A DNA stretch of 64,000 nt. It comes from Anaerolineaceae bacterium UBA700 (GTDB taxonomy: Bacteria > Chloroflexota > Anaerolineae > Anaerolineales > Anaerolineaceae). This document shows, piece after piece, positions 1 to 64,000 of this stretch. The stretch spans positions 19,768 through 83,767 of the forward strand of contig DBMK01000213.1 of NCBI GenBank assembly GCA_002298885.1, given 5' to 3'. Every line of letters begins with the position of its first letter. Position 1 is the stretch's first letter. A program made the translations under genes and the position numbers. The notes below the pieces were generated by a model. It was not told the origin of the DNA. It saw nothing but the letters and a program-made list of their open reading frames with translations, and searched no databases.

Positions 1-3000
1 TCGCCTGGACCCAATAGCCCCAGCCGGGCGTCAGGCTGGACAGGTCGTTGACCCAGCCGGGAGCGTTCTTGTCGTACATCTTCCAGGGGTCGGCTGAATC
101 ACCGGCGTTGTAGGCGAAGATCATGCTGGAGCTGGACGGCGCAGCCGTGACGACGGCCTTAGGCCCTGCCGCGGGGAAGCCCACCAGGTTCCAGCCAGCC
201 CCGCTGGCAGACAGCGGGATGGAGGTGCTGGCTGGGATGGCGCCGGACACCAGCAGGGTAGCCGGGGCGGTCATGTGGATCCAGACGCCCATCTTCTCGT
301 CGATGGCTGGCAACGTATCCGTGGTGATTGGGTTATTGTCGTACATGCGCCAGGACTGGCTGGCGGCATTCCAGGCGAAGACGGTGTCGAAGCTGCCGTT
401 GATACTGGCGAGGACGTCCGCCGGTTTGGTGCTGGCAGGGAGCAGGGGGAAGGAGACCAGGTTCCAGCCGGGCAGCAGGTCGATTGCGAAGGAGTTGAGG
501 TCAACCTGGGTGTGGGTGCCGGAGTGCCAGGGGGCGGTGGCGAGCACTCTTCCGCCGATGGAGAAGGAGACAGTATCGCCCTCGAGGCCGCCCTCCTTGG
601 CGGGGGTGCCGGAGATATCGCCGGGCACATCCAGCATGTAGAAGAGGTCTGAGCCGTCCAGGGCGACTGCGGTGGTGAAAGAGCCGCTGACGCCGGGGAT
701 GGAAGCTTCAATCGTGGTACCTACGGTGGGAGCGCTGCGGTTGAAGTGGAGCAAGCCGAAGAAGCTGGCAGGCAGGGGCGGGGTGCCGCCGGCAGTGACC
801 TGGAGCGAGACGGTAGCGATGTTGCTGTCGAGGGTGCCGTCGTTGGCTTTGTAGGTGAATGAGTCGCTGCCAGAGAAGCCATTGGTGGGGGTGTAGGTGA
901 AGGAGCCGTTGCTGTTGAGGGAAAGGGTACCGTGGGCCGGGTCGGTAACCTTGACAGCGGTCAGGGGATCCCCATCGGCATCGGTATCGTTTGCCAGCAA
1001 GCCCGGAGCAGCGACCACAAGGGCGGTATCCTGGCTGGTGGTGTAACTATCCGCAACTGCCACCGGTGCATTCATATTCGTTGTGTTGGCCACCGCGCTG
1101 TTCCCGGATAGATCAATGGCGCCTGTACCGACCTGCTTCAGTGGCAAGCCGCCGCTGATGACCGGGACGGCAACCGTCCAAGTGTTTGCGGCGCCGGGAA
1201 GCGCAGCCAGGTGCAGGTAGCTGGTGGTTGTTCCATCGCTGTATTTTGCGGCTACGTATGGAGCCGTGCCCCACAGGGTTTCATTCGAGGTGATGCGGAA
1301 ATTACCGCCGCCCGTTGGGGTGATCGTAAGAACCGGGGACGTCGTATCGCTGGTGCCGATGATGGCCTGCATGGCTTCTTTGGAGGTTGAGTAGATGAAT
1401 GGTATGCCTTGATTTGCAGGTGCCGCAGCCGCGGTATGCAAATACGTGTTGGCGGCAGCCACCAGGCCTTTCATATCGTCCCGCTCGTGCATGTACCAGC
1501 ACAGGAGGACCGGCCGGTTATTCTGTGCTGCCTGGGCAAAGGCATCATTCACGCCGGCCTGGCTTGGACCCCCCGGGCAGTTTGCCATCCAATGGTTCAT
1601 ATTTCCGACCTGTTGGTAATTGGTTGAAGATGGATGGTACGGTTCCCAGCCGGTGCCGCCCCAGCCATTGCCGCCTACGTCAGCCAGCATATATTTTTCG
1701 ATCCAGGCCTGCATCTGGTTGTCGTTGTTCAGCCAGCCGGCCCGGAAGTCGGTTGGGAAGAACCTGGCATCCAGCACCATGCGATCCAGGGCATTGTTTT
1801 GCTCATCATACGGGCCGCTGATGGCTTGTTCCTGTCCGCCCATTTGCCAGCTTGAGCCATCCCAGTACATGAAGTGGTGGTGATAGGCAATCTCATCCCC
1901 ATAGCCGCGAACTTCGTTCCCCCAGTTGTTCATCAGCTCGTTGTACAGGGTCAGGTAATTCATCGGCTGGCCATTAGCATAGAAGCCATTGTTGATGAAG
2001 TTGTCCATCTCCATAAACCAGGACATTTCGAACGGATGGCCGCTGCTGTCCGTCGTTAAGCTGCGGAAGGCTGGGTCCATGATTTGAGCGAAGGTGTTGC
2101 TGCTGCCCGATGAACCCTGGTAGACGACGAACTGGTCGGTATCGCTGCCGCTGGATTGGCGGGCGGCATACCACCAGTAGGGAGTCCCCGCCGTCAGGGA
2201 CAGGTTGGTCCCGATCACGAAATAGTCGCCGTTGGCGCCGGCAATCGTGGCAGCTTTGGCCGTGTAGGTAGATAAAGGATAAGCTATATCGGGATTGCCG
2301 CTGACATCCGGCACCACATAGATATTTGTGTCAGGCGGGGCGCCAACCACCGAGAGCTGCAAGCTGACATCATAAGAGCCGCTGGTGGGGACGGTGAATT
2401 GGACCGCCCGGCCGTAGTCGTCGAGCCCGTAGGCATTATTGCTGCCGCAGGTGAAGCTGGTGGTTGGCGTGCCTCCACCGTTTGGAGCAACTGAGAAGTT
2501 GAATACCGTTGACCCGGTTGGATATGCCGTCCAGGTAGCGCCGCCATCCGACGAGTATTTCGTAAGGAAATCCTGACAGGTGGCGCCACCGCTGCGCTGG
2601 TAATTGTGCACGTCGAAGGTGGTGTGCAGCGATCCCATTGGATGGTTGTTATCCGCCTCCGTGTCGATGGCAATGACCACGTAAACCGCCGGATTGCCGA
2701 CCGTCGTGGTGACGGAAGACGTATTATTGGCCTGATTCGTGTCAATGGTGGTAGTTGATACATTAGCAGTGTTCGTGATGCTGCCTTCGGCAGTTGGTTG
2801 GACGATGATTGTGACGGTGGCGCTGGCGCCATTCGCGAGGCTGTTCAGATTGCAAGTAATGGAGCTGGTGCCGCTGCACGTGCCCTGGCTGGCAGCTGCG
2901 GAAACAAAGTTCACACCAGACGGCAGGGTATCGGTGAGCTGCACGCTGTCGGCAGCCAGCGGACCGTTATTCGTTACCATCAAGGTGTAGGTCAGGTCGC

Positions 3001-6000
3001 TCCCTAACCTGATTGAACCGGACGAGGCAGTCTTGGTCAGGGCCAGGTCAGCCATGGGAGTGTTCACCGTGGCGCTGATGGTGGCTGAATTATTGGCCGG
3101 GTTAATATCTGCGGAAGAAGAGATCACCGAAGCGGTATTGACATACGTTGCAGCGAATTGAGGTGCGGCGATGATCGTCACCGTTGCGCTGGCGCCGTTT
3201 GAAAGGTCGCCCAGGCTGCACGAAACGGGGCTGGCCGAAATGCAGGTTCCCTGGGACGGAGTGGCAGAAACGAACGTGAGCCCGGCTGGCAAGTCATCCG
3301 TCACCTGGACGGCGGTGGCGATGGATGGCCCGTGGTTTGTCACCGTGAGGGTATAGGTCAGGTTGCTGCCCAGGTAAGCGGGGATTGGTGCGGCGGTCTT
3401 GGCGATTTCAAGGTCCGCCAGGGCCTGCTGAACGTTATTTGCGACTGCGCTGTTGCCAGCCAGGTCCAATGCGCCGGCGCCCACCTCCTGCAAGGAGCCT
3501 GTCTCAGTCACAGTGGTCGTTGTAGTAGTTTTATACAGGGTGATCTCGTAGATATGGGCGTAATTGTTCGAGTTGGTGCTGCCGGTAACCGTGACCTTGA
3601 CGAACCTGAGATCTATTGGAGTTTCAAACGTATGCGTGGCAAGGCCATGGACCGTATTTGAAGCTACAATTTGTGTCCAGTCCGTGCCATTCTGTGAAGA
3701 CTCGACGTAATAGGTATAGGTGCGCGAGTCGCCGTCCCAGAAGTGGATCGTGAGCTGGGGGACTGTCTTCACGACGCCCAGGTCTACGATGATCCAATTC
3801 GGAGTATTGTTCGTCATTGGGGTTGAATCCCAGTAACTCTCGCCGCTGTCAACACCGTCGATTGCTTTGGAGGCTTCATGTCCGGTCAATTGGCTGGAGG
3901 CAGTTGCACTGACCGGAATATATTTCTCCGGCGGGATCGTGGTGCTATATGTCTGTGTGGCAGGGATCGTTACAACCCAGGCATTTGTGCCAGTAGAGGA
4001 AGCTGATGTATGAATATATTTGAATCCACTTGGCGCCAGGTATCGAGCAGCCATATAAGGAGCGTTGTTCCAGATGGGCTCGTTGGAGTTGATATTGAAT
4101 GTATCCCCACTACCTTTTATCACAGTGAGTGTGGGAGGGGTGGTGTCCGTTGTGCCCATGATTGCTTGCAGCGCTTCCTTTGCGGTGGCGTATTTGAAGG
4201 GAATGCCAGAGCTGGCTGAAGCAGCAGTTGCACTGGATTGGATGCCATTCAAATAATTGAGCAGGTCCTCGCGGTCATGCCCGTACCAGCAGTAAATCAC
4301 GGGTCCGCCGCTATTACTTGCCTGGGTAAAAGCTGAAGTGATATCTCCGCCCTGGCAGTTGACCATCCAATGATTCATGCTGCCTGCCTGGGTGTAATCT
4401 GTGGCGGACGGATGGTAAGGGATCCAGCCGGTTGCCCACCCGGAGCCGCTGTCATCCGATAACATCCATTGGTCTACCCAGGCCTGCAGCTGGTTGCTCT
4501 CATTCAGCCATCCGGAACGGAAATCGGTCGGGAAGAAGCCGGCATCCAGGATCATGCGGTCTAGGGCATTGTTATGCTCGTCATACTGGCCATCCGTGGC
4601 ATGTTGGTGCCCGTCCTGAACCCAAGCGGTCCCATTCCAAACGGTGAAGTGGTGGTGATAGGCCAGCTCATCCCCCCAGGTGGCCAGCTCGGGACTAAAG
4701 TTGTTGACGAAGGTGTTGTACAGGGTGAGATAATTCATCGCAGTGCCATCAGCATAAATGCCATTGTTGATGAAGTTATCCATCTCGACATACCAGGTCA
4801 TCTTGAAAGGCGTGCTGAAGCTGTCTAGATGAGCGTTGCGGAAGTCCGCGGCCATGAGCGGGCCGATATAGGTGCTTTGACCTTTTATGAAATTATGCAC
4901 ATCAAATTGGACATGCTGCGGGGTGGTGGGGTGATTGTTGAAAGCTTCGGTGTCAACCGCGCTCACGATGTACACCACCGGATTGCCAACCGTGGTGGAA
5001 AGGGTTGCCGTGTTGTTTGTTTGAACCGGATCGCTAGAAGCCGTGCTGACGCTGGCAGTGTTAGAGTAGGTGTCTATCGCCTGAGGCGTGACGACGATGG
5101 AAATAGTGGCGCTGGCTCCGTTTGCCAGGTCGCCCAGGTCACAGGTGAGGCTCGGCGCTCCGGAGCACGTCCCCACACTGGGCGTGGCGGAGACGAAATT
5201 GAGCCCGCTGGGAAGGTTGTCGGTTACCTGGACACTGGCAGCGGTGCTTGGTCCGTGGTTGGTTACGGTCAGGTTGTAAGTCAGGTTAACTCCAACCCGC
5301 CCTGAAGAAGGCGTTGAAGTCTGGGTGATTTCGAGATCAGCTATTGAACGGACGACCGAAGTTGCAACAGCCGTGTTGCCCGCCAGGTCCCCGGCTCCGA
5401 CGCTTGCCTGAAGAAGATCGCCAGTCACACTGATAGTTGACTGTAAAGTTTTAAATAGGGAGATTTCAAAGATATGGGCAATAAAACTTGCGGAGCCATT
5501 GGTGACTGTTACTCTGGCATAGCGCAAATCAACCGGCGATGAAAACTCGTGCGTTCCCGTGCCATGGACTGTTGTGGTTTGGACAATTGGCGTCCAATTG
5601 CTACCATCCGTCGAGGCATCGATGTTATAGGTATAGGTGCGCGAGTCCAAGTCATAGAAATGGACCGTCATCATTTTCACAGACTGGGTCGAGCCCAGGT
5701 CAACTGTAATCGATTGTGGTAGTCCATTAGTTACGCCGGAATCCCAATATGTTCCCTCGTTCCCGTCAATCGCCAGAGTAGGCGGATAGGCGGCGTCTGA
5801 ATGGGTGGCTGTAGCGCCAACAACAGGATATTTTTCCGCGGGGATAGTGGTCGTAAAAGTCTTTTGATCTGGGAGTGTGGCAGTCCAGGAGGTTCCGGAT
5901 CCGGTTGCCGAAGTGTGGACATACTTGAGTCCACCTGGAGTCAGGTATCGAGCCGCAACATAAGGGGCATTATTCCACAGGGATTCATTGGAGGTAATAT

Positions 6001-8299
6001 TGAAGGTATCTCCCGTGCCTTTCGCAACCGATAGTATAGGCGGCGTGGTATCCGTCGTTCCCATGAAATCCTGCAAGGCTTGCCTGGTCGTAGCATATAT
6101 AAAGGGCACTCCCGAAGCACTTGAGGCGCTGGTCAGATTGGTTTGTAAGCTGTTGATGTAACTACCCATGTTTTCGCGGTCATGCGAGAACCAGCAGTAG
6201 ATAACCGGCTTGCCGGTCGAGGCAGCCTGGGCAAAGGCCGCACTGATATTGGTGGCGTTCGATCCGCTGCCGTCGCAGCCTGAAATGAAATGTTTAATAT
6301 TATTGGTTGTATCAACCTGTGTATAGTTCGTGGCTAATGGATGGTAAGTGAAATAAACAGGATTGCCGCCAAAAGGCCCGCTGAAATCGGAAAGGAGGTT
6401 CTTTTCGACCCAGGCCTGCACTTCATTGCTATCCCACAGCCAGCCAGAGCGAAAGTCCGCAGGAAAGAAGCCGGTATCCAGGAGCATGTGGTCGAGGGCG
6501 TTATTTTGCTCGTCGTAAGCACCGCTGGTCAGCTGAGTGCCATCCGTCATTTGTACCCAGCTGGTGCCATTCCAGGTCATGAAGTGATGGTGGTAGGCCA
6601 GCTCATCCCCCCATGTGTTGAGCTCCGCGCCATAGTTGGACATGAAGGTTTTGTACAGGGTCAGGTAATCCATCGGCGAGCCGTCAGCATAAATGCCATT
6701 ATTGATAAAGTTATCCATCTCCACGTACCAGGTCATCTTGAAGGGGTTGTTAAAGCTATCCAGATGGCTATTCCGGAAGGCGGGTTCCATGATGGGGCCT
6801 ATGTAGACCGTAGTGCCCTTGATGAAATTTCTCAAGTCGAATTGTGTATGCAGGGTCCCCATCGGGTGATCGTTGTAGGCCTCTGTGTCGACGCCATTCA
6901 CCACGTAGACAACCGGGTTACCAACAACGGTCGTGGCGGTGCTGGTATTATTGGCAGTGTTGGCATCCGTTTCGGTGCATGTAACCGTAGCTGTATTGCT
7001 TAGCATTCCCACCTGGGCGGGGCTAGTTACCTGGATGGTGATCGTGGCGCTTCCGCCGCTGGCGACGCTTCCCAGGCTGCAGGTTACGACGCCGGCGTTG
7101 TTGCTACACGTTCCCAGGGTGCTTGTAGCAGAGATAAAGGTGACCTCAGCGGGCAAGGTATCTATCACGCTCACATTGGTGGCGTTCACATCGCCGTAGT
7201 TGTTGACCGCAAGCTGGTAGGTCAGCGTCTGGCTGACCTTAATCGGATCGGGCGAATCGGTCATCGCGATTGCCATATCGACAGACCCCGTCCCGCCCTG
7301 TCCAAGGGTTACGGTTGGCTCGGGTGAGGCATATTTCCGCACCCGGAAGTCGTCCACGTAATAGGTTGTAGGACCTTCTTGAATGCCTTCTACAGAGATT
7401 CGATTGGCAGAGGTGATTGACCCGCTCAGACTTCCCACCTGCGACCCGTCGATAAAGAAGGTAGGATTTCCATCAGATGTGACCCGGATACCCATTATGT
7501 GCCAGCCCAAAGATCGTGCCAATGAAGTCGCGGTATATCCGTAACCCGAATTATGATAAGCATAATTCGCGGTTGACGTTCCTGTCCACACTCCTAACCC
7601 GATCTGTCCGCCTGGGATTGCATTATTGGCGCGCACCATTTTAAATGCCGGGGCATCTGCCATATCGTCATAAAAATCCCATTCTTGTATGAAATTAGTG
7701 CCAGGCAATGATGATGCCTTCGAAAAAACTGTGGAAGCGCTAGCCCCGGATGGTTGGACAAATTTTCCGCTGTTAGAGCCTCGTTTAGCCCGATCAGTTG
7801 ATTGGGTGAACGTGCCAATACCCGTTCCCTCTTTCGTCCAGGCTGTCCAGGGGGTGCTCTCGAAGTCTTCGAACGAATAAAACGTCGCAGGGCCGTTGGA
7901 AATGCTGGCTGCGCCTGGATTCCCGTAATACATATTAATAAAGACGCTTCCATTGGCCGGAACAGTGGGAACTTTCACCCAGAAAGTTCCACTTGTATTT
8001 GCCGTCCAGCTTTCCATCCAATAAGGAAGTAAGGTGATCCCATCGAGGGCGGTGAAACGAATATCTGAACCGTCGCTCTTTGCTTTGCTAAAGTCGAAAG
8101 AGGAAGCAGTCAGGCTAATTTTGACCTGGTAATCGGATTGTGCTACGCCTGGGTTGTTCGCAATTGTGATCGGCATTTTATATGCCCATCCGGTCAACCA
8201 GGCGGCGTGGACGTTTTTCGGAAAGGAAATTGAAAATGCCAACATTCCTGTGAGAACCACCAGGAAAAACGAGACCCCGCGCAAGAATTTCCTGTTCAT
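1..8299 (-). CDS. Giant secreted modular protein with three deacetylase-like modules (3' end cut by window edge)
   Basis: The frame is open from ATG at 8299 (SD GGAGG) to the window edge, at least 2766 residues, and lacks only a few C-terminal residues judged from its paralogue at 8422. Order seen: signal peptide; DUF2341-like domain (about 27-130); LamG-like region (130-330); then three rounds of DUF11 repeat(s) plus a polysaccharide-deacetylase-like module. Each module starts with a VDTEA-type motif and has a later GDE(L/I)AYHHHF motif (about 458-740, 1100-1380, 1867-2316). Discoidin-like F5/8C domains follow modules one and two. A cadherin-like domain (2408-2500), the shared PASFFG domain (2507-2602) and the GWNLVSF module end it. 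It is the last visible gene of the surface operon. Inferred role: surface-attached binding or processing of a polysaccharide; activity is unproven. Only the ends and several internal points were checked for frame, but no stop interrupts it. Confidence 0.85.
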   Translation of the reverse strand, partial: MNRKFLRGVSFFLVVLTGMLAFSISFPKNVHAAWLTGWAYKMPITIANNPGVAQSDYQVKISLTASSFDFSKAKSDGSDIRFTALDGITLLPYWMESWTANTSGTFWVKVPTVPANGSVFINMYYGNPGAASISNGPATFYSFEDFESTPWTAWTKEGTGIGTFTQSTDRAKRGSNSGKFVQPSGASASTVFSKASSLPGTNFIQEWDFYDDMADAPAFKMVRANNAIPGGQIGLGVWTGTSTANYAYHNSGYGYTATSLARSLGWHIMGIRVTSDGNPTFFIDGSQVGSLSGSITSANRISVEGIQEGPTTYYVDDFRVRKYASPEPTVTLGQGGTGSVDMAIAMTDSPDPIKVSQTLTYQLAVNNYGDVNATNVSVIDTLPAEVTFISATSTLGTCSNNAGVVTCSLGSVASGGSATITIQVTSPAQVGMLSNTATVTCTETDANTANNTSTATTVVGNPVVYVVNGVDTEAYNDHPMGTLHTQFDLRNFIKGTTVYIGPIMEPAFRNSHLDSFNNPFKMTWYVEMDNFINNGIYADGSPMDYLTLYKTFMSNYGAELNTWGDELAYHHHFMTWNGTSWVQMTDGTQLTSGAYDEQNNALDHMLLDTGFFPADFRSGWLWDSNEVQAWVEKNLLSDFSGPFGGNPVYFTYHPLATNYTQVDTTNNIKHFISGCDGSGSNATNISAAFAQAASTGKPVIYCWFSHDRENMGSYINSLQTNLTSASSASGVPFIYATTRQALQDFMGTTDTTPPILSVAKGTGDTFNITSNESLWNNAPYVAARYLTPGGLKYVHTSATGSGTSWTATLPDQKTFTTTIPAEKYPVVGATATHSDAAYPPTLAIDGNEGTYWDSGVTNGLPQSITVDLGSTQSVKMMTVHFYDLDSRTYTYNIDASTDGSNWTPIVQTTTVHGTGTHEFSSPVDLRYARVTVTNGSASFIAHIFEISLFKTLQSTISVTGDLLQASVGAGDLAGNTAVATSVVRSIADLEITQTSTPSSGRVGVNLTYNLTVTNHGPSTAASVQVTDNLPSGLNFVSATPSVGTCSGAPSLTCDLGDLANGASATISIVVTPQAIDTYSNTASVSTASSDPVQTNNTATLSTTVGNPVVYIVSAVDTEAFNNHPTTPQHVQFDVHNFIKGQSTYIGPLMAADFRNAHLDSFSTPFKMTWYVEMDNFINNGIYADGTAMNYLTLYNTFVNNFSPELATWGDELAYHHHFTVWNGTAWVQDGHQHATDGQYDEHNNALDRMILDAGFFPTDFRSGWLNESNQLQAWVDQWMLSDDSGSGWATGWIPYHPSATDYTQAGSMNHWMVNCQGGDITSAFTQASNSGGPVIYCWYGHDREDLLNYLNGIQSSATAASASSGIPFKYATAKEALQAIMGTTDTTPPTLTVIKGSGDTFNINSNEPIWNNAPYMAARYLAPSGFKYIHTSASSTGTNAWVVTIPATQTYSTTIPPEKYIPVSATASSQLTGHEASKAIDGVDSGESYWDSTPMTNNTPNWIIVDLGVVKTVPQLTIHFWDGDSRTYTYYVESSQNGTDWTQIVASNTVHGLATHTFETPIDLRFVKVTVTGSTNSNNYAHIYEITLYKTTTTTTVTETGSLQEVGAGALDLAGNSAVANNVQQALADLEIAKTAAPIPAYLGSNLTYTLTVTNHGPSIATAVQVTDDLPAGLTFVSATPSQGTCISASPVSCSLGDLSNGASATVTIIAAPQFAATYVNTASVISSSADINPANNSATISATVNTPMADLALTKTASSGSIRLGSDLTYTLMVTNNGPLAADSVQLTDTLPSGVNFVSAAASQGTCSGTSSITCNLNSLANGASATVTIIVQPTAEGSITNTANVSTTTIDTNQANNTSSVTTTVGNPAVYVVIAIDTEADNNHPMGSLHTTFDVHNYQRSGGATCQDFLTKYSSDGGATWTAYPTGSTVFNFSVAPNGGGTPTTSFTCGSNNAYGLDDYGRAVQFTVPTSGSYDVSLQLSVVGAPPDTNIYVVPDVSGNPDIAYPLSTYTAKAATIAGANGDYFVIGTNLSLTAGTPYWWYAARQSSGSDTDQFVVYQGSSGSSNTFAQIMDPAFRSLTTDSSGHPFEMSWFMEMDNFINNGFYANGQPMNYLTLYNELMNNWGNEVRGYGDEIAYHHHFMYWDGSSWQMGGQEQAISGPYDEQNNALDRMVLDARFFPTDFRAGWLNNDNQMQAWIEKYMLADVGGNGWGGTGWEPYHPSSTNYQQVGNMNHWMANCPGGPSQAGVNDAFAQAAQNNRPVLLCWYMHERDDMKGLVAAANTYLHTAAAAPANQGIPFIYSTSKEAMQAIIGTSDTTSPVLTITPTGGGNFRITSNETLWGTAPYVAAKYSDGTTTSYLHLAALPGAANTWTVAVPVISGGLPLKQVGTGAIDLSGNSAVANTTNMNAPVAVADSYTTSQDTALVVAAPGLLANDTDADGDPLTAVKVTDPAHGTLSLNSNGSFTYTPTNGFSGSDSFTYKANDGTLDSNIATVSLQVTAGGTPPLPASFFGLLHFNRSAPTVGTTIEASIPGVSGSFTTAVALDGSDLFYMLDVPGDISGTPAKEGGLEGDTVSFSIGGRVLATAPWHSGTHTQVDLNSFAIDLLPGWNLVSFPLLPASTKPADVLASINGSFDTVFAWNAASQSWRMYDNNPITTDTLPAIDEKMGVWIHMTAPATLLVSGAIPASTSIPLSASGAGWNLVGFPAAGPKAVVTAAPSSSSMIFAYNAGDSADPWKMYDKNAPGWVNDLSSLTPGWGYWVQA

Positions 8300-8421
8300 T
8301 GTTTCCTCCCTAGAAAGATTGCTTTTTGATTCAAGATATTCTTTTCGATTATTTCCAGCAGTAATATTGGTTGGTGAAAGGCTAATTCACCTATATCATC
8401 GATTTTTCCAACCAGCCCAGA

Positions 8422-11400
8422 TCATGGGTAATCCACGCTCCAGGTTCCGGTTGTAGTTGCCTGGACCCAAAAGCCCCAGCCGGGCGCCAGGCTGGAGAGG
8501 TCGTTGACCCAACTGGGAGCGTTTTTGTCGTACATTTTCCAGGGATCGGCCAGATCACCGGCATCGTAGGCGAAAATCATGCTTGTGCTGGAGGGAGCAG
8601 CCGCAGCAACGGTCTTAGGTCCGGCCGCCGGGAAGCCCACCAGGTTCCAGCCGCCGCCGTTAGCAGACAGCGGGATGGAGGTGCTGGTTGGGATGGAGCC
8701 GCTCACAGAAAGTGTCACTGTGGCACCCGGGGTAACATGGACCCAGAACCCCATCTTCTCATCGAGTGTGCTGAGAGTATTTCCAAATCCTTGCCCTGGA
8801 GCAAACATCAACCATTGCGAATCGGGGTAAACGGCGTCCGGATTCCAGGCGAAGACGGTGTCAACGCGGCTGATGATACTGGAGAGGACGTCAGCCGGGT
8901 TGGTGGAGGCGGGGTGGAGCGGGAAGGAGACCAGGTTCCAGCCGGGCAGGAGGTCGAGGGCGAAGGAGTTGAGGTCGACCTGGGAGTGGGTGCCGGAGTG
9001 CCAGGAGGCGGAGGCGAGGATCCGGCCGCCGATGGAGAAGGAGACAGTATCGCCCTCCACGCCGCCCTCCTTGGCGGGGGTGCCGGAGATATCGCCGGGG
9101 ACGTCCAGCATGTAGAAGAGGTCTGAGCCGTCCAGGGCGACTGAGGTGTTGAATGAGCCGCTGACGCCGGGAATGGTAGCTTCAATGGTGGTGCCCACGC
9201 CCGGAGCGTCTTTGTTGAAGTGGAGCAGACCGAAGAAGCTGGCGGGCAGAGGCGGGGTGCCACCGGCGGTGATCTGGAGTGAAACGGTGGCGATGTTGCT
9301 GCCGAGGGTGCCATCGTTGGCTTTGTAGGTGAAGGAGTCGCTGCCGGAGAAGCCGTTGGTGGGGGTGTAGGTGAAGGAGCCGTTGCTGTTGAGGGAAAGG
9401 GTGCCGTGGGCAGGGTCGGTGACTTTGACAGCCGTCAGCAGATCGCTGTCGGTATCGATGTCGTTTGCCAGCACGCCCGGTGAAGCAACTGTCAGCAAGA
9501 CATCTGTTGTGGTGGTATAGATGTCATCTATTGCGACTGGAGGCAGGTCGATCTGGTATTGGATAGTAATATCTGCCAGCACTGGTGTCTGGGAACCATC
9601 CGTAGCGCTTAGCTGAGCCTGGTACTGCAAGTAGCGCCAGCCATCGGGCAGTGAAGCCCCATTTGTCACCGGTGTAAACGCGGTCCAGGTCCCGTCTGGT
9701 GTTATGGTGGTGCCGGTCCGGACTGATAGGGATAAATCAGTTCCGGCGGGCGTCGTTCCTATCCAGCCGATGCTGCTGAATACAGCCGTTCCGGCAGCAT
9801 CCAGCACGCGGGATGTAAGAGTACAGGGCGAAATGTAGGGTGTCAGGCTTACCGAATCGACTGAAATGCCATTGCTATTATTGACATAGTCGCTAGCCGC
9901 AAAAATCATCGGCGTTGTGATGGCCGTGTAGATAGTTTCAACCAGAGCGCCATCGATATAGAACTTGAAACCTGTGGCGTTCCACTCAATGCGATAGACA
10001 TGCGGAGCATTCAAGTAGCTGCCTGGAAGTTGGATGTCTGTCATTGAAGCCCCATTTACGCGGGCATAAAGAAATGAACTTGACGCATTAGTACTAAAGA
10101 TTGCCCAGGGCGAATCGAAATTCAAGTTGTTTACAAAGCCGACATGTTGGTAAGGGTCGTTGGAAAACGTTGCAATAAATTCCAACGTACTACCGACAGA
10201 GAACGCAGCAGTTGTTCCAGCAATCCCGCCGTTCACATTCAGACTGCCCTCACTCACTGTGGCCTGTCCACCTCCAGGCCAAGGAGGTTGTGTCCAGTCG
10301 GCTGGCAACGTTGTCCCATAAAAATTCTCATCGATCATCAATGGAAGCCGTACAGCGCCATCCCCTATTCCTGGATCAATCGTGCACGAGCTGGAGCCAG
10401 CACTGAAGTCGGCCAAATTGGTATCGGTGAGGGTATGGATCACTGCTGGCGTTTTAAAGCTGGCGGGCGGTTCCCCTGCGAGCGGGAAGGCGGTGCCGTT
10501 ATTGGCAGCGTCTTTGGAAGTCACTCGAAAATAATACTTTGTGCCGGTCGGTAGGTTGGAAAGGGTTATCGAATGAGCAACGACCAGCGCAGGCGAGCTC
10601 GCGCTTGAAAATAGAGAACTCGCATTTGTTCCGTATTGAACCAGCGAATCGGACGGTTCATCTGTATTCCAGGAGATGACTTCGTACCCGTTTCCACCTG
10701 GCGCAGCCGAAAGGCCAGAAATCGTTGGCGCAGTTGTATCCGCCCCAGCATGGTAGTTAAAAGTCACATCCTGTAAAACAGGCGTTTGATATGGGTTGGT
10801 TGTCCCAAGTACCACCTGGTACTGGATATATTGCGAGTTGCCTGCCAGAGTCTTTGGAGAATTTCCGGTGACCGGAATCCATTGCGCCCCACCCAGGTCT
10901 GCTGTATTCCCCAGACGGTACTGCAGGCTCAGGCTGGCGCCGGTTGGGAGGTTGGCATTCCAATCGAGCAAATCCCAGTTAGCTGCTTCACCGGTGTCGA
11001 ACAGGCGCGAGGTGAAGTTGCAGGGGGAGGTATAAGACGCCATCCGTATCCAATCGACCTGCAGGCTGTTTCCATTGATGACAAAGTCGCTGGCTGCCAC
11101 GCGCATTGGGTCGCTAATGTTTGAGGGGCGTGTTACCTTTAGAATTCCATCGATAGAAAGCTCGATGCTGCCGGCATTCCAGGCGATTCGATATACGTGC
11201 TGGCTACCGAGATACTGGCTTCCAAGGCTGATCGCATCATCGCCGGTGTTGTAAGGTCCTATGGGTGAAGTGACAATGCGGGCATAGAGCTGCGTTCCGC
11301 TCTGCCCGGTTGAGAACAGGATCCAGGGGCCATTCTCAAAAGTGGTTGCATTGGCGCCAAAGCCTATATGTTGGTAGGGTTCTGCCTGGAAAGTGGCTGC

Positions 11401-14400
11401 GAATTCGAGCGTTTGACCAGGTTGGAAGAGTGTTTCATCCCTAGCCATTACGCCATTGATCGAGAGCAAGCCATCGCTTACGGTAAGGGCGCCGCCAGAG
11501 GCGGGAATCCGCGACCAACCTATCGGCAAACTGGTGCCTGAAAAGCTTTCATCCAATACTGCACCCAAACGAAGCGCCCCATCTCCTAGATTCGCATCGA
11601 TGGCGCAGGTGCCGGAACCTGCGCTGAAATCTGCCACAGTGGTATCCGTCAGGCCCTGGGTGGTGAAGCTCCAGGTTTGATCTACGCCCAAAGGATTGCC
11701 GGATGCATCGCTTACCGTGCCTGAAACGGTTACGTAGTAAAGCTTATTGAAAGCCAGGTCAGCGTCCGGATTGAGGGTGGCGGTCAACGAAGTTGAATCA
11801 TAGGAAACTGCGGCAGGCACATCGCTGCTGGCGCCGTCGGTTCGCAAGCGGAAAGTACTGCCGATGATTGTTGCTGGATCCATTTCCTCGCTGAATGTGA
11901 CCGTCACATTCGCATTTAAGGCAATACCCGTAGCATTGCTGGCTGGCGAGTGGCTGGAGACCACCGGGGGTATAGTGTCGGCGGCATAGGTGGCCTGGTA
12001 AGCGCCATCGATTGCCGTAAAGAGCGCATATTCATAGCCCTTCATGGTTTGCTTTGTGAAAGTAATCTGATTTCCCCCAGCGATTATGGTTTGCAGGTCG
12101 TGACCGCCGGCTCGAACGGGGAGCATGAGCGTCAGCCTGGAGTCTGGCCTGGGAGCAGAAAAAGTGAAAGAGAGAAGATTGCCATCCCATTGAAGGTTCT
12201 TCACTTGTGCCTGGTTGCGGGCCAAAGAGAAATCCAGCAGCATTTCGGCGCTCCAAATCGGAATTCCGCGGCTGGCTGCATAATCCATCATGTTGTCTGC
12301 GAATGCCTGATAAGTTGAATAGTTCGGCGGGTGGAAGTTGGCAGTTAAGAAACCGTAATAGCCTTGATCAATGCTGGCATCGATCAATGTCTTGAAGGCG
12401 CTGAAGATGTTATTTCCCCATGTTTCATCCGGCAGCTGGGTGTTGGCCTGATATAGGTCGATAATATTCCCGGTGACGCCTGTGAAACGCATCGGCAGAC
12501 CGCTGCCGGTGAAATAACCCGGGTCGTTTCCAAGCCAGGATCCATTATGATAATAGTTAGTGTCCATCTGGATGCCATGCGCAGCCTCAATTGCTGCCTG
12601 GTCAGCCCAACCGGTCCATAAGATCCAGTGGTTGCGTACTGTGCGTGGTGCGAAGCCATAAGCGTTGATGAAGCTTTGCGTCATGCTGTCATAGACGGCG
12701 GTCATGCCGGAGATGGTGGGATTGGAAGCCTCACTGGTATCGTCGTAGTGCGGCGCTAGGCCGTTCCCATTGTCGCGCCAGGCATTGACCTCAGCGGGCG
12801 AAGGCGCGTTACTTAAGAGGTATGCTGTGTAGTACCCGCCGTGCGCATTTACATCCGCCATGAGCGCGTTGACGCACGTCCCGGAGCACCCCTCGGAATC
12901 ACCCGTCATAATCAGGGTGCCCTTTGTCTGGTTGGGAAAATACCACAGGCGGGGTAATGGCTGGGCGCTGGCGAGCATCTGCTCGATGGCATGCGACAGC
13001 ACGTGCATTTCCTCGTCCGCCTGGGGAATGGACATCTTGTTGGTATCGATCCAATTCGGCTGCCCGGCGCGACCAACGAACATGTCAATGGCGCGAATGC
13101 CGTCGATCCCATCGCCTTCCTGTCCAGCCCAGGCCGGGTTACCCTGGCGCATGTAAATGATTGAGCGCGCCAGGTCAAAGGCGAAGATCACCACCTGCCC
13201 GCTGCCACGATAGAAACTGGCAATTGCCGGACTGGCGGTGGTTGTGGTTGCATCAGTGTATAGCGTGGCTAAAGAGGAAGCTCCAGAAAGAGTGTATGTG
13301 TCGGCAGCGCCGTGGAATTGGATGGTGTTGCTGACAATCCCCTGCCCGATCGAAGTGGAAGTGTTGACCGCCAGGTAGCCTTCGGAGATTATGGTACCTG
13401 CGTCGGTCAAGCCGTATTGCGCCGCCAGCGCCTTAGCCGGGCGGAAAGCGATCAGTTTTCCCCCGCCCTGGACCCAGGTATCCAGCATGGAAATCTGGGC
13501 AGGGCTGAGGGACATCTCAGCCAGAAGGACGACTTTGTAAGATGTAAGAGCACTCGCTGTGATATTTGAAATGTCAGTCGCAAGGAAGGAATTGAATCCC
13601 TCGGCCCGTAGAATCTCGGTATAGTAGCGACCGAAAGGATTACTGGCATAGGCCGAATCGCTGATGATCAGGATTGGCCCGCCGGGTCCCTCATCGAGAG
13701 GCGGCGGCGGGGCTGAAGTTGTAGTAAAAGTCCATGTAAAGTCCTGCGCCACCGGGTTGCCCGCTACGTCTGAAACACCGCCGGTTCCGCCCTTGATTTT
13801 CGCGGTGTAGGTGTTCGAATATGCCAGAGTGTTTTGCGGGTCGAGCGTCGCAGTGAGGGAGGAGGCGATGTAGCTCACGACAGCCGGAACTAGCTGCCCG
13901 CCCGTATCCCGCAGCTCAAACGTGCTTGCGTTGATGCTGACGGGATTCATGGGCTCGCTAAAGGTCGCGGTGAGATTGCTTGTGACGGAGACACCGCTGG
14001 ATTGATTTAACGGATATACGCTGTTGACGACCGGCGCAGTCGAATCCGGCACGAAAGCGCGGGCAAAGATGACATCCGCCCAATAGTTGGCTCCGTTACC
14101 CTGTGTGGGGAATGCGCTTGAGCCGTAGTTATATACGCCGTTCGGACCTGATTCCCCGTTCACCAATGTTCTTAGCGGTGGGCTGCTGATGGTACTCAAT
14201 AACCCGGCTGCCGTATATGCAAAGAATCCTACTGGTGAAAAATAAGAGGCGATGTAGGTGGTATTTTCAGTGATATCGACCGGCTGGCTTAAACGCGCCT
14301 CCTGCCAGCCCTGAGCGGTTTCATTGGTAAAGTCGACGGATGCGAGCAGCGTTCCAGTAGAGGTCCACAAATGACCGGTGTGCACCCCGGTGACGCCGGC

Positions 14401-17376
14401 ACCCTTGTAATAGCGCAGCCCGAGGATTTTCCCGCTGTTAGCTGACTGGAATTTCACACCCACTTCAATCGGCTGGCTGTCAGTGGCGGCCGGGTTGTCA
14501 GGCGTAACGCTGCTGTTCCATAAGCTGTACTCCCGCGCAACGACAGTATCAAAGACGACATCGACCAAATAATTCCTGCCTTGATAGCCCTGGGAGGGAA
14601 ATGTACCACTTGGGCCATAATTGTACAGGCCGTTCGGGCCGTCGAAGCCATCCGCCAGGGCATGAACGGGCGCGTTGTCGACCCCGCTGCTCAAATCCCC
14701 AAGCGAGTAGGTGTAGTATGAGTCTGAATGGTAGGAAGCAATGTAAGTGGTATTGGCAGTCAACGGGATGGGTGTCGAGAAGATGACTTCCTGCCAGCCT
14801 GAGGCGCTTTCTGCAACAAATGTGCCTTCGGCCAGCATAACCCCGCTGCTGGTCCACAGGTGACCGATGTGGATACCGTCGTTGAGCGCATCTTTGTAAA
14901 AGCGCAGGCCGGTGATGTAGCCATTAACATCGGTGCGGAATTTGACCCCGACCTCCAACGCGCGATTATCGGACAACGTCACGCCGGTAGGAACCTGATT
15001 CGAATCCCAGATGCTGCACGGGCAGGTACGCAGGGAATTGACGTCAAAGAGGTTGCTTGCGCCGCTGGAAGATCCATCGGCAGCTGTGATCGAGAAGCCG
15101 GTTCCCTGGCTGGATAGGGTGACCGTTCCGGTCCAGGCGCCGCTGACAAAGCTGCCGGTGGCGGCGGGCTGGATGCTGTTTCCGCTTACGCTCAGGTTCG
15201 CCGTCCCGGTGTAAGTGACAACCGGGTTACCGGTTGCATCGCGAGCACGGATTGTGATATTGAACGGAGCATCTTTATAACGCGGCGAAGAGATTGCATC
15301 AATTGAAAAATGGTCGAGCACAGTTAGCGAAATGTTAACGGAGGCGAATCCTGACAGACTGCCAAAAGAGGCGCGCACGGTGTTCGAGAATGCACCGCTT
15401 GTAGCACCGGCGGTGAACAAGCCATTTATATCAATTGATCCGCCGCCGTTTGCCACACTCCAGGTGAAGGGAATGCCGGGGATAGCGGCGTTGCTTGCGT
15501 CGTAGCCTGTTGCCATGAACTGCTGCGTGACTCCAGCTATCACATTAGCCGGGTCAGGCGTTACGGTGATGTGGTGCAATGGACCGGGTAAGGTGTAGCT
15601 GACCACAGGGTCCGAGCCATCTAGAACCGGCACGTCGAGAGGGGATTGCAGGATAACACCCTCCTGGTCGGTAAAAACGTAGATCTTAGTGGTTATATCC
15701 GTCGTGCCGCTGAAATTGGCCATTATCTGCCGGGCGCCCGCATCGTAGGTGCCACCGGTTAGATTCGAATTGTGGATGGCCCTCAGGTACTGGCAGGCGT
15801 AATCCATCGAGACATACCTGGGATTGTAGGAAGCTATATTACGGGTGATCGCTTGCAGCGATGCGTTCCAGTCAGCCCTGGGCATGATGCCCTGGAAAGT
15901 ATATTCGTGGCTAAAAAGGGTTGCCAGGGAAAGGCTGTCCAGGGCGCGTTTCAGCCAGGCGGTGCCGTCCTCTGCGGACTGCGTGACACTGGTCCGGTCG
16001 TTTGCCAGCCATTCGTAGCCGGTAACATCGCGGATTTCCGAAATGCAGTTGAAGAATTTATTGTCCAATTCAGCATGACCGGGGATGGTCATGTAGTCGG
16101 CGTAATAAGGGTTTTGAGTCCGGTCGTAAGCCGTTCCAGATTGGTATTTGCGGTAGGGCCCGGCTGCCATCCAGGGGGTAGCAGGCGTGCCGGATTCCAG
16201 AAAGCCGGGGTCCATCATGGTGCCGATAAATTCCGTTCCCCAGGCTTGCAAGCCGGCAAAGGTATTGCTGCCGATCTCGTAATAATGCGGAACCAGGTAT
16301 TTTGAGATGGGGATATGATTGGCGTTGAACCATGTGGTCGCAGCCCCATAGTTCGCCTGCATGGTTGAATCGTCAAAATTAGCGCCAGCGTCATGGTTGA
16401 AGTAAAAGAAATCGGAGGTGCTGAAGGCGTGCACGGCGGCGGTGGCTTTGCCGGCGCTCACCAGGCCTGACAGGTCGGCTGCCTCGGCAGAGTCGATATC
16501 ATCGGTAAAGATTCCGGCCCAGGGGATAAAGCCGAAGCTGTTGGCGTCGTGGATCCACCAAAAAGGACCGGAGACATCATCCATGCGCATGGTGACGAAG
16601 GGCGGCAGGGACTGCAGGGCGAAAGGCTTGTGCGCCGCCCATACGATGCTGCGCCAGACCAGGTCATCCAGGCCAAACAGGGGTCCTTTGACAGCAACAG
16701 ACATCCAATCGTAGGTGCCCCACTGGACGGCCCGGCCCGAACCGTAGTTTTTTACCGCCAGAAAAGGCTGCGAACCGGTCATAGCAAGTGCAGAAACGCT
16801 GCCGTCCCCGGGCAAGGTGATGCCTGCCAGGGTCATATCCCCGGTGTTGATGGTTTCGCCTGGCGCATGGCGTTCAGTGATGTAGTGCGTTTGGGGTGCA
16901 AAAGACACCCCGGAAAGGGCGGCTTGAGTCGTATAGCCAAATCCGAAGATGCTGTTAACGAATGCGTAGGCGGGCGCGCTGCCATCCGTCGATAGGTAAT
17001 TATCAAAGTTGACCAGGCCGGTTCCGGCGCTCACGGCCGCGGTGATGCTGGCCTGCTCGCTGCCGTCGAGATAGTTTCCATTAGGGTCGAGCCGGCGGTG
17101 GCCGATGATGATTTCGGCATAATCGGCAATGTTGGCTGGGACGGTCGAGACAGCGATATCCACGACGGTGTGGGGTACGCCAAAATTATCGAGATAGGGC
17201 TGGATATATTTCTGAAAATCGTTAAAACCTTCGCTGCTTGAGTTAACCAGGACCATTGCATCGATGCGTGCAGTCCCTGCGGCCTTCACAACCCTGGGCG
17301 GGGTAAACGGCGCGGCCAGGTTGGAAACGACGAGGGTGATGAAAACAAATGCTGTGAGCAAAGATTTACGATTCAA
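8422..17376 (-). CDS. Giant secreted modular protein (2984 aa) with two Rossmann plus deacetylase-like units
   Basis: The start is TTG at 17376 with AGGAG 8 bases upstream; the stop is TGA at 8422. After a signal peptide, residues 30-250 form a glutamine-amidotransferase-like Rossmann region and 255-545 a NodB-like region (MRMDDVSG). Two Ig-like domains follow, then two DUF4082 domains (about 782-940, 952-1100), a Big_5 domain, a second Rossmann region (1230-1438) and a second deacetylase-like region with TGDSEG and PHYDD motifs (1484-1715). Next come another Big_5, two LamG-like regions, an FN3-like domain, a cadherin-like domain (2612-2702), the PASFFG domain (2705-2805) and the GWNLVSF module (2810-2984) ending SVDYP. 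Its last 550 residues closely match the end of the neighbouring giant. The Rossmann-deacetylase pairing recalls exopolysaccharide-processing enzymes, but this is inference only. The gene lies 47 bp after the small anchored protein, so co-transcription is likely. Confidence 0.9.
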   Translation of the reverse strand: MNRKSLLTAFVFITLVVSNLAAPFTPPRVVKAAGTARIDAMVLVNSSSEGFNDFQKYIQPYLDNFGVPHTVVDIAVSTVPANIADYAEIIIGHRRLDPNGNYLDGSEQASITAAVSAGTGLVNFDNYLSTDGSAPAYAFVNSIFGFGYTTQAALSGVSFAPQTHYITERHAPGETINTGDMTLAGITLPGDGSVSALAMTGSQPFLAVKNYGSGRAVQWGTYDWMSVAVKGPLFGLDDLVWRSIVWAAHKPFALQSLPPFVTMRMDDVSGPFWWIHDANSFGFIPWAGIFTDDIDSAEAADLSGLVSAGKATAAVHAFSTSDFFYFNHDAGANFDDSTMQANYGAATTWFNANHIPISKYLVPHYYEIGSNTFAGLQAWGTEFIGTMMDPGFLESGTPATPWMAAGPYRKYQSGTAYDRTQNPYYADYMTIPGHAELDNKFFNCISEIRDVTGYEWLANDRTSVTQSAEDGTAWLKRALDSLSLATLFSHEYTFQGIMPRADWNASLQAITRNIASYNPRYVSMDYACQYLRAIHNSNLTGGTYDAGARQIMANFSGTTDITTKIYVFTDQEGVILQSPLDVPVLDGSDPVVSYTLPGPLHHITVTPDPANVIAGVTQQFMATGYDASNAAIPGIPFTWSVANGGGSIDINGLFTAGATSGAFSNTVRASFGSLSGFASVNISLTVLDHFSIDAISSPRYKDAPFNITIRARDATGNPVVTYTGTANLSVSGNSIQPAATGSFVSGAWTGTVTLSSQGTGFSITAADGSSSGASNLFDVNSLRTCPCSIWDSNQVPTGVTLSDNRALEVGVKFRTDVNGYITGLRFYKDALNDGIHIGHLWTSSGVMLAEGTFVAESASGWQEVIFSTPIPLTANTTYIASYHSDSYYTYSLGDLSSGVDNAPVHALADGFDGPNGLYNYGPSGTFPSQGYQGRNYLVDVVFDTVVAREYSLWNSSVTPDNPAATDSQPIEVGVKFQSANSGKILGLRYYKGAGVTGVHTGHLWTSTGTLLASVDFTNETAQGWQEARLSQPVDITENTTYIASYFSPVGFFAYTAAGLLSTISSPPLRTLVNGESGPNGVYNYGSSAFPTQGNGANYWADVIFARAFVPDSTAPVVNSVYPLNQSSGVSVTSNLTATFSEPMNPVSINASTFELRDTGGQLVPAVVSYIASSLTATLDPQNTLAYSNTYTAKIKGGTGGVSDVAGNPVAQDFTWTFTTTSAPPPPLDEGPGGPILIISDSAYASNPFGRYYTEILRAEGFNSFLATDISNITASALTSYKVVLLAEMSLSPAQISMLDTWVQGGGKLIAFRPAKALAAQYGLTDAGTIISEGYLAVNTSTSIGQGIVSNTIQFHGAADTYTLSGASSLATLYTDATTTTASPAIASFYRGSGQVVIFAFDLARSIIYMRQGNPAWAGQEGDGIDGIRAIDMFVGRAGQPNWIDTNKMSIPQADEEMHVLSHAIEQMLASAQPLPRLWYFPNQTKGTLIMTGDSEGCSGTCVNALMADVNAHGGYYTAYLLSNAPSPAEVNAWRDNGNGLAPHYDDTSEASNPTISGMTAVYDSMTQSFINAYGFAPRTVRNHWILWTGWADQAAIEAAHGIQMDTNYYHNGSWLGNDPGYFTGSGLPMRFTGVTGNIIDLYQANTQLPDETWGNNIFSAFKTLIDASIDQGYYGFLTANFHPPNYSTYQAFADNMMDYAASRGIPIWSAEMLLDFSLARNQAQVKNLQWDGNLLSFTFSAPRPDSRLTLMLPVRAGGHDLQTIIAGGNQITFTKQTMKGYEYALFTAIDGAYQATYAADTIPPVVSSHSPASNATGIALNANVTVTFSEEMDPATIIGSTFRLRTDGASSDVPAAVSYDSTSLTATLNPDADLAFNKLYYVTVSGTVSDASGNPLGVDQTWSFTTQGLTDTTVADFSAGSGTCAIDANLGDGALRLGAVLDESFSGTSLPIGWSRIPASGGALTVSDGLLSINGVMARDETLFQPGQTLEFAATFQAEPYQHIGFGANATTFENGPWILFSTGQSGTQLYARIVTSPIGPYNTGDDAISLGSQYLGSQHVYRIAWNAGSIELSIDGILKVTRPSNISDPMRVAASDFVINGNSLQVDWIRMASYTSPCNFTSRLFDTGEAANWDLLDWNANLPTGASLSLQYRLGNTADLGGAQWIPVTGNSPKTLAGNSQYIQYQVVLGTTNPYQTPVLQDVTFNYHAGADTTAPTISGLSAAPGGNGYEVISWNTDEPSDSLVQYGTNASSLFSSASSPALVVAHSITLSNLPTGTKYYFRVTSKDAANNGTAFPLAGEPPASFKTPAVIHTLTDTNLADFSAGSSSCTIDPGIGDGAVRLPLMIDENFYGTTLPADWTQPPWPGGGQATVSEGSLNVNGGIAGTTAAFSVGSTLEFIATFSNDPYQHVGFVNNLNFDSPWAIFSTNASSSFLYARVNGASMTDIQLPGSYLNAPHVYRIEWNATGFKFYIDGALVETIYTAITTPMIFAASDYVNNSNGISVDSVSLTPYISPCTLTSRVLDAAGTAVFSSIGWIGTTPAGTDLSLSVRTGTTITPDGTWTAFTPVTNGASLPDGWRYLQYQAQLSATDGSQTPVLADITIQYQIDLPPVAIDDIYTTTTDVLLTVASPGVLANDIDTDSDLLTAVKVTDPAHGTLSLNSNGSFTYTPTNGFSGSDSFTYKANDGTLGSNIATVSLQITAGGTPPLPASFFGLLHFNKDAPGVGTTIEATIPGVSGSFNTSVALDGSDLFYMLDVPGDISGTPAKEGGVEGDTVSFSIGGRILASASWHSGTHSQVDLNSFALDLLPGWNLVSFPLHPASTNPADVLSSIISRVDTVFAWNPDAVYPDSQWLMFAPGQGFGNTLSTLDEKMGFWVHVTPGATVTLSVSGSIPTSTSIPLSANGGGWNLVGFPAAGPKTVAAAAPSSTSMIFAYDAGDLADPWKMYDKNAPSWVNDLSSLAPGWGFWVQATTTGTWSVDYP

Positions 17377-17423
17377 TGGTTTCTCCTGCGATGCGAAGCA
17401 ATTGGTAATGGTGAAGCGATAGG

Positions 17424-17987
17424 CTAGGCGTGCTTTTTCCGCAGCAGCCAGGCGGCGCCGCCGAGCACTGCGGCAGCCGCACCAATGCCCGTTACCAGCC
17501 AGGCACTGCCAGAATCTCCGGCGGGGGTTTCAGGCGCCTTCCCGGATGGAATTGCCGTTTGGGTTGGGACGGCGGTGGGGACAGGCGGCGGAGTCGCCAG
17601 CGGGCCGGACGCGCTGGCGGAAAGGTCCAGGCTGACGTTGGTGCCGGAGTGCCATACCCCAATTTGATCGGCGATCACGCCGCCTACCTCGAAGTGGATT
17701 GTGTCGCCTTCCTTGCCGCCTTCGATGGAGCTGGTATCCGATTCATCCCCAACTACGTTCAAGCTGAAGACCGAATTGCCGTCGTACAGCATGGCGCGGG
17801 CAGTAGCGTATTCCCGCCCGCCAATCAGGGCACGCACGAGCGTGCCTTCCGGCACGTTTTGCCCGTTAATCTTGACCTGCCCGTAAAAGCTGGAAGGCAG
17901 GTTCGGAACGGCCAGGACGGGTGTGATCGCCAGCCCGCAGGCCATAATTGCCATAAAAATTGAGAAAAGAAGCGGTCTGTATTTCAC
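17424..17987 (-). CDS. Small membrane-anchored single PSSFYG-domain protein
   Basis: This 187-residue protein starts at GTG 17987, with AAAGGA 8 bases upstream. It has an N-terminal signal peptide (cleavage probably after VLA, about residue 26), then one copy of the shared domain: LPSSFYG near residue 31, VVGDESDTSSIEGG in the middle and WHSG at the end. A Pro/Thr-rich stalk follows, then a hydrophobic C-terminal helix and the basic tail RKKHA. This layout fits a protein secreted by Sec and held in the membrane by its C-terminus, with the domain displayed outside. It sits between two large secreted genes carrying the same domain. A structural or docking role is inferred. The domain looks like a beta-sandwich, but I cannot name a Pfam family for it. 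Confidence 0.85.
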   Translation of the reverse strand: MKYRPLLFSIFMAIMACGLAITPVLAVPNLPSSFYGQVKINGQNVPEGTLVRALIGGREYATARAMLYDGNSVFSLNVVGDESDTSSIEGGKEGDTIHFEVGGVIADQIGVWHSGTNVSLDLSASASGPLATPPPVPTAVPTQTAIPSGKAPETPAGDSGSAWLVTGIGAAAAVLGGAAWLLRKKHA

Positions 17988-18019
17988 AGTAAGATCCTTT
18001 AAGGGCTGCGTTCTATGGC

Positions 18020-18067
18020 CCAGCCGGGCCGGGGAAGCCTGTGCCAGGATTTTCCCGGCCTGGCTGG
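18020..18067 (-). promoter_or_regulatory. Intercistronic hairpin in the surface operon
   Basis: An imperfect GC-rich inverted repeat, with arms of about 16 bases (ccagccgggccgggg against ttcccggcctggctgg), lies between the stop at 18083 and the GTG at 17987. No T-run follows it on the minus strand, so it looks like a processing or stability element, not a terminator. Confidence 0.5.
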
Positions 18068-18082
18068 TAAGCTAGCTCCCGA

Positions 18083-19738
18083 TCAAGGGTAGGTCACTAC
18101 CCAGGAGGCGGCAGCGTTGGTATACATCCAGTAGCCCCAACCGGGCGTCAGGCTGGAAAGCGAATTAATGAACGACGGAGCGTTGCGATCAAAATTTTTC
18201 CACGGAATTGCATCGCCGTTGTGGTAGGCGAACACCTGGTTGACCGGAGCCGGGACTGCGCCAGGCAGAGCTTTGGCTGATGCAGCCGGGAACCCCACCA
18301 GGTTCCAGCCGCCAGCCGTGGTGTACAGGTTGATGGTGGTGCTGGTTGGAGCGGTGCCGGTCAAGGACAGCGTTACTGGGGCACCGGCGGTGATGTGAAT
18401 CCAGAAGCCGTTGCGCTCATCCAACGCTGACAGGGTATTCACGAAATCCGGAACGTAAGGCGAATAAATCAGCCAGTTCTTCTGGCTGACAGCGGCATTC
18501 CAGACGTACACCTGGTCGTAGCTGCCGAAGACGCTCGACAGCACCTGGGAGATGGCAGTGGTGGAGGGGTGCAGGTTGAATGAGACCAGGTTCCAGCCGG
18601 GATTAAGCACAATTTCGAAGAAGTTGAAGTCGAGCTGGGTGATCTCACCAGAATGCCAGGGGGCGCTGGCCACCGCCTTGCCGCCCATCCAGAATGTAAC
18701 CAGCTCTCCTTCAACGGCCCCTTCGCGGCCAGGTGTGCTGAGAACGTCACCGGGAACGATCATGGAGTAGGCCAGATTAACGCCATCTTGCACAACTACC
18801 GTATCTGCAATGGGCTGGCCCAAGCTGGGGATCCTGGCTTCGATCGGGGTGCCCAGGGCGGGCGGGGTGGGGAAGAAATGGATGCGGCCCCAGAAGGTGT
18901 GCGGCACCGGTGGCGGCTCCGTGGCGGAGGTGAAATCCAGCCGGGTGTGGGTGCCGGTGTGCCATTCGGCAGTGCCCAGGTCCGTACCGGCGATGCTGAA
19001 GGTGACCAGCTGGCCTTCCGCTGCGCCTTCGATTTCAGGCGTGCTGGTATTGTCGCCCGGCACATCCAGGGCGTACACCAGGGTTGCGCCATCCAGCGCG
19101 ATAGCGATGGATGCGATCGGGCTGGTCACGCCCGAAATCCTGGCCTCGATCAGTGCCCCGGGTTGGGGCGGGTTGGGGCTGATGTGGATCTCGCCGTAGA
19201 AGCTGGCCGGCAGCGGCGGCGGAGCCGCGGGCGTGGTCAGGTCGAACTGGGTATGGCTGCCAGTATGCCAGGGAGCAGCCCCCCCGCTGACCCCGCCGAT
19301 GCTGAATGTAACCAACTCGCCTTCGACGGCGCCCTCAATTTCTGGCGTGCCAGAAATGTCGCCCGGCACGTCCAGGGCGTACACCAGGGTGGCGCCGTCC
19401 AAAACGACGGTGGTGGTGGCAATCGGGCCGGTTACGCCAGCGACCCTGGCTTCAATGGACGCGCCGGGCTGTGGGCCTGGATCCATGTGAATTTCGCCGT
19501 AAAAGCTGGCGGGCATGGGTGGGGGACTGCTATCCGCCAGGCTGTGGGCAGCGGCGGCGGGGGCAGGCAGCGAAAAGCCAGCCAGGAGCACGCTCGCCAG
19601 GACCAGCAGGCGCAGCAGGCCGCGCCCAACCCGCGAAAAGCTGGCTCTCTGTTTAGTACGGGCGCAAAGGTTCATTTTCACCCCCATGACAATCTCTGGT
19701 ATGAATTCATGATGGTTCACTCGCTTTTTGCGGCTCAT
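18083..19738 (-). CDS. Secreted protein with three tandem PASFYG domains and GWNLVSF C-terminal module
   Basis: The 551-residue frame starts with ATG at 19738, overlapping the previous stop by ATGA. A start at 19675 (MNLCARTK, preceded by GGGGGTG) would give a more normal signal peptide, so either start is possible. After the signal, three copies of the shared domain follow at about 75-165, 172-265 and 272-368, each with P-x-x-F-(Y/W)-G, VPGD-x-x-STP-x-x-EGA and WH(T/S)G. Residues 375-551 are the double GWNLVSF/GWNLVGF module ending WVVTYP. No enzyme domain is present, so it is probably a structural or adaptor component of the same surface system. The third copy is the most divergent (PHTFWG). 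Confidence 0.88.
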   Translation of the reverse strand: MSRKKRVNHHEFIPEIVMGVKMNLCARTKQRASFSRVGRGLLRLLVLASVLLAGFSLPAPAAAAHSLADSSPPPMPASFYGEIHMDPGPQPGASIEARVAGVTGPIATTTVVLDGATLVYALDVPGDISGTPEIEGAVEGELVTFSIGGVSGGAAPWHTGSHTQFDLTTPAAPPPLPASFYGEIHISPNPPQPGALIEARISGVTSPIASIAIALDGATLVYALDVPGDNTSTPEIEGAAEGQLVTFSIAGTDLGTAEWHTGTHTRLDFTSATEPPPVPHTFWGRIHFFPTPPALGTPIEARIPSLGQPIADTVVVQDGVNLAYSMIVPGDVLSTPGREGAVEGELVTFWMGGKAVASAPWHSGEITQLDFNFFEIVLNPGWNLVSFNLHPSTTAISQVLSSVFGSYDQVYVWNAAVSQKNWLIYSPYVPDFVNTLSALDERNGFWIHITAGAPVTLSLTGTAPTSTTINLYTTAGGWNLVGFPAASAKALPGAVPAPVNQVFAYHNGDAIPWKNFDRNAPSFINSLSSLTPGWGYWMYTNAAASWVVTYP

Positions 19739-20622
19739 TCTTTACGGCGCGGCAGCAGCCAGACGGCGCCGCCCAGGATCACGATCACCACAATCGCCCC
19801 GACCAGCAGGATCGAGTCGGTTGAACCGGTCGTAGCGGCGCTTGCGGCGGGTGCAGCGGTGGGAGCGCCCTGATCTGTGCTTTCAGCTGCCTGGGTTGGG
19901 CCGGTAGGCTGGGAACTGCCCGCAGGATACGCCTGCGGGGCGGCCTGGATCGGCTGGACCTGGCTGGCGGTGGCGGTCAGGGATGCCGGTGTGGACAGGG
20001 CGCTGCCAGCCGGCGCGGTTGGGCTCAACTCCATGCTGACGGATGTTGCAGTGGCAGCGGGCAAGGGGGAGCTGGAAGGCGCCGGCTGAGTGCTGGTGGC
20101 GGTGGCGGGCTGGCCTGGTTGGGCCGTGTAGGAGGGTCGCGTACTAGGTTGCATTGTTGGCTGAGACGTGGGCTGGGCCGTTGGCTGCACCGTGGGCTGG
20201 GTGGTTGGGGTTGCTGAGGGCAGCGGGGTGGGCAGGGGGTTGGCGGATGACGCCGTGAGATCAAGGGAGTTGCTGGTGCCGGAATGCCACACCCCGGTTT
20301 GGTCGGCGCGCACGCCGCCGATCTCGAAGGTGATGACATCGTCCTCTTTGCCGCCCTCGATGGCGGGCGTGCTGGTGTCGTCGCCCGGTACGATCAGGCT
20401 ATAAACCGAGCCGCCCTCATACATCAGGGTGGTGCCCGTCGCGTAAGCCGTGCCGTTGATCAAAGCCCGCACGGCGGTGCCGGCTGGCACCAGTTGGGTG
20501 TTAACCCGCACCTGCCCGTAAAAGCTGGCGGGCAGGGGCGGGAAGGCCAGGGCCGGCGTGATGAGCATGGCGCCGGCCAGGCAGGCTACAAAGAAAGAGG
20601 AGAAAAGGCGTTTTAATTGCAA
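19735..20622 (-). CDS. Membrane-anchored single PASFYG-domain protein with long Pro/Thr/Gln stalk
   Basis: This 295-residue protein starts at TTG 20622, with AAAGGA 8 bases upstream. It has a signal peptide (TPALA near residue 26), one shared domain at about 30-125 (PASFYG, VPGDDTSTPAIEGG, WHSGTS), a low-complexity stalk of about 140 residues rich in Pro, Thr, Ser, Gln and Ala, and a C-terminal hydrophobic helix with basic tail PRRKE. It is a longer-stalked version of the 17424-17987 protein. The stalk would place the domain further from the membrane. Its stop overlaps the next start by four bases, suggesting translational coupling. Confidence 0.87.
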   Translation of the reverse strand: MQLKRLFSSFFVACLAGAMLITPALAFPPLPASFYGQVRVNTQLVPAGTAVRALINGTAYATGTTLMYEGGSVYSLIVPGDDTSTPAIEGGKEDDVITFEIGGVRADQTGVWHSGTSNSLDLTASSANPLPTPLPSATPTTQPTVQPTAQPTSQPTMQPSTRPSYTAQPGQPATATSTQPAPSSSPLPAATATSVSMELSPTAPAGSALSTPASLTATASQVQPIQAAPQAYPAGSSQPTGPTQAAESTDQGAPTAAPAASAATTGSTDSILLVGAIVVIVILGGAVWLLPRRKE

Positions 20623-20655
20623 GCGATAATCCTTTTGGTAAACAGGTTGCGGTTG

Positions 20656-20690
20656 CGCCAGGGAGAACCCGGGGAGGGCTCTCCCTGGCG
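20656..20690 (-). promoter_or_regulatory. Intercistronic hairpin in the surface operon
   Basis: A perfect 10-bp stem (cgccagggag / ctccctggcg) with a 15-base loop lies in the 91-bp gap between the stop at 20714 and the TTG at 20622. The T-run is on the wrong side for minus-strand termination. It resembles the hairpin at 18020-18067 in place and size. Confidence 0.5.
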
Positions 20691-20713
20691 TTTTTGGTGG
20701 TCAAACAGCAGGC

Positions 20714-22603
20714 TTACGGATAAGTTACCGTCCAGCTGCCGCCATCCACCGCGGTGTACACCCAGTAGCCCCAGCCTGGATCGAGGGATGTCAGGTCGTA
20801 GGACCAGGAGGGTGCGCCGGCGTCGTACAGTTTCCAGGGATCGGATACGTCGCTGGCATGGTAGGCGAAGGCCAGGTTAATGCCCGACCCGGCGAAAACA
20901 CCCGGCATCACTTTATTGTCCCTGGCAGGATAGCCAACCAGGTTCCAGTTGCCGGCGTGGTTGTGGAGGGCAATGGTGGTGGTGGTTGGTTGATTGCCAA
21001 CCACGTCCAGGATTGCCGGAGCAGTCATGTGGATCCAAAAGCCAGTTTGGTCCGTCAGATCCGTAAGTGAATTTCCGAAAGGAACTCCGCGAGTGAATCC
21101 CAGCCAGTTACCAACGCCAGAGTGACCACCTGTAGCATCCCAGGCGAAGACCTGGTCGAAATTAGTAGATAAGCCAGCTAACACGTCTTCAATCTTCGTA
21201 TCCACAAGACCCGTTGCAGGGTTCGTCGGGATCAGGTTGAACGAAACCAGGTTCCAGCCGGTGACCAGCGGGATGCTGTGCTTGGCATAAATGACCAGCG
21301 TGTCGCTGGCTGAGCCGGAGTAGTTGGGGTCGGTAATGGTGGCGACGACTGCATAGCTGCCAGGGTCGGTCGGAGCGGTTGGCGAGCCGCCGTAGGTGAT
21401 GCTTACCGACAGACCATCCGGAACGGTGGTGACGGTAGCAGATTTAGGCGTGCCGTCGAAGACGTAAGAGAGGTTGCTCAGGGTTACGGTGGCGGCGGCC
21501 TGGGTGATGGTGATGGTGGCTGAACCAGTACTGCCGTAGTGGTTGTCATCACCTGCGAAGGTATAGCTGGCAGAGCAGGGGGTATCGGCCACATTCACCG
21601 GAGCGGTAGAGCAAGAATAAACCGGTGCTGGTGTCAGGCTCAGTCCGCCCGCACCAGTCACAGCGACGGTGGCTGGATGCGGCAGGCCATCGTACTCAAA
21701 CATTCCGCCGCCGGAAACGAGGGTTGAAGAAGTTGCCTTGTCGATCACCAGCGTATCAGAAACCGAACCGGAGTAGTTGGGGTCGGTGATGGTGGCGACG
21801 ACCGCATAGCTGCCAGCAGCAGTCGGAGCGGTGGTTGAACCAGCATAAGTAACGCTCACGGTCAAGCCAGCTGGAACGGTGGTAACAGTGGCAGCCTTAG
21901 GGGCACCGTCATAAGTTTGGTTCAAATCATCGAGAGTCACGGTCGCAGTGGCTTTTCCCACTGTTACTTCAACCGTTGCAGTTCCCACTCCCCCTTGACC
22001 ATCGGTCACCTGCAAACCAACAATGTGTGTTCCAACGGATGTCCAGGTGTTGCTGACGGATTTGCCAGCGGTTTCGTAAGTGCCATTATGATCTAAATCC
22101 CACATGAACCCGGTGCTGTCACTGACATCGTTTCCCAAGTCATTGGCAGATGCGGTCAGAGTGACAGGGACCCCATACGTTCCAGTGTACGGTCCGCCAG
22201 GGAGGGCCTGCGGCGGGTGGAGATTCTTGCTGATGTTCGTGCCGCTAGACCAGGTTGCATTGGTCAGGACTACCCGCCCGTTGATCTTGAAGGTGAGCGG
22301 TTTGCCCGCATCCGTAGCAATGACGCCGGGCACATTGATGACGTATCCAAGGGGGGGAGTCTCCCCGGTGGCTACGATTTTTGTAGACGCAGATATGCCA
22401 GCGCCTTCGACAACCAGGGTAGTGTCAACTGCAGGCTCGCCGTCCCCGGTGACAAATTGGACGTAGCCATAAAAGTTGGATGGCAGGTCCGGGGCGTCTG
22501 CGCGGACATTGACGGCCCCCGCAAGCGATGTAATCGCCACCATAGCCAGGATGGCCAGGGTCAATCCAATCCGATAGTAATTTTTGGTTCGTGTACTGTT
22601 CAT
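20714..22603 (-). CDS. Secreted protein: PSNFYG domain, PKD, three MBG-like repeats, GWNLVSF module
   Basis: This first full-length gene of the surface operon encodes 629 residues, starting at ATG 22603 with AAGGAG upstream. Order: signal peptide ending near VRA (35); a divergent copy of the shared domain (LPSNFYG, INVPGV, WSSGTN; about 38-130); a PKD domain with FMWDLDHNG (133-215); three MBG-type repeats with the Y/F-DG and (D/S)PNYSGS pattern (217-290, 290-370, 370-442); and the GWNLVSF/GWNLVGY module to the end (443-629, WTVTYP). PKD and MBG domains are extracellular adhesive or spacer folds. No catalytic motif is visible. Its start is overlapped by the stop of a 39-codon leader ORF, so translation of the operon may be coupled to that leader. 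Confidence 0.88.
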   Translation of the reverse strand: MNSTRTKNYYRIGLTLAILAMVAITSLAGAVNVRADAPDLPSNFYGYVQFVTGDGEPAVDTTLVVEGAGISASTKIVATGETPPLGYVINVPGVIATDAGKPLTFKINGRVVLTNATWSSGTNISKNLHPPQALPGGPYTGTYGVPVTLTASANDLGNDVSDSTGFMWDLDHNGTYETAGKSVSNTWTSVGTHIVGLQVTDGQGGVGTATVEVTVGKATATVTLDDLNQTYDGAPKAATVTTVPAGLTVSVTYAGSTTAPTAAGSYAVVATITDPNYSGSVSDTLVIDKATSSTLVSGGGMFEYDGLPHPATVAVTGAGGLSLTPAPVYSCSTAPVNVADTPCSASYTFAGDDNHYGSTGSATITITQAAATVTLSNLSYVFDGTPKSATVTTVPDGLSVSITYGGSPTAPTDPGSYAVVATITDPNYSGSASDTLVIYAKHSIPLVTGWNLVSFNLIPTNPATGLVDTKIEDVLAGLSTNFDQVFAWDATGGHSGVGNWLGFTRGVPFGNSLTDLTDQTGFWIHMTAPAILDVVGNQPTTTTIALHNHAGNWNLVGYPARDNKVMPGVFAGSGINLAFAYHASDVSDPWKLYDAGAPSWSYDLTSLDPGWGYWVYTAVDGGSWTVTYP

Positions 22604-22719
22604 GAGAGTTCTCCTTGGATGAATGGAAAGATTTCGCCTGGAAAAGCGTCCGAATGCTGCATATAGGCGATCGAGCCAGGCAGTTGGCTTACTTGCGGCA
22701 AGGTCCTAATTTTGTCCAT
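22600..22719 (-). CDS. Short leader ORF (39 aa) coupled to the surface operon
   Basis: On the minus strand a strong SD (GGGGAGG) precedes ATG at 22719. The frame MDKIRTLPQVSQLPG... runs 39 codons to TGA at 22600-22602, sharing ATGA with the start of the 20714-22603 gene. There is no signal peptide and no recognised motif. The better ribosome site is here, so it may be a coupling leader peptide or a real microprotein. Coding status rests only on the SD and the overlap. Confidence 0.45.
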   Translation of the reverse strand: MDKIRTLPQVSQLPGSIAYMQHSDAFPGEIFPFIQGELS

Positions 22720-22833
22720 ACACCTCCCCTGGTTAAGACAAAATTTTTTTTATTGATTAGGGTCAGTAAGTCAATCTACTCAGATACTTTCTAATGATCT
22801 ACATCTATTTTGTAAAATTTCCCCGAATGGCAG

Positions 22834-23172
22834 CTAGAGATACTTATATCCATCGAATTTGATCGCCAGGCCAGAAACACCGTCCGACTGCGGCTCGAGG
22901 CGTACCACCGTCCCATTGGCAGACAGGCTGGATGTCCCCCAGCGTAGAGACCCGGTAGGCAGAGCGATGCGCACGTGTAAAATTTCGCCCGGCGGGATGG
23001 AACGCTGGACGAGTATATAGATTCCGCCCGTGCTCAAATTGATGACGCGACCATTTTCCTCAAATTTCTTTCCTTGGGGATCGCGACCGTGCACGAGCGC
23101 CGGGTAATCACAATGAATCCTGGGTTTGGTCCGTCTTTCAAGAAAAGGGGCTTTTTTCCCGTTTTGTAGCAT
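22834..23172 (-). CDS. PilZ-domain protein, probable c-di-GMP effector
   Basis: This 112-residue single-domain protein starts at ATG 23172 with GAGGA upstream. The N-terminal ERRTKPR fits the RxxxR c-di-GMP motif of PilZ, and NLSTGG (about residue 48) fits the (D/N)xSxxG motif, so both ligand motifs look intact. The strand pattern continues to the C-terminus as in a minimal PilZ fold, without an attached output domain. It lies about 115 bp upstream of the surface operon leader on the same strand, so c-di-GMP control of surface or matrix functions is plausible but inferred. Confidence 0.85.
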   Translation of the reverse strand: MLQNGKKAPFLERRTKPRIHCDYPALVHGRDPQGKKFEENGRVINLSTGGIYILVQRSIPPGEILHVRIALPTGSLRWGTSSLSANGTVVRLEPQSDGVSGLAIKFDGYKYL

Positions 23173-23323
23173 CCAGTCCTCTTTTCCCCGCCTTACCTCT
23201 GGAAGTTTGATGATGTCTGTGTTTTTGATTGTATTAGAAATAGATTAAGAATAAATCGTTGATTTAGATTGTCTTTTATCCTTACATCGGTCCATTAAAA
23301 TGGATATTTTTTTGCGATAATCC

Positions 23324-23361
23324 GCCTATTGAAATGGCACAATTGTGCCATTTCAATAGGC
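23324..23361. repeat. 38-bp perfect palindrome upstream of the PilZ gene
   Basis: The half-site gcctattgaaatggcacaa is followed directly by its exact reverse complement. With one mismatch the symmetry extends to about 44 bp. No T-run follows on either strand, so it is unlikely to be a terminator. It lies 152 bp before the PilZ start and may be an operator or cruciform site. Confidence 0.8.
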
Positions 23362-23421
23362 AGATGATTACTCTGGAATCATTCACAAGGGGATGGTTTT
23401 TAGAACAAAGGAATAAAAAAC

Positions 23422-23451
23422 GTGGTTTTGCAGCGTACGCCGCAAAACCAC
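23422..23451 (-). terminator. Intrinsic terminator of the NarL-like regulator
   Basis: A 30-bp near-perfect inverted repeat (gtggttttgc ... gcaaaaccac) is flanked by A and T runs on both sides. On the minus strand it is followed by GTTTTTTATT, 25 bp after the regulator stop at 23476. Confidence 0.8.
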
Positions 23452-23475
23452 ATTTTTTGAATGTTTATTGTCTGG

Positions 23476-24159
23476 TCAGGCTGCCATCTTGGTCAGGCCG
23501 ATGCGATGGGCCAGGACCAGCAGCTCCAGCCGGTCGGATACCCCCATTTTGCTGTAAATTGAAGTCAGGTGGTGGCGAACAGTCGTCTCGCGTATGAAGA
23601 GCTGCTGGGCAATCTGCTGGTTCTTCAGCCCGCGGCCGATCAGCTGGACCACCTGCCGCTCTCGGACGCTGAGTTGGTCGATCAACACCTTTTCAGGGTC
23701 AGCCGCGTAGTCCTGTGGCGCACGCGCGATACTGGTAACCAGGTTAGCGATCAAAGAACGTTCGATCCACACTTCGCCGGCGTAAATCTTGCGGATGGCC
23801 TTTAACAATACTTCTGGTGGCTGGGTCTTGAGAACAATCCCCAATACCCCATTTCGGACTGCCTGGAGATATATTTCGTTGTCATCGGAGGCTGTTACAA
23901 GGATCATGCAGGCTGCGGGCCAGCATTTGATCAAATCTGGAATCACCTCCACGCTCAGGCCGCTGGATGGGTTTAATTCGAACAGGATTATGTCTGGCTT
24001 TTTGGAAGCGATCAGCTCCAGTCCTTCGTTTGGATTGCCAGCTTCTCCCACCACGCTCAAATCCGGTTGGGTTTCGATAATATGTTTTAAGCCAGCGCGT
24101 ACCAACGTCTGGTTGTCTAAAATGACAATTTCGATTTTGTTATGGTTTGAATCGATCAT
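23476..24159 (-). CDS. NarL/FixJ-type response regulator with atypical receiver
   Basis: The 227-residue protein has an N-terminal receiver domain (about 9-125) and a C-terminal LuxR-type HTH (about 163-225; LSVRERQVVQLIGRG, then NQQIAQQLFIRETTVRHH). In the receiver the usual phospho-accepting Asp after PDIILF is Glu61, and the acidic pair near the N-terminus is reduced to one Asp (ILDNQ, Asp15). The conserved Lys (VLKTQPP) remains. Such changes suggest the domain is not switched by phosphorylation in the normal way. No histidine kinase is nearby. Target genes are unknown; the PilZ gene and surface operon downstream on the same strand are candidates by position only. Confidence 0.88.
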   Translation of the reverse strand: MIDSNHNKIEIVILDNQTLVRAGLKHIIETQPDLSVVGEAGNPNEGLELIASKKPDIILFELNPSSGLSVEVIPDLIKCWPAACMILVTASDDNEIYLQAVRNGVLGIVLKTQPPEVLLKAIRKIYAGEVWIERSLIANLVTSIARAPQDYAADPEKVLIDQLSVRERQVVQLIGRGLKNQQIAQQLFIRETTVRHHLTSIYSKMGVSDRLELLVLAHRIGLTKMAA

Positions 24160-24991
24160 ATCCGGAATTCAATGACCCCAATGGGTGGCCTACCCAGTTT
24201 CCGAATCTACATTAAAAAAACTACACAAGAATATTCTATTGGTAAATCAATTATATCGATTTTTACCTTTTAAGGTAGTTAGTTAAGTAACTACTCCTGG
24301 CAGTCAAAACTTATCACTAGTTATCAAAAAAGTTTCTAGACTTTGAAATTCGCGAGACGGCCACAACAGCTTGTAATTGAACCTACCAGATTTTTTCCCA
24401 TAAAGTAGTAACTTGAATTAAAAGAATTTGCACATTATGATTTTCGAATAGTCTAGCGGGGAATGGATTTACCTTAAGGTCATGCAAAGAGCTTAGCTGT
24501 GCGCTAAATCTGTCGAATGAAATTGAAAGGCGGGATGGAATTATGTCACCGCAAGCAGTTGCTGATCCGGATGAAATCGAGCGTTTTGCCAGACCTTGCG
24601 CTCGATTCGCGTTTTCGACCCGGTCTCCGAGCAGAATAACGCGATTCTGTAAAAGAAAACCGCCGCCTTGGGCCGGCTTTTTCCGGGATCTTCCGCAGCC
24701 TGGCGATGCAAGCTCCCCCGGATCAGCGCAGCACGCTCCTGTCTGCTTTTTACCTGATCATCTATCTTGCCTTCGGCAAGATAGACAGTAATTGCTGGGA
24801 TTTTGGTCGCTCGCTTTGGCTTGATCAATACAACTTATGGGCTGGTTGTAATGGTTTTTGCCACCGTCACGCTGATTTCGGTTTCCCGCCGCAGGCGAAT
24901 GTTAGTCACCAGCTAGCTGGGTGAGGATCTGAGCGACAGCCCGGCTTCTTCCTTTGATCAAAAGCAGGAATCGAGTCTCACCGGCTTTTGT
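24160..24991. other. 832-bp stretch without a supported gene
   Basis: Open frames here are short and resemble no family. An AT-rich part (24180-24440) includes an inverted repeat gtagtta...taactac near 24284-24303. A hairpin ctatcttgc-cttcg-gcaagatag lies at 24762-24784 without a T-run. The right part may be eroded DNA next to the hydrolase pseudogene. Confidence 0.5.
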
Positions 24992-25780
24992 CTACTCGTC
25001 AGCCTGGCAGCACTTGACAACCGCATCGAGGGATCGCGCCAATGCTGCCGGCTCCTTGAGTGGGAGCAGATGGGTATTGTCCAACCAGGAAACAGCGGTC
25101 TTTGAGGATGCCTGGGTCAGCTGCTCCCCACCAGCCCGCCACAAGGCATTGTTTCGCTCGGCGGGCTCCCCCTTTTCCCCGGCGCTTTTCGTTGCTAGAA
25201 CCAGCTCGACGGGACAATCCAGCCGCTCCTAGGCTGAAAGAAGCTGCTCGCGGCGTTTATTGAGTTCGATGGTTAGCGCGGCGTACTCGGAAGGCGTGAG
25301 GCGGTAGCCCATGCCAGCCAAATTCAACAGCAACGACTCGATGCGCATGACAGGCGTGTTGAGCCGGCGCCGAAGATCCTCGGGATCAACGACGAGATTG
25401 ACGGGCACAGCACCGTCGATGAGAAACAGCCCGGCTGCTTTCCCCGGATGGCTGGATGCGTACCAGACAGCCAGGTCGGCTCCCAGAGACCAGCCAACTA
25501 GAATCGGTCAGTTGCCAGCGACCCTGTCTATCATGGTCTCCGTATCTGTCAGGAAGCCCTCCAAGGAGGTGTTTGGCGAGGCGGTGCTCTTCCCGTGGTT
25601 ACGGAAATCAAAGGTTACGAGCCGATATTGTCCCTCGAGAGCGCCAATGATTCGATTCCAGGATGCTTGGATTGCCCCGCCTCCGTTAAGGAACAGGAGT
25701 GTCTGCCCCTGGACGGTTTCGCTGACCGCCAAATGAACATCTTCGTTTTGCACCTTGTAGTGTTTTCTTAGTGTGTTCAT
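24992..25780 (-). pseudogene. Alpha/beta-hydrolase pseudogene with two nonsense codons
   Basis: One continuous frame of 263 codons from ATG 25780 to TAG 24992-24994 reads as an alpha/beta hydrolase: oxyanion region FLNGGG, the FDFRNHGKS turn, nucleophile elbow GWSLG, and a C-terminal DNTHLLPL with the likely catalytic His. It is broken by TGA at 25508-25510, just before PILVGWSLG, and TAG at 25229-25231. Both could arise from C-to-T changes (CGA, CAG), and no frameshift is needed. The first stop removes the nucleophile. It follows the tetR-like remnant by 25 bp, suggesting an old two-gene operon. The substrate is unknown. Confidence 0.8.
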
Positions 25781-25805
25781 GCGCTTGCACCTCTAATGAT
25801 TTACC

Positions 25806-26162
25806 TCAAAATAAGCTTTGGAACAAGGCGTGCAATCCAAAATCAAACTCGCGATCGACATTCCACCGGGCAAATTCTGACAGCAAAGCGTAGAGCGACG
25901 GGTATTGTTCGGCCGGAAATTGCTGCCACACCATTGGGCTATTTGGCCCGCGGTCCAGATTCACTACCGGCGTCGGCCCCGCCTCGATCCAGGTATGCCC
26001 GACCACAAATGCCACGCGACATTGAATTGTTTAGATCGCCTCAACGCCTAGTATGGCTCCAAGCCTGCGCATGCTGAAGCCTTCCAGGCCCTCTCGTTCG
26101 GTCAGGCCTAAGGCCGTTTCCAGCTCCCGCTGGCGGGTGAGGGGTTAACCAATTTTCGGCAT
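25806..26162 (-). pseudogene. TetR-family repressor pseudogene, internally deleted
   Basis: From ATG 26162 the frame reads MPKIG-stop, then an N-terminal TetR helix-turn-helix (TRQRELETALGLTEREG, FSMRRLGAILGVEA), another stop, and in the same frame the C-terminal end of a TetR_C-type ligand domain (FPAEQYPSLYALL, EFDFGLHALF) to the stop at 25806. The middle, roughly 100 residues, is missing. TetR family regulators bind DNA as dimers and are released by a ligand; this copy cannot be functional. Its probable operator lies just upstream. Confidence 0.75.
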
Positions 26163-26178
26163 TTTCCTGGCCTCACTT

Positions 26179-26208
26179 TATTTACAGCGTAAATTTACGA
26201 TGTAAATA
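26179..26208. promoter_or_regulatory. TetR-type operator upstream of the tetR remnant
   Basis: A 30-bp inverted repeat, tatttacagcgtaaa / tttacgatgtaaata, has one mismatched pair. It contains the TTTACnnnGTAAA pattern seen at many TetR-family operators and lies 17 bp before the remnant start. Confidence 0.65.
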
Positions 26209-26473
26209 GACAACGAAGAGCATCGGGTGTCAAGGGGTTTCATTCTCAAGAAAGGAGAGACATTCCCTCGCATACAGAAGAAACAAACTTACTGCGTTAA
26301 TTAGAGGAAAAGGGCCCGAAATGCTCTCAATAAGGGTCAGATTGATACCTGGGAAGGCGGTCTACTCAGGTAAGGCGAGAATCAAGCTTTATTCATTTGT
26401 GAATATGAGTTAAAATGAAACTATATTGGCCGGTTGTGCGCGTCAGAGCATTCCAGCCAGCCAAACATTAATC

Positions 26474-26546
26474 GCCCTCGTAGCTCAATGGACAGAGCGC
26501 CTGACTTCGAATCAGTAGGTTGAGAGTTCGAATCTCTCCGGGGGCG
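26474..26546 (+). tRNA. tRNA-Arg(UCG)
   Basis: A 73-base cloverleaf: acceptor GCCCTCG/CGGGGGC with one U-G pair, D-stem GCTC/GAGC, anticodon stem-loop CCTGA-CTTCGAA-TCAGT giving anticodon UCG, T-arm GAGAG-TTCGAAT-CTCTC, and discriminator G. CCA is not encoded. Its 3' end is repeated downstream at 26592 and at 47352, as at tRNA integration sites. Confidence 0.95.
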
Positions 26547-26591
26547 CTATTGATTCCAGTCTGTCTTCGAATCCCCAAAAGGGGACCATGT

Positions 26592-26626
26592 CAGCAGGTT
26601 GAGAGTTCGAATCTCTCCGGGGGCGC
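26592..26626 (+). repeat. 35-bp partial copy of the tRNA-Arg 3' half
   Basis: The sequence cagcaggttgagagttcg... matches 26512-26546 of the tRNA gene with one change (t to c). It lacks acceptor 5' and D-arm and is not a functional tRNA. It may be an attachment-site scar from an earlier insertion. Confidence 0.8.
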
Positions 26627-26815
26627 ACAGGGGTGCCGGTCATCTTCCTTGAGTCCGAGGTTGCCCCACATCGCGAAGAGCAGGTGGGGCGCGAACCGGG
26701 GTGAATGGGTTTAGCCGCCTTAACGATAAGTCGCTCACCCCTCCCATGCCAGGCACTCACCTATCACTATGTATCTAAATTCAACGTTTCCGCCATCGTG
26801 GCGGCGTTCAAATGA

Positions 26816-27895
26816 TCAATGCGCTCCCTGAATGAGGCCCTTGACCTTCTCCAACTGTTTCTTCAGTTGCAGCTGCGGGAGCAGACTGTTTGGGACACCG
26901 CCCTTGGCCGAAGAGTGGGTTCCGCAGATCACGTTGTCCGTGCCATTATCCAGCACCTGGTCGCGCGGCACCCCGGTAACCACGTAGTGCTCGGTGCCCC
27001 AATCCAACAGGATCTTATAAGTTGATGTTAGGTTGGTGTATTGGCTGAGGTTAATGCCGGTGACCAGGACGTTCCGGGTGAGCCCCCACATTCCGGCCAC
27101 AAGAGCAAAATTGCTGCTGCCGGTGACCTCGTTGTTGGTGACCATCCCGCCATCTACCCCTTCCAACCAGAGGCCAAACACATTCGAAGGGTATAGCGTC
27201 AGGTTGTTGTTACGAGCCCGCAGGATAACCGTCTTATTCGGTCCATAGTAAGGCAGGTTGCCCAGGTTGTCTATGTCCCACACCGTGATTGCATTTGCTT
27301 CTTCATAGGCTGACACGTCGTTATCCACGATATTATAGACCGAGGGCCTGAGGAAAGGCGCGTGACTATAACCTCCTGCAAGTATATGAATAGCGTTCCC
27401 GTATGCATGGTCAATGTTGTTGTTTGCGATTTCCAGGATGCTATTAGAATCCTCCTCCATGCGAATACCATCCCCCACCGCGTCTATGAAGTTGTCCTTA
27501 GCCGTCATATGGGAGTTAGAGCTCGCCCAGAAATCAATCATGAAATACGAAGTCAGGCTGCCGGTATTGTGAGAGAACTGAAAATCACCCTGGGCCTGTT
27601 TTGTAAAATAAACACAGTCCTCCGGTGGAATGCCGGGAACTTGACTGCCGCCCATATTGACACCATATACTAGATTAGAAAAGGACGGATTGCCATTCTC
27701 ATCGATACCTTCCTCTCCTTGAATGGTGATATTGGTGACCGAGGCGCTGAGTGGCTCCGTATTGGGAGAATAGCAGTCTTTCTGGGGGTCAAACGGCGTG
27801 ACCATCATTTGTACAGCTCCAATCCAGGTAGCAATCCAGAACCCGTTTGGCCCATAAGGAGTGCACGCGGCGGGCGGGGTGATGTGAAAGGTCAT
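26816..27895 (-). CDS. Secreted right-handed beta-helix protein, C-terminal part (frameshifted from the upstream ORF)
   Basis: These 359 codons carry repeated beta-helix coils (NNNIDHAYGNAIHI, NNEVTGSSNFALVAG and similar N-rich turns), as in pectate-lyase-like and Choice-of-anchor parallel beta-helix proteins. The nominal ATG at 27895 overlaps the previous ORF by ATGA, but upstream codons in this frame read GYPRLSD, clearly coding. The gene is therefore the rest of the 27892-28293 ORF after loss of one G near 27915. Restoring it gives one protein of about 492 residues. The catalytic type is not recognisable. A 269-bp stretch downstream, to the tRNA, holds only the tRNA-like repeat. Confidence 0.75.
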   Translation of the reverse strand: MTFHITPPAACTPYGPNGFWIATWIGAVQMMVTPFDPQKDCYSPNTEPLSASVTNITIQGEEGIDENGNPSFSNLVYGVNMGGSQVPGIPPEDCVYFTKQAQGDFQFSHNTGSLTSYFMIDFWASSNSHMTAKDNFIDAVGDGIRMEEDSNSILEIANNNIDHAYGNAIHILAGGYSHAPFLRPSVYNIVDNDVSAYEEANAITVWDIDNLGNLPYYGPNKTVILRARNNNLTLYPSNVFGLWLEGVDGGMVTNNEVTGSSNFALVAGMWGLTRNVLVTGINLSQYTNLTSTYKILLDWGTEHYVVTGVPRDQVLDNGTDNVICGTHSSAKGGVPNSLLPQLQLKKQLEKVKGLIQGAH

Positions 27896-28293
27896 GTCCG
27901 ACAGGCGTGGGTAGCCGCGAATGAGTTGACCACACCTGGTAAGATGCCTTTATCGATGATAGTCTGGCAGTCCTGGTTGGGAAATGTGTCGATGAAGGTC
28001 TTTTTCTGCCCCATGCCCTTGAAGTAGCCGTCAAAATCCTCCACAACAATTATCCGGGTCCTAAACTGGCCTACGGCAAGCTGGACAGTGCTTCCCTTCC
28101 CGGCCTTTTTCGCCATGTTAAAGGCCTTTTGCAGGTTGGCGGTATCATCCGACCCGGTGGGATAGACGGTGATCACCTTCCCAGTCTTTACCACCGGATT
28201 GAACGGCGCCGCCATTACGGTGGTAGGCGCGGCTGCCAGTAGAATCACTGCTAGACAGGTTAATATAGACAGGACGAAGCTGAAGTGTTTCAT
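27892..28293 (-). CDS. Secreted right-handed beta-helix protein, N-terminal part
   Basis: The start is ATG 28293 with AAGGAG upstream. A clear signal peptide (cleavage near VMAA, residue 29) leads into VITVYPTGSDDTANLQKAFNMA, the usual opening of pectin-lyase-like beta-helix proteins, and FKGMGQKKTFID. After LPGVVNSFA the frame goes wrong (ATHACRT-stop). One added G at about 27915 rejoins it to GYPRLSDMTF of the next ORF. Either a real single-base deletion or a sequence error explains the split. It is divergent from the BTAD regulator at 28473. Confidence 0.75.
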   Translation of the reverse strand: MKHFSFVLSILTCLAVILLAAAPTTVMAAPFNPVVKTGKVITVYPTGSDDTANLQKAFNMAKKAGKGSTVQLAVGQFRTRIIVVEDFDGYFKGMGQKKTFIDTFPNQDCQTIIDKGILPGVVNSFAATHACRT

Positions 28294-28393
28294 TTCGAAC
28301 TCCTTTCTTTAGCTGTGAATGATTCCGCAATGCCCCTTGGACGATAGCTAGCCCGCTTTTAAGTTATCACGCATGCGCAACGAAATCGTAAAG

Positions 28394-28422
28394 TTGAAAA
28401 ACCTATCTGATTGGCCTATAAT
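28394..28422 (+). promoter_or_regulatory. Sigma-70-type promoter of the BTAD regulator
   Basis: TTGAAA (28394-28399), a 17-base spacer, then a perfect TATAAT (28417-28422), 50 bp before the ATG at 28473. Confidence 0.7.
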
Positions 28423-28472
28423 CTAACTGCGGGGACTTTTCATCGCAGCCCTTATCCCCTCCAGGATGAGAC

Positions 28473-29285
28473 ATGGGGTATCTGTCGATCTCCTTGCTGG
28501 GAACGTGCTGCATCGCTCGCGACTCAATTTACATCACTGGCCTGGCATCCAATAAAGTGCGCGGTTTATTAGCCTACCTGGCGGTCGAATCTGAACGACC
28601 GCATACCCGTGCAGCATTAGCTTCTCTGTTGTGGCCCGAATCGCCTGAGGACGCCGCCCTGGCCAGCCTGCGCAATGCCCTGGCCAATTTGCGCCATGCG
28701 ATCGGCGACCAGGACGCGAATCCACCCATCTTGTTGATCACTCACAATTCCATTCAATTTAATCGGGATAGCGACTGCCGTGTGGATGTAGTCGAGATTG
28801 CCAGGGCGGCAAGCTTGCGGGTCATGCCGGGGCATTTTGGCGCGGATAACGAAATCGGAGCCTTATCTGCGGCACTGGAGCTATACCGTGGCTCATTCCT
28901 GAAAGGCTTCTCGCTGCCTGAGAACGTCGAATTCGAAGAGTGGTCAAGTTTACAGCGCGAGCGCCTCGGACGGATTGCCCTGGAAGGCCTGGGCAGGTTA
29001 ACAGACCATTACGAGGCCTTAGGCGAGTACAGCCTGGCCCTTGATTACGCTCACCGGCAGGTAGCGATCGACCCCTGGCTGGAGGAGAGTCACCGCCGCA
29101 TTATGCGCCTGTTGGCCCGCTGCGGACAACGCGCTGAAGCCCTGGCCCAATATGAAACATGCCGCAGTGTGCTCGAAAAAGAGTTGGGGGTAGAACCTTC
29201 CGAGGAGACCCAGAAGCTGTGTGCAGAGATCCACGCAGGAAATATCGGCAGGACCGACCATCGGGGACGTTGGGGGCCATGGTAA
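28473..29285 (+). CDS. BTAD-domain (AfsR/SARP-like) transcriptional activator, truncated
   Basis: The 270-residue ORF starts at ATG 28473 with AGGA upstream. It has an N-terminal winged-helix region (ISLLGTC..., KVRGLLAYLAVE, RAALASLLWPE, ASLRNALANLRHAIGD; about 1-100) and a bacterial transcriptional activation domain of TPR-like helices (125-255; LDYAHRQVAIDPWLEESHRR, ALAQYETCRSVLEKELGVEPSEET). In Chloroflexota such proteins usually continue into a large AAA/NB-ARC and TPR region. Here the frame ends about 15 residues after the BTAD, with the odd tail RTDHRGRWGPW. The sequence past about 29250 belongs to an antisense beta-helix remnant, so a rearrangement removed the C-terminal part. Activity is uncertain, though short BTAD regulators exist. 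Confidence 0.8.
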   Translation: MGYLSISLLGTCCIARDSIYITGLASNKVRGLLAYLAVESERPHTRAALASLLWPESPEDAALASLRNALANLRHAIGDQDANPPILLITHNSIQFNRDSDCRVDVVEIARAASLRVMPGHFGADNEIGALSAALELYRGSFLKGFSLPENVEFEEWSSLQRERLGRIALEGLGRLTDHYEALGEYSLALDYAHRQVAIDPWLEESHRRIMRLLARCGQRAEALAQYETCRSVLEKELGVEPSEETQKLCAEIHAGNIGRTDHRGRWGPW

Positions 29286-29599
29286 AAACGGGGTGAATGA
29301 GGGGATGTGAATGGGGGCCATTGGGGTTGCGGTGATGGTTGGGCCGTGAATGACCTGGTTGCCGACCAGGGTTGAATTGACCAGGTTAACAATGGCATAA
29401 CCCGTCGTAAAAATGCCGCCTCCGGCCATGGTGGGGGTATTGTTCGGGCCAAAGACAGTATTGTATGGTCCAGGCTGGTATGCAGGATGGTCAATGCTGA
29501 TGATTCTTCGATGGCGCCGCCGTTGAGGACAGCAGTTTTGTTATATACCCAGCTATCCTGCCAGGTCACCAGGCATGAATGACAGTGGCTTAATGTCAT
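29250..29599 (-). pseudogene. Remnant of a secreted beta-helix (polymorphic-repeat) protein
   Basis: On the minus strand two out-of-register pieces read as one repeat protein: WVYNKTAVLNGGAIEESS with LTILHTSLDH, then NTVFGPNNTPTMAGGGIFTTG with NLVNSTLVGNQV. Such NGGAI / GGGIF / NSTLVGN coils are typical of CSLREA-type extracellular beta-helix proteins. One frameshift lies near 29465, and no start or proper end is present. Its 3' end runs into the truncated BTAD gene. Confidence 0.6.
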
Positions 29600-29644
29600 T
29601 CAGGAAGCATGATCTTTATTAGTCGAATTGAGTGGCGGAGTATG

Positions 29645-29675
29645 TGATAATGTCATATGTAATTTGATATTATCA
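29645..29675. promoter_or_regulatory. Inverted repeat, possible IclR operator
   Basis: Arms tgataatgtca (29645-29655) and tgatattatca (29665-29675) match as inverted repeats at 10 of 11 positions, with a 9-base spacer, in the AT-rich stretch 50 bp before the IclR gene. Autoregulation is the simplest reading. Confidence 0.5.
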
Positions 29676-29724
29676 AATCCATTGGTTGTCCCTATCTTCT
29701 TCTCGACCCAACCCACACCCACTC

Positions 29725-30513
29725 ATGGAAACTGTTGCTCATAAAAACCGCAAGGTAATTGCCTCTGTCCAACGGGCGTTGGATATCCTTAACTTGTTCG
29801 AGGGAACCCAGACCGAGCTGGGCAACGCCGAAATTGCCAGGCTGCTTGGCCTGGACACCGGCACGGTCGCCGGCCTGGTTTCAACCCTGAAAGTCAATAA
29901 CTACTTAGAACAGAACCCCGCCAATCGTAAATACCGCCTGGGAATGAAGCTTGCAGAAAGAGCAGCCGTGCTTCTGGCGCAGCTCGATTTACGTAAGATT
30001 GCCGCTCCGGTGCTGGATGAATTGCGGGCCTGGTGCGACGAGAGCATTAACCTGGCCCTGCGAGATGGCGTGGAAGTGGTGTACATTGAACGGCTGTATG
30101 GGGGACATTCCCTGGGGATCCGTTCCGAGCTAGGAAAACGGGCTGCTGTTCATAGCACAGCCCTCGGGAAAGCCATCCTGGCCTTCTCAAGCGAGGATGA
30201 GATTCGGGATTTCGTCAGGCTTTGCCCTTTCAAACAGGTCACTCGCAACACCATCTGCGAACCCGAGCAATTCTCTCTGGAACTTGAGCGGGTGCGAAAG
30301 AATGGGTACGCCCTGGACGAAGAAGAAAACGAAATTGGCGGGCGTTGTGTGGCCGCGCCGATATTCAACCAGGCTGGCATTCCTATTGCTGCCGTCAGCA
30401 TTTCCGTTCCGATCCAGCGCTTACCCAGAGAGCAAATCTCATCTTTTGGCGCAAAAGTGAAAGAGGCCGGCGACTTGATTTCCTACAGGATGGGATACAA
30501 TCGCACGTCCTGA
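29725..30513 (+). CDS. IclR-family transcriptional regulator
   Basis: The ATG at 29725 (METVAHKNRKV) is the likely start; a TTG at 29686 in frame would add 13 residues, and neither has a good SD. The 262-residue product has an N-terminal winged HTH (about 12-70; VQRALDILNLFE, EIARLLGLDTGTVAGLVSTL) and a C-terminal IclR effector domain (85-255; GVEVVYIERLYG, VHSTALGKAILAF, RGYALDEEEN-like NGYALDEEENEIGG, CVAAPIF). IclR proteins bind small carboxylic or sugar-acid ligands. It sits directly upstream of the catabolic operon on the same strand, so it is very probably its regulator, comparable in role to KdgR-type IclR proteins. Confidence 0.9.
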   Translation: METVAHKNRKVIASVQRALDILNLFEGTQTELGNAEIARLLGLDTGTVAGLVSTLKVNNYLEQNPANRKYRLGMKLAERAAVLLAQLDLRKIAAPVLDELRAWCDESINLALRDGVEVVYIERLYGGHSLGIRSELGKRAAVHSTALGKAILAFSSEDEIRDFVRLCPFKQVTRNTICEPEQFSLELERVRKNGYALDEEENEIGGRCVAAPIFNQAGIPIAAVSISVPIQRLPREQISSFGAKVKEAGDLISYRMGYNRTS

Positions 30514-30653
30514 TCTCCAATTACCGGCCTGACATTTTTTACCTGTAAAAAAACAATCTATATTCACAGGAGGTGATGCACTAACCTTAACCTTTTTCAA
30601 GGCGTATTCAATCATCCAGACAGATGAACATGATCCAAATAGAGGAGGAAATG

Positions 30654-32018
30654 ATGAAACGAAGTTTTTGGGTTCTCGTCACCATCTTTATGGCTGCAAG
30701 CATGGTTTTGAGCGCTTGCGCCCCGGCTGCCACCCCAGCCCCAACGCAACCCCCTGCCCCCACCCAGGCTCCTGATCCAACCAAGGCGCCTCAAGCAAAC
30801 ACCGCTCCGATCAAAATCGGCTCGTCTCTACCGCTAACGGGTGAGTTCTCCATCACAGGCTCCAAGCACCGCGACGGCTACCAGCTTTGCGCAGATTTGA
30901 TCAACCAGGGCGGCGGAATCAATGGTCGCAAGGTTGATCTGGTCATCAGCGATAACCAATCCGATGTTGACACCACGCTGGCTCAGTTTGAGCGCTTCAT
31001 CAACGTCGATAAGGTCGACCTGATTTTCGGCACCTTTTCCAGCAAGCTGACCTTCCCGGCCTCGGCCATTACCGAAAAAGCCAAGATGCTTCACCCTATT
31101 CCCTCGGCGGCTGCGCTGCGGGTGTACGAACGCGGGTTTGAGTATCTGGTCTACTTTCAGCCGAATGCGGCCGAGTACATCGGCGCTTCGCCGGTCATGA
31201 TGATCAAAGACCTGGTGGCCGCCGATCAGCAGCCTAAGTCTATCGCCATCGCCTATGCCGACGATTTCTATGCCAGCGCCCTGGTGGCAGGCCTGCTTGG
31301 TGAAGATGTGACCTTCGACAACAATGACGGCAGCAAGAAGACCGTCAGCCTTGCCCCAGGCGAGTTAAAGAATGCCGGCCTGAGCAATGTTGTCTTCAAA
31401 GAAATGTGGCCGGCTGGCTTTACCGATTGGACAACCCTCGCCAGCAAGATCAAGGTTGCCAATGCCGACTTCCTGTTTGCCCCGGTCACATCGACCGACG
31501 AGGCCATTCAGCTCATTCGCGCACTCCAGCAGGTCGGCTACCAGCCCAAGGGCATCTTCATGAGCCAGGGCGCCCAGAAGGAATTTGGTGAAGCCCTCGG
31601 CAGCTCGGCCAACGGGGTCACCATCCAGTCCTCCTGGCATCCTTTGGCCAACTTCAGCGGCCTTTTGAACGGCAAGGAATTCACCAACCAGATGTTCCTG
31701 GATGCCTTCAAAGCAAAATACAATGCCGAAGCCGGTGAAGATGAAGCTATCCCCTTCGCATTGTGCCAGGGCATTGAACAAGCCATTCGCGCCACCGGTT
31801 CTACGGATAACACCGTGCTTCACCAGTGGCTGGCCGCCCGCACAGCTAAAGATCCGGTCAAGACCATCCTGGGCGATTTCTACTGGGATGCTCGCGGCCT
31901 TCCGATCAACAAATCCTTCATCATGACTCAGTGGCAGAACGGAAAGCTGGAATTCGTTTACCCGACGAACGCCTTCCCGGGCGTCAAACCATTGCAATAT
32001 CCGAAGCCAGCCTGGTAA
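30654..32018 (+). CDS. ABC importer substrate-binding lipoprotein, LivJ-like
   Basis: The start is the second of two adjacent ATGs (30654), best spaced from GAGGAGG. The 454-residue precursor has a signal with lipobox VLSAC, then a Pro/Thr/Ala linker (PAPTQPPAPTQAPDPTKAP), then a type I periplasmic-binding (Leu/Ile/Val) fold beginning IKIGSSLPLTGEFS. This family binds branched-chain amino acids, amides, urea, aromatic acids or other organic acids. Given the sugar-acid and CoA enzymes downstream, an acidic or aromatic catabolic substrate is more likely than an amino acid; this is inference. It is the first gene of a 13-gene run and is separated from the ATPase gene by a hairpin. Confidence 0.9.
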   Translation: MKRSFWVLVTIFMAASMVLSACAPAATPAPTQPPAPTQAPDPTKAPQANTAPIKIGSSLPLTGEFSITGSKHRDGYQLCADLINQGGGINGRKVDLVISDNQSDVDTTLAQFERFINVDKVDLIFGTFSSKLTFPASAITEKAKMLHPIPSAAALRVYERGFEYLVYFQPNAAEYIGASPVMMIKDLVAADQQPKSIAIAYADDFYASALVAGLLGEDVTFDNNDGSKKTVSLAPGELKNAGLSNVVFKEMWPAGFTDWTTLASKIKVANADFLFAPVTSTDEAIQLIRALQQVGYQPKGIFMSQGAQKEFGEALGSSANGVTIQSSWHPLANFSGLLNGKEFTNQMFLDAFKAKYNAEAGEDEAIPFALCQGIEQAIRATGSTDNTVLHQWLAARTAKDPVKTILGDFYWDARGLPINKSFIMTQWQNGKLEFVYPTNAFPGVKPLQYPKPAW

Positions 32019-32035
32019 ACCAATTCGAAATATCA

Positions 32036-32065
32036 CCGTGCCCGGCTAATCAATGCCGGGCACGG
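32036..32065 (+). promoter_or_regulatory. Intercistronic hairpin after the binding-protein gene
   Basis: An 11-bp perfect stem ccgtgcccggc / gccgggcacgg with an 8-base loop, with no T-run. Its position, between binding protein and transporter genes, suits differential mRNA stability giving excess binding protein. Confidence 0.6.
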
Positions 32066-32094
32066 CACAATTCCTGGTAAATGGTGGATCTTAA

Positions 32095-32826
32095 ATGGCA
32101 CTTCTAGAAATCAGGCAGTTGAACAAAAATTTTGGCGGGATCAGAGCTGTAAGCGACTGCACCATCTCGGTCGAGCAGGGTAGCATCACCAGCTTGATCG
32201 GCCCAAATGGCGCGGGCAAGACCACAGTATTCAACCTGGTGACCGGCCTGCTAACCCCTGATTCGGGCGATATCCTGTTTGAAGGCAAGAAGCTCAATGG
32301 GCTTCAACCGCACAAGATCGCCCGCCGGGGCATTAGCCGCACTTTCCAAATCACACGCGACTTGCCGGAAATGACCGTCCTGGAAAATATGATTGTATCC
32401 GCCCAGGTTAAAGGTTTTTGGGACATGTTCGGAAACAGCATGTTGAAAGCCGAGGAAGAGCGGGCCATGGATTTGTTGTCTTTCGTCGGTATTACATCCC
32501 TGGCTCACGAAAAAGCCAAGAATTTGTCTTACGGGCAGAAGAAATTACTGGAATTCGCCTCGATCATGATGTCTGACCCCAAACTTATCATGCTGGACGA
32601 ACCTGCGGGCGGGGTCAACCCCACCCTGTTAGAAAGCATCATCGACCGCATTCTCGAATTGAACAAGAAAGGCATCACCATCTTGATCGTTGAGCACAAC
32701 ATGGAACTGGTGATGAAAATCAGCAATCCAGTGATTTGCATGGCCTACGGTACCGTACTTGCCCAGGGCACACCCAAAGAAATTCAGGATGACCAGCGCG
32801 TGCTGGAAGCTTACCTGGGAGAATGA
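32095..32826 (+). CDS. ABC importer ATPase, LivG-like
   Basis: This 243-residue nucleotide-binding subunit has Walker A GPNGAGKTT (about 38-46), signature LSYGQKK (about 143), Walker B LIMLDEPAGG (about 162) and a switch His in VEHNMELV. The ISRTFQ region and GVNP after Walker B are typical of LivG. It pairs with the LivF-like subunit encoded immediately downstream (4-bp overlap) to drive import through the LivH/LivM permeases. All catalytic motifs look intact. Confidence 0.92.
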   Translation: MALLEIRQLNKNFGGIRAVSDCTISVEQGSITSLIGPNGAGKTTVFNLVTGLLTPDSGDILFEGKKLNGLQPHKIARRGISRTFQITRDLPEMTVLENMIVSAQVKGFWDMFGNSMLKAEEERAMDLLSFVGITSLAHEKAKNLSYGQKKLLEFASIMMSDPKLIMLDEPAGGVNPTLLESIIDRILELNKKGITILIVEHNMELVMKISNPVICMAYGTVLAQGTPKEIQDDQRVLEAYLGE

Positions 32827-33575
32827 CCATGGGCACCTTGATCATTGAAAACATCATCGCCGGCTACGGGAGCGGCCCAAATATCTTAAAAGGGCTTTCC
32901 CTGACGGTCGAGTCTTGTAAAACTTACTGCATTATCGGCCCCAACGGTGCTGGGAAATCCACCCTGATTAAAGTAATCGCCGGCTTGATCAAGCCTCGCC
33001 AGGGCACCATTAAGTTTAAAGGGGAAACCATCAGCGGCTTGCGCGCCGATCAGGTCCTGGAACGAGGCCTGTGTTACGTTCCTTCCGATCGCAGCCTCTT
33101 CCCGGATATGACCGTGAAAGAGAATTTGCGCATGGGCGGTTACGTGCTGCGCAATCCGCGCCTCGTCGACCAGCGCATTGAAGAGATTTTCGCCAGCTTT
33201 CCGGTGCTGAAAGAAAAAAGCACCCAGATGGCCCGCACACTTTCGGGCGGGCAGCAGCAATTGACTTCCATCGCTCGCGCCATGGTCCTTAAACCCGATA
33301 TGATCATGCTCGATGAACCCTCGCTCGGCCTTTCTCCGAAGGTCGTCCAGCAGATCTTCAGCACGGTTGTCAGCTTGCGCGACCAGGGCATGACCATCCT
33401 CTTGGTGGAGCAGAATGCCCGGAAGGGACTGCAAATTGCTGACCAGGGCGTTGTCCTCGACCTGGGCACGAACAGCTTCGAACGCCCGGCTGCCGAAGTG
33501 CTGGAAGACCCACGCATCCAGGAGCTTTACCTCGGAAAGCGCCACCAATCCCCAACAGTTGAGGTGCTGCAATGA
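32823..33575 (+). CDS. ABC importer ATPase, LivF-like
   Basis: This 250-residue second nucleotide-binding subunit starts at ATG 32823 (ATGA overlap with the previous stop); a second in-frame ATG two codons later is also possible. Walker A GPNGAGKST, signature LSGGQQQ, Walker B MIMLDEPSLGL and switch segment VEQNARKGL (Gln where LivG has His) follow the LivF pattern. Its stop overlaps the permease start by 4 bp, so ATPases and permeases are translationally coupled. Confidence 0.92.
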   Translation: MTMGTLIIENIIAGYGSGPNILKGLSLTVESCKTYCIIGPNGAGKSTLIKVIAGLIKPRQGTIKFKGETISGLRADQVLERGLCYVPSDRSLFPDMTVKENLRMGGYVLRNPRLVDQRIEEIFASFPVLKEKSTQMARTLSGGQQQLTSIARAMVLKPDMIMLDEPSLGLSPKVVQQIFSTVVSLRDQGMTILLVEQNARKGLQIADQGVVLDLGTNSFERPAAEVLEDPRIQELYLGKRHQSPTVEVLQ

Positions 33576-34447
33576 TCCAGGTGATCCAGGTCCTTATCTT
33601 GGGGTTAGCGCTCGGCGGAGTCTATGCACTGATGTCTTCCGGCATGACCCTGGTCTTCGGCGTTATGCGCATCGTTAACCTGGCGCATTCGGCCTTCATT
33701 ATCCTGGCGGCCTATCTGGCTTTCTGGCTATTCAAGCTGCTTAAAGTCGATCCAATAATTTCGATTGTCGCCACCATGCCGCTCATGTTCATCGTCGGCA
33801 TGGCCTATTACCGGGTGCTATTCGCCAAACGGGCTGACAACCCACGCTTCACCGATATCACTGTATTGATCACCTTTGCCTCCAGCTTGGTTATCGAGGG
33901 CCTGCTGGCGTTCTTCTTCACCGGCATCTATCGCTCCACGACGCCCGATTACGCTAAACGCTCGATCAACCTGGGACCTTTCTTCGTGCCCGAGAGCCAG
34001 CTCGTCGCCACCGTCATAAGCATCGCTTTGATTGTGGGATTGTGGCTGTTCTTGCGCCACACCCGCCTCGGCAACGCCATCCGCGCCACCATGCAGAACC
34101 GCAACGCCGCCCAAGTGGTGGGCGTCAACGTGACCTGGATCTCGATGCTGGCGTTTGGGATCGGTCTGGCGATGGCAGGCGCGGCCGGGTCGCTGCTCAG
34201 CTTCATCTTTACATTTTTCCCGGCCAAGCATGTCGCCTGGATTGGGATGATCATGTGCCTGGTGGTGCTGGGCGGCATGGGCAGCCTGATGGGCGCCCTG
34301 GTGAGCTCATTTCTGCTGGCTACGGCTTCGGCGTTTGTCAATTTCTACATCGGCTCCGCCTGGTCTGCTGTCACTTTTTACCTTGCACTGTTCCTGATCC
34401 TGCTTTTTCGCCCGCAAGGTTTATTTGGCAAGAAGGTGGAGGGTTAA
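33572..34447 (+). CDS. ABC importer permease, LivH-like
   Basis: The 291-residue inner-membrane protein has about eight hydrophobic segments. It opens with LILGLALGGVYALMSSGMTL, the usual LivH N-terminus, and contains RHTRLGNAIRATMQN, the cytoplasmic loop that contacts the ATPase, followed by the GMGSLMGALV segment. It forms the translocation pore with the LivM-like protein. The next gene's ATG follows its TAA without a gap. Confidence 0.92.
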   Translation: MIQVIQVLILGLALGGVYALMSSGMTLVFGVMRIVNLAHSAFIILAAYLAFWLFKLLKVDPIISIVATMPLMFIVGMAYYRVLFAKRADNPRFTDITVLITFASSLVIEGLLAFFFTGIYRSTTPDYAKRSINLGPFFVPESQLVATVISIALIVGLWLFLRHTRLGNAIRATMQNRNAAQVVGVNVTWISMLAFGIGLAMAGAAGSLLSFIFTFFPAKHVAWIGMIMCLVVLGGMGSLMGALVSSFLLATASAFVNFYIGSAWSAVTFYLALFLILLFRPQGLFGKKVEG

Positions 34448-35476
34448 ATGGCAATCGAGAATGACCTCAACCGAACACCAGGCCGTGAAAACGTGGCCAA
34501 ATCCCCACGGGCCAACCCCTGGATCAGGAAAGGCGTTCCCCTGGCGGTCCTGGCAGTATTAATCTCCTTGCCTGTCTTTCAGATTGTCAACAACGATCTG
34601 AACTATTGGCTGCACATGCTTTTATATGTGTTCCTCTACGTGATCATGTCTTCCAGTTGGAATATCATCGGTGGGTTTGCCGGCTACGTTTCGCTTGGTC
34701 ATAATGTTTTTTTTGCTTTTGGGGCCTATTTTGCCGGGATGGTCTTTGTTTTCATGCGCGTGTCGCCTTTCCTCACCGCGCCGTTGGCGGGTCTCCTGGC
34801 GATGGGATCCGGCCTGTTATTTGGCCTGATCGCCCTGCGTACCCGTGGCAGCACCTTCATCATCTCGACCATTGCCCTTGTGCTGCTGATGGCTGAGCTG
34901 TTAGATAACTGGCCTCTCACTGGCGGCACCAACGGCCTGGCCATGGCCATGATTCCCTTGGAAGGGCAATTTGCCAAGATCCCTTATTACTACTATTTGC
35001 TGGCGATCATGGTGATGACCATTCTGTCCACTTACTTCATCAAGCACTCGAAGTTCGGGCTGGCGCTGCGGGCTATTTCTCAGGATGAAGGCAAGGCCGA
35101 AGTAGCCGGCATTCCCACCCGCCGCTATAAGATCCTGGCCTTCGGCATCAGTGGGCTATTTATAGGCATGGCTGGAGCTATTTGGGGATCCTATCTAACT
35201 TACCTGCGGCCCTCAATCTTCCTGACGGTGGCGATTGGCACCAATATTGTTTTGAACGCCATTCTAGGCGGAAAAGGCACGGTCAGCGGACCGTTGATCG
35301 GCACGGTGATCATGACGATTGTAAACGAGTTGGTAGTCGCCAAGCTGGGTGCATCCGAGCTTAATATCGTTGTCACCGGTTTGATCCTCATCTTTGTCTT
35401 GCTTTACTTCCCGGAAGGGATTGTTGGCAGCCTGAAGGAACGCAACAAACTGCCGACTTTCCTGGATTGGGACTGA
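34448..35476 (+). CDS. ABC importer permease, LivM-like
   Basis: This 342-residue permease has an N-terminal cytoplasmic extension of about 25 residues, then multiple membrane segments with SWNIIGGFAGYVSLGH, the LivM family hallmark, and the ATPase-contact loop KFGLALRAISQDEGKAEVAGI. GTVSGPLIGT near the C-terminus also fits. It completes the five-part importer (J, G, F, H, M order seen here). Substrate is not readable from the permease. Confidence 0.92.
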   Translation: MAIENDLNRTPGRENVAKSPRANPWIRKGVPLAVLAVLISLPVFQIVNNDLNYWLHMLLYVFLYVIMSSSWNIIGGFAGYVSLGHNVFFAFGAYFAGMVFVFMRVSPFLTAPLAGLLAMGSGLLFGLIALRTRGSTFIISTIALVLLMAELLDNWPLTGGTNGLAMAMIPLEGQFAKIPYYYYLLAIMVMTILSTYFIKHSKFGLALRAISQDEGKAEVAGIPTRRYKILAFGISGLFIGMAGAIWGSYLTYLRPSIFLTVAIGTNIVLNAILGGKGTVSGPLIGTVIMTIVNELVVAKLGASELNIVVTGLILIFVLLYFPEGIVGSLKERNKLPTFLDWD

Positions 35477-35503
35477 CCTCGTTGCTGAAAGGGTATTGAA
35501 AGC

Positions 35504-36298
35504 ATGGATATTCCATCGAAAACCAGGCTCAAAAAGGTCGCCATCATCACCGGATCGGGACGCGGCATTGGTCGGGGCATTGCCATCGAGCTGGCGAGGG
35601 CCGGCTGGACGATCGTCATCAACGATATCGGCAATCCTCTACCTCCGCAAGAGACGCTGGCCGCGGTCCGGGCTCAAGGCTCGGATGGGATCATTATCCT
35701 GGCGGACATCACTGCAGCCGAAGACCGAAAACGCATCGTCCAGGAGACCTTGCAAAATTTCGGGCAGGTTAATTTGCTGATAAATAACGCCGGGATCGCA
35801 CCGCGCGTCCGCAAAGACATTCTCGAGATCGACGAGCAGTCGCTCCACGAGGTGATGGAAGTGAACCTGATTGGGCCATTCTTCCTGACTCAGCTCGTCG
35901 CCAATGTGATGATCGACCTGATTGCCAAAAAAACCATCCAAAAACCTAAAATCGTCAACATTGCCTCGATCAGCGCCTACACCAGCAGCACCAGCCGGGC
36001 CGAATATTGCCTCTCCAAAGCCGGGGTCGCCATGGCTACGCTCCTTTATGCCGATCGCCTGGCGAATGAAGGCATTAATGTTTATGAAATTCGGCCTGGG
36101 ATTATAGAAACGCCAATGACGGTGGGCGTAAAAGAAAAATACGACCGCCTGATTGAAAACGGCATTACGCCGATTAAGCGCTGGGGGCAGCCGGAAGATA
36201 TCGGCAAGGCCATCGTGGCCATCGCCGAGGACTACCTGCCATTTTCCACCGGACAGGTCATCGACGTAGATGGCGGTTTCCACATTCAAAGGCTGTAA
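35504..36298 (+). CDS. Short-chain dehydrogenase/reductase
   Basis: This 264-residue classical SDR has the NAD(P)-binding TGSGRGIG motif (about 17-24), NNAG (about 93), and the catalytic Ser-Tyr-Lys set with YCLSK at Tyr168/Lys172. The C-terminal GQVIDVDGGFH is normal for the family. In sugar-acid pathways such enzymes oxidise a secondary alcohol, for example 2-keto-3-deoxy acids or aldonates. The next two genes act on 2-keto-3-deoxy sugar acids, which favours a sugar-acid substrate. Specificity cannot be read here. Confidence 0.88.
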   Translation: MDIPSKTRLKKVAIITGSGRGIGRGIAIELARAGWTIVINDIGNPLPPQETLAAVRAQGSDGIIILADITAAEDRKRIVQETLQNFGQVNLLINNAGIAPRVRKDILEIDEQSLHEVMEVNLIGPFFLTQLVANVMIDLIAKKTIQKPKIVNIASISAYTSSTSRAEYCLSKAGVAMATLLYADRLANEGINVYEIRPGIIETPMTVGVKEKYDRLIENGITPIKRWGQPEDIGKAIVAIAEDYLPFSTGQVIDVDGGFHIQRL

Positions 36299-36310
36299 AA
36301 GAGGGTTGGA

Positions 36311-37345
36311 ATGGGTAAAGTCGTCACATTTGGGGAAATCATGCTGCGCCTCTCGCCGCCCGGCGCGTTAAGGATTTGCCAGGCTGGCACGTTCGATGTG
36401 AATTTTGGCGGCGGTGAGGCCAATGTTGCTGCCTCGTTGGCGAAGTTTGGTATGGAGACCGAATTGGTAACCCGCCTCCCCGCCAATGACCTGGGGGAAG
36501 CCTGCCTGCAGTTCCTGCGCAAGAATTCCATCGGCACAAGTTTCGTCCAGCGCGGCGGCGAGCGGCTGGGGATCTATTTTCTCGAAAATGGCTCCAACAT
36601 GCGCGCCAGCCAGGTCATTTATGATCGCGCCAACTCTTCTTTTGCCACGCTAAATCCTGGCATGATCGATTGGGAAACTATTCTTAAGGAAGCATCCTGG
36701 TTCCATTGGACGGGAATTACTCCTGCCATCTCCGTCGGGGCGGCGGAGACCTGCCTGGAAGCCGTAAAAACAGCCACCAGGCTGGGCGTGGTGGTCTCTT
36801 GCGATCTGAATTTCCGCGCTAAGCTGTGGCAGTGGGGCAAGCCTGCCGGCGAGGTGATGAGCGAGCTGGTCAGTTATTGCGACGTGGCCATCGGAAACGA
36901 GGAAGATGCTGAAAAAGTCTTCGGCATTCGCGCTCCAGAAACGGATGTGGTCTCCGGAAAAGTGGATTCCAACTGCTTCCAGCACGTTTGCCTTGAGCTG
37001 GCGCGGACCTTCCCCAACTTGAAAAGCATCGCCATCACACTGCGCGGTTCACAATCGGCCAACAGCAACACCTGGTCGGCCATCCTGTGGGATGCGGGAA
37101 ATTTTTATTACGGGCAAACATTCTCGATCAGCGATATTGTGGACCGGGTGGGTAGCGGCGACAGCTTCATGGGCGGCCTGATCTACGGCCTGTTATCCTA
37201 TCCCCAAAAAAGGCAGAAGGCCCTGGATTTCGCAATCGCAGCCTCGGCGCTCAAGCATACCATCTTGGGAGATTTCAACCTTGTGAGCGTGGCTGAAGTG
37301 GAAAAACTGCTCCAAGGCGATCGCTCTGGCAGAGTTGTTCGATAA
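36311..37345 (+). CDS. kdgK: PfkB-family sugar kinase, probable 2-keto-3-deoxygluconate kinase
   Basis: The 344-residue ribokinase-fold enzyme has the N-terminal GGGEANVAASLAKFG motif for sugar binding and the C-terminal DRVGSGDSFMGG motif with the catalytic Asp and anion hole. KDG kinases phosphorylate 2-keto-3-deoxygluconate to KDPG. The call follows overall similarity (FGEIMLRLSPPG start) and the KDPG-aldolase-like gene immediately downstream, which would use its product. Another 2-keto-3-deoxy acid as substrate is possible. Confidence 0.8.
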   Translation: MGKVVTFGEIMLRLSPPGALRICQAGTFDVNFGGGEANVAASLAKFGMETELVTRLPANDLGEACLQFLRKNSIGTSFVQRGGERLGIYFLENGSNMRASQVIYDRANSSFATLNPGMIDWETILKEASWFHWTGITPAISVGAAETCLEAVKTATRLGVVVSCDLNFRAKLWQWGKPAGEVMSELVSYCDVAIGNEEDAEKVFGIRAPETDVVSGKVDSNCFQHVCLELARTFPNLKSIAITLRGSQSANSNTWSAILWDAGNFYYGQTFSISDIVDRVGSGDSFMGGLIYGLLSYPQKRQKALDFAIAASALKHTILGDFNLVSVAEVEKLLQGDRSGRVVR

Positions 37346-37361
37346 ACAGGATTCAAACACA

Positions 37362-38048
37362 ATGGCAAAATATTCCCGGCTATACGTATTAACCACGATC
37401 CTCGAGACCGGCATGATCCCGGTTTTTTATCACCCAGATCCTGCTGTCGCCGGTAGAGTCATGGCTGCCTGCCTGGAGGGTGGGGCGCGTTGCTTCGAAT
37501 TTACCAACCGCGGCGATATGGCCCACGCGGTATTCGCAGAAATTGCCAGGCAAGTAAAGAGTAACGAAGGTCTCATCTTGGGCGCCGGATCGATTCTGGA
37601 CCCGGCGACGGCCTCGCTTTATATCCAGATGGGTGCAAATTTCATCGTGGGTCCCGTCCTCAACCCTGAGGTGGCCCGCCTGTGTAACCGGCGCAAGGTG
37701 GCCTATCTGCCGGGCTGCGGCAGCGCCTCCGAGGTCTCGCAAGCCGAGGAGCTGGGGGCGGAAATTTGTAAAGTTTTTCCTGGCGGTGCGGTGGGCGGGC
37801 CAGGTTTCATCAAGGACGTGCTGGGACCAATGCCCTGGTCCCGCCTGATGCCGACCGGCGGGGTAGAGCCGACCGAGGAGAGCATCACTGCCTGGATTAA
37901 AGCTGGGGCAGCCTGCCTGGGCATGGGGAGCCGGCTGTTTCCCGCCGACCTAATTTCTGCCGGAGATTATGCCTCCATCACAGAAAAAGTACGCCAGGCG
38001 CTGGCCTTGATCCAGGCCGCCCGCGCCGGGAAACCGCCCATCGCTTGA
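37362..38048 (+). CDS. eda: KDPG/KHG-family aldolase
   Basis: The ATG at 37362 (MAKYSRLY) after AGGA is preferred over an in-frame TTG at 37335. The 228-residue product is a class I aldolase of the Eda family: [16 protein letters not shown] contains the general acid/base Glu, and [10 protein letters not shown] contains the Schiff-base Lys. It is slightly longer than the ~213-residue family norm. The reaction would split KDPG (or a related 2-keto-4-hydroxy acid) into pyruvate and an aldehyde, directly after the kinase step. Confidence 0.85.
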
Positions 38049-38061
38049 ACAGGATAAAAAC

Positions 38062-39513
38062 ATGGCCAAACTCTATCCCCCAATTGCCACCTATAAAACC
38101 GCGGCTGCCTTCCGGAGTCACATCGAAAGTTTGGGCATCGAACTGCCATTCGATGATTTTGTCCTATCCGCCCCGGAAAGCCCCATGGCTCAACCCTATA
38201 TCATGCCGGATGGCTTCAAGATCGGCAACCGCTTCTGCATCCAGCCGATGGAAGGTTGGGACGGCACCCCGGATGGTAAACCCAGCGACTTGACCTTCCG
38301 CCGCTGGCGCAACTTCGGCCTGAGCGGGGCCAAGCTGATCTGGGGCGGAGAGGCCGCCGCGGTCCGTCCGGATGGGCGCGCCAACCCCAACCAGCTCATG
38401 GTTTTGGACGAGACCATGTCCGACCTGGAAAATTTGCGCCTGACGTTGGTTGACGAGCACCGGGCCCATTTCGGATCGAGCGAGGACCTTTTGATCGGGC
38501 TTCAGCTTACCCATTCCGGCCGCTTCTGCCGCCCGAACGAAAAAACCAGGCTCGAGCCGAAAATCCTGTACCACCATCCCCTGCTGGATAAAATTTTCAG
38601 CCTCCCCGCCGATTACCCTGTCATGACGGATGCTGAAATCGAGGATCTGATCGGATACTATATACGGGCCGCCCAACGCGCTCAGGCCATCGGCTTCGGC
38701 TTTGTAGATATCAAGCACTGCCACGGCTACCTGGGACACGAATTTCTCAGCGCCTATACCCGCCCGGGGCCATATGGCGGCAGTTTTGAAAACCGGACCC
38801 GTTTCCTGCGCGAGATCGTTGCCGGTATCCGCCGCGACTGCCCGGGCCTGCGCATCGGCGTCCGCCTGAGCGCATTTGATTTTCCACCCTTCCGGCCCGG
38901 GGAAGATGGAATTGGCAAAATGCTGGATTGTAAAGATGCCAGCGGAAAGTATGCCTACGCCTTCAGCGGCGACCCGGACAATCCGTGCTCGGTCAAACTG
39001 GATGAAACCATCCAATTCATCCGCTTGCTCGAAACCCTGGATATCCACCTGGTCAATCTCTCGTCCGGCAGCCCATATTACAACCCGCACACCATGCGCC
39101 CGGCTGCCTTCCCGCCGAGTGATGGCTACCTTTCGCCGGAGGATCCCTTGGCCGGGGTCTCGCGCCACATTTGCATCGGCACTGAGCTCAAATCGAATTT
39201 CCCTGGTGTGGCTTTGGTGGGCTCGGCTTACAGCTACCTGCAAGATTGGCTGCCGAATGTAGCCCAGCACGTCGTACGCACTGGGATGATCGATTTTGTG
39301 GGACTCGGGCGCATGGTGCTTTCCTACCCCGAGCTGCCGGCCGACGTATTGAGTGGAAAACCATTGGCCCGCCGGCGCATTTGCCGTACGTTCAGCGACT
39401 GCACCTCAGCCCCGCGCAATGGCATGGTTTCCGGCTGCTACCCATTGGACGACTTTTATAAATCCCGTCCCGAAGCGGGACGATTAACGGAAATTAAAAA
39501 GGGAAAATCATGA
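38062..39513 (+). CDS. Old-yellow-enzyme-family NADH:flavin oxidoreductase
   Basis: The 483-residue protein is an FMN TIM barrel: [17 protein letters not shown] at the N-terminus, LQLTHSGR, the [22 protein letters not shown] active-site stretch, and a phosphate-binding C-terminal part ([20 protein letters not shown]). A Cys-rich tail (CRTFSDC..., [10 protein letters not shown]) follows. It lacks the NAD-binding domain of full 2,4-dienoyl-CoA reductases. The family reduces activated C=C bonds. Beside CoA-transferase and enoyl-CoA-hydratase genes it may act on an enoyl-CoA or enone intermediate; whether the tail Cys hold an Fe-S cluster is unclear. Confidence 0.85.
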
Positions 39514-41096
39514 GAGTCATTTCATCTGCCGAAGCCGTTGGGTTTATTCAAAATGGGGATACAGTGTTAATTGGCGGGTCCGGAGCCGGCCACGCCGTCC
39601 CCGAGTCCTTGATCGTGGCCCTGCGTGACCGTTACCAGCGCGAGGGCAAGCCCGGGCGTATCACCTTGCTCCACCCCGTGGGGCTGGGGGATAATGTCAG
39701 CCAGGGGGTGGGGCTTCTTTCTCAGCCTGGCTTAATCAAGCGGATCGTTACCGGAGCCCTGGTCAACAGCCCCTCCATCCAGCAGCTCGCTGAAGCGGAT
39801 GAGGTGGAAGCGTACACCCTGCCGCAAGGCGCTCTTTCGCAGCTCATGCGCGAAATGGCTGCCGGCCGGCCCGGACTGCTTTCGCAAATCGGTCTGCATA
39901 CTTTCGTTGACCCGCGCTGCGGGGGCGGGCGCCAGAGCCACTGCGCCCATGAAGATCTGGTAGAGCTGGTTACCCTGGCCGGGCGCGATTGGATCTTCTA
40001 CAAACCTTACCATGTCGACGTGGCGTTTTTGCGCGGCACCACGGCCGATGAAGATGGCAACGTGACGATGGAACGAGAAGCCGTGTTCGGCGAGATGCTC
40101 TCCATGGCCCAGGCCACCCGCCGGGCGGGGGGAATCGTCATCGTCCAGGTTGCCAGGCTGGCGCAGCGCGGCACATTGCCGGCTAAAGAGGTCAAAATTC
40201 CTGGTATGCTGGTCGACCTGGTGGTGCTCGACCCCGCCCAGCGTCAGACGTACGCCATGGATTACAGCCCGGCCTACGCCGGGGAACTGAAAGTGCCGCT
40301 TTCACAAATCACTCCTCTGCCCCTCGATCCGCGCAAAGTGATCGCCCGGCGGGCGGCCTTGGAACTACGCCCCGGCGCCATCTGCAATCTAGGCTCGGGG
40401 GTGTCGACCGGAATTGCCACCATCGCCGCCGAGGAGGACGTCCTCGACCAGATTGTTTTAACCAACGAGCAGGGCCTGATCGGCGGAGCTCCCTCTGCTG
40501 ATGCCGGGGCCTCCGTCAATTACACTTCGATCGTGGACCAGCCCTACCAGTTCGATTTTTACGACGGCGGCGGTTTGGATTTGGCCTTTCTCTCCTTTGC
40601 CCAGGTCGATTCAACGGGCAGCGTCAACGTCAGCCGCTTCAATGGGCGCATCATCGGGATTGGCGGCTTCATTAACATCAGCCAGGCGGCAAAAAAGGTG
40701 ATCTTTTCAGGCACATTCACCGCCGGCAGCCTGGATATCTCCTGGCCGGATGGGAAATCGCTGATCCGCAAAGAGGGCAAGTTCAATAAATTCATCCGTG
40801 AGCTGGAGCAGGTCTCATACAGTGGCCCGTTTGCCCAGGAACGGGGCCAGGAAGCGCTTTATATCACCGAGCGGGCCGTTTTTCGGCGCGCCCCGGGCGG
40901 ATTGGAATTGATCGAAATTGCCCCCGGGATCGACCTCGACCGCGATATCCTGGCCCATATGGATTTCAAGCCGCTGATCGCCGCTGACCTGAGGCTTATG
41001 GATGCCGGGCTGTTCTACGCGCCTGCCTTCGGCCTGAAGGATATTCTTGCCGCTAAAGAGCCATGCAACATCCCGGAGCGCTTAAAAGGCTGCTAA
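39510..41096 (+). CDS. Family I acyl-CoA:acetate/3-ketoacid CoA transferase
   Basis: At 528 residues this is the size of single-chain, alpha-beta fused CoA transferases (propionate CoA-transferase/YdiF type). The N-terminal half has [13 protein letters not shown]. The C-terminal half has [12 protein letters not shown], whose Glu is the expected covalent thioester-forming residue. It moves CoA between acyl-CoA and an acid, so a carboxylic intermediate of the pathway can be activated without ATP. Its ATG overlaps the preceding stop by 4 bp. Confidence 0.88.
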
Positions 41097-41131
41097 GGCT
41101 TTATTTCAGCAGTATAAAAAAAGGAGGAGCG

Positions 41132-41953
41132 ATGGACTTACCCACAACCCCGCAAGCCTCTGCCCCAGGTGGTGAAAACGAGGAACAATCATCGATTCAG
41201 GTCACTCGGCCGCGCCCGGGCGTTGCACTGATCACTATTGCCTCATCGCCCTTGGGTGTTCTGCGCCATGCCGTTAAAAGGACTCTTCTGCGGGTTCTAT
41301 TGGAGCTGGAACGGGACCTCGGTGTACGCTGCGCCGTGCTGACGGGCCTGGGAAAGGCCTTCTCGGTGGGATCGGATATTCGTGACTTCAGCCAGGAAGT
41401 GGGCTGGCTGCTGGAAAATGATTACGTCGAAGCCGGTCTGAATCAGGCCATCGAGGATGCAAGGTTCCCGGTCATCGCTGCTTGCAACGGGCACGCCCTG
41501 GGAGGCGGGGCTGTGCTGGCCCTGGCCTGCGACCTGCGTATTGCGGCTGAAAGCGCCCGCTTCGGCTTTCCGGAGGTCAAGGTAGGGGCATTCGCTTCGG
41601 GCAGCGGCACGCAGCGATTGCCTAGGTTGGTTGGCCGAGGCCGTGCCCTGGACCTGCTCCTCACCGGGCGAACCATTGACGCCAGCGCTGCCCTCGAATA
41701 CGGACTGGTGGAATACGTCTTCCCGGACTCGGAAATGCTAGAAAAGACGCTCGACCTGGCCGAGACGATTGCCTCGGCGCCTGGCCTGGTGACCGCAGCC
41801 ACTAAAAAGTGCGTCAACGCCGGCCTGCGCCAGGGCTTTGAAGCCGGCCTGGCCCTGGAGAGCGACCTGCGCGTCAAAACGGGCCGCGGCCCGGACGCCG
41901 TCGAAGGCCGGGCGGCTTTCCTCGAAAAGCGCCCTCCCAAATTCAACTCCTGA
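41132..41953 (+). CDS. Enoyl-CoA hydratase/isomerase
   Basis: The ATG at 41132 follows a strong AAGGAGGAG. The 273-residue crotonase-fold protein has GKAFSVGSDIRDF (oxyanion/CoA site), CNGHALGGGAVLALACDLRIA (second oxyanion-hole segment) and FGFPEVKVGAFASGSGTQRLPRLVG. The residue after VGAF is not the common Glu-containing pattern of hydratases, so isomerase or another crotonase activity is possible. It lies between the CoA transferase and the FAH hydrolase in one operon. Confidence 0.85.
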   Translation: MDLPTTPQASAPGGENEEQSSIQVTRPRPGVALITIASSPLGVLRHAVKRTLLRVLLELERDLGVRCAVLTGLGKAFSVGSDIRDFSQEVGWLLENDYVEAGLNQAIEDARFPVIAACNGHALGGGAVLALACDLRIAAESARFGFPEVKVGAFASGSGTQRLPRLVGRGRALDLLLTGRTIDASAALEYGLVEYVFPDSEMLEKTLDLAETIASAPGLVTAATKKCVNAGLRQGFEAGLALESDLRVKTGRGPDAVEGRAAFLEKRPPKFNS

Positions 41954-41975
41954 TTGCGGTAGGAGGTTGACAAGC

Positions 41976-42947
41976 TTGCGCCTGGTTACCTACAGGACTC
42001 ACGATCAGCCTCGCCCTGGGGTCCTGATTCAGCATTTAATTGTCGACTTGCAAAAGGCCTGCGCCAGTTACTGCCACGCCACAAATCTGCCAAACCTATC
42101 GGACGAGCCGGAAGGTTGCCTAACCCTGGCCGGGTTCCTGGCCCAAGGTCTTTCAGCGCTCGAGCTTCTGGCCAATACCATCGCATGGATCTGGCCTGAA
42201 GGCGCCAATCGCCTGCCAGAGCTTTTTGAGCATGGAGTCTTGCTTCATTTTCACGATGCCGCCATTCTGGCTCCGATACCGCGCCCTGGCAAGATCATTT
42301 GCGCGGCCGGGAATTATCCCGCGCTTGCCCCCTTCGACCAAAAACCACAATACCCAACTCTGTTCCTTAAGCCAGCTAGCACAGTCACCAGTCCGGAAAG
42401 TAGCATCCTCATACCGCCATATGCCCAGCAAGTTGCCTACGAGGTGGAACTTGCCGTGGTGATCGGAAGTCGGGTTAAATATCTGAAGCCAGATGAGGCG
42501 CTCTCCTGCGTGGCGGGCTATACCCTCGCCAATGATGTCGGCGACCGGCAATTGGAGAAGCGTACTTCACAGTGGACCACCGGGAAAATGATGGACACGT
42601 ACACCCCGCTGGGCCCGGCGCTGGTCACCCGTGATGAAATCCCGGACCCCAATTGTCTGAGCATGCGTACTCTGCTCAACGGCCAATTGGTGCAGCAGGG
42701 CAATACTAATCAAATGTACTTCCACGTCCCGGAACTGATCAGCTATATTTCCTCCCTTACCACGCTCGAGCCTGGTGACCTGATCCTAACCGGCTGCCCT
42801 AAGCTGCTGGGAGACTCGCCTGCACCGGTTTTCGACTTAAAACCCGGCGACCGGATCGAGATCGAGATCGAAGGCATTGGAAAGCTCTCGAACCCGGTCG
42901 CAGCCGAACCGGATTTAATTCCAGGAAGAAGATCGGCAATATTATGA
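41976..42947 (+). CDS. Fumarylacetoacetate-hydrolase-family protein
   Basis: The start is TTG 41976, placed 9 bases after AGGAGG; upstream codons in frame overlap the previous gene and do not resemble the family. The 323-residue product has the FAH C-terminal fold: CAAGNYPA, the metal-site segment YEVELAVVIG, GYTLANDVGDR, and ILTGCPKLLG. Family members cleave C-C bonds in 2,4-diketo acids or hydrate and decarboxylate related compounds; one branch handles 2,4-diketo-3-deoxy sugar acids. With the SDR and KDG-type genes here, such a substrate is plausible but unproven. Confidence 0.85.
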   Translation: MRLVTYRTHDQPRPGVLIQHLIVDLQKACASYCHATNLPNLSDEPEGCLTLAGFLAQGLSALELLANTIAWIWPEGANRLPELFEHGVLLHFHDAAILAPIPRPGKIICAAGNYPALAPFDQKPQYPTLFLKPASTVTSPESSILIPPYAQQVAYEVELAVVIGSRVKYLKPDEALSCVAGYTLANDVGDRQLEKRTSQWTTGKMMDTYTPLGPALVTRDEIPDPNCLSMRTLLNGQLVQQGNTNQMYFHVPELISYISSLTTLEPGDLILTGCPKLLGDSPAPVFDLKPGDRIEIEIEGIGKLSNPVAAEPDLIPGRRSAIL

Positions 42948-43975
42948 ATCCTTACCCGATGGCCGTTGTCACTGCCCCAGGCAAAATCGAATTCAAAGAG
43001 CGCTTCTTGCCGCCGCGTTCGGACACAGACGTTCTGATTCGTGTGCGCGCCGCCGCAATCTGCGGCAGCGACCTGCACATCTTCAAAGGCAAGCACCCCT
43101 CCGCCCCGCTGCCGTCTGCCGTGGGGCACGAGCTTGCCGGGCAGGTTCTGGAAGTTGGTAAAGCCGTAAGCCAGGTGAAAGAAGGCGACCTGGTTACCAT
43201 CGAGCCGGTTATCGCTTGCGGTCGGTGTGTCTTCTGCCAGCGAGGGCAGTACCATCTTTGCTCCGAGATCAGCTTCCAGTATCGCGTGGGGCAAGGCGGT
43301 TTTGCGCCTTTTTTTGTGGTCGATCAGTGCCGGGTGATGAAGCTGCCTACGGGGATATCTTGCGAAGAAGGCGCCTTGGTCGAGCCGCTCTCCGTGGCCC
43401 TCCATGCGGTCAAAAAATCGGGCATCGTTTTCGGGCAAAGCTGCGCAATTTACGGGGCAGGCGCGATCGGCCTGCTCGTCCTGATGCTCGTCCAGCGGGC
43501 GGCTGGGGGGCAATCCTTCATCGTTGATATTCACCCACACCGTCTGAAAAAGGCCCTTGAACTAGGCGCGACACACGTCATCGATAACCGTTCCGAAGAC
43601 AGCGTCAAGGCCATTCTGGCCGAGACTGGCAGCCTGGGTGTGGACAGTGTCTTCGAAGCCGTCGGCCTCGAGCAGACCCTTATCCAGGCCTTGAAATCGG
43701 TGAAAAAAGGCGGGAACGTCACCTTGCTGGGCATTTTTGAGAACCCCCAGGTCACTCTACCGGCCAACCTATTCGTCCAACACGAAATAGCCCTGCAAGG
43801 CTCGCAGGGTTATAACTGGGATTTCCAAGACAGCCTTGCCCTCTTAGGCAGCGGAGTCCTTTCACTGAAACCCCTTATCACCCACATCCTTCCGTATGAA
43901 AAGCTCCAGGAAGGCTTTGAGACTTTGTTGGACCCGGACAAGGCGGCGGTGAAAGTAGTGATTCAGCTCGATTAA
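42944..43975 (+). CDS. Zinc-dependent medium-chain dehydrogenase
   Basis: The 343-residue MDR enzyme has catalytic zinc ligands in CGSDLH and GHELAG, the structural zinc motif CGRCVFCQRGQYHLC, EP for the third catalytic site (ALVEPLS), and the NAD-binding GAGAIG. It resembles the sorbitol, threonine, galactitol and L-idonate dehydrogenase group acting on polyols or sugar acids. It overlaps the FAH gene by 4 bp and is the last gene of the operon. Its end overlaps the convergent flavoprotein gene by 4 bp. Confidence 0.88.
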   Translation: MNPYPMAVVTAPGKIEFKERFLPPRSDTDVLIRVRAAAICGSDLHIFKGKHPSAPLPSAVGHELAGQVLEVGKAVSQVKEGDLVTIEPVIACGRCVFCQRGQYHLCSEISFQYRVGQGGFAPFFVVDQCRVMKLPTGISCEEGALVEPLSVALHAVKKSGIVFGQSCAIYGAGAIGLLVLMLVQRAAGGQSFIVDIHPHRLKKALELGATHVIDNRSEDSVKAILAETGSLGVDSVFEAVGLEQTLIQALKSVKKGGNVTLLGIFENPQVTLPANLFVQHEIALQGSQGYNWDFQDSLALLGSGVLSLKPLITHILPYEKLQEGFETLLDPDKAAVKVVIQLD

Positions 43976-45954
43976 TCCGGAGCGTAGATCTTTCCAGCGC
44001 GGTAGCTGGCCCAGGTGGTCTCGAACCACGAGTCGATCTCCGGGATCGGGCGGCATGCCACCCATTCGTGCCGGACTCCAACGCCTGGTTCGAACGTGCT
44101 CTCCAGCACCCGCGCCCGGAAGCTGTTGTCTTCGGGCACGATCTTCCAGGTTTCATCCAGGCCAGGATGGATGGCTTTCCCGGCCGCATCCAGCACAACC
44201 GCCGAGCCGCGGCTGCCGGTCCCGCTCTTCAGAGTAAACAAGATCGCATCGAGATAGACGGCGTGCGCCAACCCCAACTGGCGCGTCCGGAAGGACTCCT
44301 TCAAATCCTGGGGGTCTTCAAACCCGCACCCATCCGCCTCCATCCGCCTCACCTGTTCCCAGGCCCGGGGCACCTCTCGCTCCAGGGCAGCCAGGGAACG
44401 GATGTGGGCCCCGGCGCGGGTCATGCGGGCTTTTATCTCCTCGCGCTCCGCATGCCAGGTCGAGCCAGCCTTACGGCACGCTTCCTCCCAGCGCTGGCAG
44501 GTCTCCAGGGCTTCCGAAATGCTTACCATCCCCTGCTCCTGCGAGAAGGTCCAGCCGGCATAGCAGTTGGCGATAAACTCAGCGGCCCGAATCCCGCCGA
44601 CCTGCCCGGAATTTAAGGCCGATCCGCCGGGCCGGCTGACTCCGTGCGAGCCATTGACTTCGCCGATTGGGAAAAGATGCTTAAGGTTGGTCGATTCCCA
44701 CCAGATGTTGCCTGCCAGCCCGCCGTTATTATGCTGGGCGCACACGGCTATCTCCAGAGGCTCGTTCTTGAGGTCAATCCCGTGTTCCCGGTACAGTTCC
44801 ACAGCCCCAGGATTCATCCACAGGAGCCGGTCAATGGGAGTCGCCTGGAGCGCCTTAGAGCGGGTCAAGTAATCCAGCGCCTCGGCCGGCAGGTCCTCGA
44901 AACGAAAACCTTCCGGATTCGTGCGGAAATCCAGGAACACACGCCGGCCCTTGACCACGGTTTCAATATACACCAGGATATCCACGATGGACGATCCACC
45001 GGTCACCTTGCGGGCGTCGAACGGCCATTGGTAACCTTTGAGAAATACTTTTCCGTTCTGTTCGCCGTTCGATTCAAAATAAGGCCGCATGAATTCGACC
45101 TCTGCGCCCGTTCCGTCCGCTTCGGTGCTGATCAGGCGCGGGACAACCTGCATATAGGTGCCGGACACATTCCAGCGGAATTTGATCGATGCCAGCCCAT
45201 ATTGTGATTCGGGCAGGTTGCAGGCGCGCGCCCCTGCCATTAAGGCGATACCGATCGCGCCGGTATGAACCTGTGGATAGACGCTGGTTTTGTACAATCC
45301 TCCCGGCCCGCCGACCGCAAATACTACATTTTCACACAGGTAGGCCTCGTATTCGCCGCGCTCATTCAGCGCAAGGGCCCCGGTCACCCTTCGGGCTTCA
45401 CCCTCATCTGTCGTCAGCAACTGGATCAGGTTACGGCCCTCACGCACGCCAATGCCTAATTTTCCGACTTCTTCGATCAGCCGGCGGCACATGGCCTGTG
45501 AGGTATAGGGGCCGATCGAGGTGGCGCGCTGGCGCGGGTCGTGATCGGTCTTGTAACCTACGAATTGCCCGTAGCGGTCGCGCGGGAAAGGCACCCCCAG
45601 ATTCACGAGATTGTAAAACGCCCGCACAGAGTTGCTGGCCTCCACCAGCGCCAGGTCGCCATGCATCGATCCTCCGGAAAAATAACTTTCCGCCATGCTG
45701 CGAGGTGAATCCGCCTCGGCGCCGCACAACGATAGCTTATAGTAAGTCTGCTTGTCGCTGCCGGTGTTAATCGACGTGCCCATGGATAATCCTTCCGTCA
45801 GGATGAGCACATCTTTGACGCCATTCTGGTTCAATTGGACGGCTGCATTCAACCCGGCTGCGCCGCTGCCAATCACAAGCGTATGAACCCAGGTGATCTT
45901 AAGTTGTTGCTGACTCAGGGACAGGTCAGCGCCTGCTCGAATCTCTTCACGCAT
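43972..45954 (-). CDS. FAD-dependent oxidoreductase, fumarate-reductase/succinate-dehydrogenase flavoprotein-like
   Basis: The 660-residue protein has an N-terminal FAD-binding motif VIGSGAAGLNAA (about 27-38), a middle capping region, and a conserved AVCAQHNNGGLAGN ... GEVNGSHGVSRPGGSALNSGQVGG segment as in the fumarate-reductase flavoprotein family. The helical C-terminus is long. There is no Sec or Tat signal, so it is cytosolic. It is convergent with the catabolic operon and is the only minus-strand gene in this part of the island. The acceptor and the substrate (an enoate, perhaps) are unknown; no Fe-S or membrane-anchor subunit is adjacent. Confidence 0.8.
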   Translation of the reverse strand: MREEIRAGADLSLSQQQLKITWVHTLVIGSGAAGLNAAVQLNQNGVKDVLILTEGLSMGTSINTGSDKQTYYKLSLCGAEADSPRSMAESYFSGGSMHGDLALVEASNSVRAFYNLVNLGVPFPRDRYGQFVGYKTDHDPRQRATSIGPYTSQAMCRRLIEEVGKLGIGVREGRNLIQLLTTDEGEARRVTGALALNERGEYEAYLCENVVFAVGGPGGLYKTSVYPQVHTGAIGIALMAGARACNLPESQYGLASIKFRWNVSGTYMQVVPRLISTEADGTGAEVEFMRPYFESNGEQNGKVFLKGYQWPFDARKVTGGSSIVDILVYIETVVKGRRVFLDFRTNPEGFRFEDLPAEALDYLTRSKALQATPIDRLLWMNPGAVELYREHGIDLKNEPLEIAVCAQHNNGGLAGNIWWESTNLKHLFPIGEVNGSHGVSRPGGSALNSGQVGGIRAAEFIANCYAGWTFSQEQGMVSISEALETCQRWEEACRKAGSTWHAEREEIKARMTRAGAHIRSLAALEREVPRAWEQVRRMEADGCGFEDPQDLKESFRTRQLGLAHAVYLDAILFTLKSGTGSRGSAVVLDAAGKAIHPGLDETWKIVPEDNSFRARVLESTFEPGVGVRHEWVACRPIPEIDSWFETTWASYRAGKIYAPD

Positions 45955-46051
45955 TTTGGTTTCCTAAATTGTGGAATTATCCCCGCACGATCTTGAGGAT
46001 GTAAATATTATATCGCTGAACGGGCCCAGCCTTTTGTTCCGCAGGCCATGC

Positions 46052-46080
46052 TTGACAATTCCTTCAAGCTAACGCAGAAT
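46052..46080 (+). promoter_or_regulatory. Possible promoter of the NBR1-Ig lipoprotein gene
   Basis: TTGACA (46052-46057), a 17-base spacer and CAGAAT (46075-46080), 62 bp before the ATG. The -35 is perfect; the -10 is weak. Confidence 0.4.
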
Positions 46081-46141
46081 CAAATCAAGGAAATCTGAAG
46101 GCTGGAACCGGCCTTATCAATCCCTGCAAAAGGAGGGTAGT

Positions 46142-46801
46142 ATGGCAAACAAAAAAAGAACGTTAGGCGTAATTGGGTTGTTGTTAAGTCTGCTGTGGTT
46201 GGCTGCATGCAGTCCCACGGTCCCGACCAGCACTCCAACCTTCGACGCGAATCCATTGCGCACTGAAGTTGCCTCCACTGTGCTGGCACAAGTTACCCAG
46301 GTCCTTGCGCTGACGCCGCAGGCCACCCCTCTTCCGAGCCCAACAGCCACGGTCCCGCCTACTGCCACACCAAGGCTGACAGCCAGCCCGTCGCCCAGTG
46401 CAACGGTTACTGTGGCCATTGGAACGCCAAATGCGGTAACCAATAACCAGGCCCAATGGGTTGCCCAATCAATTGCAGATAACACCATCTTTACACCCGG
46501 CCAGGCCTTCACCATGACCTGGACTTTGAAAAATACAGGCACCACCACCTGGACAGCCGCATATATGCTTCGCTATTACAGTGGCAACGCGCTTGGCGCG
46601 CCAAAGGAGATCCCCATCGGTCAAGTAGTGCTGCCTGGAGGACAGATTGACATCAGCGTCCAAATGAAGGCGCCCCTCATCGCGGGGAATTATCGCAGCG
46701 ATTGGGTGATGGCAAATGAGCTCCGCGGCAACTTTAAAGAGCCGGTATACCTAAAGATCATCGTCGCGATACCCCTCACGCCCACCCCGACGCCTAAATA
46801 A
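46142..46801 (+). CDS. Lipoprotein with NBR1-like Ig domain
   Basis: The 219-residue precursor starts at ATG 46142 after GGAGGG. It has a lipoprotein signal (LLWLAAC, Cys near residue 22), a Pro/Thr/Ala-rich linker (about 55-105), and one Trp-rich NBR1-type Ig domain (about 110-210) with PGQAFTMTWTLKNTGTTTWTA, LRYYSG and APLIAGNYRSDWVM. Such lipoproteins are very common in Anaerolineae; the domain likely binds extracellular partners. It ends PTPTPK. No operon partner is clear. Confidence 0.85.
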   Translation: MANKKRTLGVIGLLLSLLWLAACSPTVPTSTPTFDANPLRTEVASTVLAQVTQVLALTPQATPLPSPTATVPPTATPRLTASPSPSATVTVAIGTPNAVTNNQAQWVAQSIADNTIFTPGQAFTMTWTLKNTGTTTWTAAYMLRYYSGNALGAPKEIPIGQVVLPGGQIDISVQMKAPLIAGNYRSDWVMANELRGNFKEPVYLKIIVAIPLTPTPTPK

Positions 46802-46879
46802 CGGGCATTTGCAGCGAACCCCTGCGGTCTATTTTCCGCGCCTGATGATCTCTATTCATAATGGATGGAAAGGTAAAAC

Positions 46880-47326
46880 TTGAAATTACAACTCGCAATT
46901 GCTGAAACGTGCAGCCCCGACGGCTGCCAGGTTAAGCTGCTTTCCGATGGGCGCAGCCTGAATGCGCCCTATCTCGCCCGGATGAAAGGGCGGGTGATCG
47001 TTTACCCTGGCCAATTGGTAGCTCTCAATATGGACTTGGCCGAACCGGAGATCTCGTGGCGGTGGCACCGGCTAATGGTGGTCGAGGTGCGGCCAGGCGG
47101 GGCGCTGCTTGATGACCGCGGCCTGCGCCAGGTGACGGCCACGAGCGTGCCGGAGCTGACGCTCGATTTAAAACCCGGCCAGACGGTCTTCACCAACGGC
47201 AACCAGGATGGCGCGTGTGAGATCCATGGGCTGCTGCTGGGGGATCAATTAGCCCAGCCGGAGCAGTTCGAACAGGTGATCCTGCCGCGCATCCGGGCGA
47301 TCCTGGCCTCGATGCCGCCTGCCTAG
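46880..47326 (+). CDS. Small protein of unknown function
   Basis: This 148-residue ORF starts at TTG 46880 with AAAGG upstream. It is beta-rich with VIVYPGQLVALNMD and LKPGQTVFTNGN, and has Cys at 11 and 16. There is no signal or membrane segment. I do not recognise the family. Coding is supported by normal composition and lack of overlap. It is the last gene before the tRNA-like repeat at 47352. Confidence 0.65.
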   Translation: MKLQLAIAETCSPDGCQVKLLSDGRSLNAPYLARMKGRVIVYPGQLVALNMDLAEPEISWRWHRLMVVEVRPGGALLDDRGLRQVTATSVPELTLDLKPGQTVFTNGNQDGACEIHGLLLGDQLAQPEQFEQVILPRIRAILASMPPA

Positions 47327-47351
47327 GTAGAGAGAGTGCCATCTTATTATC

Positions 47352-47380
47352 TCGAATCTCGCCGGGGGCGTTATTGATTC
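47352..47380 (+). repeat. Distal copy of the tRNA-Arg 3' end plus flank (possible attR)
   Basis: It matches 26528-26556 at 27 of 29 positions, including nine bases beyond the tRNA end (tattgattc). The extra flank argues for descent from the tRNA locus and not a chance T-arm match. It is 20.8 kb from the intact tRNA gene. Confidence 0.7.
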
Positions 47381-47471
47381 AATGCTAATTTCAAATCCTT
47401 GGAAAGAATAATTCATCTCTTTCTTGTCACAAGATAACAATTGTCGGATAATTAGCACAGATGAGTTGCCG

Positions 47472-47777
47472 ATGAGCAAGATAAGAATCCGCATCCCCAG
47501 AAAGAAAATCGTCGAATTCTGCCAACGATGGAAGGTCATAGAGTTCAGCCTATTCGGCTCGATCCTGCGCGAAGATTTTAATCCCGACAGCGATGTGGAC
47601 GTACTGGTCACATTTGCTTCGGATGCGAAGGTGAGCCTTTTCGATATGGCTCTAATGCAAATAGAGCTAAAGGCGATATTTGCGCGTGACGTAGACCTGG
47701 TGGAAAAAGCAGGTCTGGATAATCCTTACCGCCTCCGTGAAATATTGCGGACAGCAAAGAGGGTATATGCGTCCTGA
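47472..47777 (+). CDS. MNT-type nucleotidyltransferase, antitoxin of a HEPN/MNT pair
   Basis: The ATG at 47472 gives 101 residues; an in-frame TTG at 47424 is less likely. The minimal nucleotidyltransferase motif FGSILREDFNPDSDVDVLV (about 25-43) carries the GS and DxD residues, with the third acid in RDVDLVE. Active-site residues are complete. MNT antitoxins inactivate their HEPN toxin by nucleotide transfer. The toxin gene overlaps its 3' end but is badly deleted, leaving an orphan antitoxin. It lies just outside the right island repeat. Confidence 0.85.
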   Translation: MSKIRIRIPRKKIVEFCQRWKVIEFSLFGSILREDFNPDSDVDVLVTFASDAKVSLFDMALMQIELKAIFARDVDLVEKAGLDNPYRLREILRTAKRVYAS

Positions 47778-47907
47778 GGATCGCGATCTTTCTTATTTAT
47801 GGGACATGCGCCAGGCAGCAAGGGAGATCATTGCGTTCATGGCGGGTATCCCTTAGTTGCTCAATCATTTGGAAAAACTTGTTCCTGAGGATGACGAGAC
47901 AGATTAA
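47767..47907 (+). pseudogene. HEPN-domain toxin pseudogene with central deletion
   Basis: From ATG 47767, overlapping the MNT gene by 11 bp as usual, the frame reads MRPEDRDLSYLWDMRQAAREI...AGIP then TAG at 47854. It resumes in the same frame as LLNHLEKLVPEDDETD to TAA 47905. The ends match HEPN proteins of about 110-120 residues. The middle, with the RxxxxH RNase motif, is gone. Confidence 0.75.
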
Positions 47908-47992
47908 TTACCTCGATCAGGGTACAAATTAATTATACGAAAAACTCGCCAAATCCACATCAACACCGGCTGTGGCAACGCTTCCTTTTCCC

Positions 47993-48021
47993 TTGACAAA
48001 TCCTTCACCTTGGTTTATAGT
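47993..48021 (+). promoter_or_regulatory. Sigma-70-type promoter of the marR-exporter operon
   Basis: Perfect TTGACA (47993-47998), 17-base spacer, TATAGT (48016-48021). The MarR start codon is only 23 bp past the -10, with no SD, so the transcript may be almost leaderless. Confidence 0.8.
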
Positions 48022-48045
48022 TAATATCGCTTAACTATTAACTAT
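48017..48045. promoter_or_regulatory. Probable MarR operator
   Basis: Perfect 9-bp inverted repeat atagttaat / attaactat with an 11-base spacer, covering the -10 box and reaching the ATG. An extra ttaactat copy lies inside. Binding here would block transcription, which fits MarR autorepression. Confidence 0.7.
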
Positions 48046-48496
48046 GTCTAAGCAACTCTCTCCGTTTACCACTACCTTCCTGGCCTGGGTCGACCTGTTC
48101 ATGCACCGCTCGATGCGCGGCTTTGTGCGCTACGCCCGCGAGCACGGCTTCTCGGTATCGCAGATTTCGGCGCTATTCCAGATCGGCCACCGCGGCCAGT
48201 TGGGCGTCTCCGACGTCGGCGAAACCCTGGGCGTTACGAACGCCGCCGCCAGCCAGCTTATCGACCGCCTGGTGCAGCAGGGGCTGTTGTTGCGCTCCGA
48301 AAACCCCCAGGACCGGCGGGAAAAGCAGCTCGTGCTCACCGACCAGGGCCGCCAGGTGATCCAGGATTCGGCCGACTCGCGCCGGCAATGGCTGGAACGC
48401 CTGGCCGCCACGCTTTCGCCGGAAGAGCAGGAAAAGGTGGATGAGGCACTTAAAATCCTCATCGAGCACATCAACCAGATGCCGGACGAAAGGTGA
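48044..48496 (+). CDS. MarR-family transcriptional regulator
   Basis: The 150-residue protein has the MarR winged helix: ISALFQIGHRGQLGVSDVGETLGVTNAAASQLIDRLVQQGLLLRSENPQDRREKQLVLTDQG at about 40-105, flanked by dimerisation helices. It most likely represses its own operon through the inverted repeat at the promoter and is released by a ligand of the exporter. The exporter genes follow within 13 bp. The wing has the common DRREK basic motif. Confidence 0.9.
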   Translation: MSKQLSPFTTTFLAWVDLFMHRSMRGFVRYAREHGFSVSQISALFQIGHRGQLGVSDVGETLGVTNAAASQLIDRLVQQGLLLRSENPQDRREKQLVLTDQGRQVIQDSADSRRQWLERLAATLSPEEQEKVDEALKILIEHINQMPDER

Positions 48497-48509
48497 ATTC
48501 AGGTGCTGC

Positions 48510-50750
48510 ATGCAACGTTTATTGAAGTATTTTAAGCCCTTCCTGCTCCTGCTCATCCTCGCCATTGCGCTGCTGTTCGTGCAGGCCAATGCCGACCTGG
48601 CGCTGCCGGATTACATGTCCAAGATCGTCAACATCGGTATCCAGGCCGGCGGGGTGGAAAACGCTGTTCCCCAGGCCATCCGGCAGACCGAGATGAACCG
48701 CCTGACGCTGTTCCTCAGCCCGGAGGACAAGGCCCGGGTGCTCAAGGATTACACGCTGGTCGATCCATCCTCGCCGGATTACACCCGTTACCTGGTGGAG
48801 TACCCCGCCCTGAAGGACACCGCTGTCTACGTGCTCAACGCAGTCGACGCGGCCGAGACCGACTGGCTCAACCCGGTCATGGCCAGGGGGATGCTGGCGG
48901 TGTACGGTATCGAGCAGGTCATGGCCGACCCATCCAAGGCTTCGACCCTGGGCGCGCAAGGCAATTTCGACCTTTCCAAGATCCCGCCGGGCACAGACCT
49001 GTTCGCCCTGATGGGCAAGCTGCCGGCTTCCACCCTGGCCCAGATCAGCGGCGCCATGAACCAACGCTTTGCGACGATGGGCAGCAGCAGCCTGGTCCAG
49101 GCGGCCGCCGCCCCTATCAAGGCCGAATATACCGCCCTGGGGATGGACGCCGGCGCTCTTTCCAGCAAATACATCCTCAATACCGGCTTATTGATGCTGC
49201 TGCTGACACTGGTCTCGGTGGCCTGCACCATTGCGGTGGGGTTCCTTTCAGCCCGCACCGCGGCCGGGCTGGCGCGCAACTTGCGCAAACTCGTCTTCAA
49301 GAAAGTCGAGAGCTTTTCCAACGCCGAGTTCGATAAATTCTCCACCGCCTCGCTGATCACTCGCTCCACCAACGACATCACCCAGATCCAGATGGTGGTG
49401 ATCATGATGGTGCGCATGGTGTTTTACGCTCCCATCATCGGCATCGGCGGCATCATCCGCGCCATCGGCAAGGATTCCTCTATGTGGTGGATCCTGGCGC
49501 TGGCGGTGGGCATCCTGATCCTGCTGATATTTACAGTCTACAACGTGGCTGTGCCGAAGTTCAAAATCATCCAAAAGCTGATCGACCGTCTCAACCTGGT
49601 GACCCGCGAGAGCCTTTCCGGCATGATGGTCATCCGGGCTTTCAACCGTCAGGATTTCGAGCTGGAGCGCTTCGACAAGGCCAATCGTGACCTCACCGCC
49701 ACCAGCCTGTTCGTAAACCGGGTGATGGTGGTGATGATGCCGGTGATGATGCTGATTATGAACGGGGTGACCCTGCTGATCATTTGGATCGGCGCCCACC
49801 AAGTGGCCCAATCCAACATGCAGGTGGGCGACATGATGGCGTTCATGCAGTATGCAATGCAGATCATGTTTGCCTTCCTGATGCTGTCCTTCATGTTCAT
49901 CATCCTGCCGCGTGCCCAGGTTTCTGCCGACCGCATTGCCGACGTGCTCGAGACCGAGCCCTCGGTGATCGATCCCGAAAAGCCGCAGACCCTGGCGGCA
50001 GGTAGCCACGCCACATTGGAATTCGACCACGTCTTCTTCCGCTACCCCGGCGCCGAGGAGGACGTGCTGCACGACATCACCTTTACGGCCCGCCCGGGGC
50101 AGACCACGGCCTTCATCGGCCCGACCGGCGCCGGAAAATCCACCGTAGTCAATCTCATCCCACGCTTCTACGACGTCACCGAGGGCTCGATCAAAGTGGA
50201 CGGCGTGGACGTGCGCGACGTGACCCAGCACGACCTGCGCGCCCGGATCGGCTACGTGCCGCAGAAGAGCCTGCTCTTCTCCGGCACCATTGACAGCAAC
50301 CTGCGCTACGCCGACGAGAATGCGCCGGATGAGGTGCTGCAGGAGGCTGCCGACATTGCCCAGGCTACCGAGTTCATCGAAACCAAACCGGATAAGATGG
50401 AAGAGGCCATCTCTCAGGGCGGCGCCAACGTCTCGGGCGGGCAAAAGCAGCGCCTATCGATCGCACGGGCGCTGGTCAAGCGGGCGCCGATCAATATATT
50501 CGACGACAGCTTCTCAGCGTTGGATTTCAAGACCGATTCGGCTCTGCGGAGGTCGCTTAAGGAGCACGCCTCCGACAGCACCCTGATCCTGGTAACCCAG
50601 CGTGTCGCCACCGTCAAGAATGCCGACCAGATCGTCGTCATGGACGAAGGGCGCATCGTTGGCAAAGGCACCCACCAGGAGCTGATGAAAACTTGCGATA
50701 CCTACAAAGAGATCGCCCTATCCCAGTTGAGCCTGGAGGAGCTGTCATGA
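48510..50750 (+). CDS. ABC exporter half-transporter (degenerate-site subunit)
   Basis: The ATG at 48510 (MQRLLKYFKPF) gives 746 residues. The first membrane helix is near 10-28 and the second only near 225-245, so about 190 residues, probably extracellular, are inserted between them; helices 2-6 follow, then the ATPase. Walker A GPTGAGKST and signature VSGGQKQ are normal. Walker B reads INIFDDSFSALD (Asp for the catalytic Glu) and the switch region is VTQRV (Gln for His). This is the degenerate-site pattern of heterodimeric exporters of the TM287/288 or BmrCD type. Its stop overlaps the partner start by 4 bp. The substrate is unknown; drug, lipid or peptide are possible. Confidence 0.9.
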   Translation: MQRLLKYFKPFLLLLILAIALLFVQANADLALPDYMSKIVNIGIQAGGVENAVPQAIRQTEMNRLTLFLSPEDKARVLKDYTLVDPSSPDYTRYLVEYPALKDTAVYVLNAVDAAETDWLNPVMARGMLAVYGIEQVMADPSKASTLGAQGNFDLSKIPPGTDLFALMGKLPASTLAQISGAMNQRFATMGSSSLVQAAAAPIKAEYTALGMDAGALSSKYILNTGLLMLLLTLVSVACTIAVGFLSARTAAGLARNLRKLVFKKVESFSNAEFDKFSTASLITRSTNDITQIQMVVIMMVRMVFYAPIIGIGGIIRAIGKDSSMWWILALAVGILILLIFTVYNVAVPKFKIIQKLIDRLNLVTRESLSGMMVIRAFNRQDFELERFDKANRDLTATSLFVNRVMVVMMPVMMLIMNGVTLLIIWIGAHQVAQSNMQVGDMMAFMQYAMQIMFAFLMLSFMFIILPRAQVSADRIADVLETEPSVIDPEKPQTLAAGSHATLEFDHVFFRYPGAEEDVLHDITFTARPGQTTAFIGPTGAGKSTVVNLIPRFYDVTEGSIKVDGVDVRDVTQHDLRARIGYVPQKSLLFSGTIDSNLRYADENAPDEVLQEAADIAQATEFIETKPDKMEEAISQGGANVSGGQKQRLSIARALVKRAPINIFDDSFSALDFKTDSALRRSLKEHASDSTLILVTQRVATVKNADQIVVMDEGRIVGKGTHQELMKTCDTYKEIALSQLSLEELS

Positions 50751-52657
50751 GCACGCCAAACCGGAACGAACAATCACAAGCACGCCCGGCGGGGTTCGGT
50801 CCCGGCATGATGGGCGGGCGGCGGCGCGGCGGCTTTGGTCCCGGGCACGGCGGTCCGATGGCCATGATGCCAGGTGAAAAAGCGCGCGATTTCCGCGGCA
50901 CTATGGCAAAACTGATCAAATATCTTCGGGTGTATCGCCTCTCGATCGTGTTGGTGCTGATCATTGCGTCCCTCTCGACCGTGTTCACCATCGTCAGCCC
51001 CAAAATATTGGGCCAGGCCACCACCACATTATTCGACGGCGTTATGGCCTCGCTGGCTGGCACCGGCAGTATCGATTTCGTCTCTATTGGCAACATTATC
51101 CTCAGCGTGGCGGCACTGTACCTGATCGCTTCCGGGTTCAGCTATGCCCAGGGCTGGATCATGTCCGGCATTTCGATGAAAATCACATACCGGTTCCGCA
51201 AGGATATCTCCGAAAAAATCAACCGCATGCCGCTGCGCTACTTCGATGGCACCAATCACGGCGAGGTGCTTTCGCGTATCACTAATGACGTCGACACGGT
51301 CAGCCAGACTCTCAATCAGAGCCTGTCGCAGATTGTCACCTCGGTTATTTCGGTGCTTGGCGTGCTGGTGATGATGCTTTCGATCTCCTGGCTGATGACA
51401 CTGGTGGCGTTGACCATTATCCCGCTCTCGATGTTGATTGTCAGCCTGGTAGTGCGCCAATCTCAGAAGTTCTTCAAGCAGCAGCAGGATTACCTGGGTC
51501 ACGTCAATGGACACGTCGAGGAAATGTACGGCGGGCATATTGTGATGAAAGCTTTCAACGGTGAGGAAAAGAGCGTCCAGCAGTTCGACGAGTATAACGA
51601 CATGCTGTATGCTTCCGCCTGGAAGTCGCAGTTCCTCTCCGGGTTGATGATGCCGGTGATGAACTTCATCGGCAACCTGGGCTATGTGGCCGTGTGTATT
51701 CTGGGCGGCTACCTGACGATCCAGAAGGCTATCACCATCGGCGATATCCAGGCTTTCATTCAATACGTACGCAACTTTACCCAGCCAATCACCCAACTGG
51801 CAAACATCTCGAATGTTCTGCAGCAGACGGCTGCGGCTGCCGAGCGTGTGTTCGAATTCCTGGCGGAGCCTGAGGAAGTGACCGAGACTGCAACCCCGGT
51901 CGACCCGGCCGCGGTGGGCGACTGCGTCGAGTTCGCCGACGTGCACTTCGGCTATAGCCCTGATAAGATCATCATCAACGACTTCTGCGCGACCGCCGAT
52001 TCGGGCAACAAGATTGCCATCGTTGGCCCGACCGGCGCCGGAAAGACCACCATGGTCAAGCTGCTGATGCGCTTTTACGACGTCAACAGCGGCGCCATCC
52101 TGATTGAGGGGCACAACATCCAGGATTTCACCCGCCGCGACCTGCGTAAGATGTTCGGCATGGTGCTGCAGGACACCTGGCTGTTCAACGGCACGATCAT
52201 GGAGAACATCCGCTACGGCCGCCCCGAGGCCAGCGACGCCGAAGTGATCGCCGCGGCCAAGGCCGCCCACCTGGACCACTTCGTGCGCGCCCTACCCGAA
52301 GGTTACAACTTCGTGCTGAACGAGGAGGCAACCAACATCTCGCAGGGGCAGATGCAGCTATTGACCATCGCCCGCGCCATCCTGGCCAACCCCAAGATGC
52401 TCATTTTGGACGAGGCGACCAGCTCGGTCGATACGCGCACCGAGGTGCTGATCCAGAAAGCCATGGACAGGCTGATGGCTCATCGCACCAGCTTCATCAT
52501 CGCCCACCGCCTGTCGACGATCCGCGACGCCGACCTGATCCTGGTGATGCGCGACGGCGACATCGTGGAGCAGGGCAGCCATGAGGAGCTGCTGGAGCGC
52601 AATGGCTTCTACGCTGAGCTGTATAACAGCCAGTTTGAGGTTGCGCAAATGGCATAA
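50747..52657 (+). CDS. ABC exporter half-transporter (catalytic-site partner)
   Basis: The 636-residue protein starts at ATG 50747. A Gly/Met/Arg-rich extension (GPGMMGGRRRGGFGPGHGG) of about 45 residues leads to EKARDFRGTMAKLIKYL, typical for this family. Six membrane helices and an ATPase domain follow: Walker A GPTGAGKTT, Walker B MLILDEATSSVD with intact Glu, switch His in IAHRLSTI, but a modified signature ISQGQMQ. Combined with the partner's changes, one of the two ATP sites in the heterodimer should be active and the other degenerate. It is co-transcribed with marR. Confidence 0.92.
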   Translation: MSTPNRNEQSQARPAGFGPGMMGGRRRGGFGPGHGGPMAMMPGEKARDFRGTMAKLIKYLRVYRLSIVLVLIIASLSTVFTIVSPKILGQATTTLFDGVMASLAGTGSIDFVSIGNIILSVAALYLIASGFSYAQGWIMSGISMKITYRFRKDISEKINRMPLRYFDGTNHGEVLSRITNDVDTVSQTLNQSLSQIVTSVISVLGVLVMMLSISWLMTLVALTIIPLSMLIVSLVVRQSQKFFKQQQDYLGHVNGHVEEMYGGHIVMKAFNGEEKSVQQFDEYNDMLYASAWKSQFLSGLMMPVMNFIGNLGYVAVCILGGYLTIQKAITIGDIQAFIQYVRNFTQPITQLANISNVLQQTAAAAERVFEFLAEPEEVTETATPVDPAAVGDCVEFADVHFGYSPDKIIINDFCATADSGNKIAIVGPTGAGKTTMVKLLMRFYDVNSGAILIEGHNIQDFTRRDLRKMFGMVLQDTWLFNGTIMENIRYGRPEASDAEVIAAAKAAHLDHFVRALPEGYNFVLNEEATNISQGQMQLLTIARAILANPKMLILDEATSSVDTRTEVLIQKAMDRLMAHRTSFIIAHRLSTIRDADLILVMRDGDIVEQGSHEELLERNGFYAELYNSQFEVAQMA

Positions 52658-52676
52658 TTGCGCGAGGATATAAGAA

Positions 52677-53315
52677 ATGGACACAAAACCATATTCTGTT
52701 ACCATCAGTCACCAGCTTGGCAGCGGCGGCGCCTATATTGGAGAAAAATTGGGCGGCCGGCTGGGAATCCCGTTCCTAGACCGAGATATTCTGCGCGAGG
52801 TGGCCCGCCAGTTGGATGTGGCCGAGTCCGAGCTGGCGCACCGCGAGGAGCGGCTGTCCTCTTTCTGGCAGAACTTCGCCCGCCTGGCGGTGCTGACCGA
52901 CCCCGCCCTGGGCCTGGCCGCTCAGCGCTACGTCCCCTCGGACAACCTGGTGTTCCAGGTGGAATGCAGCACCATCCAGCGCGTCGCCGCCAAAAGCTCG
53001 GCCGTCTTCCTGGGCCGCTGCGGCTTCCATATCCTGCGTGACCACCCGCGCCGGGTCAGCATCCTGGTCACCGCCGACCAACCCGCCCGCATCAAGCGGG
53101 TGCGCGAACTGTACAAACTTTCCGAGGAGGACGCCCTCGGCCTAATCAAGACCAACGACCGGGACCGGGCGGACTATATACGCACGCTGACCAAGCAGGA
53201 CTGGCTGGATGCGCGCCATTACGACCTGTGCGTGAATACGACTTCGGTGGGCTGGGATTGCGCAGTGGACCTGGCCGAGAAATGCGTGCGGATTAAATTG
53301 CAGCTTCCCGACTAA
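52677..53315 (+). CDS. Cytidylate-kinase-like family protein
   Basis: The 212-residue P-loop protein opens with VTISHQLGSGGAYIGEKLGGRLGIPFLDRDIL, the signature of the cytidylate kinase-like family (ISRxxGSGGxxIGxxLA), and has FLGRCGFHIL and the RAxYxxxLTxQDWxDxxxYDLxxNT pattern (about 160-185). True Cmk enzymes phosphorylate CMP; this family's substrate is not established. It lies 19 bp after the exporter and is probably the last gene of that operon. A convergent terminator follows. Confidence 0.82.
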   Translation: MDTKPYSVTISHQLGSGGAYIGEKLGGRLGIPFLDRDILREVARQLDVAESELAHREERLSSFWQNFARLAVLTDPALGLAAQRYVPSDNLVFQVECSTIQRVAAKSSAVFLGRCGFHILRDHPRRVSILVTADQPARIKRVRELYKLSEEDALGLIKTNDRDRADYIRTLTKQDWLDARHYDLCVNTTSVGWDCAVDLAEKCVRIKLQLPD

Positions 53316-53340
53316 GCTGTCCACAATTAAAGAAAAATTA

Positions 53341-53379
53341 TAGCGTTTTTTGAACGGCGAAGCCTTTCAAAAAACGCTA
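53341..53379. terminator. Bidirectional terminator between convergent genes
   Basis: A 14-bp stem tagcgttttttgaa / ttcaaaaaacgcta with an 11-base loop. A and T runs lie inside the stem. It overlaps the stop codon of the minus-strand TPR gene at 53377. Confidence 0.7.
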
Positions 53380-55392
53380 ATTCATTAAATAACGGGTCGC
53401 CCGCGCTTTTCCCTGGCGGGTGAGGATACCCATTTCTACCAGCTCGTTCAGGTCGCGGATGGCCTGCTCCTTGGAAATCCCCGTCAGGCGGGCGCACTCG
53501 TCGCTTTTAAGCTCCCCAATCTCCTTCAGGTAGGCCAAAATTTGCTGCTGGCGATCGCTCAAGCCCTTCTCGGGTCGCGCCAGGCCGGGATAAACGGAGG
53601 CCAGCTCTTCGAAACTGTCCTGGTAGCGTTTTAAGCCCATCTCGGCGGCGATGGACGTGCCCTCTTTAAAAAACACGCGCCCTTCATTCACCTCGCCCAG
53701 GGCCGAATATGCCTCGGCCAGGTCGTAACAGGCCGAGGCCTGGCGGTTGCGGTTGCCCATTTCGATGTAGATCTCACGCGCCTGGGCGTCGTGGGCGATG
53801 GCCTGGGGAAAATCCTTCATCCAAAAATAGCAGGCTCCCAGGCTCTTCTGCACCATGGCTTCCATCTTGCGGTTGCCAGACTGCGCTGCCAGCCGCCCGG
53901 CCGTGTGCAGGTATTCCAGGGCGTGGGCGTAGTCGCCCGTTTCGGTGTAAATGGTACCCAGGTTGTGGGCCGAATTGAGCATCAGGTCCAGGTTTTGGAT
54001 CTCGTTGGCGGCCAGCCAGCCCTGCTGATGGTGTTCCAGCGCCTCTTTCAGGCTGCGGTTGTGGTAGTGCCAGTCGCCCAGCGCATTGTGAAGCTGCGAC
54101 CAGGTCTCACGGTCGCCCGCTTCCACCAGCCGGGTCGCCTTGGTCAGCAGGTCCCAGGCCTGGGGCAGGTCGGGCCGTTCCTGAATGTAAATCCAGGCCA
54201 GGTCGACGTACACACGCGCCAGCAGGGCGGGCAGCCTGGGGTTCGATTCCAGCAATTGGATGCAATAAAGGTAGTGGGCCAGGGCCTCGTCCAGGTTTTT
54301 CAATTCCAGGACGCGTGCCCGGCGATAATACGCCAGGGCCTTGGTCTCCAGGTCGCGGGCGCTCAACGCTTTGCCGTATTCGACAGCCGCCGTATCCACG
54401 TCTTGCATCATTTCCGCCAGCCCGCCGGCGATGATCTTCATCTGCACCCAGGTCGTCTCGGCCAGTTCCCCTGGGCGGAATTCCGCCAGCATGGCGCGCA
54501 GCTCCTCGCGCTGCATGTTGTCCACGATCGCCTGGTGATGGCTCACCAGCAGTTCGGCTGCGCTGCGCAGCATACCGGCCTGGCGAAAGTGGATGGCGGC
54601 GTCGATGTAGTCGCCGCTTTCGGCGGAGCGCCCGGCGGCGGCCTCATGCCAGGCGCGGCGTTCGCCCGAGCTGAGCAGGCCCAGCAGGTAGGGGCGGATC
54701 TCCGGATGGGCGATGACGATGGTGTGCTCGTCGTTGCTCACCAGCAGGCGGTTATCGAACAGGCGAGTGAGGGCGATGGGCGTTCTGGCTGTAGCGTCGC
54801 TTTCGGAGCGCGCCAGGATCGATTCCAGCAGGGCCAGGTCTACCGGGTGGCGGAAAATGGCCGCGCAGCGCAGGATGGCCTGTTCGGCGGGCAGCAGCCC
54901 GGCGTAGCGCATAGCCACGTACTGCTGCTTGCGGCGGGGCAGGTCCTGCGGCGCCGCCAGCTCCTGGCGCAGCACCCCCGCCGCGGCGTTGAACGCCAGT
55001 GGGCGCGTGTCGTAAAGCGTTTGTTCCACCACCCCCATTTTCTCCGCCAGCTCGGAGACACGCATCCCGTGCAGGTAGAAATGTTCCAGCAGCAAATAGA
55101 TCCGCCACGCGTAAGCCGTCCATTGCAGCTCGCCGGCTGGACGCAGACGCTCCACCGCCCAATGCATTACCGCCGTCAGGGCCAGCGCCCGGCCGTCCAA
55201 CGTGACCGGCTCGTCGGATAGGAAACAAGTGGCGACGAGCGAGCTCTGCGCAAGGGGCGAGGTGCCCAGCTCGAGGAGCTGGCCCTCCCGGCAGGATTTG
55301 AGCGCCTGGTTTACCAGAGCGGCGAACTCGGAATCCGGCAGATTCAGCAGAATCGTGTCATTCATGCTCCTAATCATAGCGAATCGTGGCAT
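53377..55392 (-). CDS. TPR-repeat regulator with C-terminal winged helix
   Basis: This frame encodes 671 residues. Likely starts are ATG 55392 or the internal ATG 55365 (MNDTILLNLPD), the latter with AGGAG unusually close. The N-terminal ~130 residues contain a putative HTH (VSELAEKMGVVEQTLYDTRPLAF). A helical region and at least six TPR-like repeats follow (about 260-600; for example SAHNLGTIYTETGDYAHALEYLHTAGRL and ACYDLAEAYSALGEVNEG). The C-terminal ~65 residues form a winged helix (LSDRQQQILAYLKEIGEL, LTGISKEQAIRDLNELVEMGIL). No NB-ARC P-loop is seen. It is probably a transcription regulator with a TPR sensor region; targets are unknown, and the divergent secreted peptidase gene is a candidate. 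Confidence 0.8.
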   Translation of the reverse strand: MPRFAMIRSMNDTILLNLPDSEFAALVNQALKSCREGQLLELGTSPLAQSSLVATCFLSDEPVTLDGRALALTAVMHWAVERLRPAGELQWTAYAWRIYLLLEHFYLHGMRVSELAEKMGVVEQTLYDTRPLAFNAAAGVLRQELAAPQDLPRRKQQYVAMRYAGLLPAEQAILRCAAIFRHPVDLALLESILARSESDATARTPIALTRLFDNRLLVSNDEHTIVIAHPEIRPYLLGLLSSGERRAWHEAAAGRSAESGDYIDAAIHFRQAGMLRSAAELLVSHHQAIVDNMQREELRAMLAEFRPGELAETTWVQMKIIAGGLAEMMQDVDTAAVEYGKALSARDLETKALAYYRRARVLELKNLDEALAHYLYCIQLLESNPRLPALLARVYVDLAWIYIQERPDLPQAWDLLTKATRLVEAGDRETWSQLHNALGDWHYHNRSLKEALEHHQQGWLAANEIQNLDLMLNSAHNLGTIYTETGDYAHALEYLHTAGRLAAQSGNRKMEAMVQKSLGACYFWMKDFPQAIAHDAQAREIYIEMGNRNRQASACYDLAEAYSALGEVNEGRVFFKEGTSIAAEMGLKRYQDSFEELASVYPGLARPEKGLSDRQQQILAYLKEIGELKSDECARLTGISKEQAIRDLNELVEMGILTRQGKARATRYLMN

Positions 55393-55476
55393 GCTGATGC
55401 AAGGAAACGGGCGATACTTTCATTTCTGTAAGGTCAAACCTTTGGAAAAGTTTACAGACCGGCCCCGCTTGACTCG

Positions 55477-55514
55477 TTAGAATGAGATCGTCTCAATCCA
55501 TCATTCTAATTTTT
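55477..55514 (+). terminator. Terminator-like hairpin upstream of the LRR-peptidase gene
   Basis: A 9-bp stem ttagaatga / tcattctaa with a 15-base loop, followed by TTTTT, 24 bp before the ATG at 55538. In the leader of the gene it could act as an attenuator; the weak stem makes this uncertain. Confidence 0.4.
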
Positions 55515-55537
55515 CAGACGCTTATCGGGAGGAATGT

Positions 55538-58500
55538 ATGCAGACGTATAACAGTTTTCGTTGGCTTTCTATTTTGGTATTGGTTGGCCTGGTGGTGTCG
55601 CTGGCCGCGCCTGGCGTGGCGGTGCAGGCAGCTGTTCAGCCCGCTGCTGCGACTGTAGCGAGCGAAGCGAGCGCCGCGGACAGTTTCGAATGCTCGACCG
55701 TTACTGAGGTCCCACAGGCTGAGTGCCAGGCGTTAACGTCCCTCTACGCCGTGACCAACGGCGCCGGTTGGACCAACCACACCGGCTGGCTTGCCACGAC
55801 CACCCCTTGCAGTTGGTTCGGTGTAACCTGCACGAGCGGCCACGTTACCACCTTGAACCTGTACGCTAATTTGCTCAGCGGGTCCATCCCGCCTGAAATC
55901 GGGAACCTGGCCGCGCTCACCTCGCTCATCCTGCCCAACAACAAGCTCAGCGGCTCCATTCCGCCGCAGATCGGCCAGATGGCGCAGTTGAGCGTGATTT
56001 ACATAGCCAACAACCAGTTAAGCGGCCCTATACCGGCCGAGATGGGCAACCTGGCCAACCTGAAGTCCCTGGTCATATGGGGGAACCAGCTCAGCGGGTC
56101 CATCCCGACCGAATTAGGCCATTTGACTCAGTTGACCACCCTGTCGCTGCGCTCGAACCAGTTCAGCGGCACCATCCCGGTGGAGATTGGCAGTATGCCG
56201 GCCCTGAAGGCCGCAGATTTTTCCACCAACCAGTTGTGCGGCAGCATCCCCTCCAGTCTCGGCTCCAGCACCTCGCTGACCGACCTGCACCTTTCCACTA
56301 ACCATTTCTACATCCCGGCCGAACCGCTGCTCTCCCAGTTGAACGCCAAGACGCCGAACGATAAGAGCTGGACCGCTAACCAGACCGCCGGCGACTGCAG
56401 CGGCGGCAAGACCCTCCTGGCGCTGTACGTTCTGGCCTTCGACAACGGCGCGCAGAGCACCGCCAATCTAACCGGCTATTTCTCAGCCACCATGCAGTCC
56501 ATCGCCTCCGCCACCACCGGGCGCACGGGCGTGCGCGCCGTGGTTCTCTCGGATCTGACCGGTCCGGATAACGTGGCTGTGTACGCGGTCGACAACGGTG
56601 TCGTCACGCAGGTGACTGCCGATCTACCAACCCTGAGCGAGTCGACCGTGGTCAATGGGACTGAACTGGGAGGGTTCTTCCAGTGGGCGCGTGCCACCTA
56701 CCCGGCCGACCAGGTCAGCCTGTACTACGTGGGCCACAACAAGCCCCTGCCACAGGAAGGGCTGAACACCTCGGCCCCGGCGGGTCTCAGCAGCCAGGCA
56801 GCCCAGACTCTGTTATTCCCGCTGCCTATCCACGACGGGGCCCACCCGGATTACACCGATGCTACCCCAACCCCCGAGGTGCTCTCGGTCTACGACCTAG
56901 CTGAGGCGCTGCGCCTGGCCAGTGCCAACGGCGCCCAGCCGCTGGATGTGCTGGACATCTCCTCCTGCTTCAGCTTATCCTTTGAAGAGACGTATCCCCT
57001 GCGCAATTCCACCAGCACGATTGTCGGCTCGGCCAATTACGCCTTCTTCGAGCCCGCCCTGGCTGGAGCTTTCCTGGCGGCGCAGCACGCCGGCATGGCC
57101 CCGCGAGATATGGCCGCTGCCGTGATGAACGCCGAGGACGCCGCCCTGCCGGCCACCGGCCACCCGCGCATCTTGACCGCCATCGACACTTCCAAGATGG
57201 ATGCGCTCAAAGATGCCTGGGACGCGCTTTCTTACAAGCTCTGGCTGGGCTTGAACGATGCCACCCAACGCCAGTCCTTCAAATATAATATTGTCAAGGC
57301 CTACCAGGCCAGTAACAAGTTCGACTGCACCTTCTGCCAGCCGCAGGACTGGGCCTTGGAAACCCCGGACGCCCTGGTGGACCTGCATTCCTTCGCCGTC
57401 AAGCTGCGCGACCAGTTCGGCTCGACCACCGAAGTCGGCGCTGCCGCAAACAATGCGTTCCTTGTCCTCTACCAGCTTCTGATCGCCCGCACCGCCCACA
57501 ATGGCACTCCCTGGTTCGGCAACCCGGCCAAAACCTGGAATTTTGACAGCAGCCTGGGCCTGAGCCTGTACGCCGACTTCGTGGGCAAGGATGACGGGCA
57601 GGGGCACATCCTGCTCAGCGATATCGCCCCCTGGTATACCCGCGAGGTCAGCGCCTTCAACCCGCATCCCTACGAATTTGTGCAGGGCAGCGCCTACGGT
57701 AAAGATATCCAGCCTTCCGGGATCAATTGGGCCGACGTCTTCGTGCTCTTCTGGCGGGACAACACCAACTTGCTGACCCAATTGTGCCTGCCGGCCTTCC
57801 CACCCGTTGCAGAGCAGGGCGACCTGATTGCCGGTAGGGTGATCTCTCCGACGCCCGGCTCGGTTACCCTGGGTGTGCCAGTCACCCTCAGCGCCACGGT
57901 CAAATCGGTCAACGATGCCCACAACGTCCAGGTCAACTTCTACGTCGTCCAGAGTGGAATCACGATTTTGACCGCCACTGCAACCGTCCCGTTCATCGCC
58001 GCAGGCACGGAAACGACGGCAACCGCCGAAGGGACATGGACCCCCGACAAGGTTGGCGCCTTCACCATCTACGAAGTGGTCGACCCGGAACTCCACTTCC
58101 AGGAAACCACCCGCTCCAATAACTACGCTTACCTGAACGATACTGTCAAGGGAACTGCGAATACCCCCCGCCCAGAGATCAACTTGATGCTCTCCGATGC
58201 GCAGCAGTGGTGGCCGACCAGCCCCCTACGCCTGGCGGTAATCCAAAAAGCCGCCACCATCACCGACGATGCCTCTCTGGTCAACAAGCTGGTGTTCGAG
58301 TACTACCAATACACGCCGGGGACCAATCCAAACACCCAGGTTCCCTTCAAAGTCGCAACACAGACCCTTTCACCGGTCACCCTGCCGCAGAGCGATCTCG
58401 AGGTCAGCCTACCCGCATCGCTCCGCCCGGGAATCGTGGTGCTGCACGTCTGGCCCTACTCGGATGGCGGCGGGATGGGCGGCGGCAAGGTGGTGACCTT

Positions 58501-58915
58501 CAATTACACCCCCGCCGGCACGGCCATCGCCAACCAACAGGCCCAGTACTTCTCCTTTGAGGCCGAGGGCGGGGAAGCGATCGCCATCAACCTGAGTGTC
58601 GCCCAGGGCAGTACCCGCATGTATGTGTGGATGCCCGGCAATTCCTGGTCGGCGCAGGCCATCAGCGACGGCGGAACGATAACGATCAATCCCGCCCTGG
58701 CAGGGACTTACCTGGTGTGCGTGTTGGGCAAGGTCGACGGCACGCAGTACACCTTGAGCGCGGTCCTCAACGGCGTTTCACCGCTCAGCCTGGCGCCCGC
58801 TGCCAGCGGCAGTTCGCCGGTGACCACCGAAATCCGCCAGCGCCCCGAATTCGGCCAGCCGCCCCTCGCCTCGCCCTTGCTCTTCAACGTGTTCGTCCCC
58901 AGGGTTATGCATTAG
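55538..58915 (+). CDS. Secreted leucine-rich-repeat protein fused to clostripain-like (C11) peptidase
   Basis: The 1125-residue precursor has a signal peptide (cleavage near VQA, 32), then a plant-type LRR N-cap and about six LRRs (LTSLILPNNKLSGSIPPQIG and similar; about 65-260). A caspase-fold C11 domain follows (about 290-690) with His400 in YYVGHNKP and Cys477 in DISSCFSLSFEE, the expected catalytic pair. Next come a CARDB-like domain (about 760-870, VNDAHNVQVNFYVV), further beta domains, and the C-terminal tail FNVFVPRVMH. C11 enzymes cleave after Arg or Lys and often self-activate. The LRR part could select targets. It is divergent from the TPR regulator and convergent with the radical SAM gene. 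Confidence 0.87.
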   Translation: MQTYNSFRWLSILVLVGLVVSLAAPGVAVQAAVQPAAATVASEASAADSFECSTVTEVPQAECQALTSLYAVTNGAGWTNHTGWLATTTPCSWFGVTCTSGHVTTLNLYANLLSGSIPPEIGNLAALTSLILPNNKLSGSIPPQIGQMAQLSVIYIANNQLSGPIPAEMGNLANLKSLVIWGNQLSGSIPTELGHLTQLTTLSLRSNQFSGTIPVEIGSMPALKAADFSTNQLCGSIPSSLGSSTSLTDLHLSTNHFYIPAEPLLSQLNAKTPNDKSWTANQTAGDCSGGKTLLALYVLAFDNGAQSTANLTGYFSATMQSIASATTGRTGVRAVVLSDLTGPDNVAVYAVDNGVVTQVTADLPTLSESTVVNGTELGGFFQWARATYPADQVSLYYVGHNKPLPQEGLNTSAPAGLSSQAAQTLLFPLPIHDGAHPDYTDATPTPEVLSVYDLAEALRLASANGAQPLDVLDISSCFSLSFEETYPLRNSTSTIVGSANYAFFEPALAGAFLAAQHAGMAPRDMAAAVMNAEDAALPATGHPRILTAIDTSKMDALKDAWDALSYKLWLGLNDATQRQSFKYNIVKAYQASNKFDCTFCQPQDWALETPDALVDLHSFAVKLRDQFGSTTEVGAAANNAFLVLYQLLIARTAHNGTPWFGNPAKTWNFDSSLGLSLYADFVGKDDGQGHILLSDIAPWYTREVSAFNPHPYEFVQGSAYGKDIQPSGINWADVFVLFWRDNTNLLTQLCLPAFPPVAEQGDLIAGRVISPTPGSVTLGVPVTLSATVKSVNDAHNVQVNFYVVQSGITILTATATVPFIAAGTETTATAEGTWTPDKVGAFTIYEVVDPELHFQETTRSNNYAYLNDTVKGTANTPRPEINLMLSDAQQWWPTSPLRLAVIQKAATITDDASLVNKLVFEYYQYTPGTNPNTQVPFKVATQTLSPVTLPQSDLEVSLPASLRPGIVVLHVWPYSDGGGMGGGKVVTFNYTPAGTAIANQQAQYFSFEAEGGEAIAINLSVAQGSTRMYVWMPGNSWSAQAISDGGTITINPALAGTYLVCVLGKVDGTQYTLSAVLNGVSPLSLAPAASGSSPVTTEIRQRPEFGQPPLASPLLFNVFVPRVMH

Positions 58916-58935
58916 ACTCTATTTATACAAAACGG

Positions 58936-58983
58936 TTAAATAATTATTGGCCGCCCGGATCTGGGCGGCCAATAATTATTTAA
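58936..58983. terminator. Strong bidirectional terminator
   Basis: A perfect 21-bp stem ttaaataattattggccgccc and its complement, with loop ggatct. The GC-rich tip and AT-rich base provide U-tracts in both directions for the two convergent genes (stops 58915 and 58989). Confidence 0.9.
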
Positions 58984-58988
58984 CTATT

Positions 58989-60614
58989 CTAAACGGCGAT
59001 GGCGTCTCGGTCCAGCTCCAGGTTCGCTGAAAGCTCGGGATTGTAACGCGAGACGATTTGGCCGAGTTTTTCTTCCAGCGCAAATTCCTGGGACTGTTCC
59101 CACTCCATCAGCTCTTTCAGGTACCCCCATCCGTTGAGGACCTGGAATGGATTGCGGTCGGCGATGAATTTTAATGAGGAATCGAGCGTATCCAGCGCCA
59201 CCTGGTTGACCTGGCGGGCCAGGCGCCGCAGCGCGGCCTGGTAAGCGCCAGTCCAGTGACCGCAGCCGGTAAAACGGGCCAGGTAGGCGTCGAACAGGCA
59301 GGTTGACAGGCGCTCGACCAGGCCCGAATATTTGAAATTGCGCTTCTGAAACGTAAGATGGACAAAATGGGCGTACAGGTCCAGGCGCGGGTCCAGGAAG
59401 GCGTAATCCGGCTGGGTGATAGTGCCGCGCAGCCGCCCCTCCCGGCGCAGCATCGCCTCGATCGGGGTGCCGGCGTAAGGCAGCATTTTGCAGAAATTAA
59501 CCGTGGCGTGCCCGCTCATCATGTTTTGCTGCAAAAACTGGATGTTTTGGGCAAGCGTTTCGACCGTGCTGGATGGGTCGAACAGCATGAAGCCGATCTC
59601 GAAGAGTACGTCCTGGTCCATCAATATTTGCAGGGCCTGCGCGTTTTGTTCGACGGTGACGTGTTTGTTCAGCAGCTTCAAGCCGGTGGGGTTGCCGGAT
59701 TCGACCCCCAGGTAGACGCAGGCAAGGCCGTGCAGTTGGCACTTGCGGATGATCGCCGGCTCGACGTCGTCGACCCGGCAGGAAATTTTCCAGATGACCT
59801 TGTCGGCCAGCCCGGCGGCACTGAGCGCGCCCAGGAATTCGTCCAGCCAGCGGCGCTGCTCGGCGGTTTTAGCCGCAAAGTCGTCGTCCTGAAAGTTGAA
59901 AAAGCGGACTTCGTCCTGGGAATACAGGTCGGCCATCTCCGCAACGACCGCGGCGGGCGAGCGAGTGCGGCGCAGCGACCCCGGCGCCCCCTGGTAGAAC
60001 TGGCGGATGCTGCAGAAGGCGCAGTCGTACAGGCAGCCGCGGCTCGCCAGCATGGAAACGGTGCGGATATTGTGGCTGAGCTGGCGCGGGGAGCCGCGCT
60101 TGAGGCGCGGCAGCGCGTCTAGATCGGTGATCAGTGGGCGCGGCGGGTTGAGGTGGATTTCTCCGTCTTTGCGGTACGCCAGGCCCAGGATTTTATCCCA
60201 TTCCTCGGGCCGGGATAACCCGCCCAGCAGCTCCAGCAGGGTATATTCGCCCTCGAAACGCACGATACTGTCCAGTGAAGGCATCAGCTCGAACACCTCG
60301 GAAGGGCGGATGCTGGGGAAATGCCCGCCGGCCGTAAAATGGGCTTGTACGCCGGCCTGGCGCAGTTCACTGGCAAGCTGGTTGAAATCCCCGGTCGTGT
60401 ACTGGAAGATGATCGAAAAACCGACGATCTTGGGCCGGGCGGCGCAGGCAGCCTCGATCACCCGGCCATACTCGCCGGGGACGAACGGAATGAGCCGCGA
60501 GTGATAGCCTGCCTCGTCCAATACGGCCATCAACGAGCGTACGCCCAGGTTATCCTGGTTCTCGTAGGCGATAAAGAGCACGTCCAATGGTTGGCGATCG
60601 TCGGGTTTGGGCAT
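58989..60614 (-). CDS. B12-binding-domain radical SAM protein
   Basis: The 541-residue protein starts at ATG 60614 after AAAGGCGGG. Residues about 10-150 form a cobalamin-binding-type Rossmann domain, but the lower-ligand DxHxxG motif is absent (ENQDNLG instead). The radical SAM domain has CxxxCxxC at Cys194, 198 and 201 (GCLYDCAFC), GVESGN for SAM contacts, and a C-terminal helical region of about 150 residues. Such enzymes perform methylation or rearrangement at unactivated carbons, using B12 and SAM. A 70-residue peptide gene and a terminator-like hairpin lie directly upstream, a layout often seen for peptide-modifying enzymes. Substrate unproven. Confidence 0.88.
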   Translation of the reverse strand: MPKPDDRQPLDVLFIAYENQDNLGVRSLMAVLDEAGYHSRLIPFVPGEYGRVIEAACAARPKIVGFSIIFQYTTGDFNQLASELRQAGVQAHFTAGGHFPSIRPSEVFELMPSLDSIVRFEGEYTLLELLGGLSRPEEWDKILGLAYRKDGEIHLNPPRPLITDLDALPRLKRGSPRQLSHNIRTVSMLASRGCLYDCAFCSIRQFYQGAPGSLRRTRSPAAVVAEMADLYSQDEVRFFNFQDDDFAAKTAEQRRWLDEFLGALSAAGLADKVIWKISCRVDDVEPAIIRKCQLHGLACVYLGVESGNPTGLKLLNKHVTVEQNAQALQILMDQDVLFEIGFMLFDPSSTVETLAQNIQFLQQNMMSGHATVNFCKMLPYAGTPIEAMLRREGRLRGTITQPDYAFLDPRLDLYAHFVHLTFQKRNFKYSGLVERLSTCLFDAYLARFTGCGHWTGAYQAALRRLARQVNQVALDTLDSSLKFIADRNPFQVLNGWGYLKELMEWEQSQEFALEEKLGQIVSRYNPELSANLELDRDAIAV

Positions 60615-60641
60615 TTTTTTCCCGCCTTTCTAAAAAATATT

Positions 60642-60672
60642 GGGTTAGCCAGCCGTTTACGCTGGCTAACCC
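60642..60672 (-). terminator. Attenuator-like terminator between the peptide and radical SAM genes
   Basis: A perfect 12-bp stem gggttagccagc / gctggctaaccc with a 7-base loop. On the minus strand it is followed by AATATTTTTTAG. It lies 7 bp after the peptide stop and would reduce read-through into the enzyme gene. Confidence 0.8.
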
Positions 60673-60678
60673 TTTGTT

Positions 60679-60891
60679 TTACCGCTTGGCAAAAATCTCC
60701 ATGACCATGTCGAGCTTCTTCTGTTCGACGGCCAGGTGTTCCTTCTCGATTTGCAGGTTGATCACGAAGATCCGGTCCAGGATCTCGCGGTTCAGATCCA
60801 GCCAATCCGGGATCGGATCCCAGATGATCCAGCGCTTTGGCAGGACGAATGCCGGTTGTTCGGTTGGAATTGGTTTGGGTATGTTCGCCAT
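60679..60891 (-). CDS. 70-residue peptide upstream of the radical SAM gene, possible modified-peptide precursor
   Basis: The start is ATG 60891 after GTGAGGG. There is no signal peptide. The N-terminal half is Pro-rich and aromatic (PKPIPTEQPAFVLPKRWIIWDPIPDWL); the C-terminal half is a charged helix with a heptad-like pattern (LQIEKEHLAVEQKKLDMV). I do not recognise the family. Followed by a terminator-like hairpin and then the B12-radical SAM enzyme, it could be a RiPP precursor or a small partner subunit. The Trp/Pro segment would be the most likely modified core or recognition region; this is inference only. Confidence 0.65.
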   Translation of the reverse strand: MANIPKPIPTEQPAFVLPKRWIIWDPIPDWLDLNREILDRIFVINLQIEKEHLAVEQKKLDMVMEIFAKR

Positions 60892-61291
60892 TTGATTCCC
60901 TCACTGTTATCTTTCTGATAGGAAGAATGCCTGCCTGCAAATGTATTCTGGCAGGCTGCCACGGCAGGCCCGGGCAAGCGCTCAGGCCTCGAAAAAGCCT
61001 CCTTTCTGGAAAGATGGCTATTATATTAATTGACTACCAGCAGTGAGGATCATGCAGGGAGAGTTGTTTTTTGACGTACGAGCAGTCTGCTTTCTTTCTT
61101 AAATTGATTATAGGTACAACCGGATCAAAATTCAATCCTAATCAGTCAAACAAACCGATGACCGGCTTACAGAGTTGTAGGCCAGAATCGGCGCACCTGA
61201 CGCGCATGGCCATTGAGAAGGCTGGTGGAATGCCTATAATAAAAATGAGAATCGAGAATTGAAAATAGATAAGAAAGAATAACGATAAAGA
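60892..61291. other. Intergenic region with structured leader, no supported gene
   Basis: Between the divergent peptide and GH genes, a minus-strand TATAAT lies at 61020-61025 without a clear -35. The predicted leader (about 61015 to 60909) closes with atctttc (60909-60915) pairing gaaagat (61009-61015) and contains a 7-bp hairpin gcctgcc / ggcaggc (60929-60935, 60950-60956). No SD was found close to the GH start at 61292. Nothing else is recognised in 61050-61291. Confidence 0.4.
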
Positions 61292-63976
61292 ATGGCTCAA
61301 CGCATCCCGAAATTTATTCGAATCATAATTGCTGCAATGCTGCTGGCAGCCTTGCTTCCCCAGGCGGCTGTGCCCGCCTCCGGCGCAAGCGACCTCGAGG
61401 CATACACGTACCGGCTCACTCAATCCACGGCGGCGTTCCAGTTGTGGACGACGCCGCCCAGCGAGCGGGTGTTCAAGGATTCGCCTGTCCCGTCGACCAG
61501 CGGTTCGGAGGTGAAGGTGTACGCGGCGCGCAACGAATTCGAGCCGTTTCAGGTGGTGGTACGGCCGGCGGCGAGCGGAACAATCAGCGTGAGTGTGGAT
61601 AGCTTTGGGGCGGGCATCAGCGTGGAGCTATACCAGGTACGCTACGCCACTGTAACCACCCCAACCGACAGCCTGGGGCGGGCCGGCCCTTACCCGGACC
61701 CGCTGTGGCCGCTGCAAAATGGGGCCAGCGTGGCGCTCACCGCCGGTGAAAACACGGCCTTCTGGTTCAGCGTGTCCGTGCCGCAGGGCGCGGCCTCGCA
61801 GGATTACGTCGCCCAGGTCCACCTGGGCGGGGTCGCCGTTCCGGTGCGCCTGCACGTGTTCAACTTTGCTATCCCGGCACAGCTCCACGTCGCCTCGCAG
61901 ATGAATTTCTCCTACGAGCAAATCCTGAGCAAGTACAGCGTGCCGGGCACCGGCAGCGAGTACTGGTCCTACGTGGACAGCATCAAACAGTTCTTCATTG
62001 ACCACCGCCTGACGCCTTCGAGCATCCTATGGCCGGGCGGGCTGACCGGCGGCGGGACGTTTGCACAGCCGTTCATCGACTACGACTGCGCCACCCATAC
62101 CTTCAACGATCTCGATGGAATCTGGGGGTTCAACGACCTTGCCCAGCGCTACATCAACGGCAGCGGCCTGCTGAAGGGCACATTCAGCGCGCCGTTCAAT
62201 GGCGGGATTGGTTTTTCGGCCTTCATGGTGGCGTCCTTCGCCAACAACGATTCGTCGCTCGACCAGCGTCCGGCCACTTTCTGCGGCATCAACCGCAGCG
62301 CCAGCGATTGGCAGCAGAATCCCACTTCGGCTTACAACCAGGCCTGGTTTGCATATGTCACTGCCATCCAGAACTACCTGACTGGCCAGGGCTACATCGA
62401 CGAGGCCTACGATTATTTCGCCAACGAGCCGCAGGACACGGCCGATTACAATGCCGTGGCCTGGTATTCGCGCTATTCCCACGCCGCGGCGCCCAATTTG
62501 AAATTAATGGTTTCGGAAGAGCCCAAACCTGAGATCTACAACCAGCCCGGCGCCCACGTCGACATCTGGCTGCCGGTGCTGGAGAACTATAATCCGGTCG
62601 TCTCCCAGGATCGGGAGATCAACTACGGGGAGCAGACCTGGGTTTACTTCCTGCACAGCACCCGCCCGCCGTATTTCAACCCCATCACCCTGGACCACCC
62701 GGGAATTGAGAGCAAGTTCACCGGCTGGTTCCTGTGGAAATACCGGGTGAAGGGCATTGCCTATTATTCCCTGAATGATTGGAGCAAGAATCCCTGGACC
62801 GACCCGCTGACCAGCGGCCACAACGGGGATACGTTCATGCTCTACCCGCCCTCGATTACCAATGCAAACATCCCCTACGGCTCCAACAACCACCGCCTGG
62901 TGCCTTCGATCCGCCTGGAGCTGATGCGCGACAGCCTGGAGGACTACGAATACCTCTACACCTTGAACGGCGGCCAGCCGGTGGCGGGACAGGCCAACGT
63001 GGCCGATGCCCAGGTGAACAAGATCATCACTGGCCTTACCAGCTACACCCGCGACAGCGAGTTCATGTACAACCTGCGCCGCCTGATCGGCCTCAAAAAC
63101 GGCGGCGAGATCGCATCCATCCCCGACATCCAGCCCGCGCCGGCGCACCCGCGCGCCGCCGGCCAGCCGGGCAATTACTATATTAATTTCCAAGACCCTG
63201 CCGGCCAGCCCAGCGCCAACCCGCTGGTGGTCAACGGCAAGACCTACATGAAGATTGGCCCCAGCAATTACAGCAGCGTAGATGGTTTCGGCTGGTACAG
63301 CCCGCCGGATGCCAACTGGATGACGGCCTGGTTGAGCAGCGGGCCGAACGTGCTCCAGCGCAGCATCCTCTACTCGGATTGGGGCCGCCCGGCCACCTGG
63401 GAGTTCGATTTGCCCAACGGGGAATACAACGTCACCCTCTCGGTGGGCTGGCAGGGGCGAACGTACGCCCATCAAAAAGTCGACATCGAAGGGGTGAGTT
63501 TCGTCAACGACGAGGCGACGACGCCAGCCGTGCCTTACCTGGTACGCACCAAGCTGGTATCCATCGCCGACCACAAGCTGACCCTGTCGATGGGCATCTT
63601 CGACGAATATACGATGCTCAACTACCTGGATATTGAAGCGGCCAACCCGCAGGTGAAGGATCTGCGCATTACCCAGGCCGCGGCCGCCGCGGGCACGCTA
63701 ACCTTTACGCTGAGCTGGTCCCCGCCAGCAGCCGCGGCCACGACCAGCCTGCGCTATGCCAGCCAGCCGGTCACAAGCGCCAATTGGGACGGCGCAACCA
63801 CGCTGGCGGCTGCCCTGCCCGGCGGCCAGACCAGCTTCAGCGGCAGCCTGCCTTATTCTGGCGGCACGGTTTACTTTGCGCTCAAATACCAGAACTCGCA
63901 GGGCGCCTGGTCGGACCTATCCAATAACGCCTTCTGGCCTTTTTACTCGGTCCGCCTGCCGGTGCTTAAAAAATAA
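61292..63976 (+). CDS. Secreted DUF4091/GH123-like protein
   Basis: The 894-residue precursor starts at ATG 61292 with no clear SD. After a signal peptide (cleavage near ASG, about 31), an N-terminal beta-sandwich (about 65-190; ARNEFEPFQVVVRP) precedes a TIM-barrel region like DUF4091/GH123 glycosidases (about 200-620), closing with the typical LRLELMRDSLEDYEYL-like segment SIRLELMRDSLEDYEYLYTL. GH123-type enzymes use a neighbouring Asp-Glu pair; here the candidate motif is FANEPQD, with Asn at the first position. A malectin-like carbohydrate-binding domain (about 625-785) and an FN3-like end follow; the tail is VRLPVLKK. Extracellular glycan binding or hydrolysis is likely. Confidence 0.85.
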   Translation: MAQRIPKFIRIIIAAMLLAALLPQAAVPASGASDLEAYTYRLTQSTAAFQLWTTPPSERVFKDSPVPSTSGSEVKVYAARNEFEPFQVVVRPAASGTISVSVDSFGAGISVELYQVRYATVTTPTDSLGRAGPYPDPLWPLQNGASVALTAGENTAFWFSVSVPQGAASQDYVAQVHLGGVAVPVRLHVFNFAIPAQLHVASQMNFSYEQILSKYSVPGTGSEYWSYVDSIKQFFIDHRLTPSSILWPGGLTGGGTFAQPFIDYDCATHTFNDLDGIWGFNDLAQRYINGSGLLKGTFSAPFNGGIGFSAFMVASFANNDSSLDQRPATFCGINRSASDWQQNPTSAYNQAWFAYVTAIQNYLTGQGYIDEAYDYFANEPQDTADYNAVAWYSRYSHAAAPNLKLMVSEEPKPEIYNQPGAHVDIWLPVLENYNPVVSQDREINYGEQTWVYFLHSTRPPYFNPITLDHPGIESKFTGWFLWKYRVKGIAYYSLNDWSKNPWTDPLTSGHNGDTFMLYPPSITNANIPYGSNNHRLVPSIRLELMRDSLEDYEYLYTLNGGQPVAGQANVADAQVNKIITGLTSYTRDSEFMYNLRRLIGLKNGGEIASIPDIQPAPAHPRAAGQPGNYYINFQDPAGQPSANPLVVNGKTYMKIGPSNYSSVDGFGWYSPPDANWMTAWLSSGPNVLQRSILYSDWGRPATWEFDLPNGEYNVTLSVGWQGRTYAHQKVDIEGVSFVNDEATTPAVPYLVRTKLVSIADHKLTLSMGIFDEYTMLNYLDIEAANPQVKDLRITQAAAAAGTLTFTLSWSPPAAAATTSLRYASQPVTSANWDGATTLAAALPGGQTSFSGSLPYSGGTVYFALKYQNSQGAWSDLSNNAFWPFYSVRLPVLKK

Positions 63977-64000
63977 GGATAAGGATTTATTGGGGTTGTT

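Follow-up and report, generated by a model that had tools for sequence, protein, structure and literature searches.

Two unnamed domains of a Chloroflexota locus may form a cell-surface display system

Introduction

How the cells of Chloroflexota retain very large secreted proteins is, to our knowledge, not settled. The question is raised by one end of a 64,000-nucleotide stretch of Anaerolineaceae DNA (the window), where two giant proteins that look secreted are encoded beside smaller proteins with which they share a domain. The envelope to which such proteins would be attached is itself under discussion: according to PMC13319060, Chloroflexota have no genes for the BAM complex or lipopolysaccharide and are regarded as monoderm, and recent tomograms are described there in which two Chloroflexota species look diderm.

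Results

Six adjacent genes on one strand

Six minus-strand open reading frames (ORFs) lie between position 22603 and the left edge of the window. By eye, their proteins start with signal-like segments, and by sequence they appear secreted or membrane-anchored, as the initial annotation had proposed, two of them being small putative anchors. The genes, and two that lie just upstream, are as follows.

2-8299, minus strand: P0001, giant protein, predicted to be secreted; runs past the window edge (database entry P0144, 2778 aa)
8422-17376, minus strand: P0002, giant protein, predicted to be secreted, 2984 aa
17424-17987, minus strand: P0003, small putative anchor
18083-19738, minus strand: P0004, three VPGD copies and GWN
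19735-20622, minus strand: P0005, small putative anchor
20714-22603, minus strand: P0006, N-terminal VPGD, PKD, MBG repeats and C-terminal GWN
22600-22719, minus strand: 39-aa ORF without a Pfam family, apparently preceded by a strong ribosome-binding site; its stop codon overlaps the start of P0006
22834-23172, minus strand: PilZ-domain protein (PF07238, E 3.3e-10), just upstream of the six genes

By annotated coordinates, the intergenic gaps from the sixth gene to 2-8299 measure 91, ~47, 95, 47 and 122 bases. The genes for P0005 and P0004 are ~47 bases apart or overlap by 4 bases, according to which P0004 start is used. No ribosome-binding site was seen at 19738 and the protein in the database (P0007) has 17 residues fewer; the true start may lie at 19687. 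Ribosome-binding sites were seen by eye upstream of five of the six annotated starts. A terminator scan found no minus-strand terminator-like site within the gaps of the six genes; the single site in the gaps was on the plus strand (20669-20688), and three minus-strand sites fell inside the coding region of 8422-17376. A promoter scan was uninformative (11 found versus 8.5 in shuffles). From this layout, a single transcript for all six genes is plausible.

The initial annotation had extended the segment to 22719, which overshoots the start of the sixth gene (22603) but coincides with the start of the 39-aa ORF, a possible leader peptide. The PilZ gene is possibly the first gene of the operon; a terminator-like hairpin (23458-23415) separates it from a preceding LuxR-type response regulator gene. 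Its position invites the guess that c-di-GMP controls the locus. Further along, two overlapping minus-strand ORFs (27892-28293 and 26816-27895) appear to be parts of one protein (26816-28293) that looks secreted and weakly matches a beta-helix family, perhaps split by a frameshift.

A recurrent domain in all six proteins

All six proteins contain a domain, here called VPGD, which is present in eight copies: P0004 has three and the other five proteins have a single copy each. Their class assignments are taken from the tree described below.

491-778, minus strand: VPGD in P0001, cargo class
8965-9252, minus strand: VPGD in P0002, cargo class
17616-17903, minus strand: VPGD in P0003, anchor class
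19232-19519, minus strand: VPGD copy 1 in P0004, cargo class
18926-19216, minus strand: VPGD copy 2 in P0004, cargo class
18620-18910, minus strand: VPGD copy 3 in P0004, cargo class
20251-20538, minus strand: VPGD in P0005, represented in the tree by the identical P0044
22214-22489, minus strand: VPGD in P0006, divergent, cargo class

Leave-one-protein-out HMMs recovered every copy (130.2, 126.3, 90.0, 91.5/93.0/67.5, 105.0 and 23.1 bits). Even the weakest, that of P0006 at 23.1 bits, stood clear of the control of 1200 shuffled proteins per model, which reached at most 8.4 bits. The recurrence is far beyond chance, and the six minus-strand genes with eight copies described in the initial annotation are therefore borne out, each ORF being present and each copy found again. 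The consensus written there stood only in part: P-x-S-F-(Y/F)-G matches six of the eight copies and WH(S/T)G seven, but the full middle part, VPGD-x-x-(S/T)TP-x-x-EGG-x-EG(D/E), matches none exactly (a looser VPGD...EG(G/A) matches six). The divergent P0006 copy lacks EGG and has WSSG, and the P0003 copy has VVGD.

The same annotation could assign the domain to no named family, and neither could we: in Pfam and the other profile libraries searched, no model at or above cutoff covers VPGD, and profile scans of 83 and 73 anchor-type members gave scattered weak matches only. PDB sequence searches with VPGD or with the VPGD-GWN cassette returned nothing credible, and a literature search, outside which most subscription journals lay, listed no paper recognisable as being on either domain. 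VPGD appears to adopt a widespread type of beta-sandwich fold. From transthyretin-like and carboxypeptidase-regulatory-like beta-sandwiches (the usher C-terminal domain, the SusC N-terminal extension and CnaB) it differs by a conserved acidic loop. No transthyretin- or CarboxypepD_reg-like Pfam match fell on VPGD in the six window proteins, nor was there one among the 25 of 28 families listed for the 83 anchor-type members; in P0128 and P0046, such matches fall outside VPGD. As for the isopeptide pair of CnaB, neither Lys nor Asn occurs among the 26 positions with 90% or more (up to complete) conservation across the 83 anchor-type sequences, and the commonest Lys (P0003 position 39) is His in the cargo class.

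A C-terminal domain on the larger proteins

Four of the six proteins have a second domain in common, here called GWN, which is C-terminal and comprises ~175 residues.

5-484, minus strand: GWN of P0001, truncated at the edge of the window
8428-8955, minus strand: GWN of P0002, resembling P0143 in its first half and P0001 in its second
18089-18613, minus strand: GWN of P0004
20720-21274, minus strand: GWN of P0006

GWN is an internal duplication whose halves align with each other (hhalign probability 99.5, E 3e-23), and no model of the profile libraries searched covers it at or above cutoff. Structure prediction models it well as a folded, mostly beta domain; matches in a structure search with the VPGD+GWN model were dominated by the VPGD part. 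In 90 of the 99 GWN matches listed, at most 10 residues separate the domain from the C terminus; in one of the remaining nine (P0024) the distance is 11 residues, and in the other eight GWN lies further inside. As a conserved C-terminal module on diverse secreted proteins, GWN resembles the T9SS CTD, PEP-CTERM/exosortase, sortase LPXTG and MYXO-CTERM signals, but it differs from them in being a long duplication with a predicted fold of its own. No T9SS or CTERM family reached cutoff on the six window proteins, nor did any sorting motif score above cutoff, the nearest values being 19.6 bits for P0003 against GVDTG_CTERM (cutoff 29) and 15.8 bits for P0005 against LPXTG_anchor (cutoff 15.9).

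A database protein with a T9SS tail domain (P0043) has two GWN-half matches followed later by a VPGD-like stretch (hhalign probability 88% over 59 columns, in a single-sequence comparison). Judging from this protein, the pairing of VPGD with GWN may also occur in other lineages.

Giant proteins and exchange of their cassettes

P0001 contains DUF2341, F5/8 type C, four DUF11 and Big_9 domains, then VPGD and GWN at the C terminus; it also holds three repeats of ~250-300 aa without an assigned family. P0002 has DUF4082, Big_5, a GH16-like stretch and Big_9, again followed by VPGD and GWN. PDB sequence searches with the P0001 repeats or the P0002 N terminus returned nothing credible. A reading of the P0001 repeats and of P0002 as NodB-like deacetylases was drawn from motifs; profile and PDB searches lent it no support, and we do not propose it. 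A third giant, P0143 (1993 aa), comes from a contig of 83,767 bases, the size of the window's own contig, which very likely carries it outside the window. It combines DUF2341, a Polysacc_deac_1 domain above cutoff and a VPGD-GWN cassette. The giants may have a role in handling polysaccharide.

The cassettes have histories of their own. P0143 and its relative P0145 are 68% identical in their bodies and 58% in their cassettes. Compared with the window's giants, P0143 has a cassette with 82% identity to P0002 and 67% to P0001, and a body for which no similarity to either was found. Within the P0002 cassette, identity to P0143 is 95% in VPGD, 92% in the first GWN half and 60% in the second, the latter being 80% like P0001. 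Because the P0002 cassette is a mosaic and the body and cassette identities of P0143 are discordant, we conclude that cassettes recombine between genes. Such exchange fits a shared binding partner; neutral gene conversion is also possible.

Relatives in the databases

Each of our searches scored ~8000 candidates within a length range, and the resulting counts, which include the window's own proteins (P0007, P0044, P0045, P0142 and P0144), are neither complete nor unbiased. The P0004 search gave at least 37 proteins (31 with VPGD, 37 with GWN), one of them labelled Anaerolineales. At least 98 were found with the two anchors (98 of 98 with VPGD, none with GWN). The P0002 C-terminal cassette, a query that held both domains, returned at least 58 giants, all with GWN and 27 with VPGD. 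All four complete P0004 relatives (P0008-P0011) keep three VPGD copies, and in many listed relatives VPGD is N-terminal or internal. As 31 of the 58 listed GWN giants have no VPGD detectable at the threshold used, VPGD is not a universal tag, which favours GWN as the general one.

Searches of other collections gave little. The sole match of a P0004 contig scan, L001 (Armatimonadota), is fitted by neither domain model and is taken to be a false positive; G001 with query A1 and 151 Armatimonadota genomes with query A5 gave no match, in runs without a positive control. No match was found in plasmids searched with P0003 or in phages searched with the VPGD protein of L003, and no relative in viral contigs searched with the VPGD+GWN alignment (the patterns fell in GWN). 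L003 and another IMG/VR contig, L002 (109,319 and 21,272 bases, respectively), encode a secreted-looking VPGD protein of 160 aa that has the sequence VFLPLIMNN close to its end (9941-10423 in L003, 4750-5232 in L002). Its gene adjoins phage-type genes for RNA ligase/tail fibre attachment, a Mom-like protein and methyltransferases.

Two classes of VPGD

The putative anchors have an architecture of their own. P0003 consists of a signal-like segment, VPGD, a PTQTAI linker, a C-terminal hydrophobic helix and an RKKHA tail, in that order; P0005 has a long PT-rich linker without the PTQT motif, a C-terminal hydrophobic helix and an RRKE tail. Among the 98 anchor-search proteins listed, 79 have a hydrophobic helix within their last 60 residues; a YLPxx-like tail is found in 12, and the remaining 7 show neither feature. 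A (P/S/A/T)TQT linker, mostly PTQTAI or PTQTPI, is found in 65 of these 98, and TQT occurs within 40 residues of VPGD in one of 64 other VPGD proteins. The PTQT(A/P)I-type motif (P0003 residues 140-145) is preserved in anchor linkers that otherwise vary. Two other secreted-looking proteins of the window, both on the plus strand, end in FVPRVMH (55538-58915, clostripain-like with LRR) and VRLPVLKK (61292-63976, GH123-like); these ends resemble the YLPxx tails and could represent a C-terminal sorting motif.

A VPGD tree was built from 166 distinct copies, identical sequences having been merged beforehand (P0044 standing for P0005); four database entries that duplicate window proteins were omitted, as were two short fragments (P0012 and P0042). 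The best single split of this tree separates the two architectures with 2 of 166 copies misplaced, compared with 56 or more in each of 200 shuffles of the labels, and its local support is moderate (0.744). The misplaced copies belong to a GWN protein (P0033, anchor side) and a short protein (P0131, cargo side). Of the window's copies, that of P0003 groups with the anchors and those of P0001, P0002, P0004 and P0006 group with the cargo; every anchor-search copy except P0131, and so P0044 (= P0005) as well, is on the anchor side, which is search-biased since anchors were retrieved by VPGD similarity under a length limit that excludes large proteins. Query bias is less of a concern on the cargo side: of 37 VPGD copies in proteins that were matched mainly via GWN (query coverage at most 38% in the P0004 search and 74% in the cassette search), 36 fall in the cargo clade. 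The classes differ at class-specific residues, and both keep the P, F and G of the FYG motif, the G of VPGD, the G of EGD, an F and W-x-x-G-T.

Apparent linkage of anchors and GWN proteins elsewhere

The gene neighbourhood appears to recur. When contigs were equated by identical size in bases, with the window's own excluded, 8 sizes were common to 94 anchor contigs and 88 GWN-protein contigs among the matches listed, against a chance mean of 0.55 (offsets of 1-100 bases). Of the 15 anchor contigs longer than 10 kb, 4 were size-matched versus 0.05 expected; the other eleven had no partner among the matches listed. The GWN protein has a cargo-class VPGD in seven of the eight shared sizes, in which both classes are therefore present; none was found in the eighth (3,965 bases, P0041). 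Relatives of P0004, P0003 and P0005 occur together at 13,851 bases, and the smallest shared sizes (2,059 and 3,172 bases) are the most open to chance. Equal contig sizes suggest that GWN proteins are encoded close to anchors on other contigs too, the kind of clustering that the initial annotation had named as support.

Discussion

The two domains and their architectures, the two VPGD classes, the C-terminal position of GWN and the exchange of cassettes are features of the sequences themselves. From them we infer a surface location and a contact between anchor and cassette, and we favour, tentatively, a cell-surface display system in which membrane anchors carry VPGD and giants are held via the VPGD-GWN cassette. 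P0003 and P0005 would be inserted into the membrane by their C-terminal helix, displaying anchor-class VPGD on an external Pro/Thr-rich stalk. The C-terminal cassette of cargo-class VPGD and GWN would keep the large secreted proteins at the surface through non-covalent contact with the anchors, with another envelope component, or with both, and the three-copy P0004 would connect several parts. Against this stand the giants that have GWN and no detectable VPGD (31 of 58), the misplacement of P0033 and P0131, the short proteins with a YLPxx-like tail or with neither tail nor helix (12 and 7 of 98), and the absence of PTQT from P0005. A more specific version, in which the two paralogous classes pair non-covalently, stalked anchors capturing cargo cassettes that recombination swaps and the copy on a phage-like contig acting as a decoy, we consider unlikely.

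The giants without VPGD weigh most for another explanation, in which GWN alone is a C-terminal sorting or attachment tag read by other machinery or a wall polymer and VPGD is a spacer or ligand-binding domain with no docking role. All 58 listed giants have GWN and 27 have VPGD, GWN is C-terminal in 90 of 99 whereas VPGD is often N-terminal or internal, and the beta-sandwich that VPGD appears to adopt is a widespread one. This reading, which we regard as somewhat doubtful, leaves unexplained why anchors have a VPGD class of their own, lack GWN and appear adjacent to GWN proteins, and why three copies are retained in every complete P0004 relative. Duplication and cassette exchange, both visible here, could also be all there is, with independent secreted proteins sharing duplicated domains and the small ones being unrelated membrane proteins; the apparent anchor-GWN linkage on eight further contigs makes this quite improbable. 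The initial annotation envisaged instead that the copies self-associate or dock in a surface assembly; in a homotypic form of this idea, all VPGD copies would bind one another and build up a lattice or fibre at the surface. The presence of eight copies in a single locus, a three-copy protein and residues conserved across both classes speak for such an assembly, but the shared residues may merely maintain the fold and two classes with class-specific residues suit heterotypic contact better; of the explanations considered, we hold this one the least probable. Having missed both GWN and the two-class split, that interpretation was too narrow.

Returning to the display system that we favour, its likeness to cohesin-dockerin cellulosomes would be one of outline only: an anchor, a multi-copy protein and large cargo with a C-terminal module. 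A Pfam scan (E up to 0.1) found neither dockerin nor cohesin in the six proteins, and no catalytic family is established for the window's two giants. What the locus supplies is two unnamed domain families, a candidate pairing between them and a list of cargo. At least 193 proteins, most without a telling name, could be described by VPGD and GWN.
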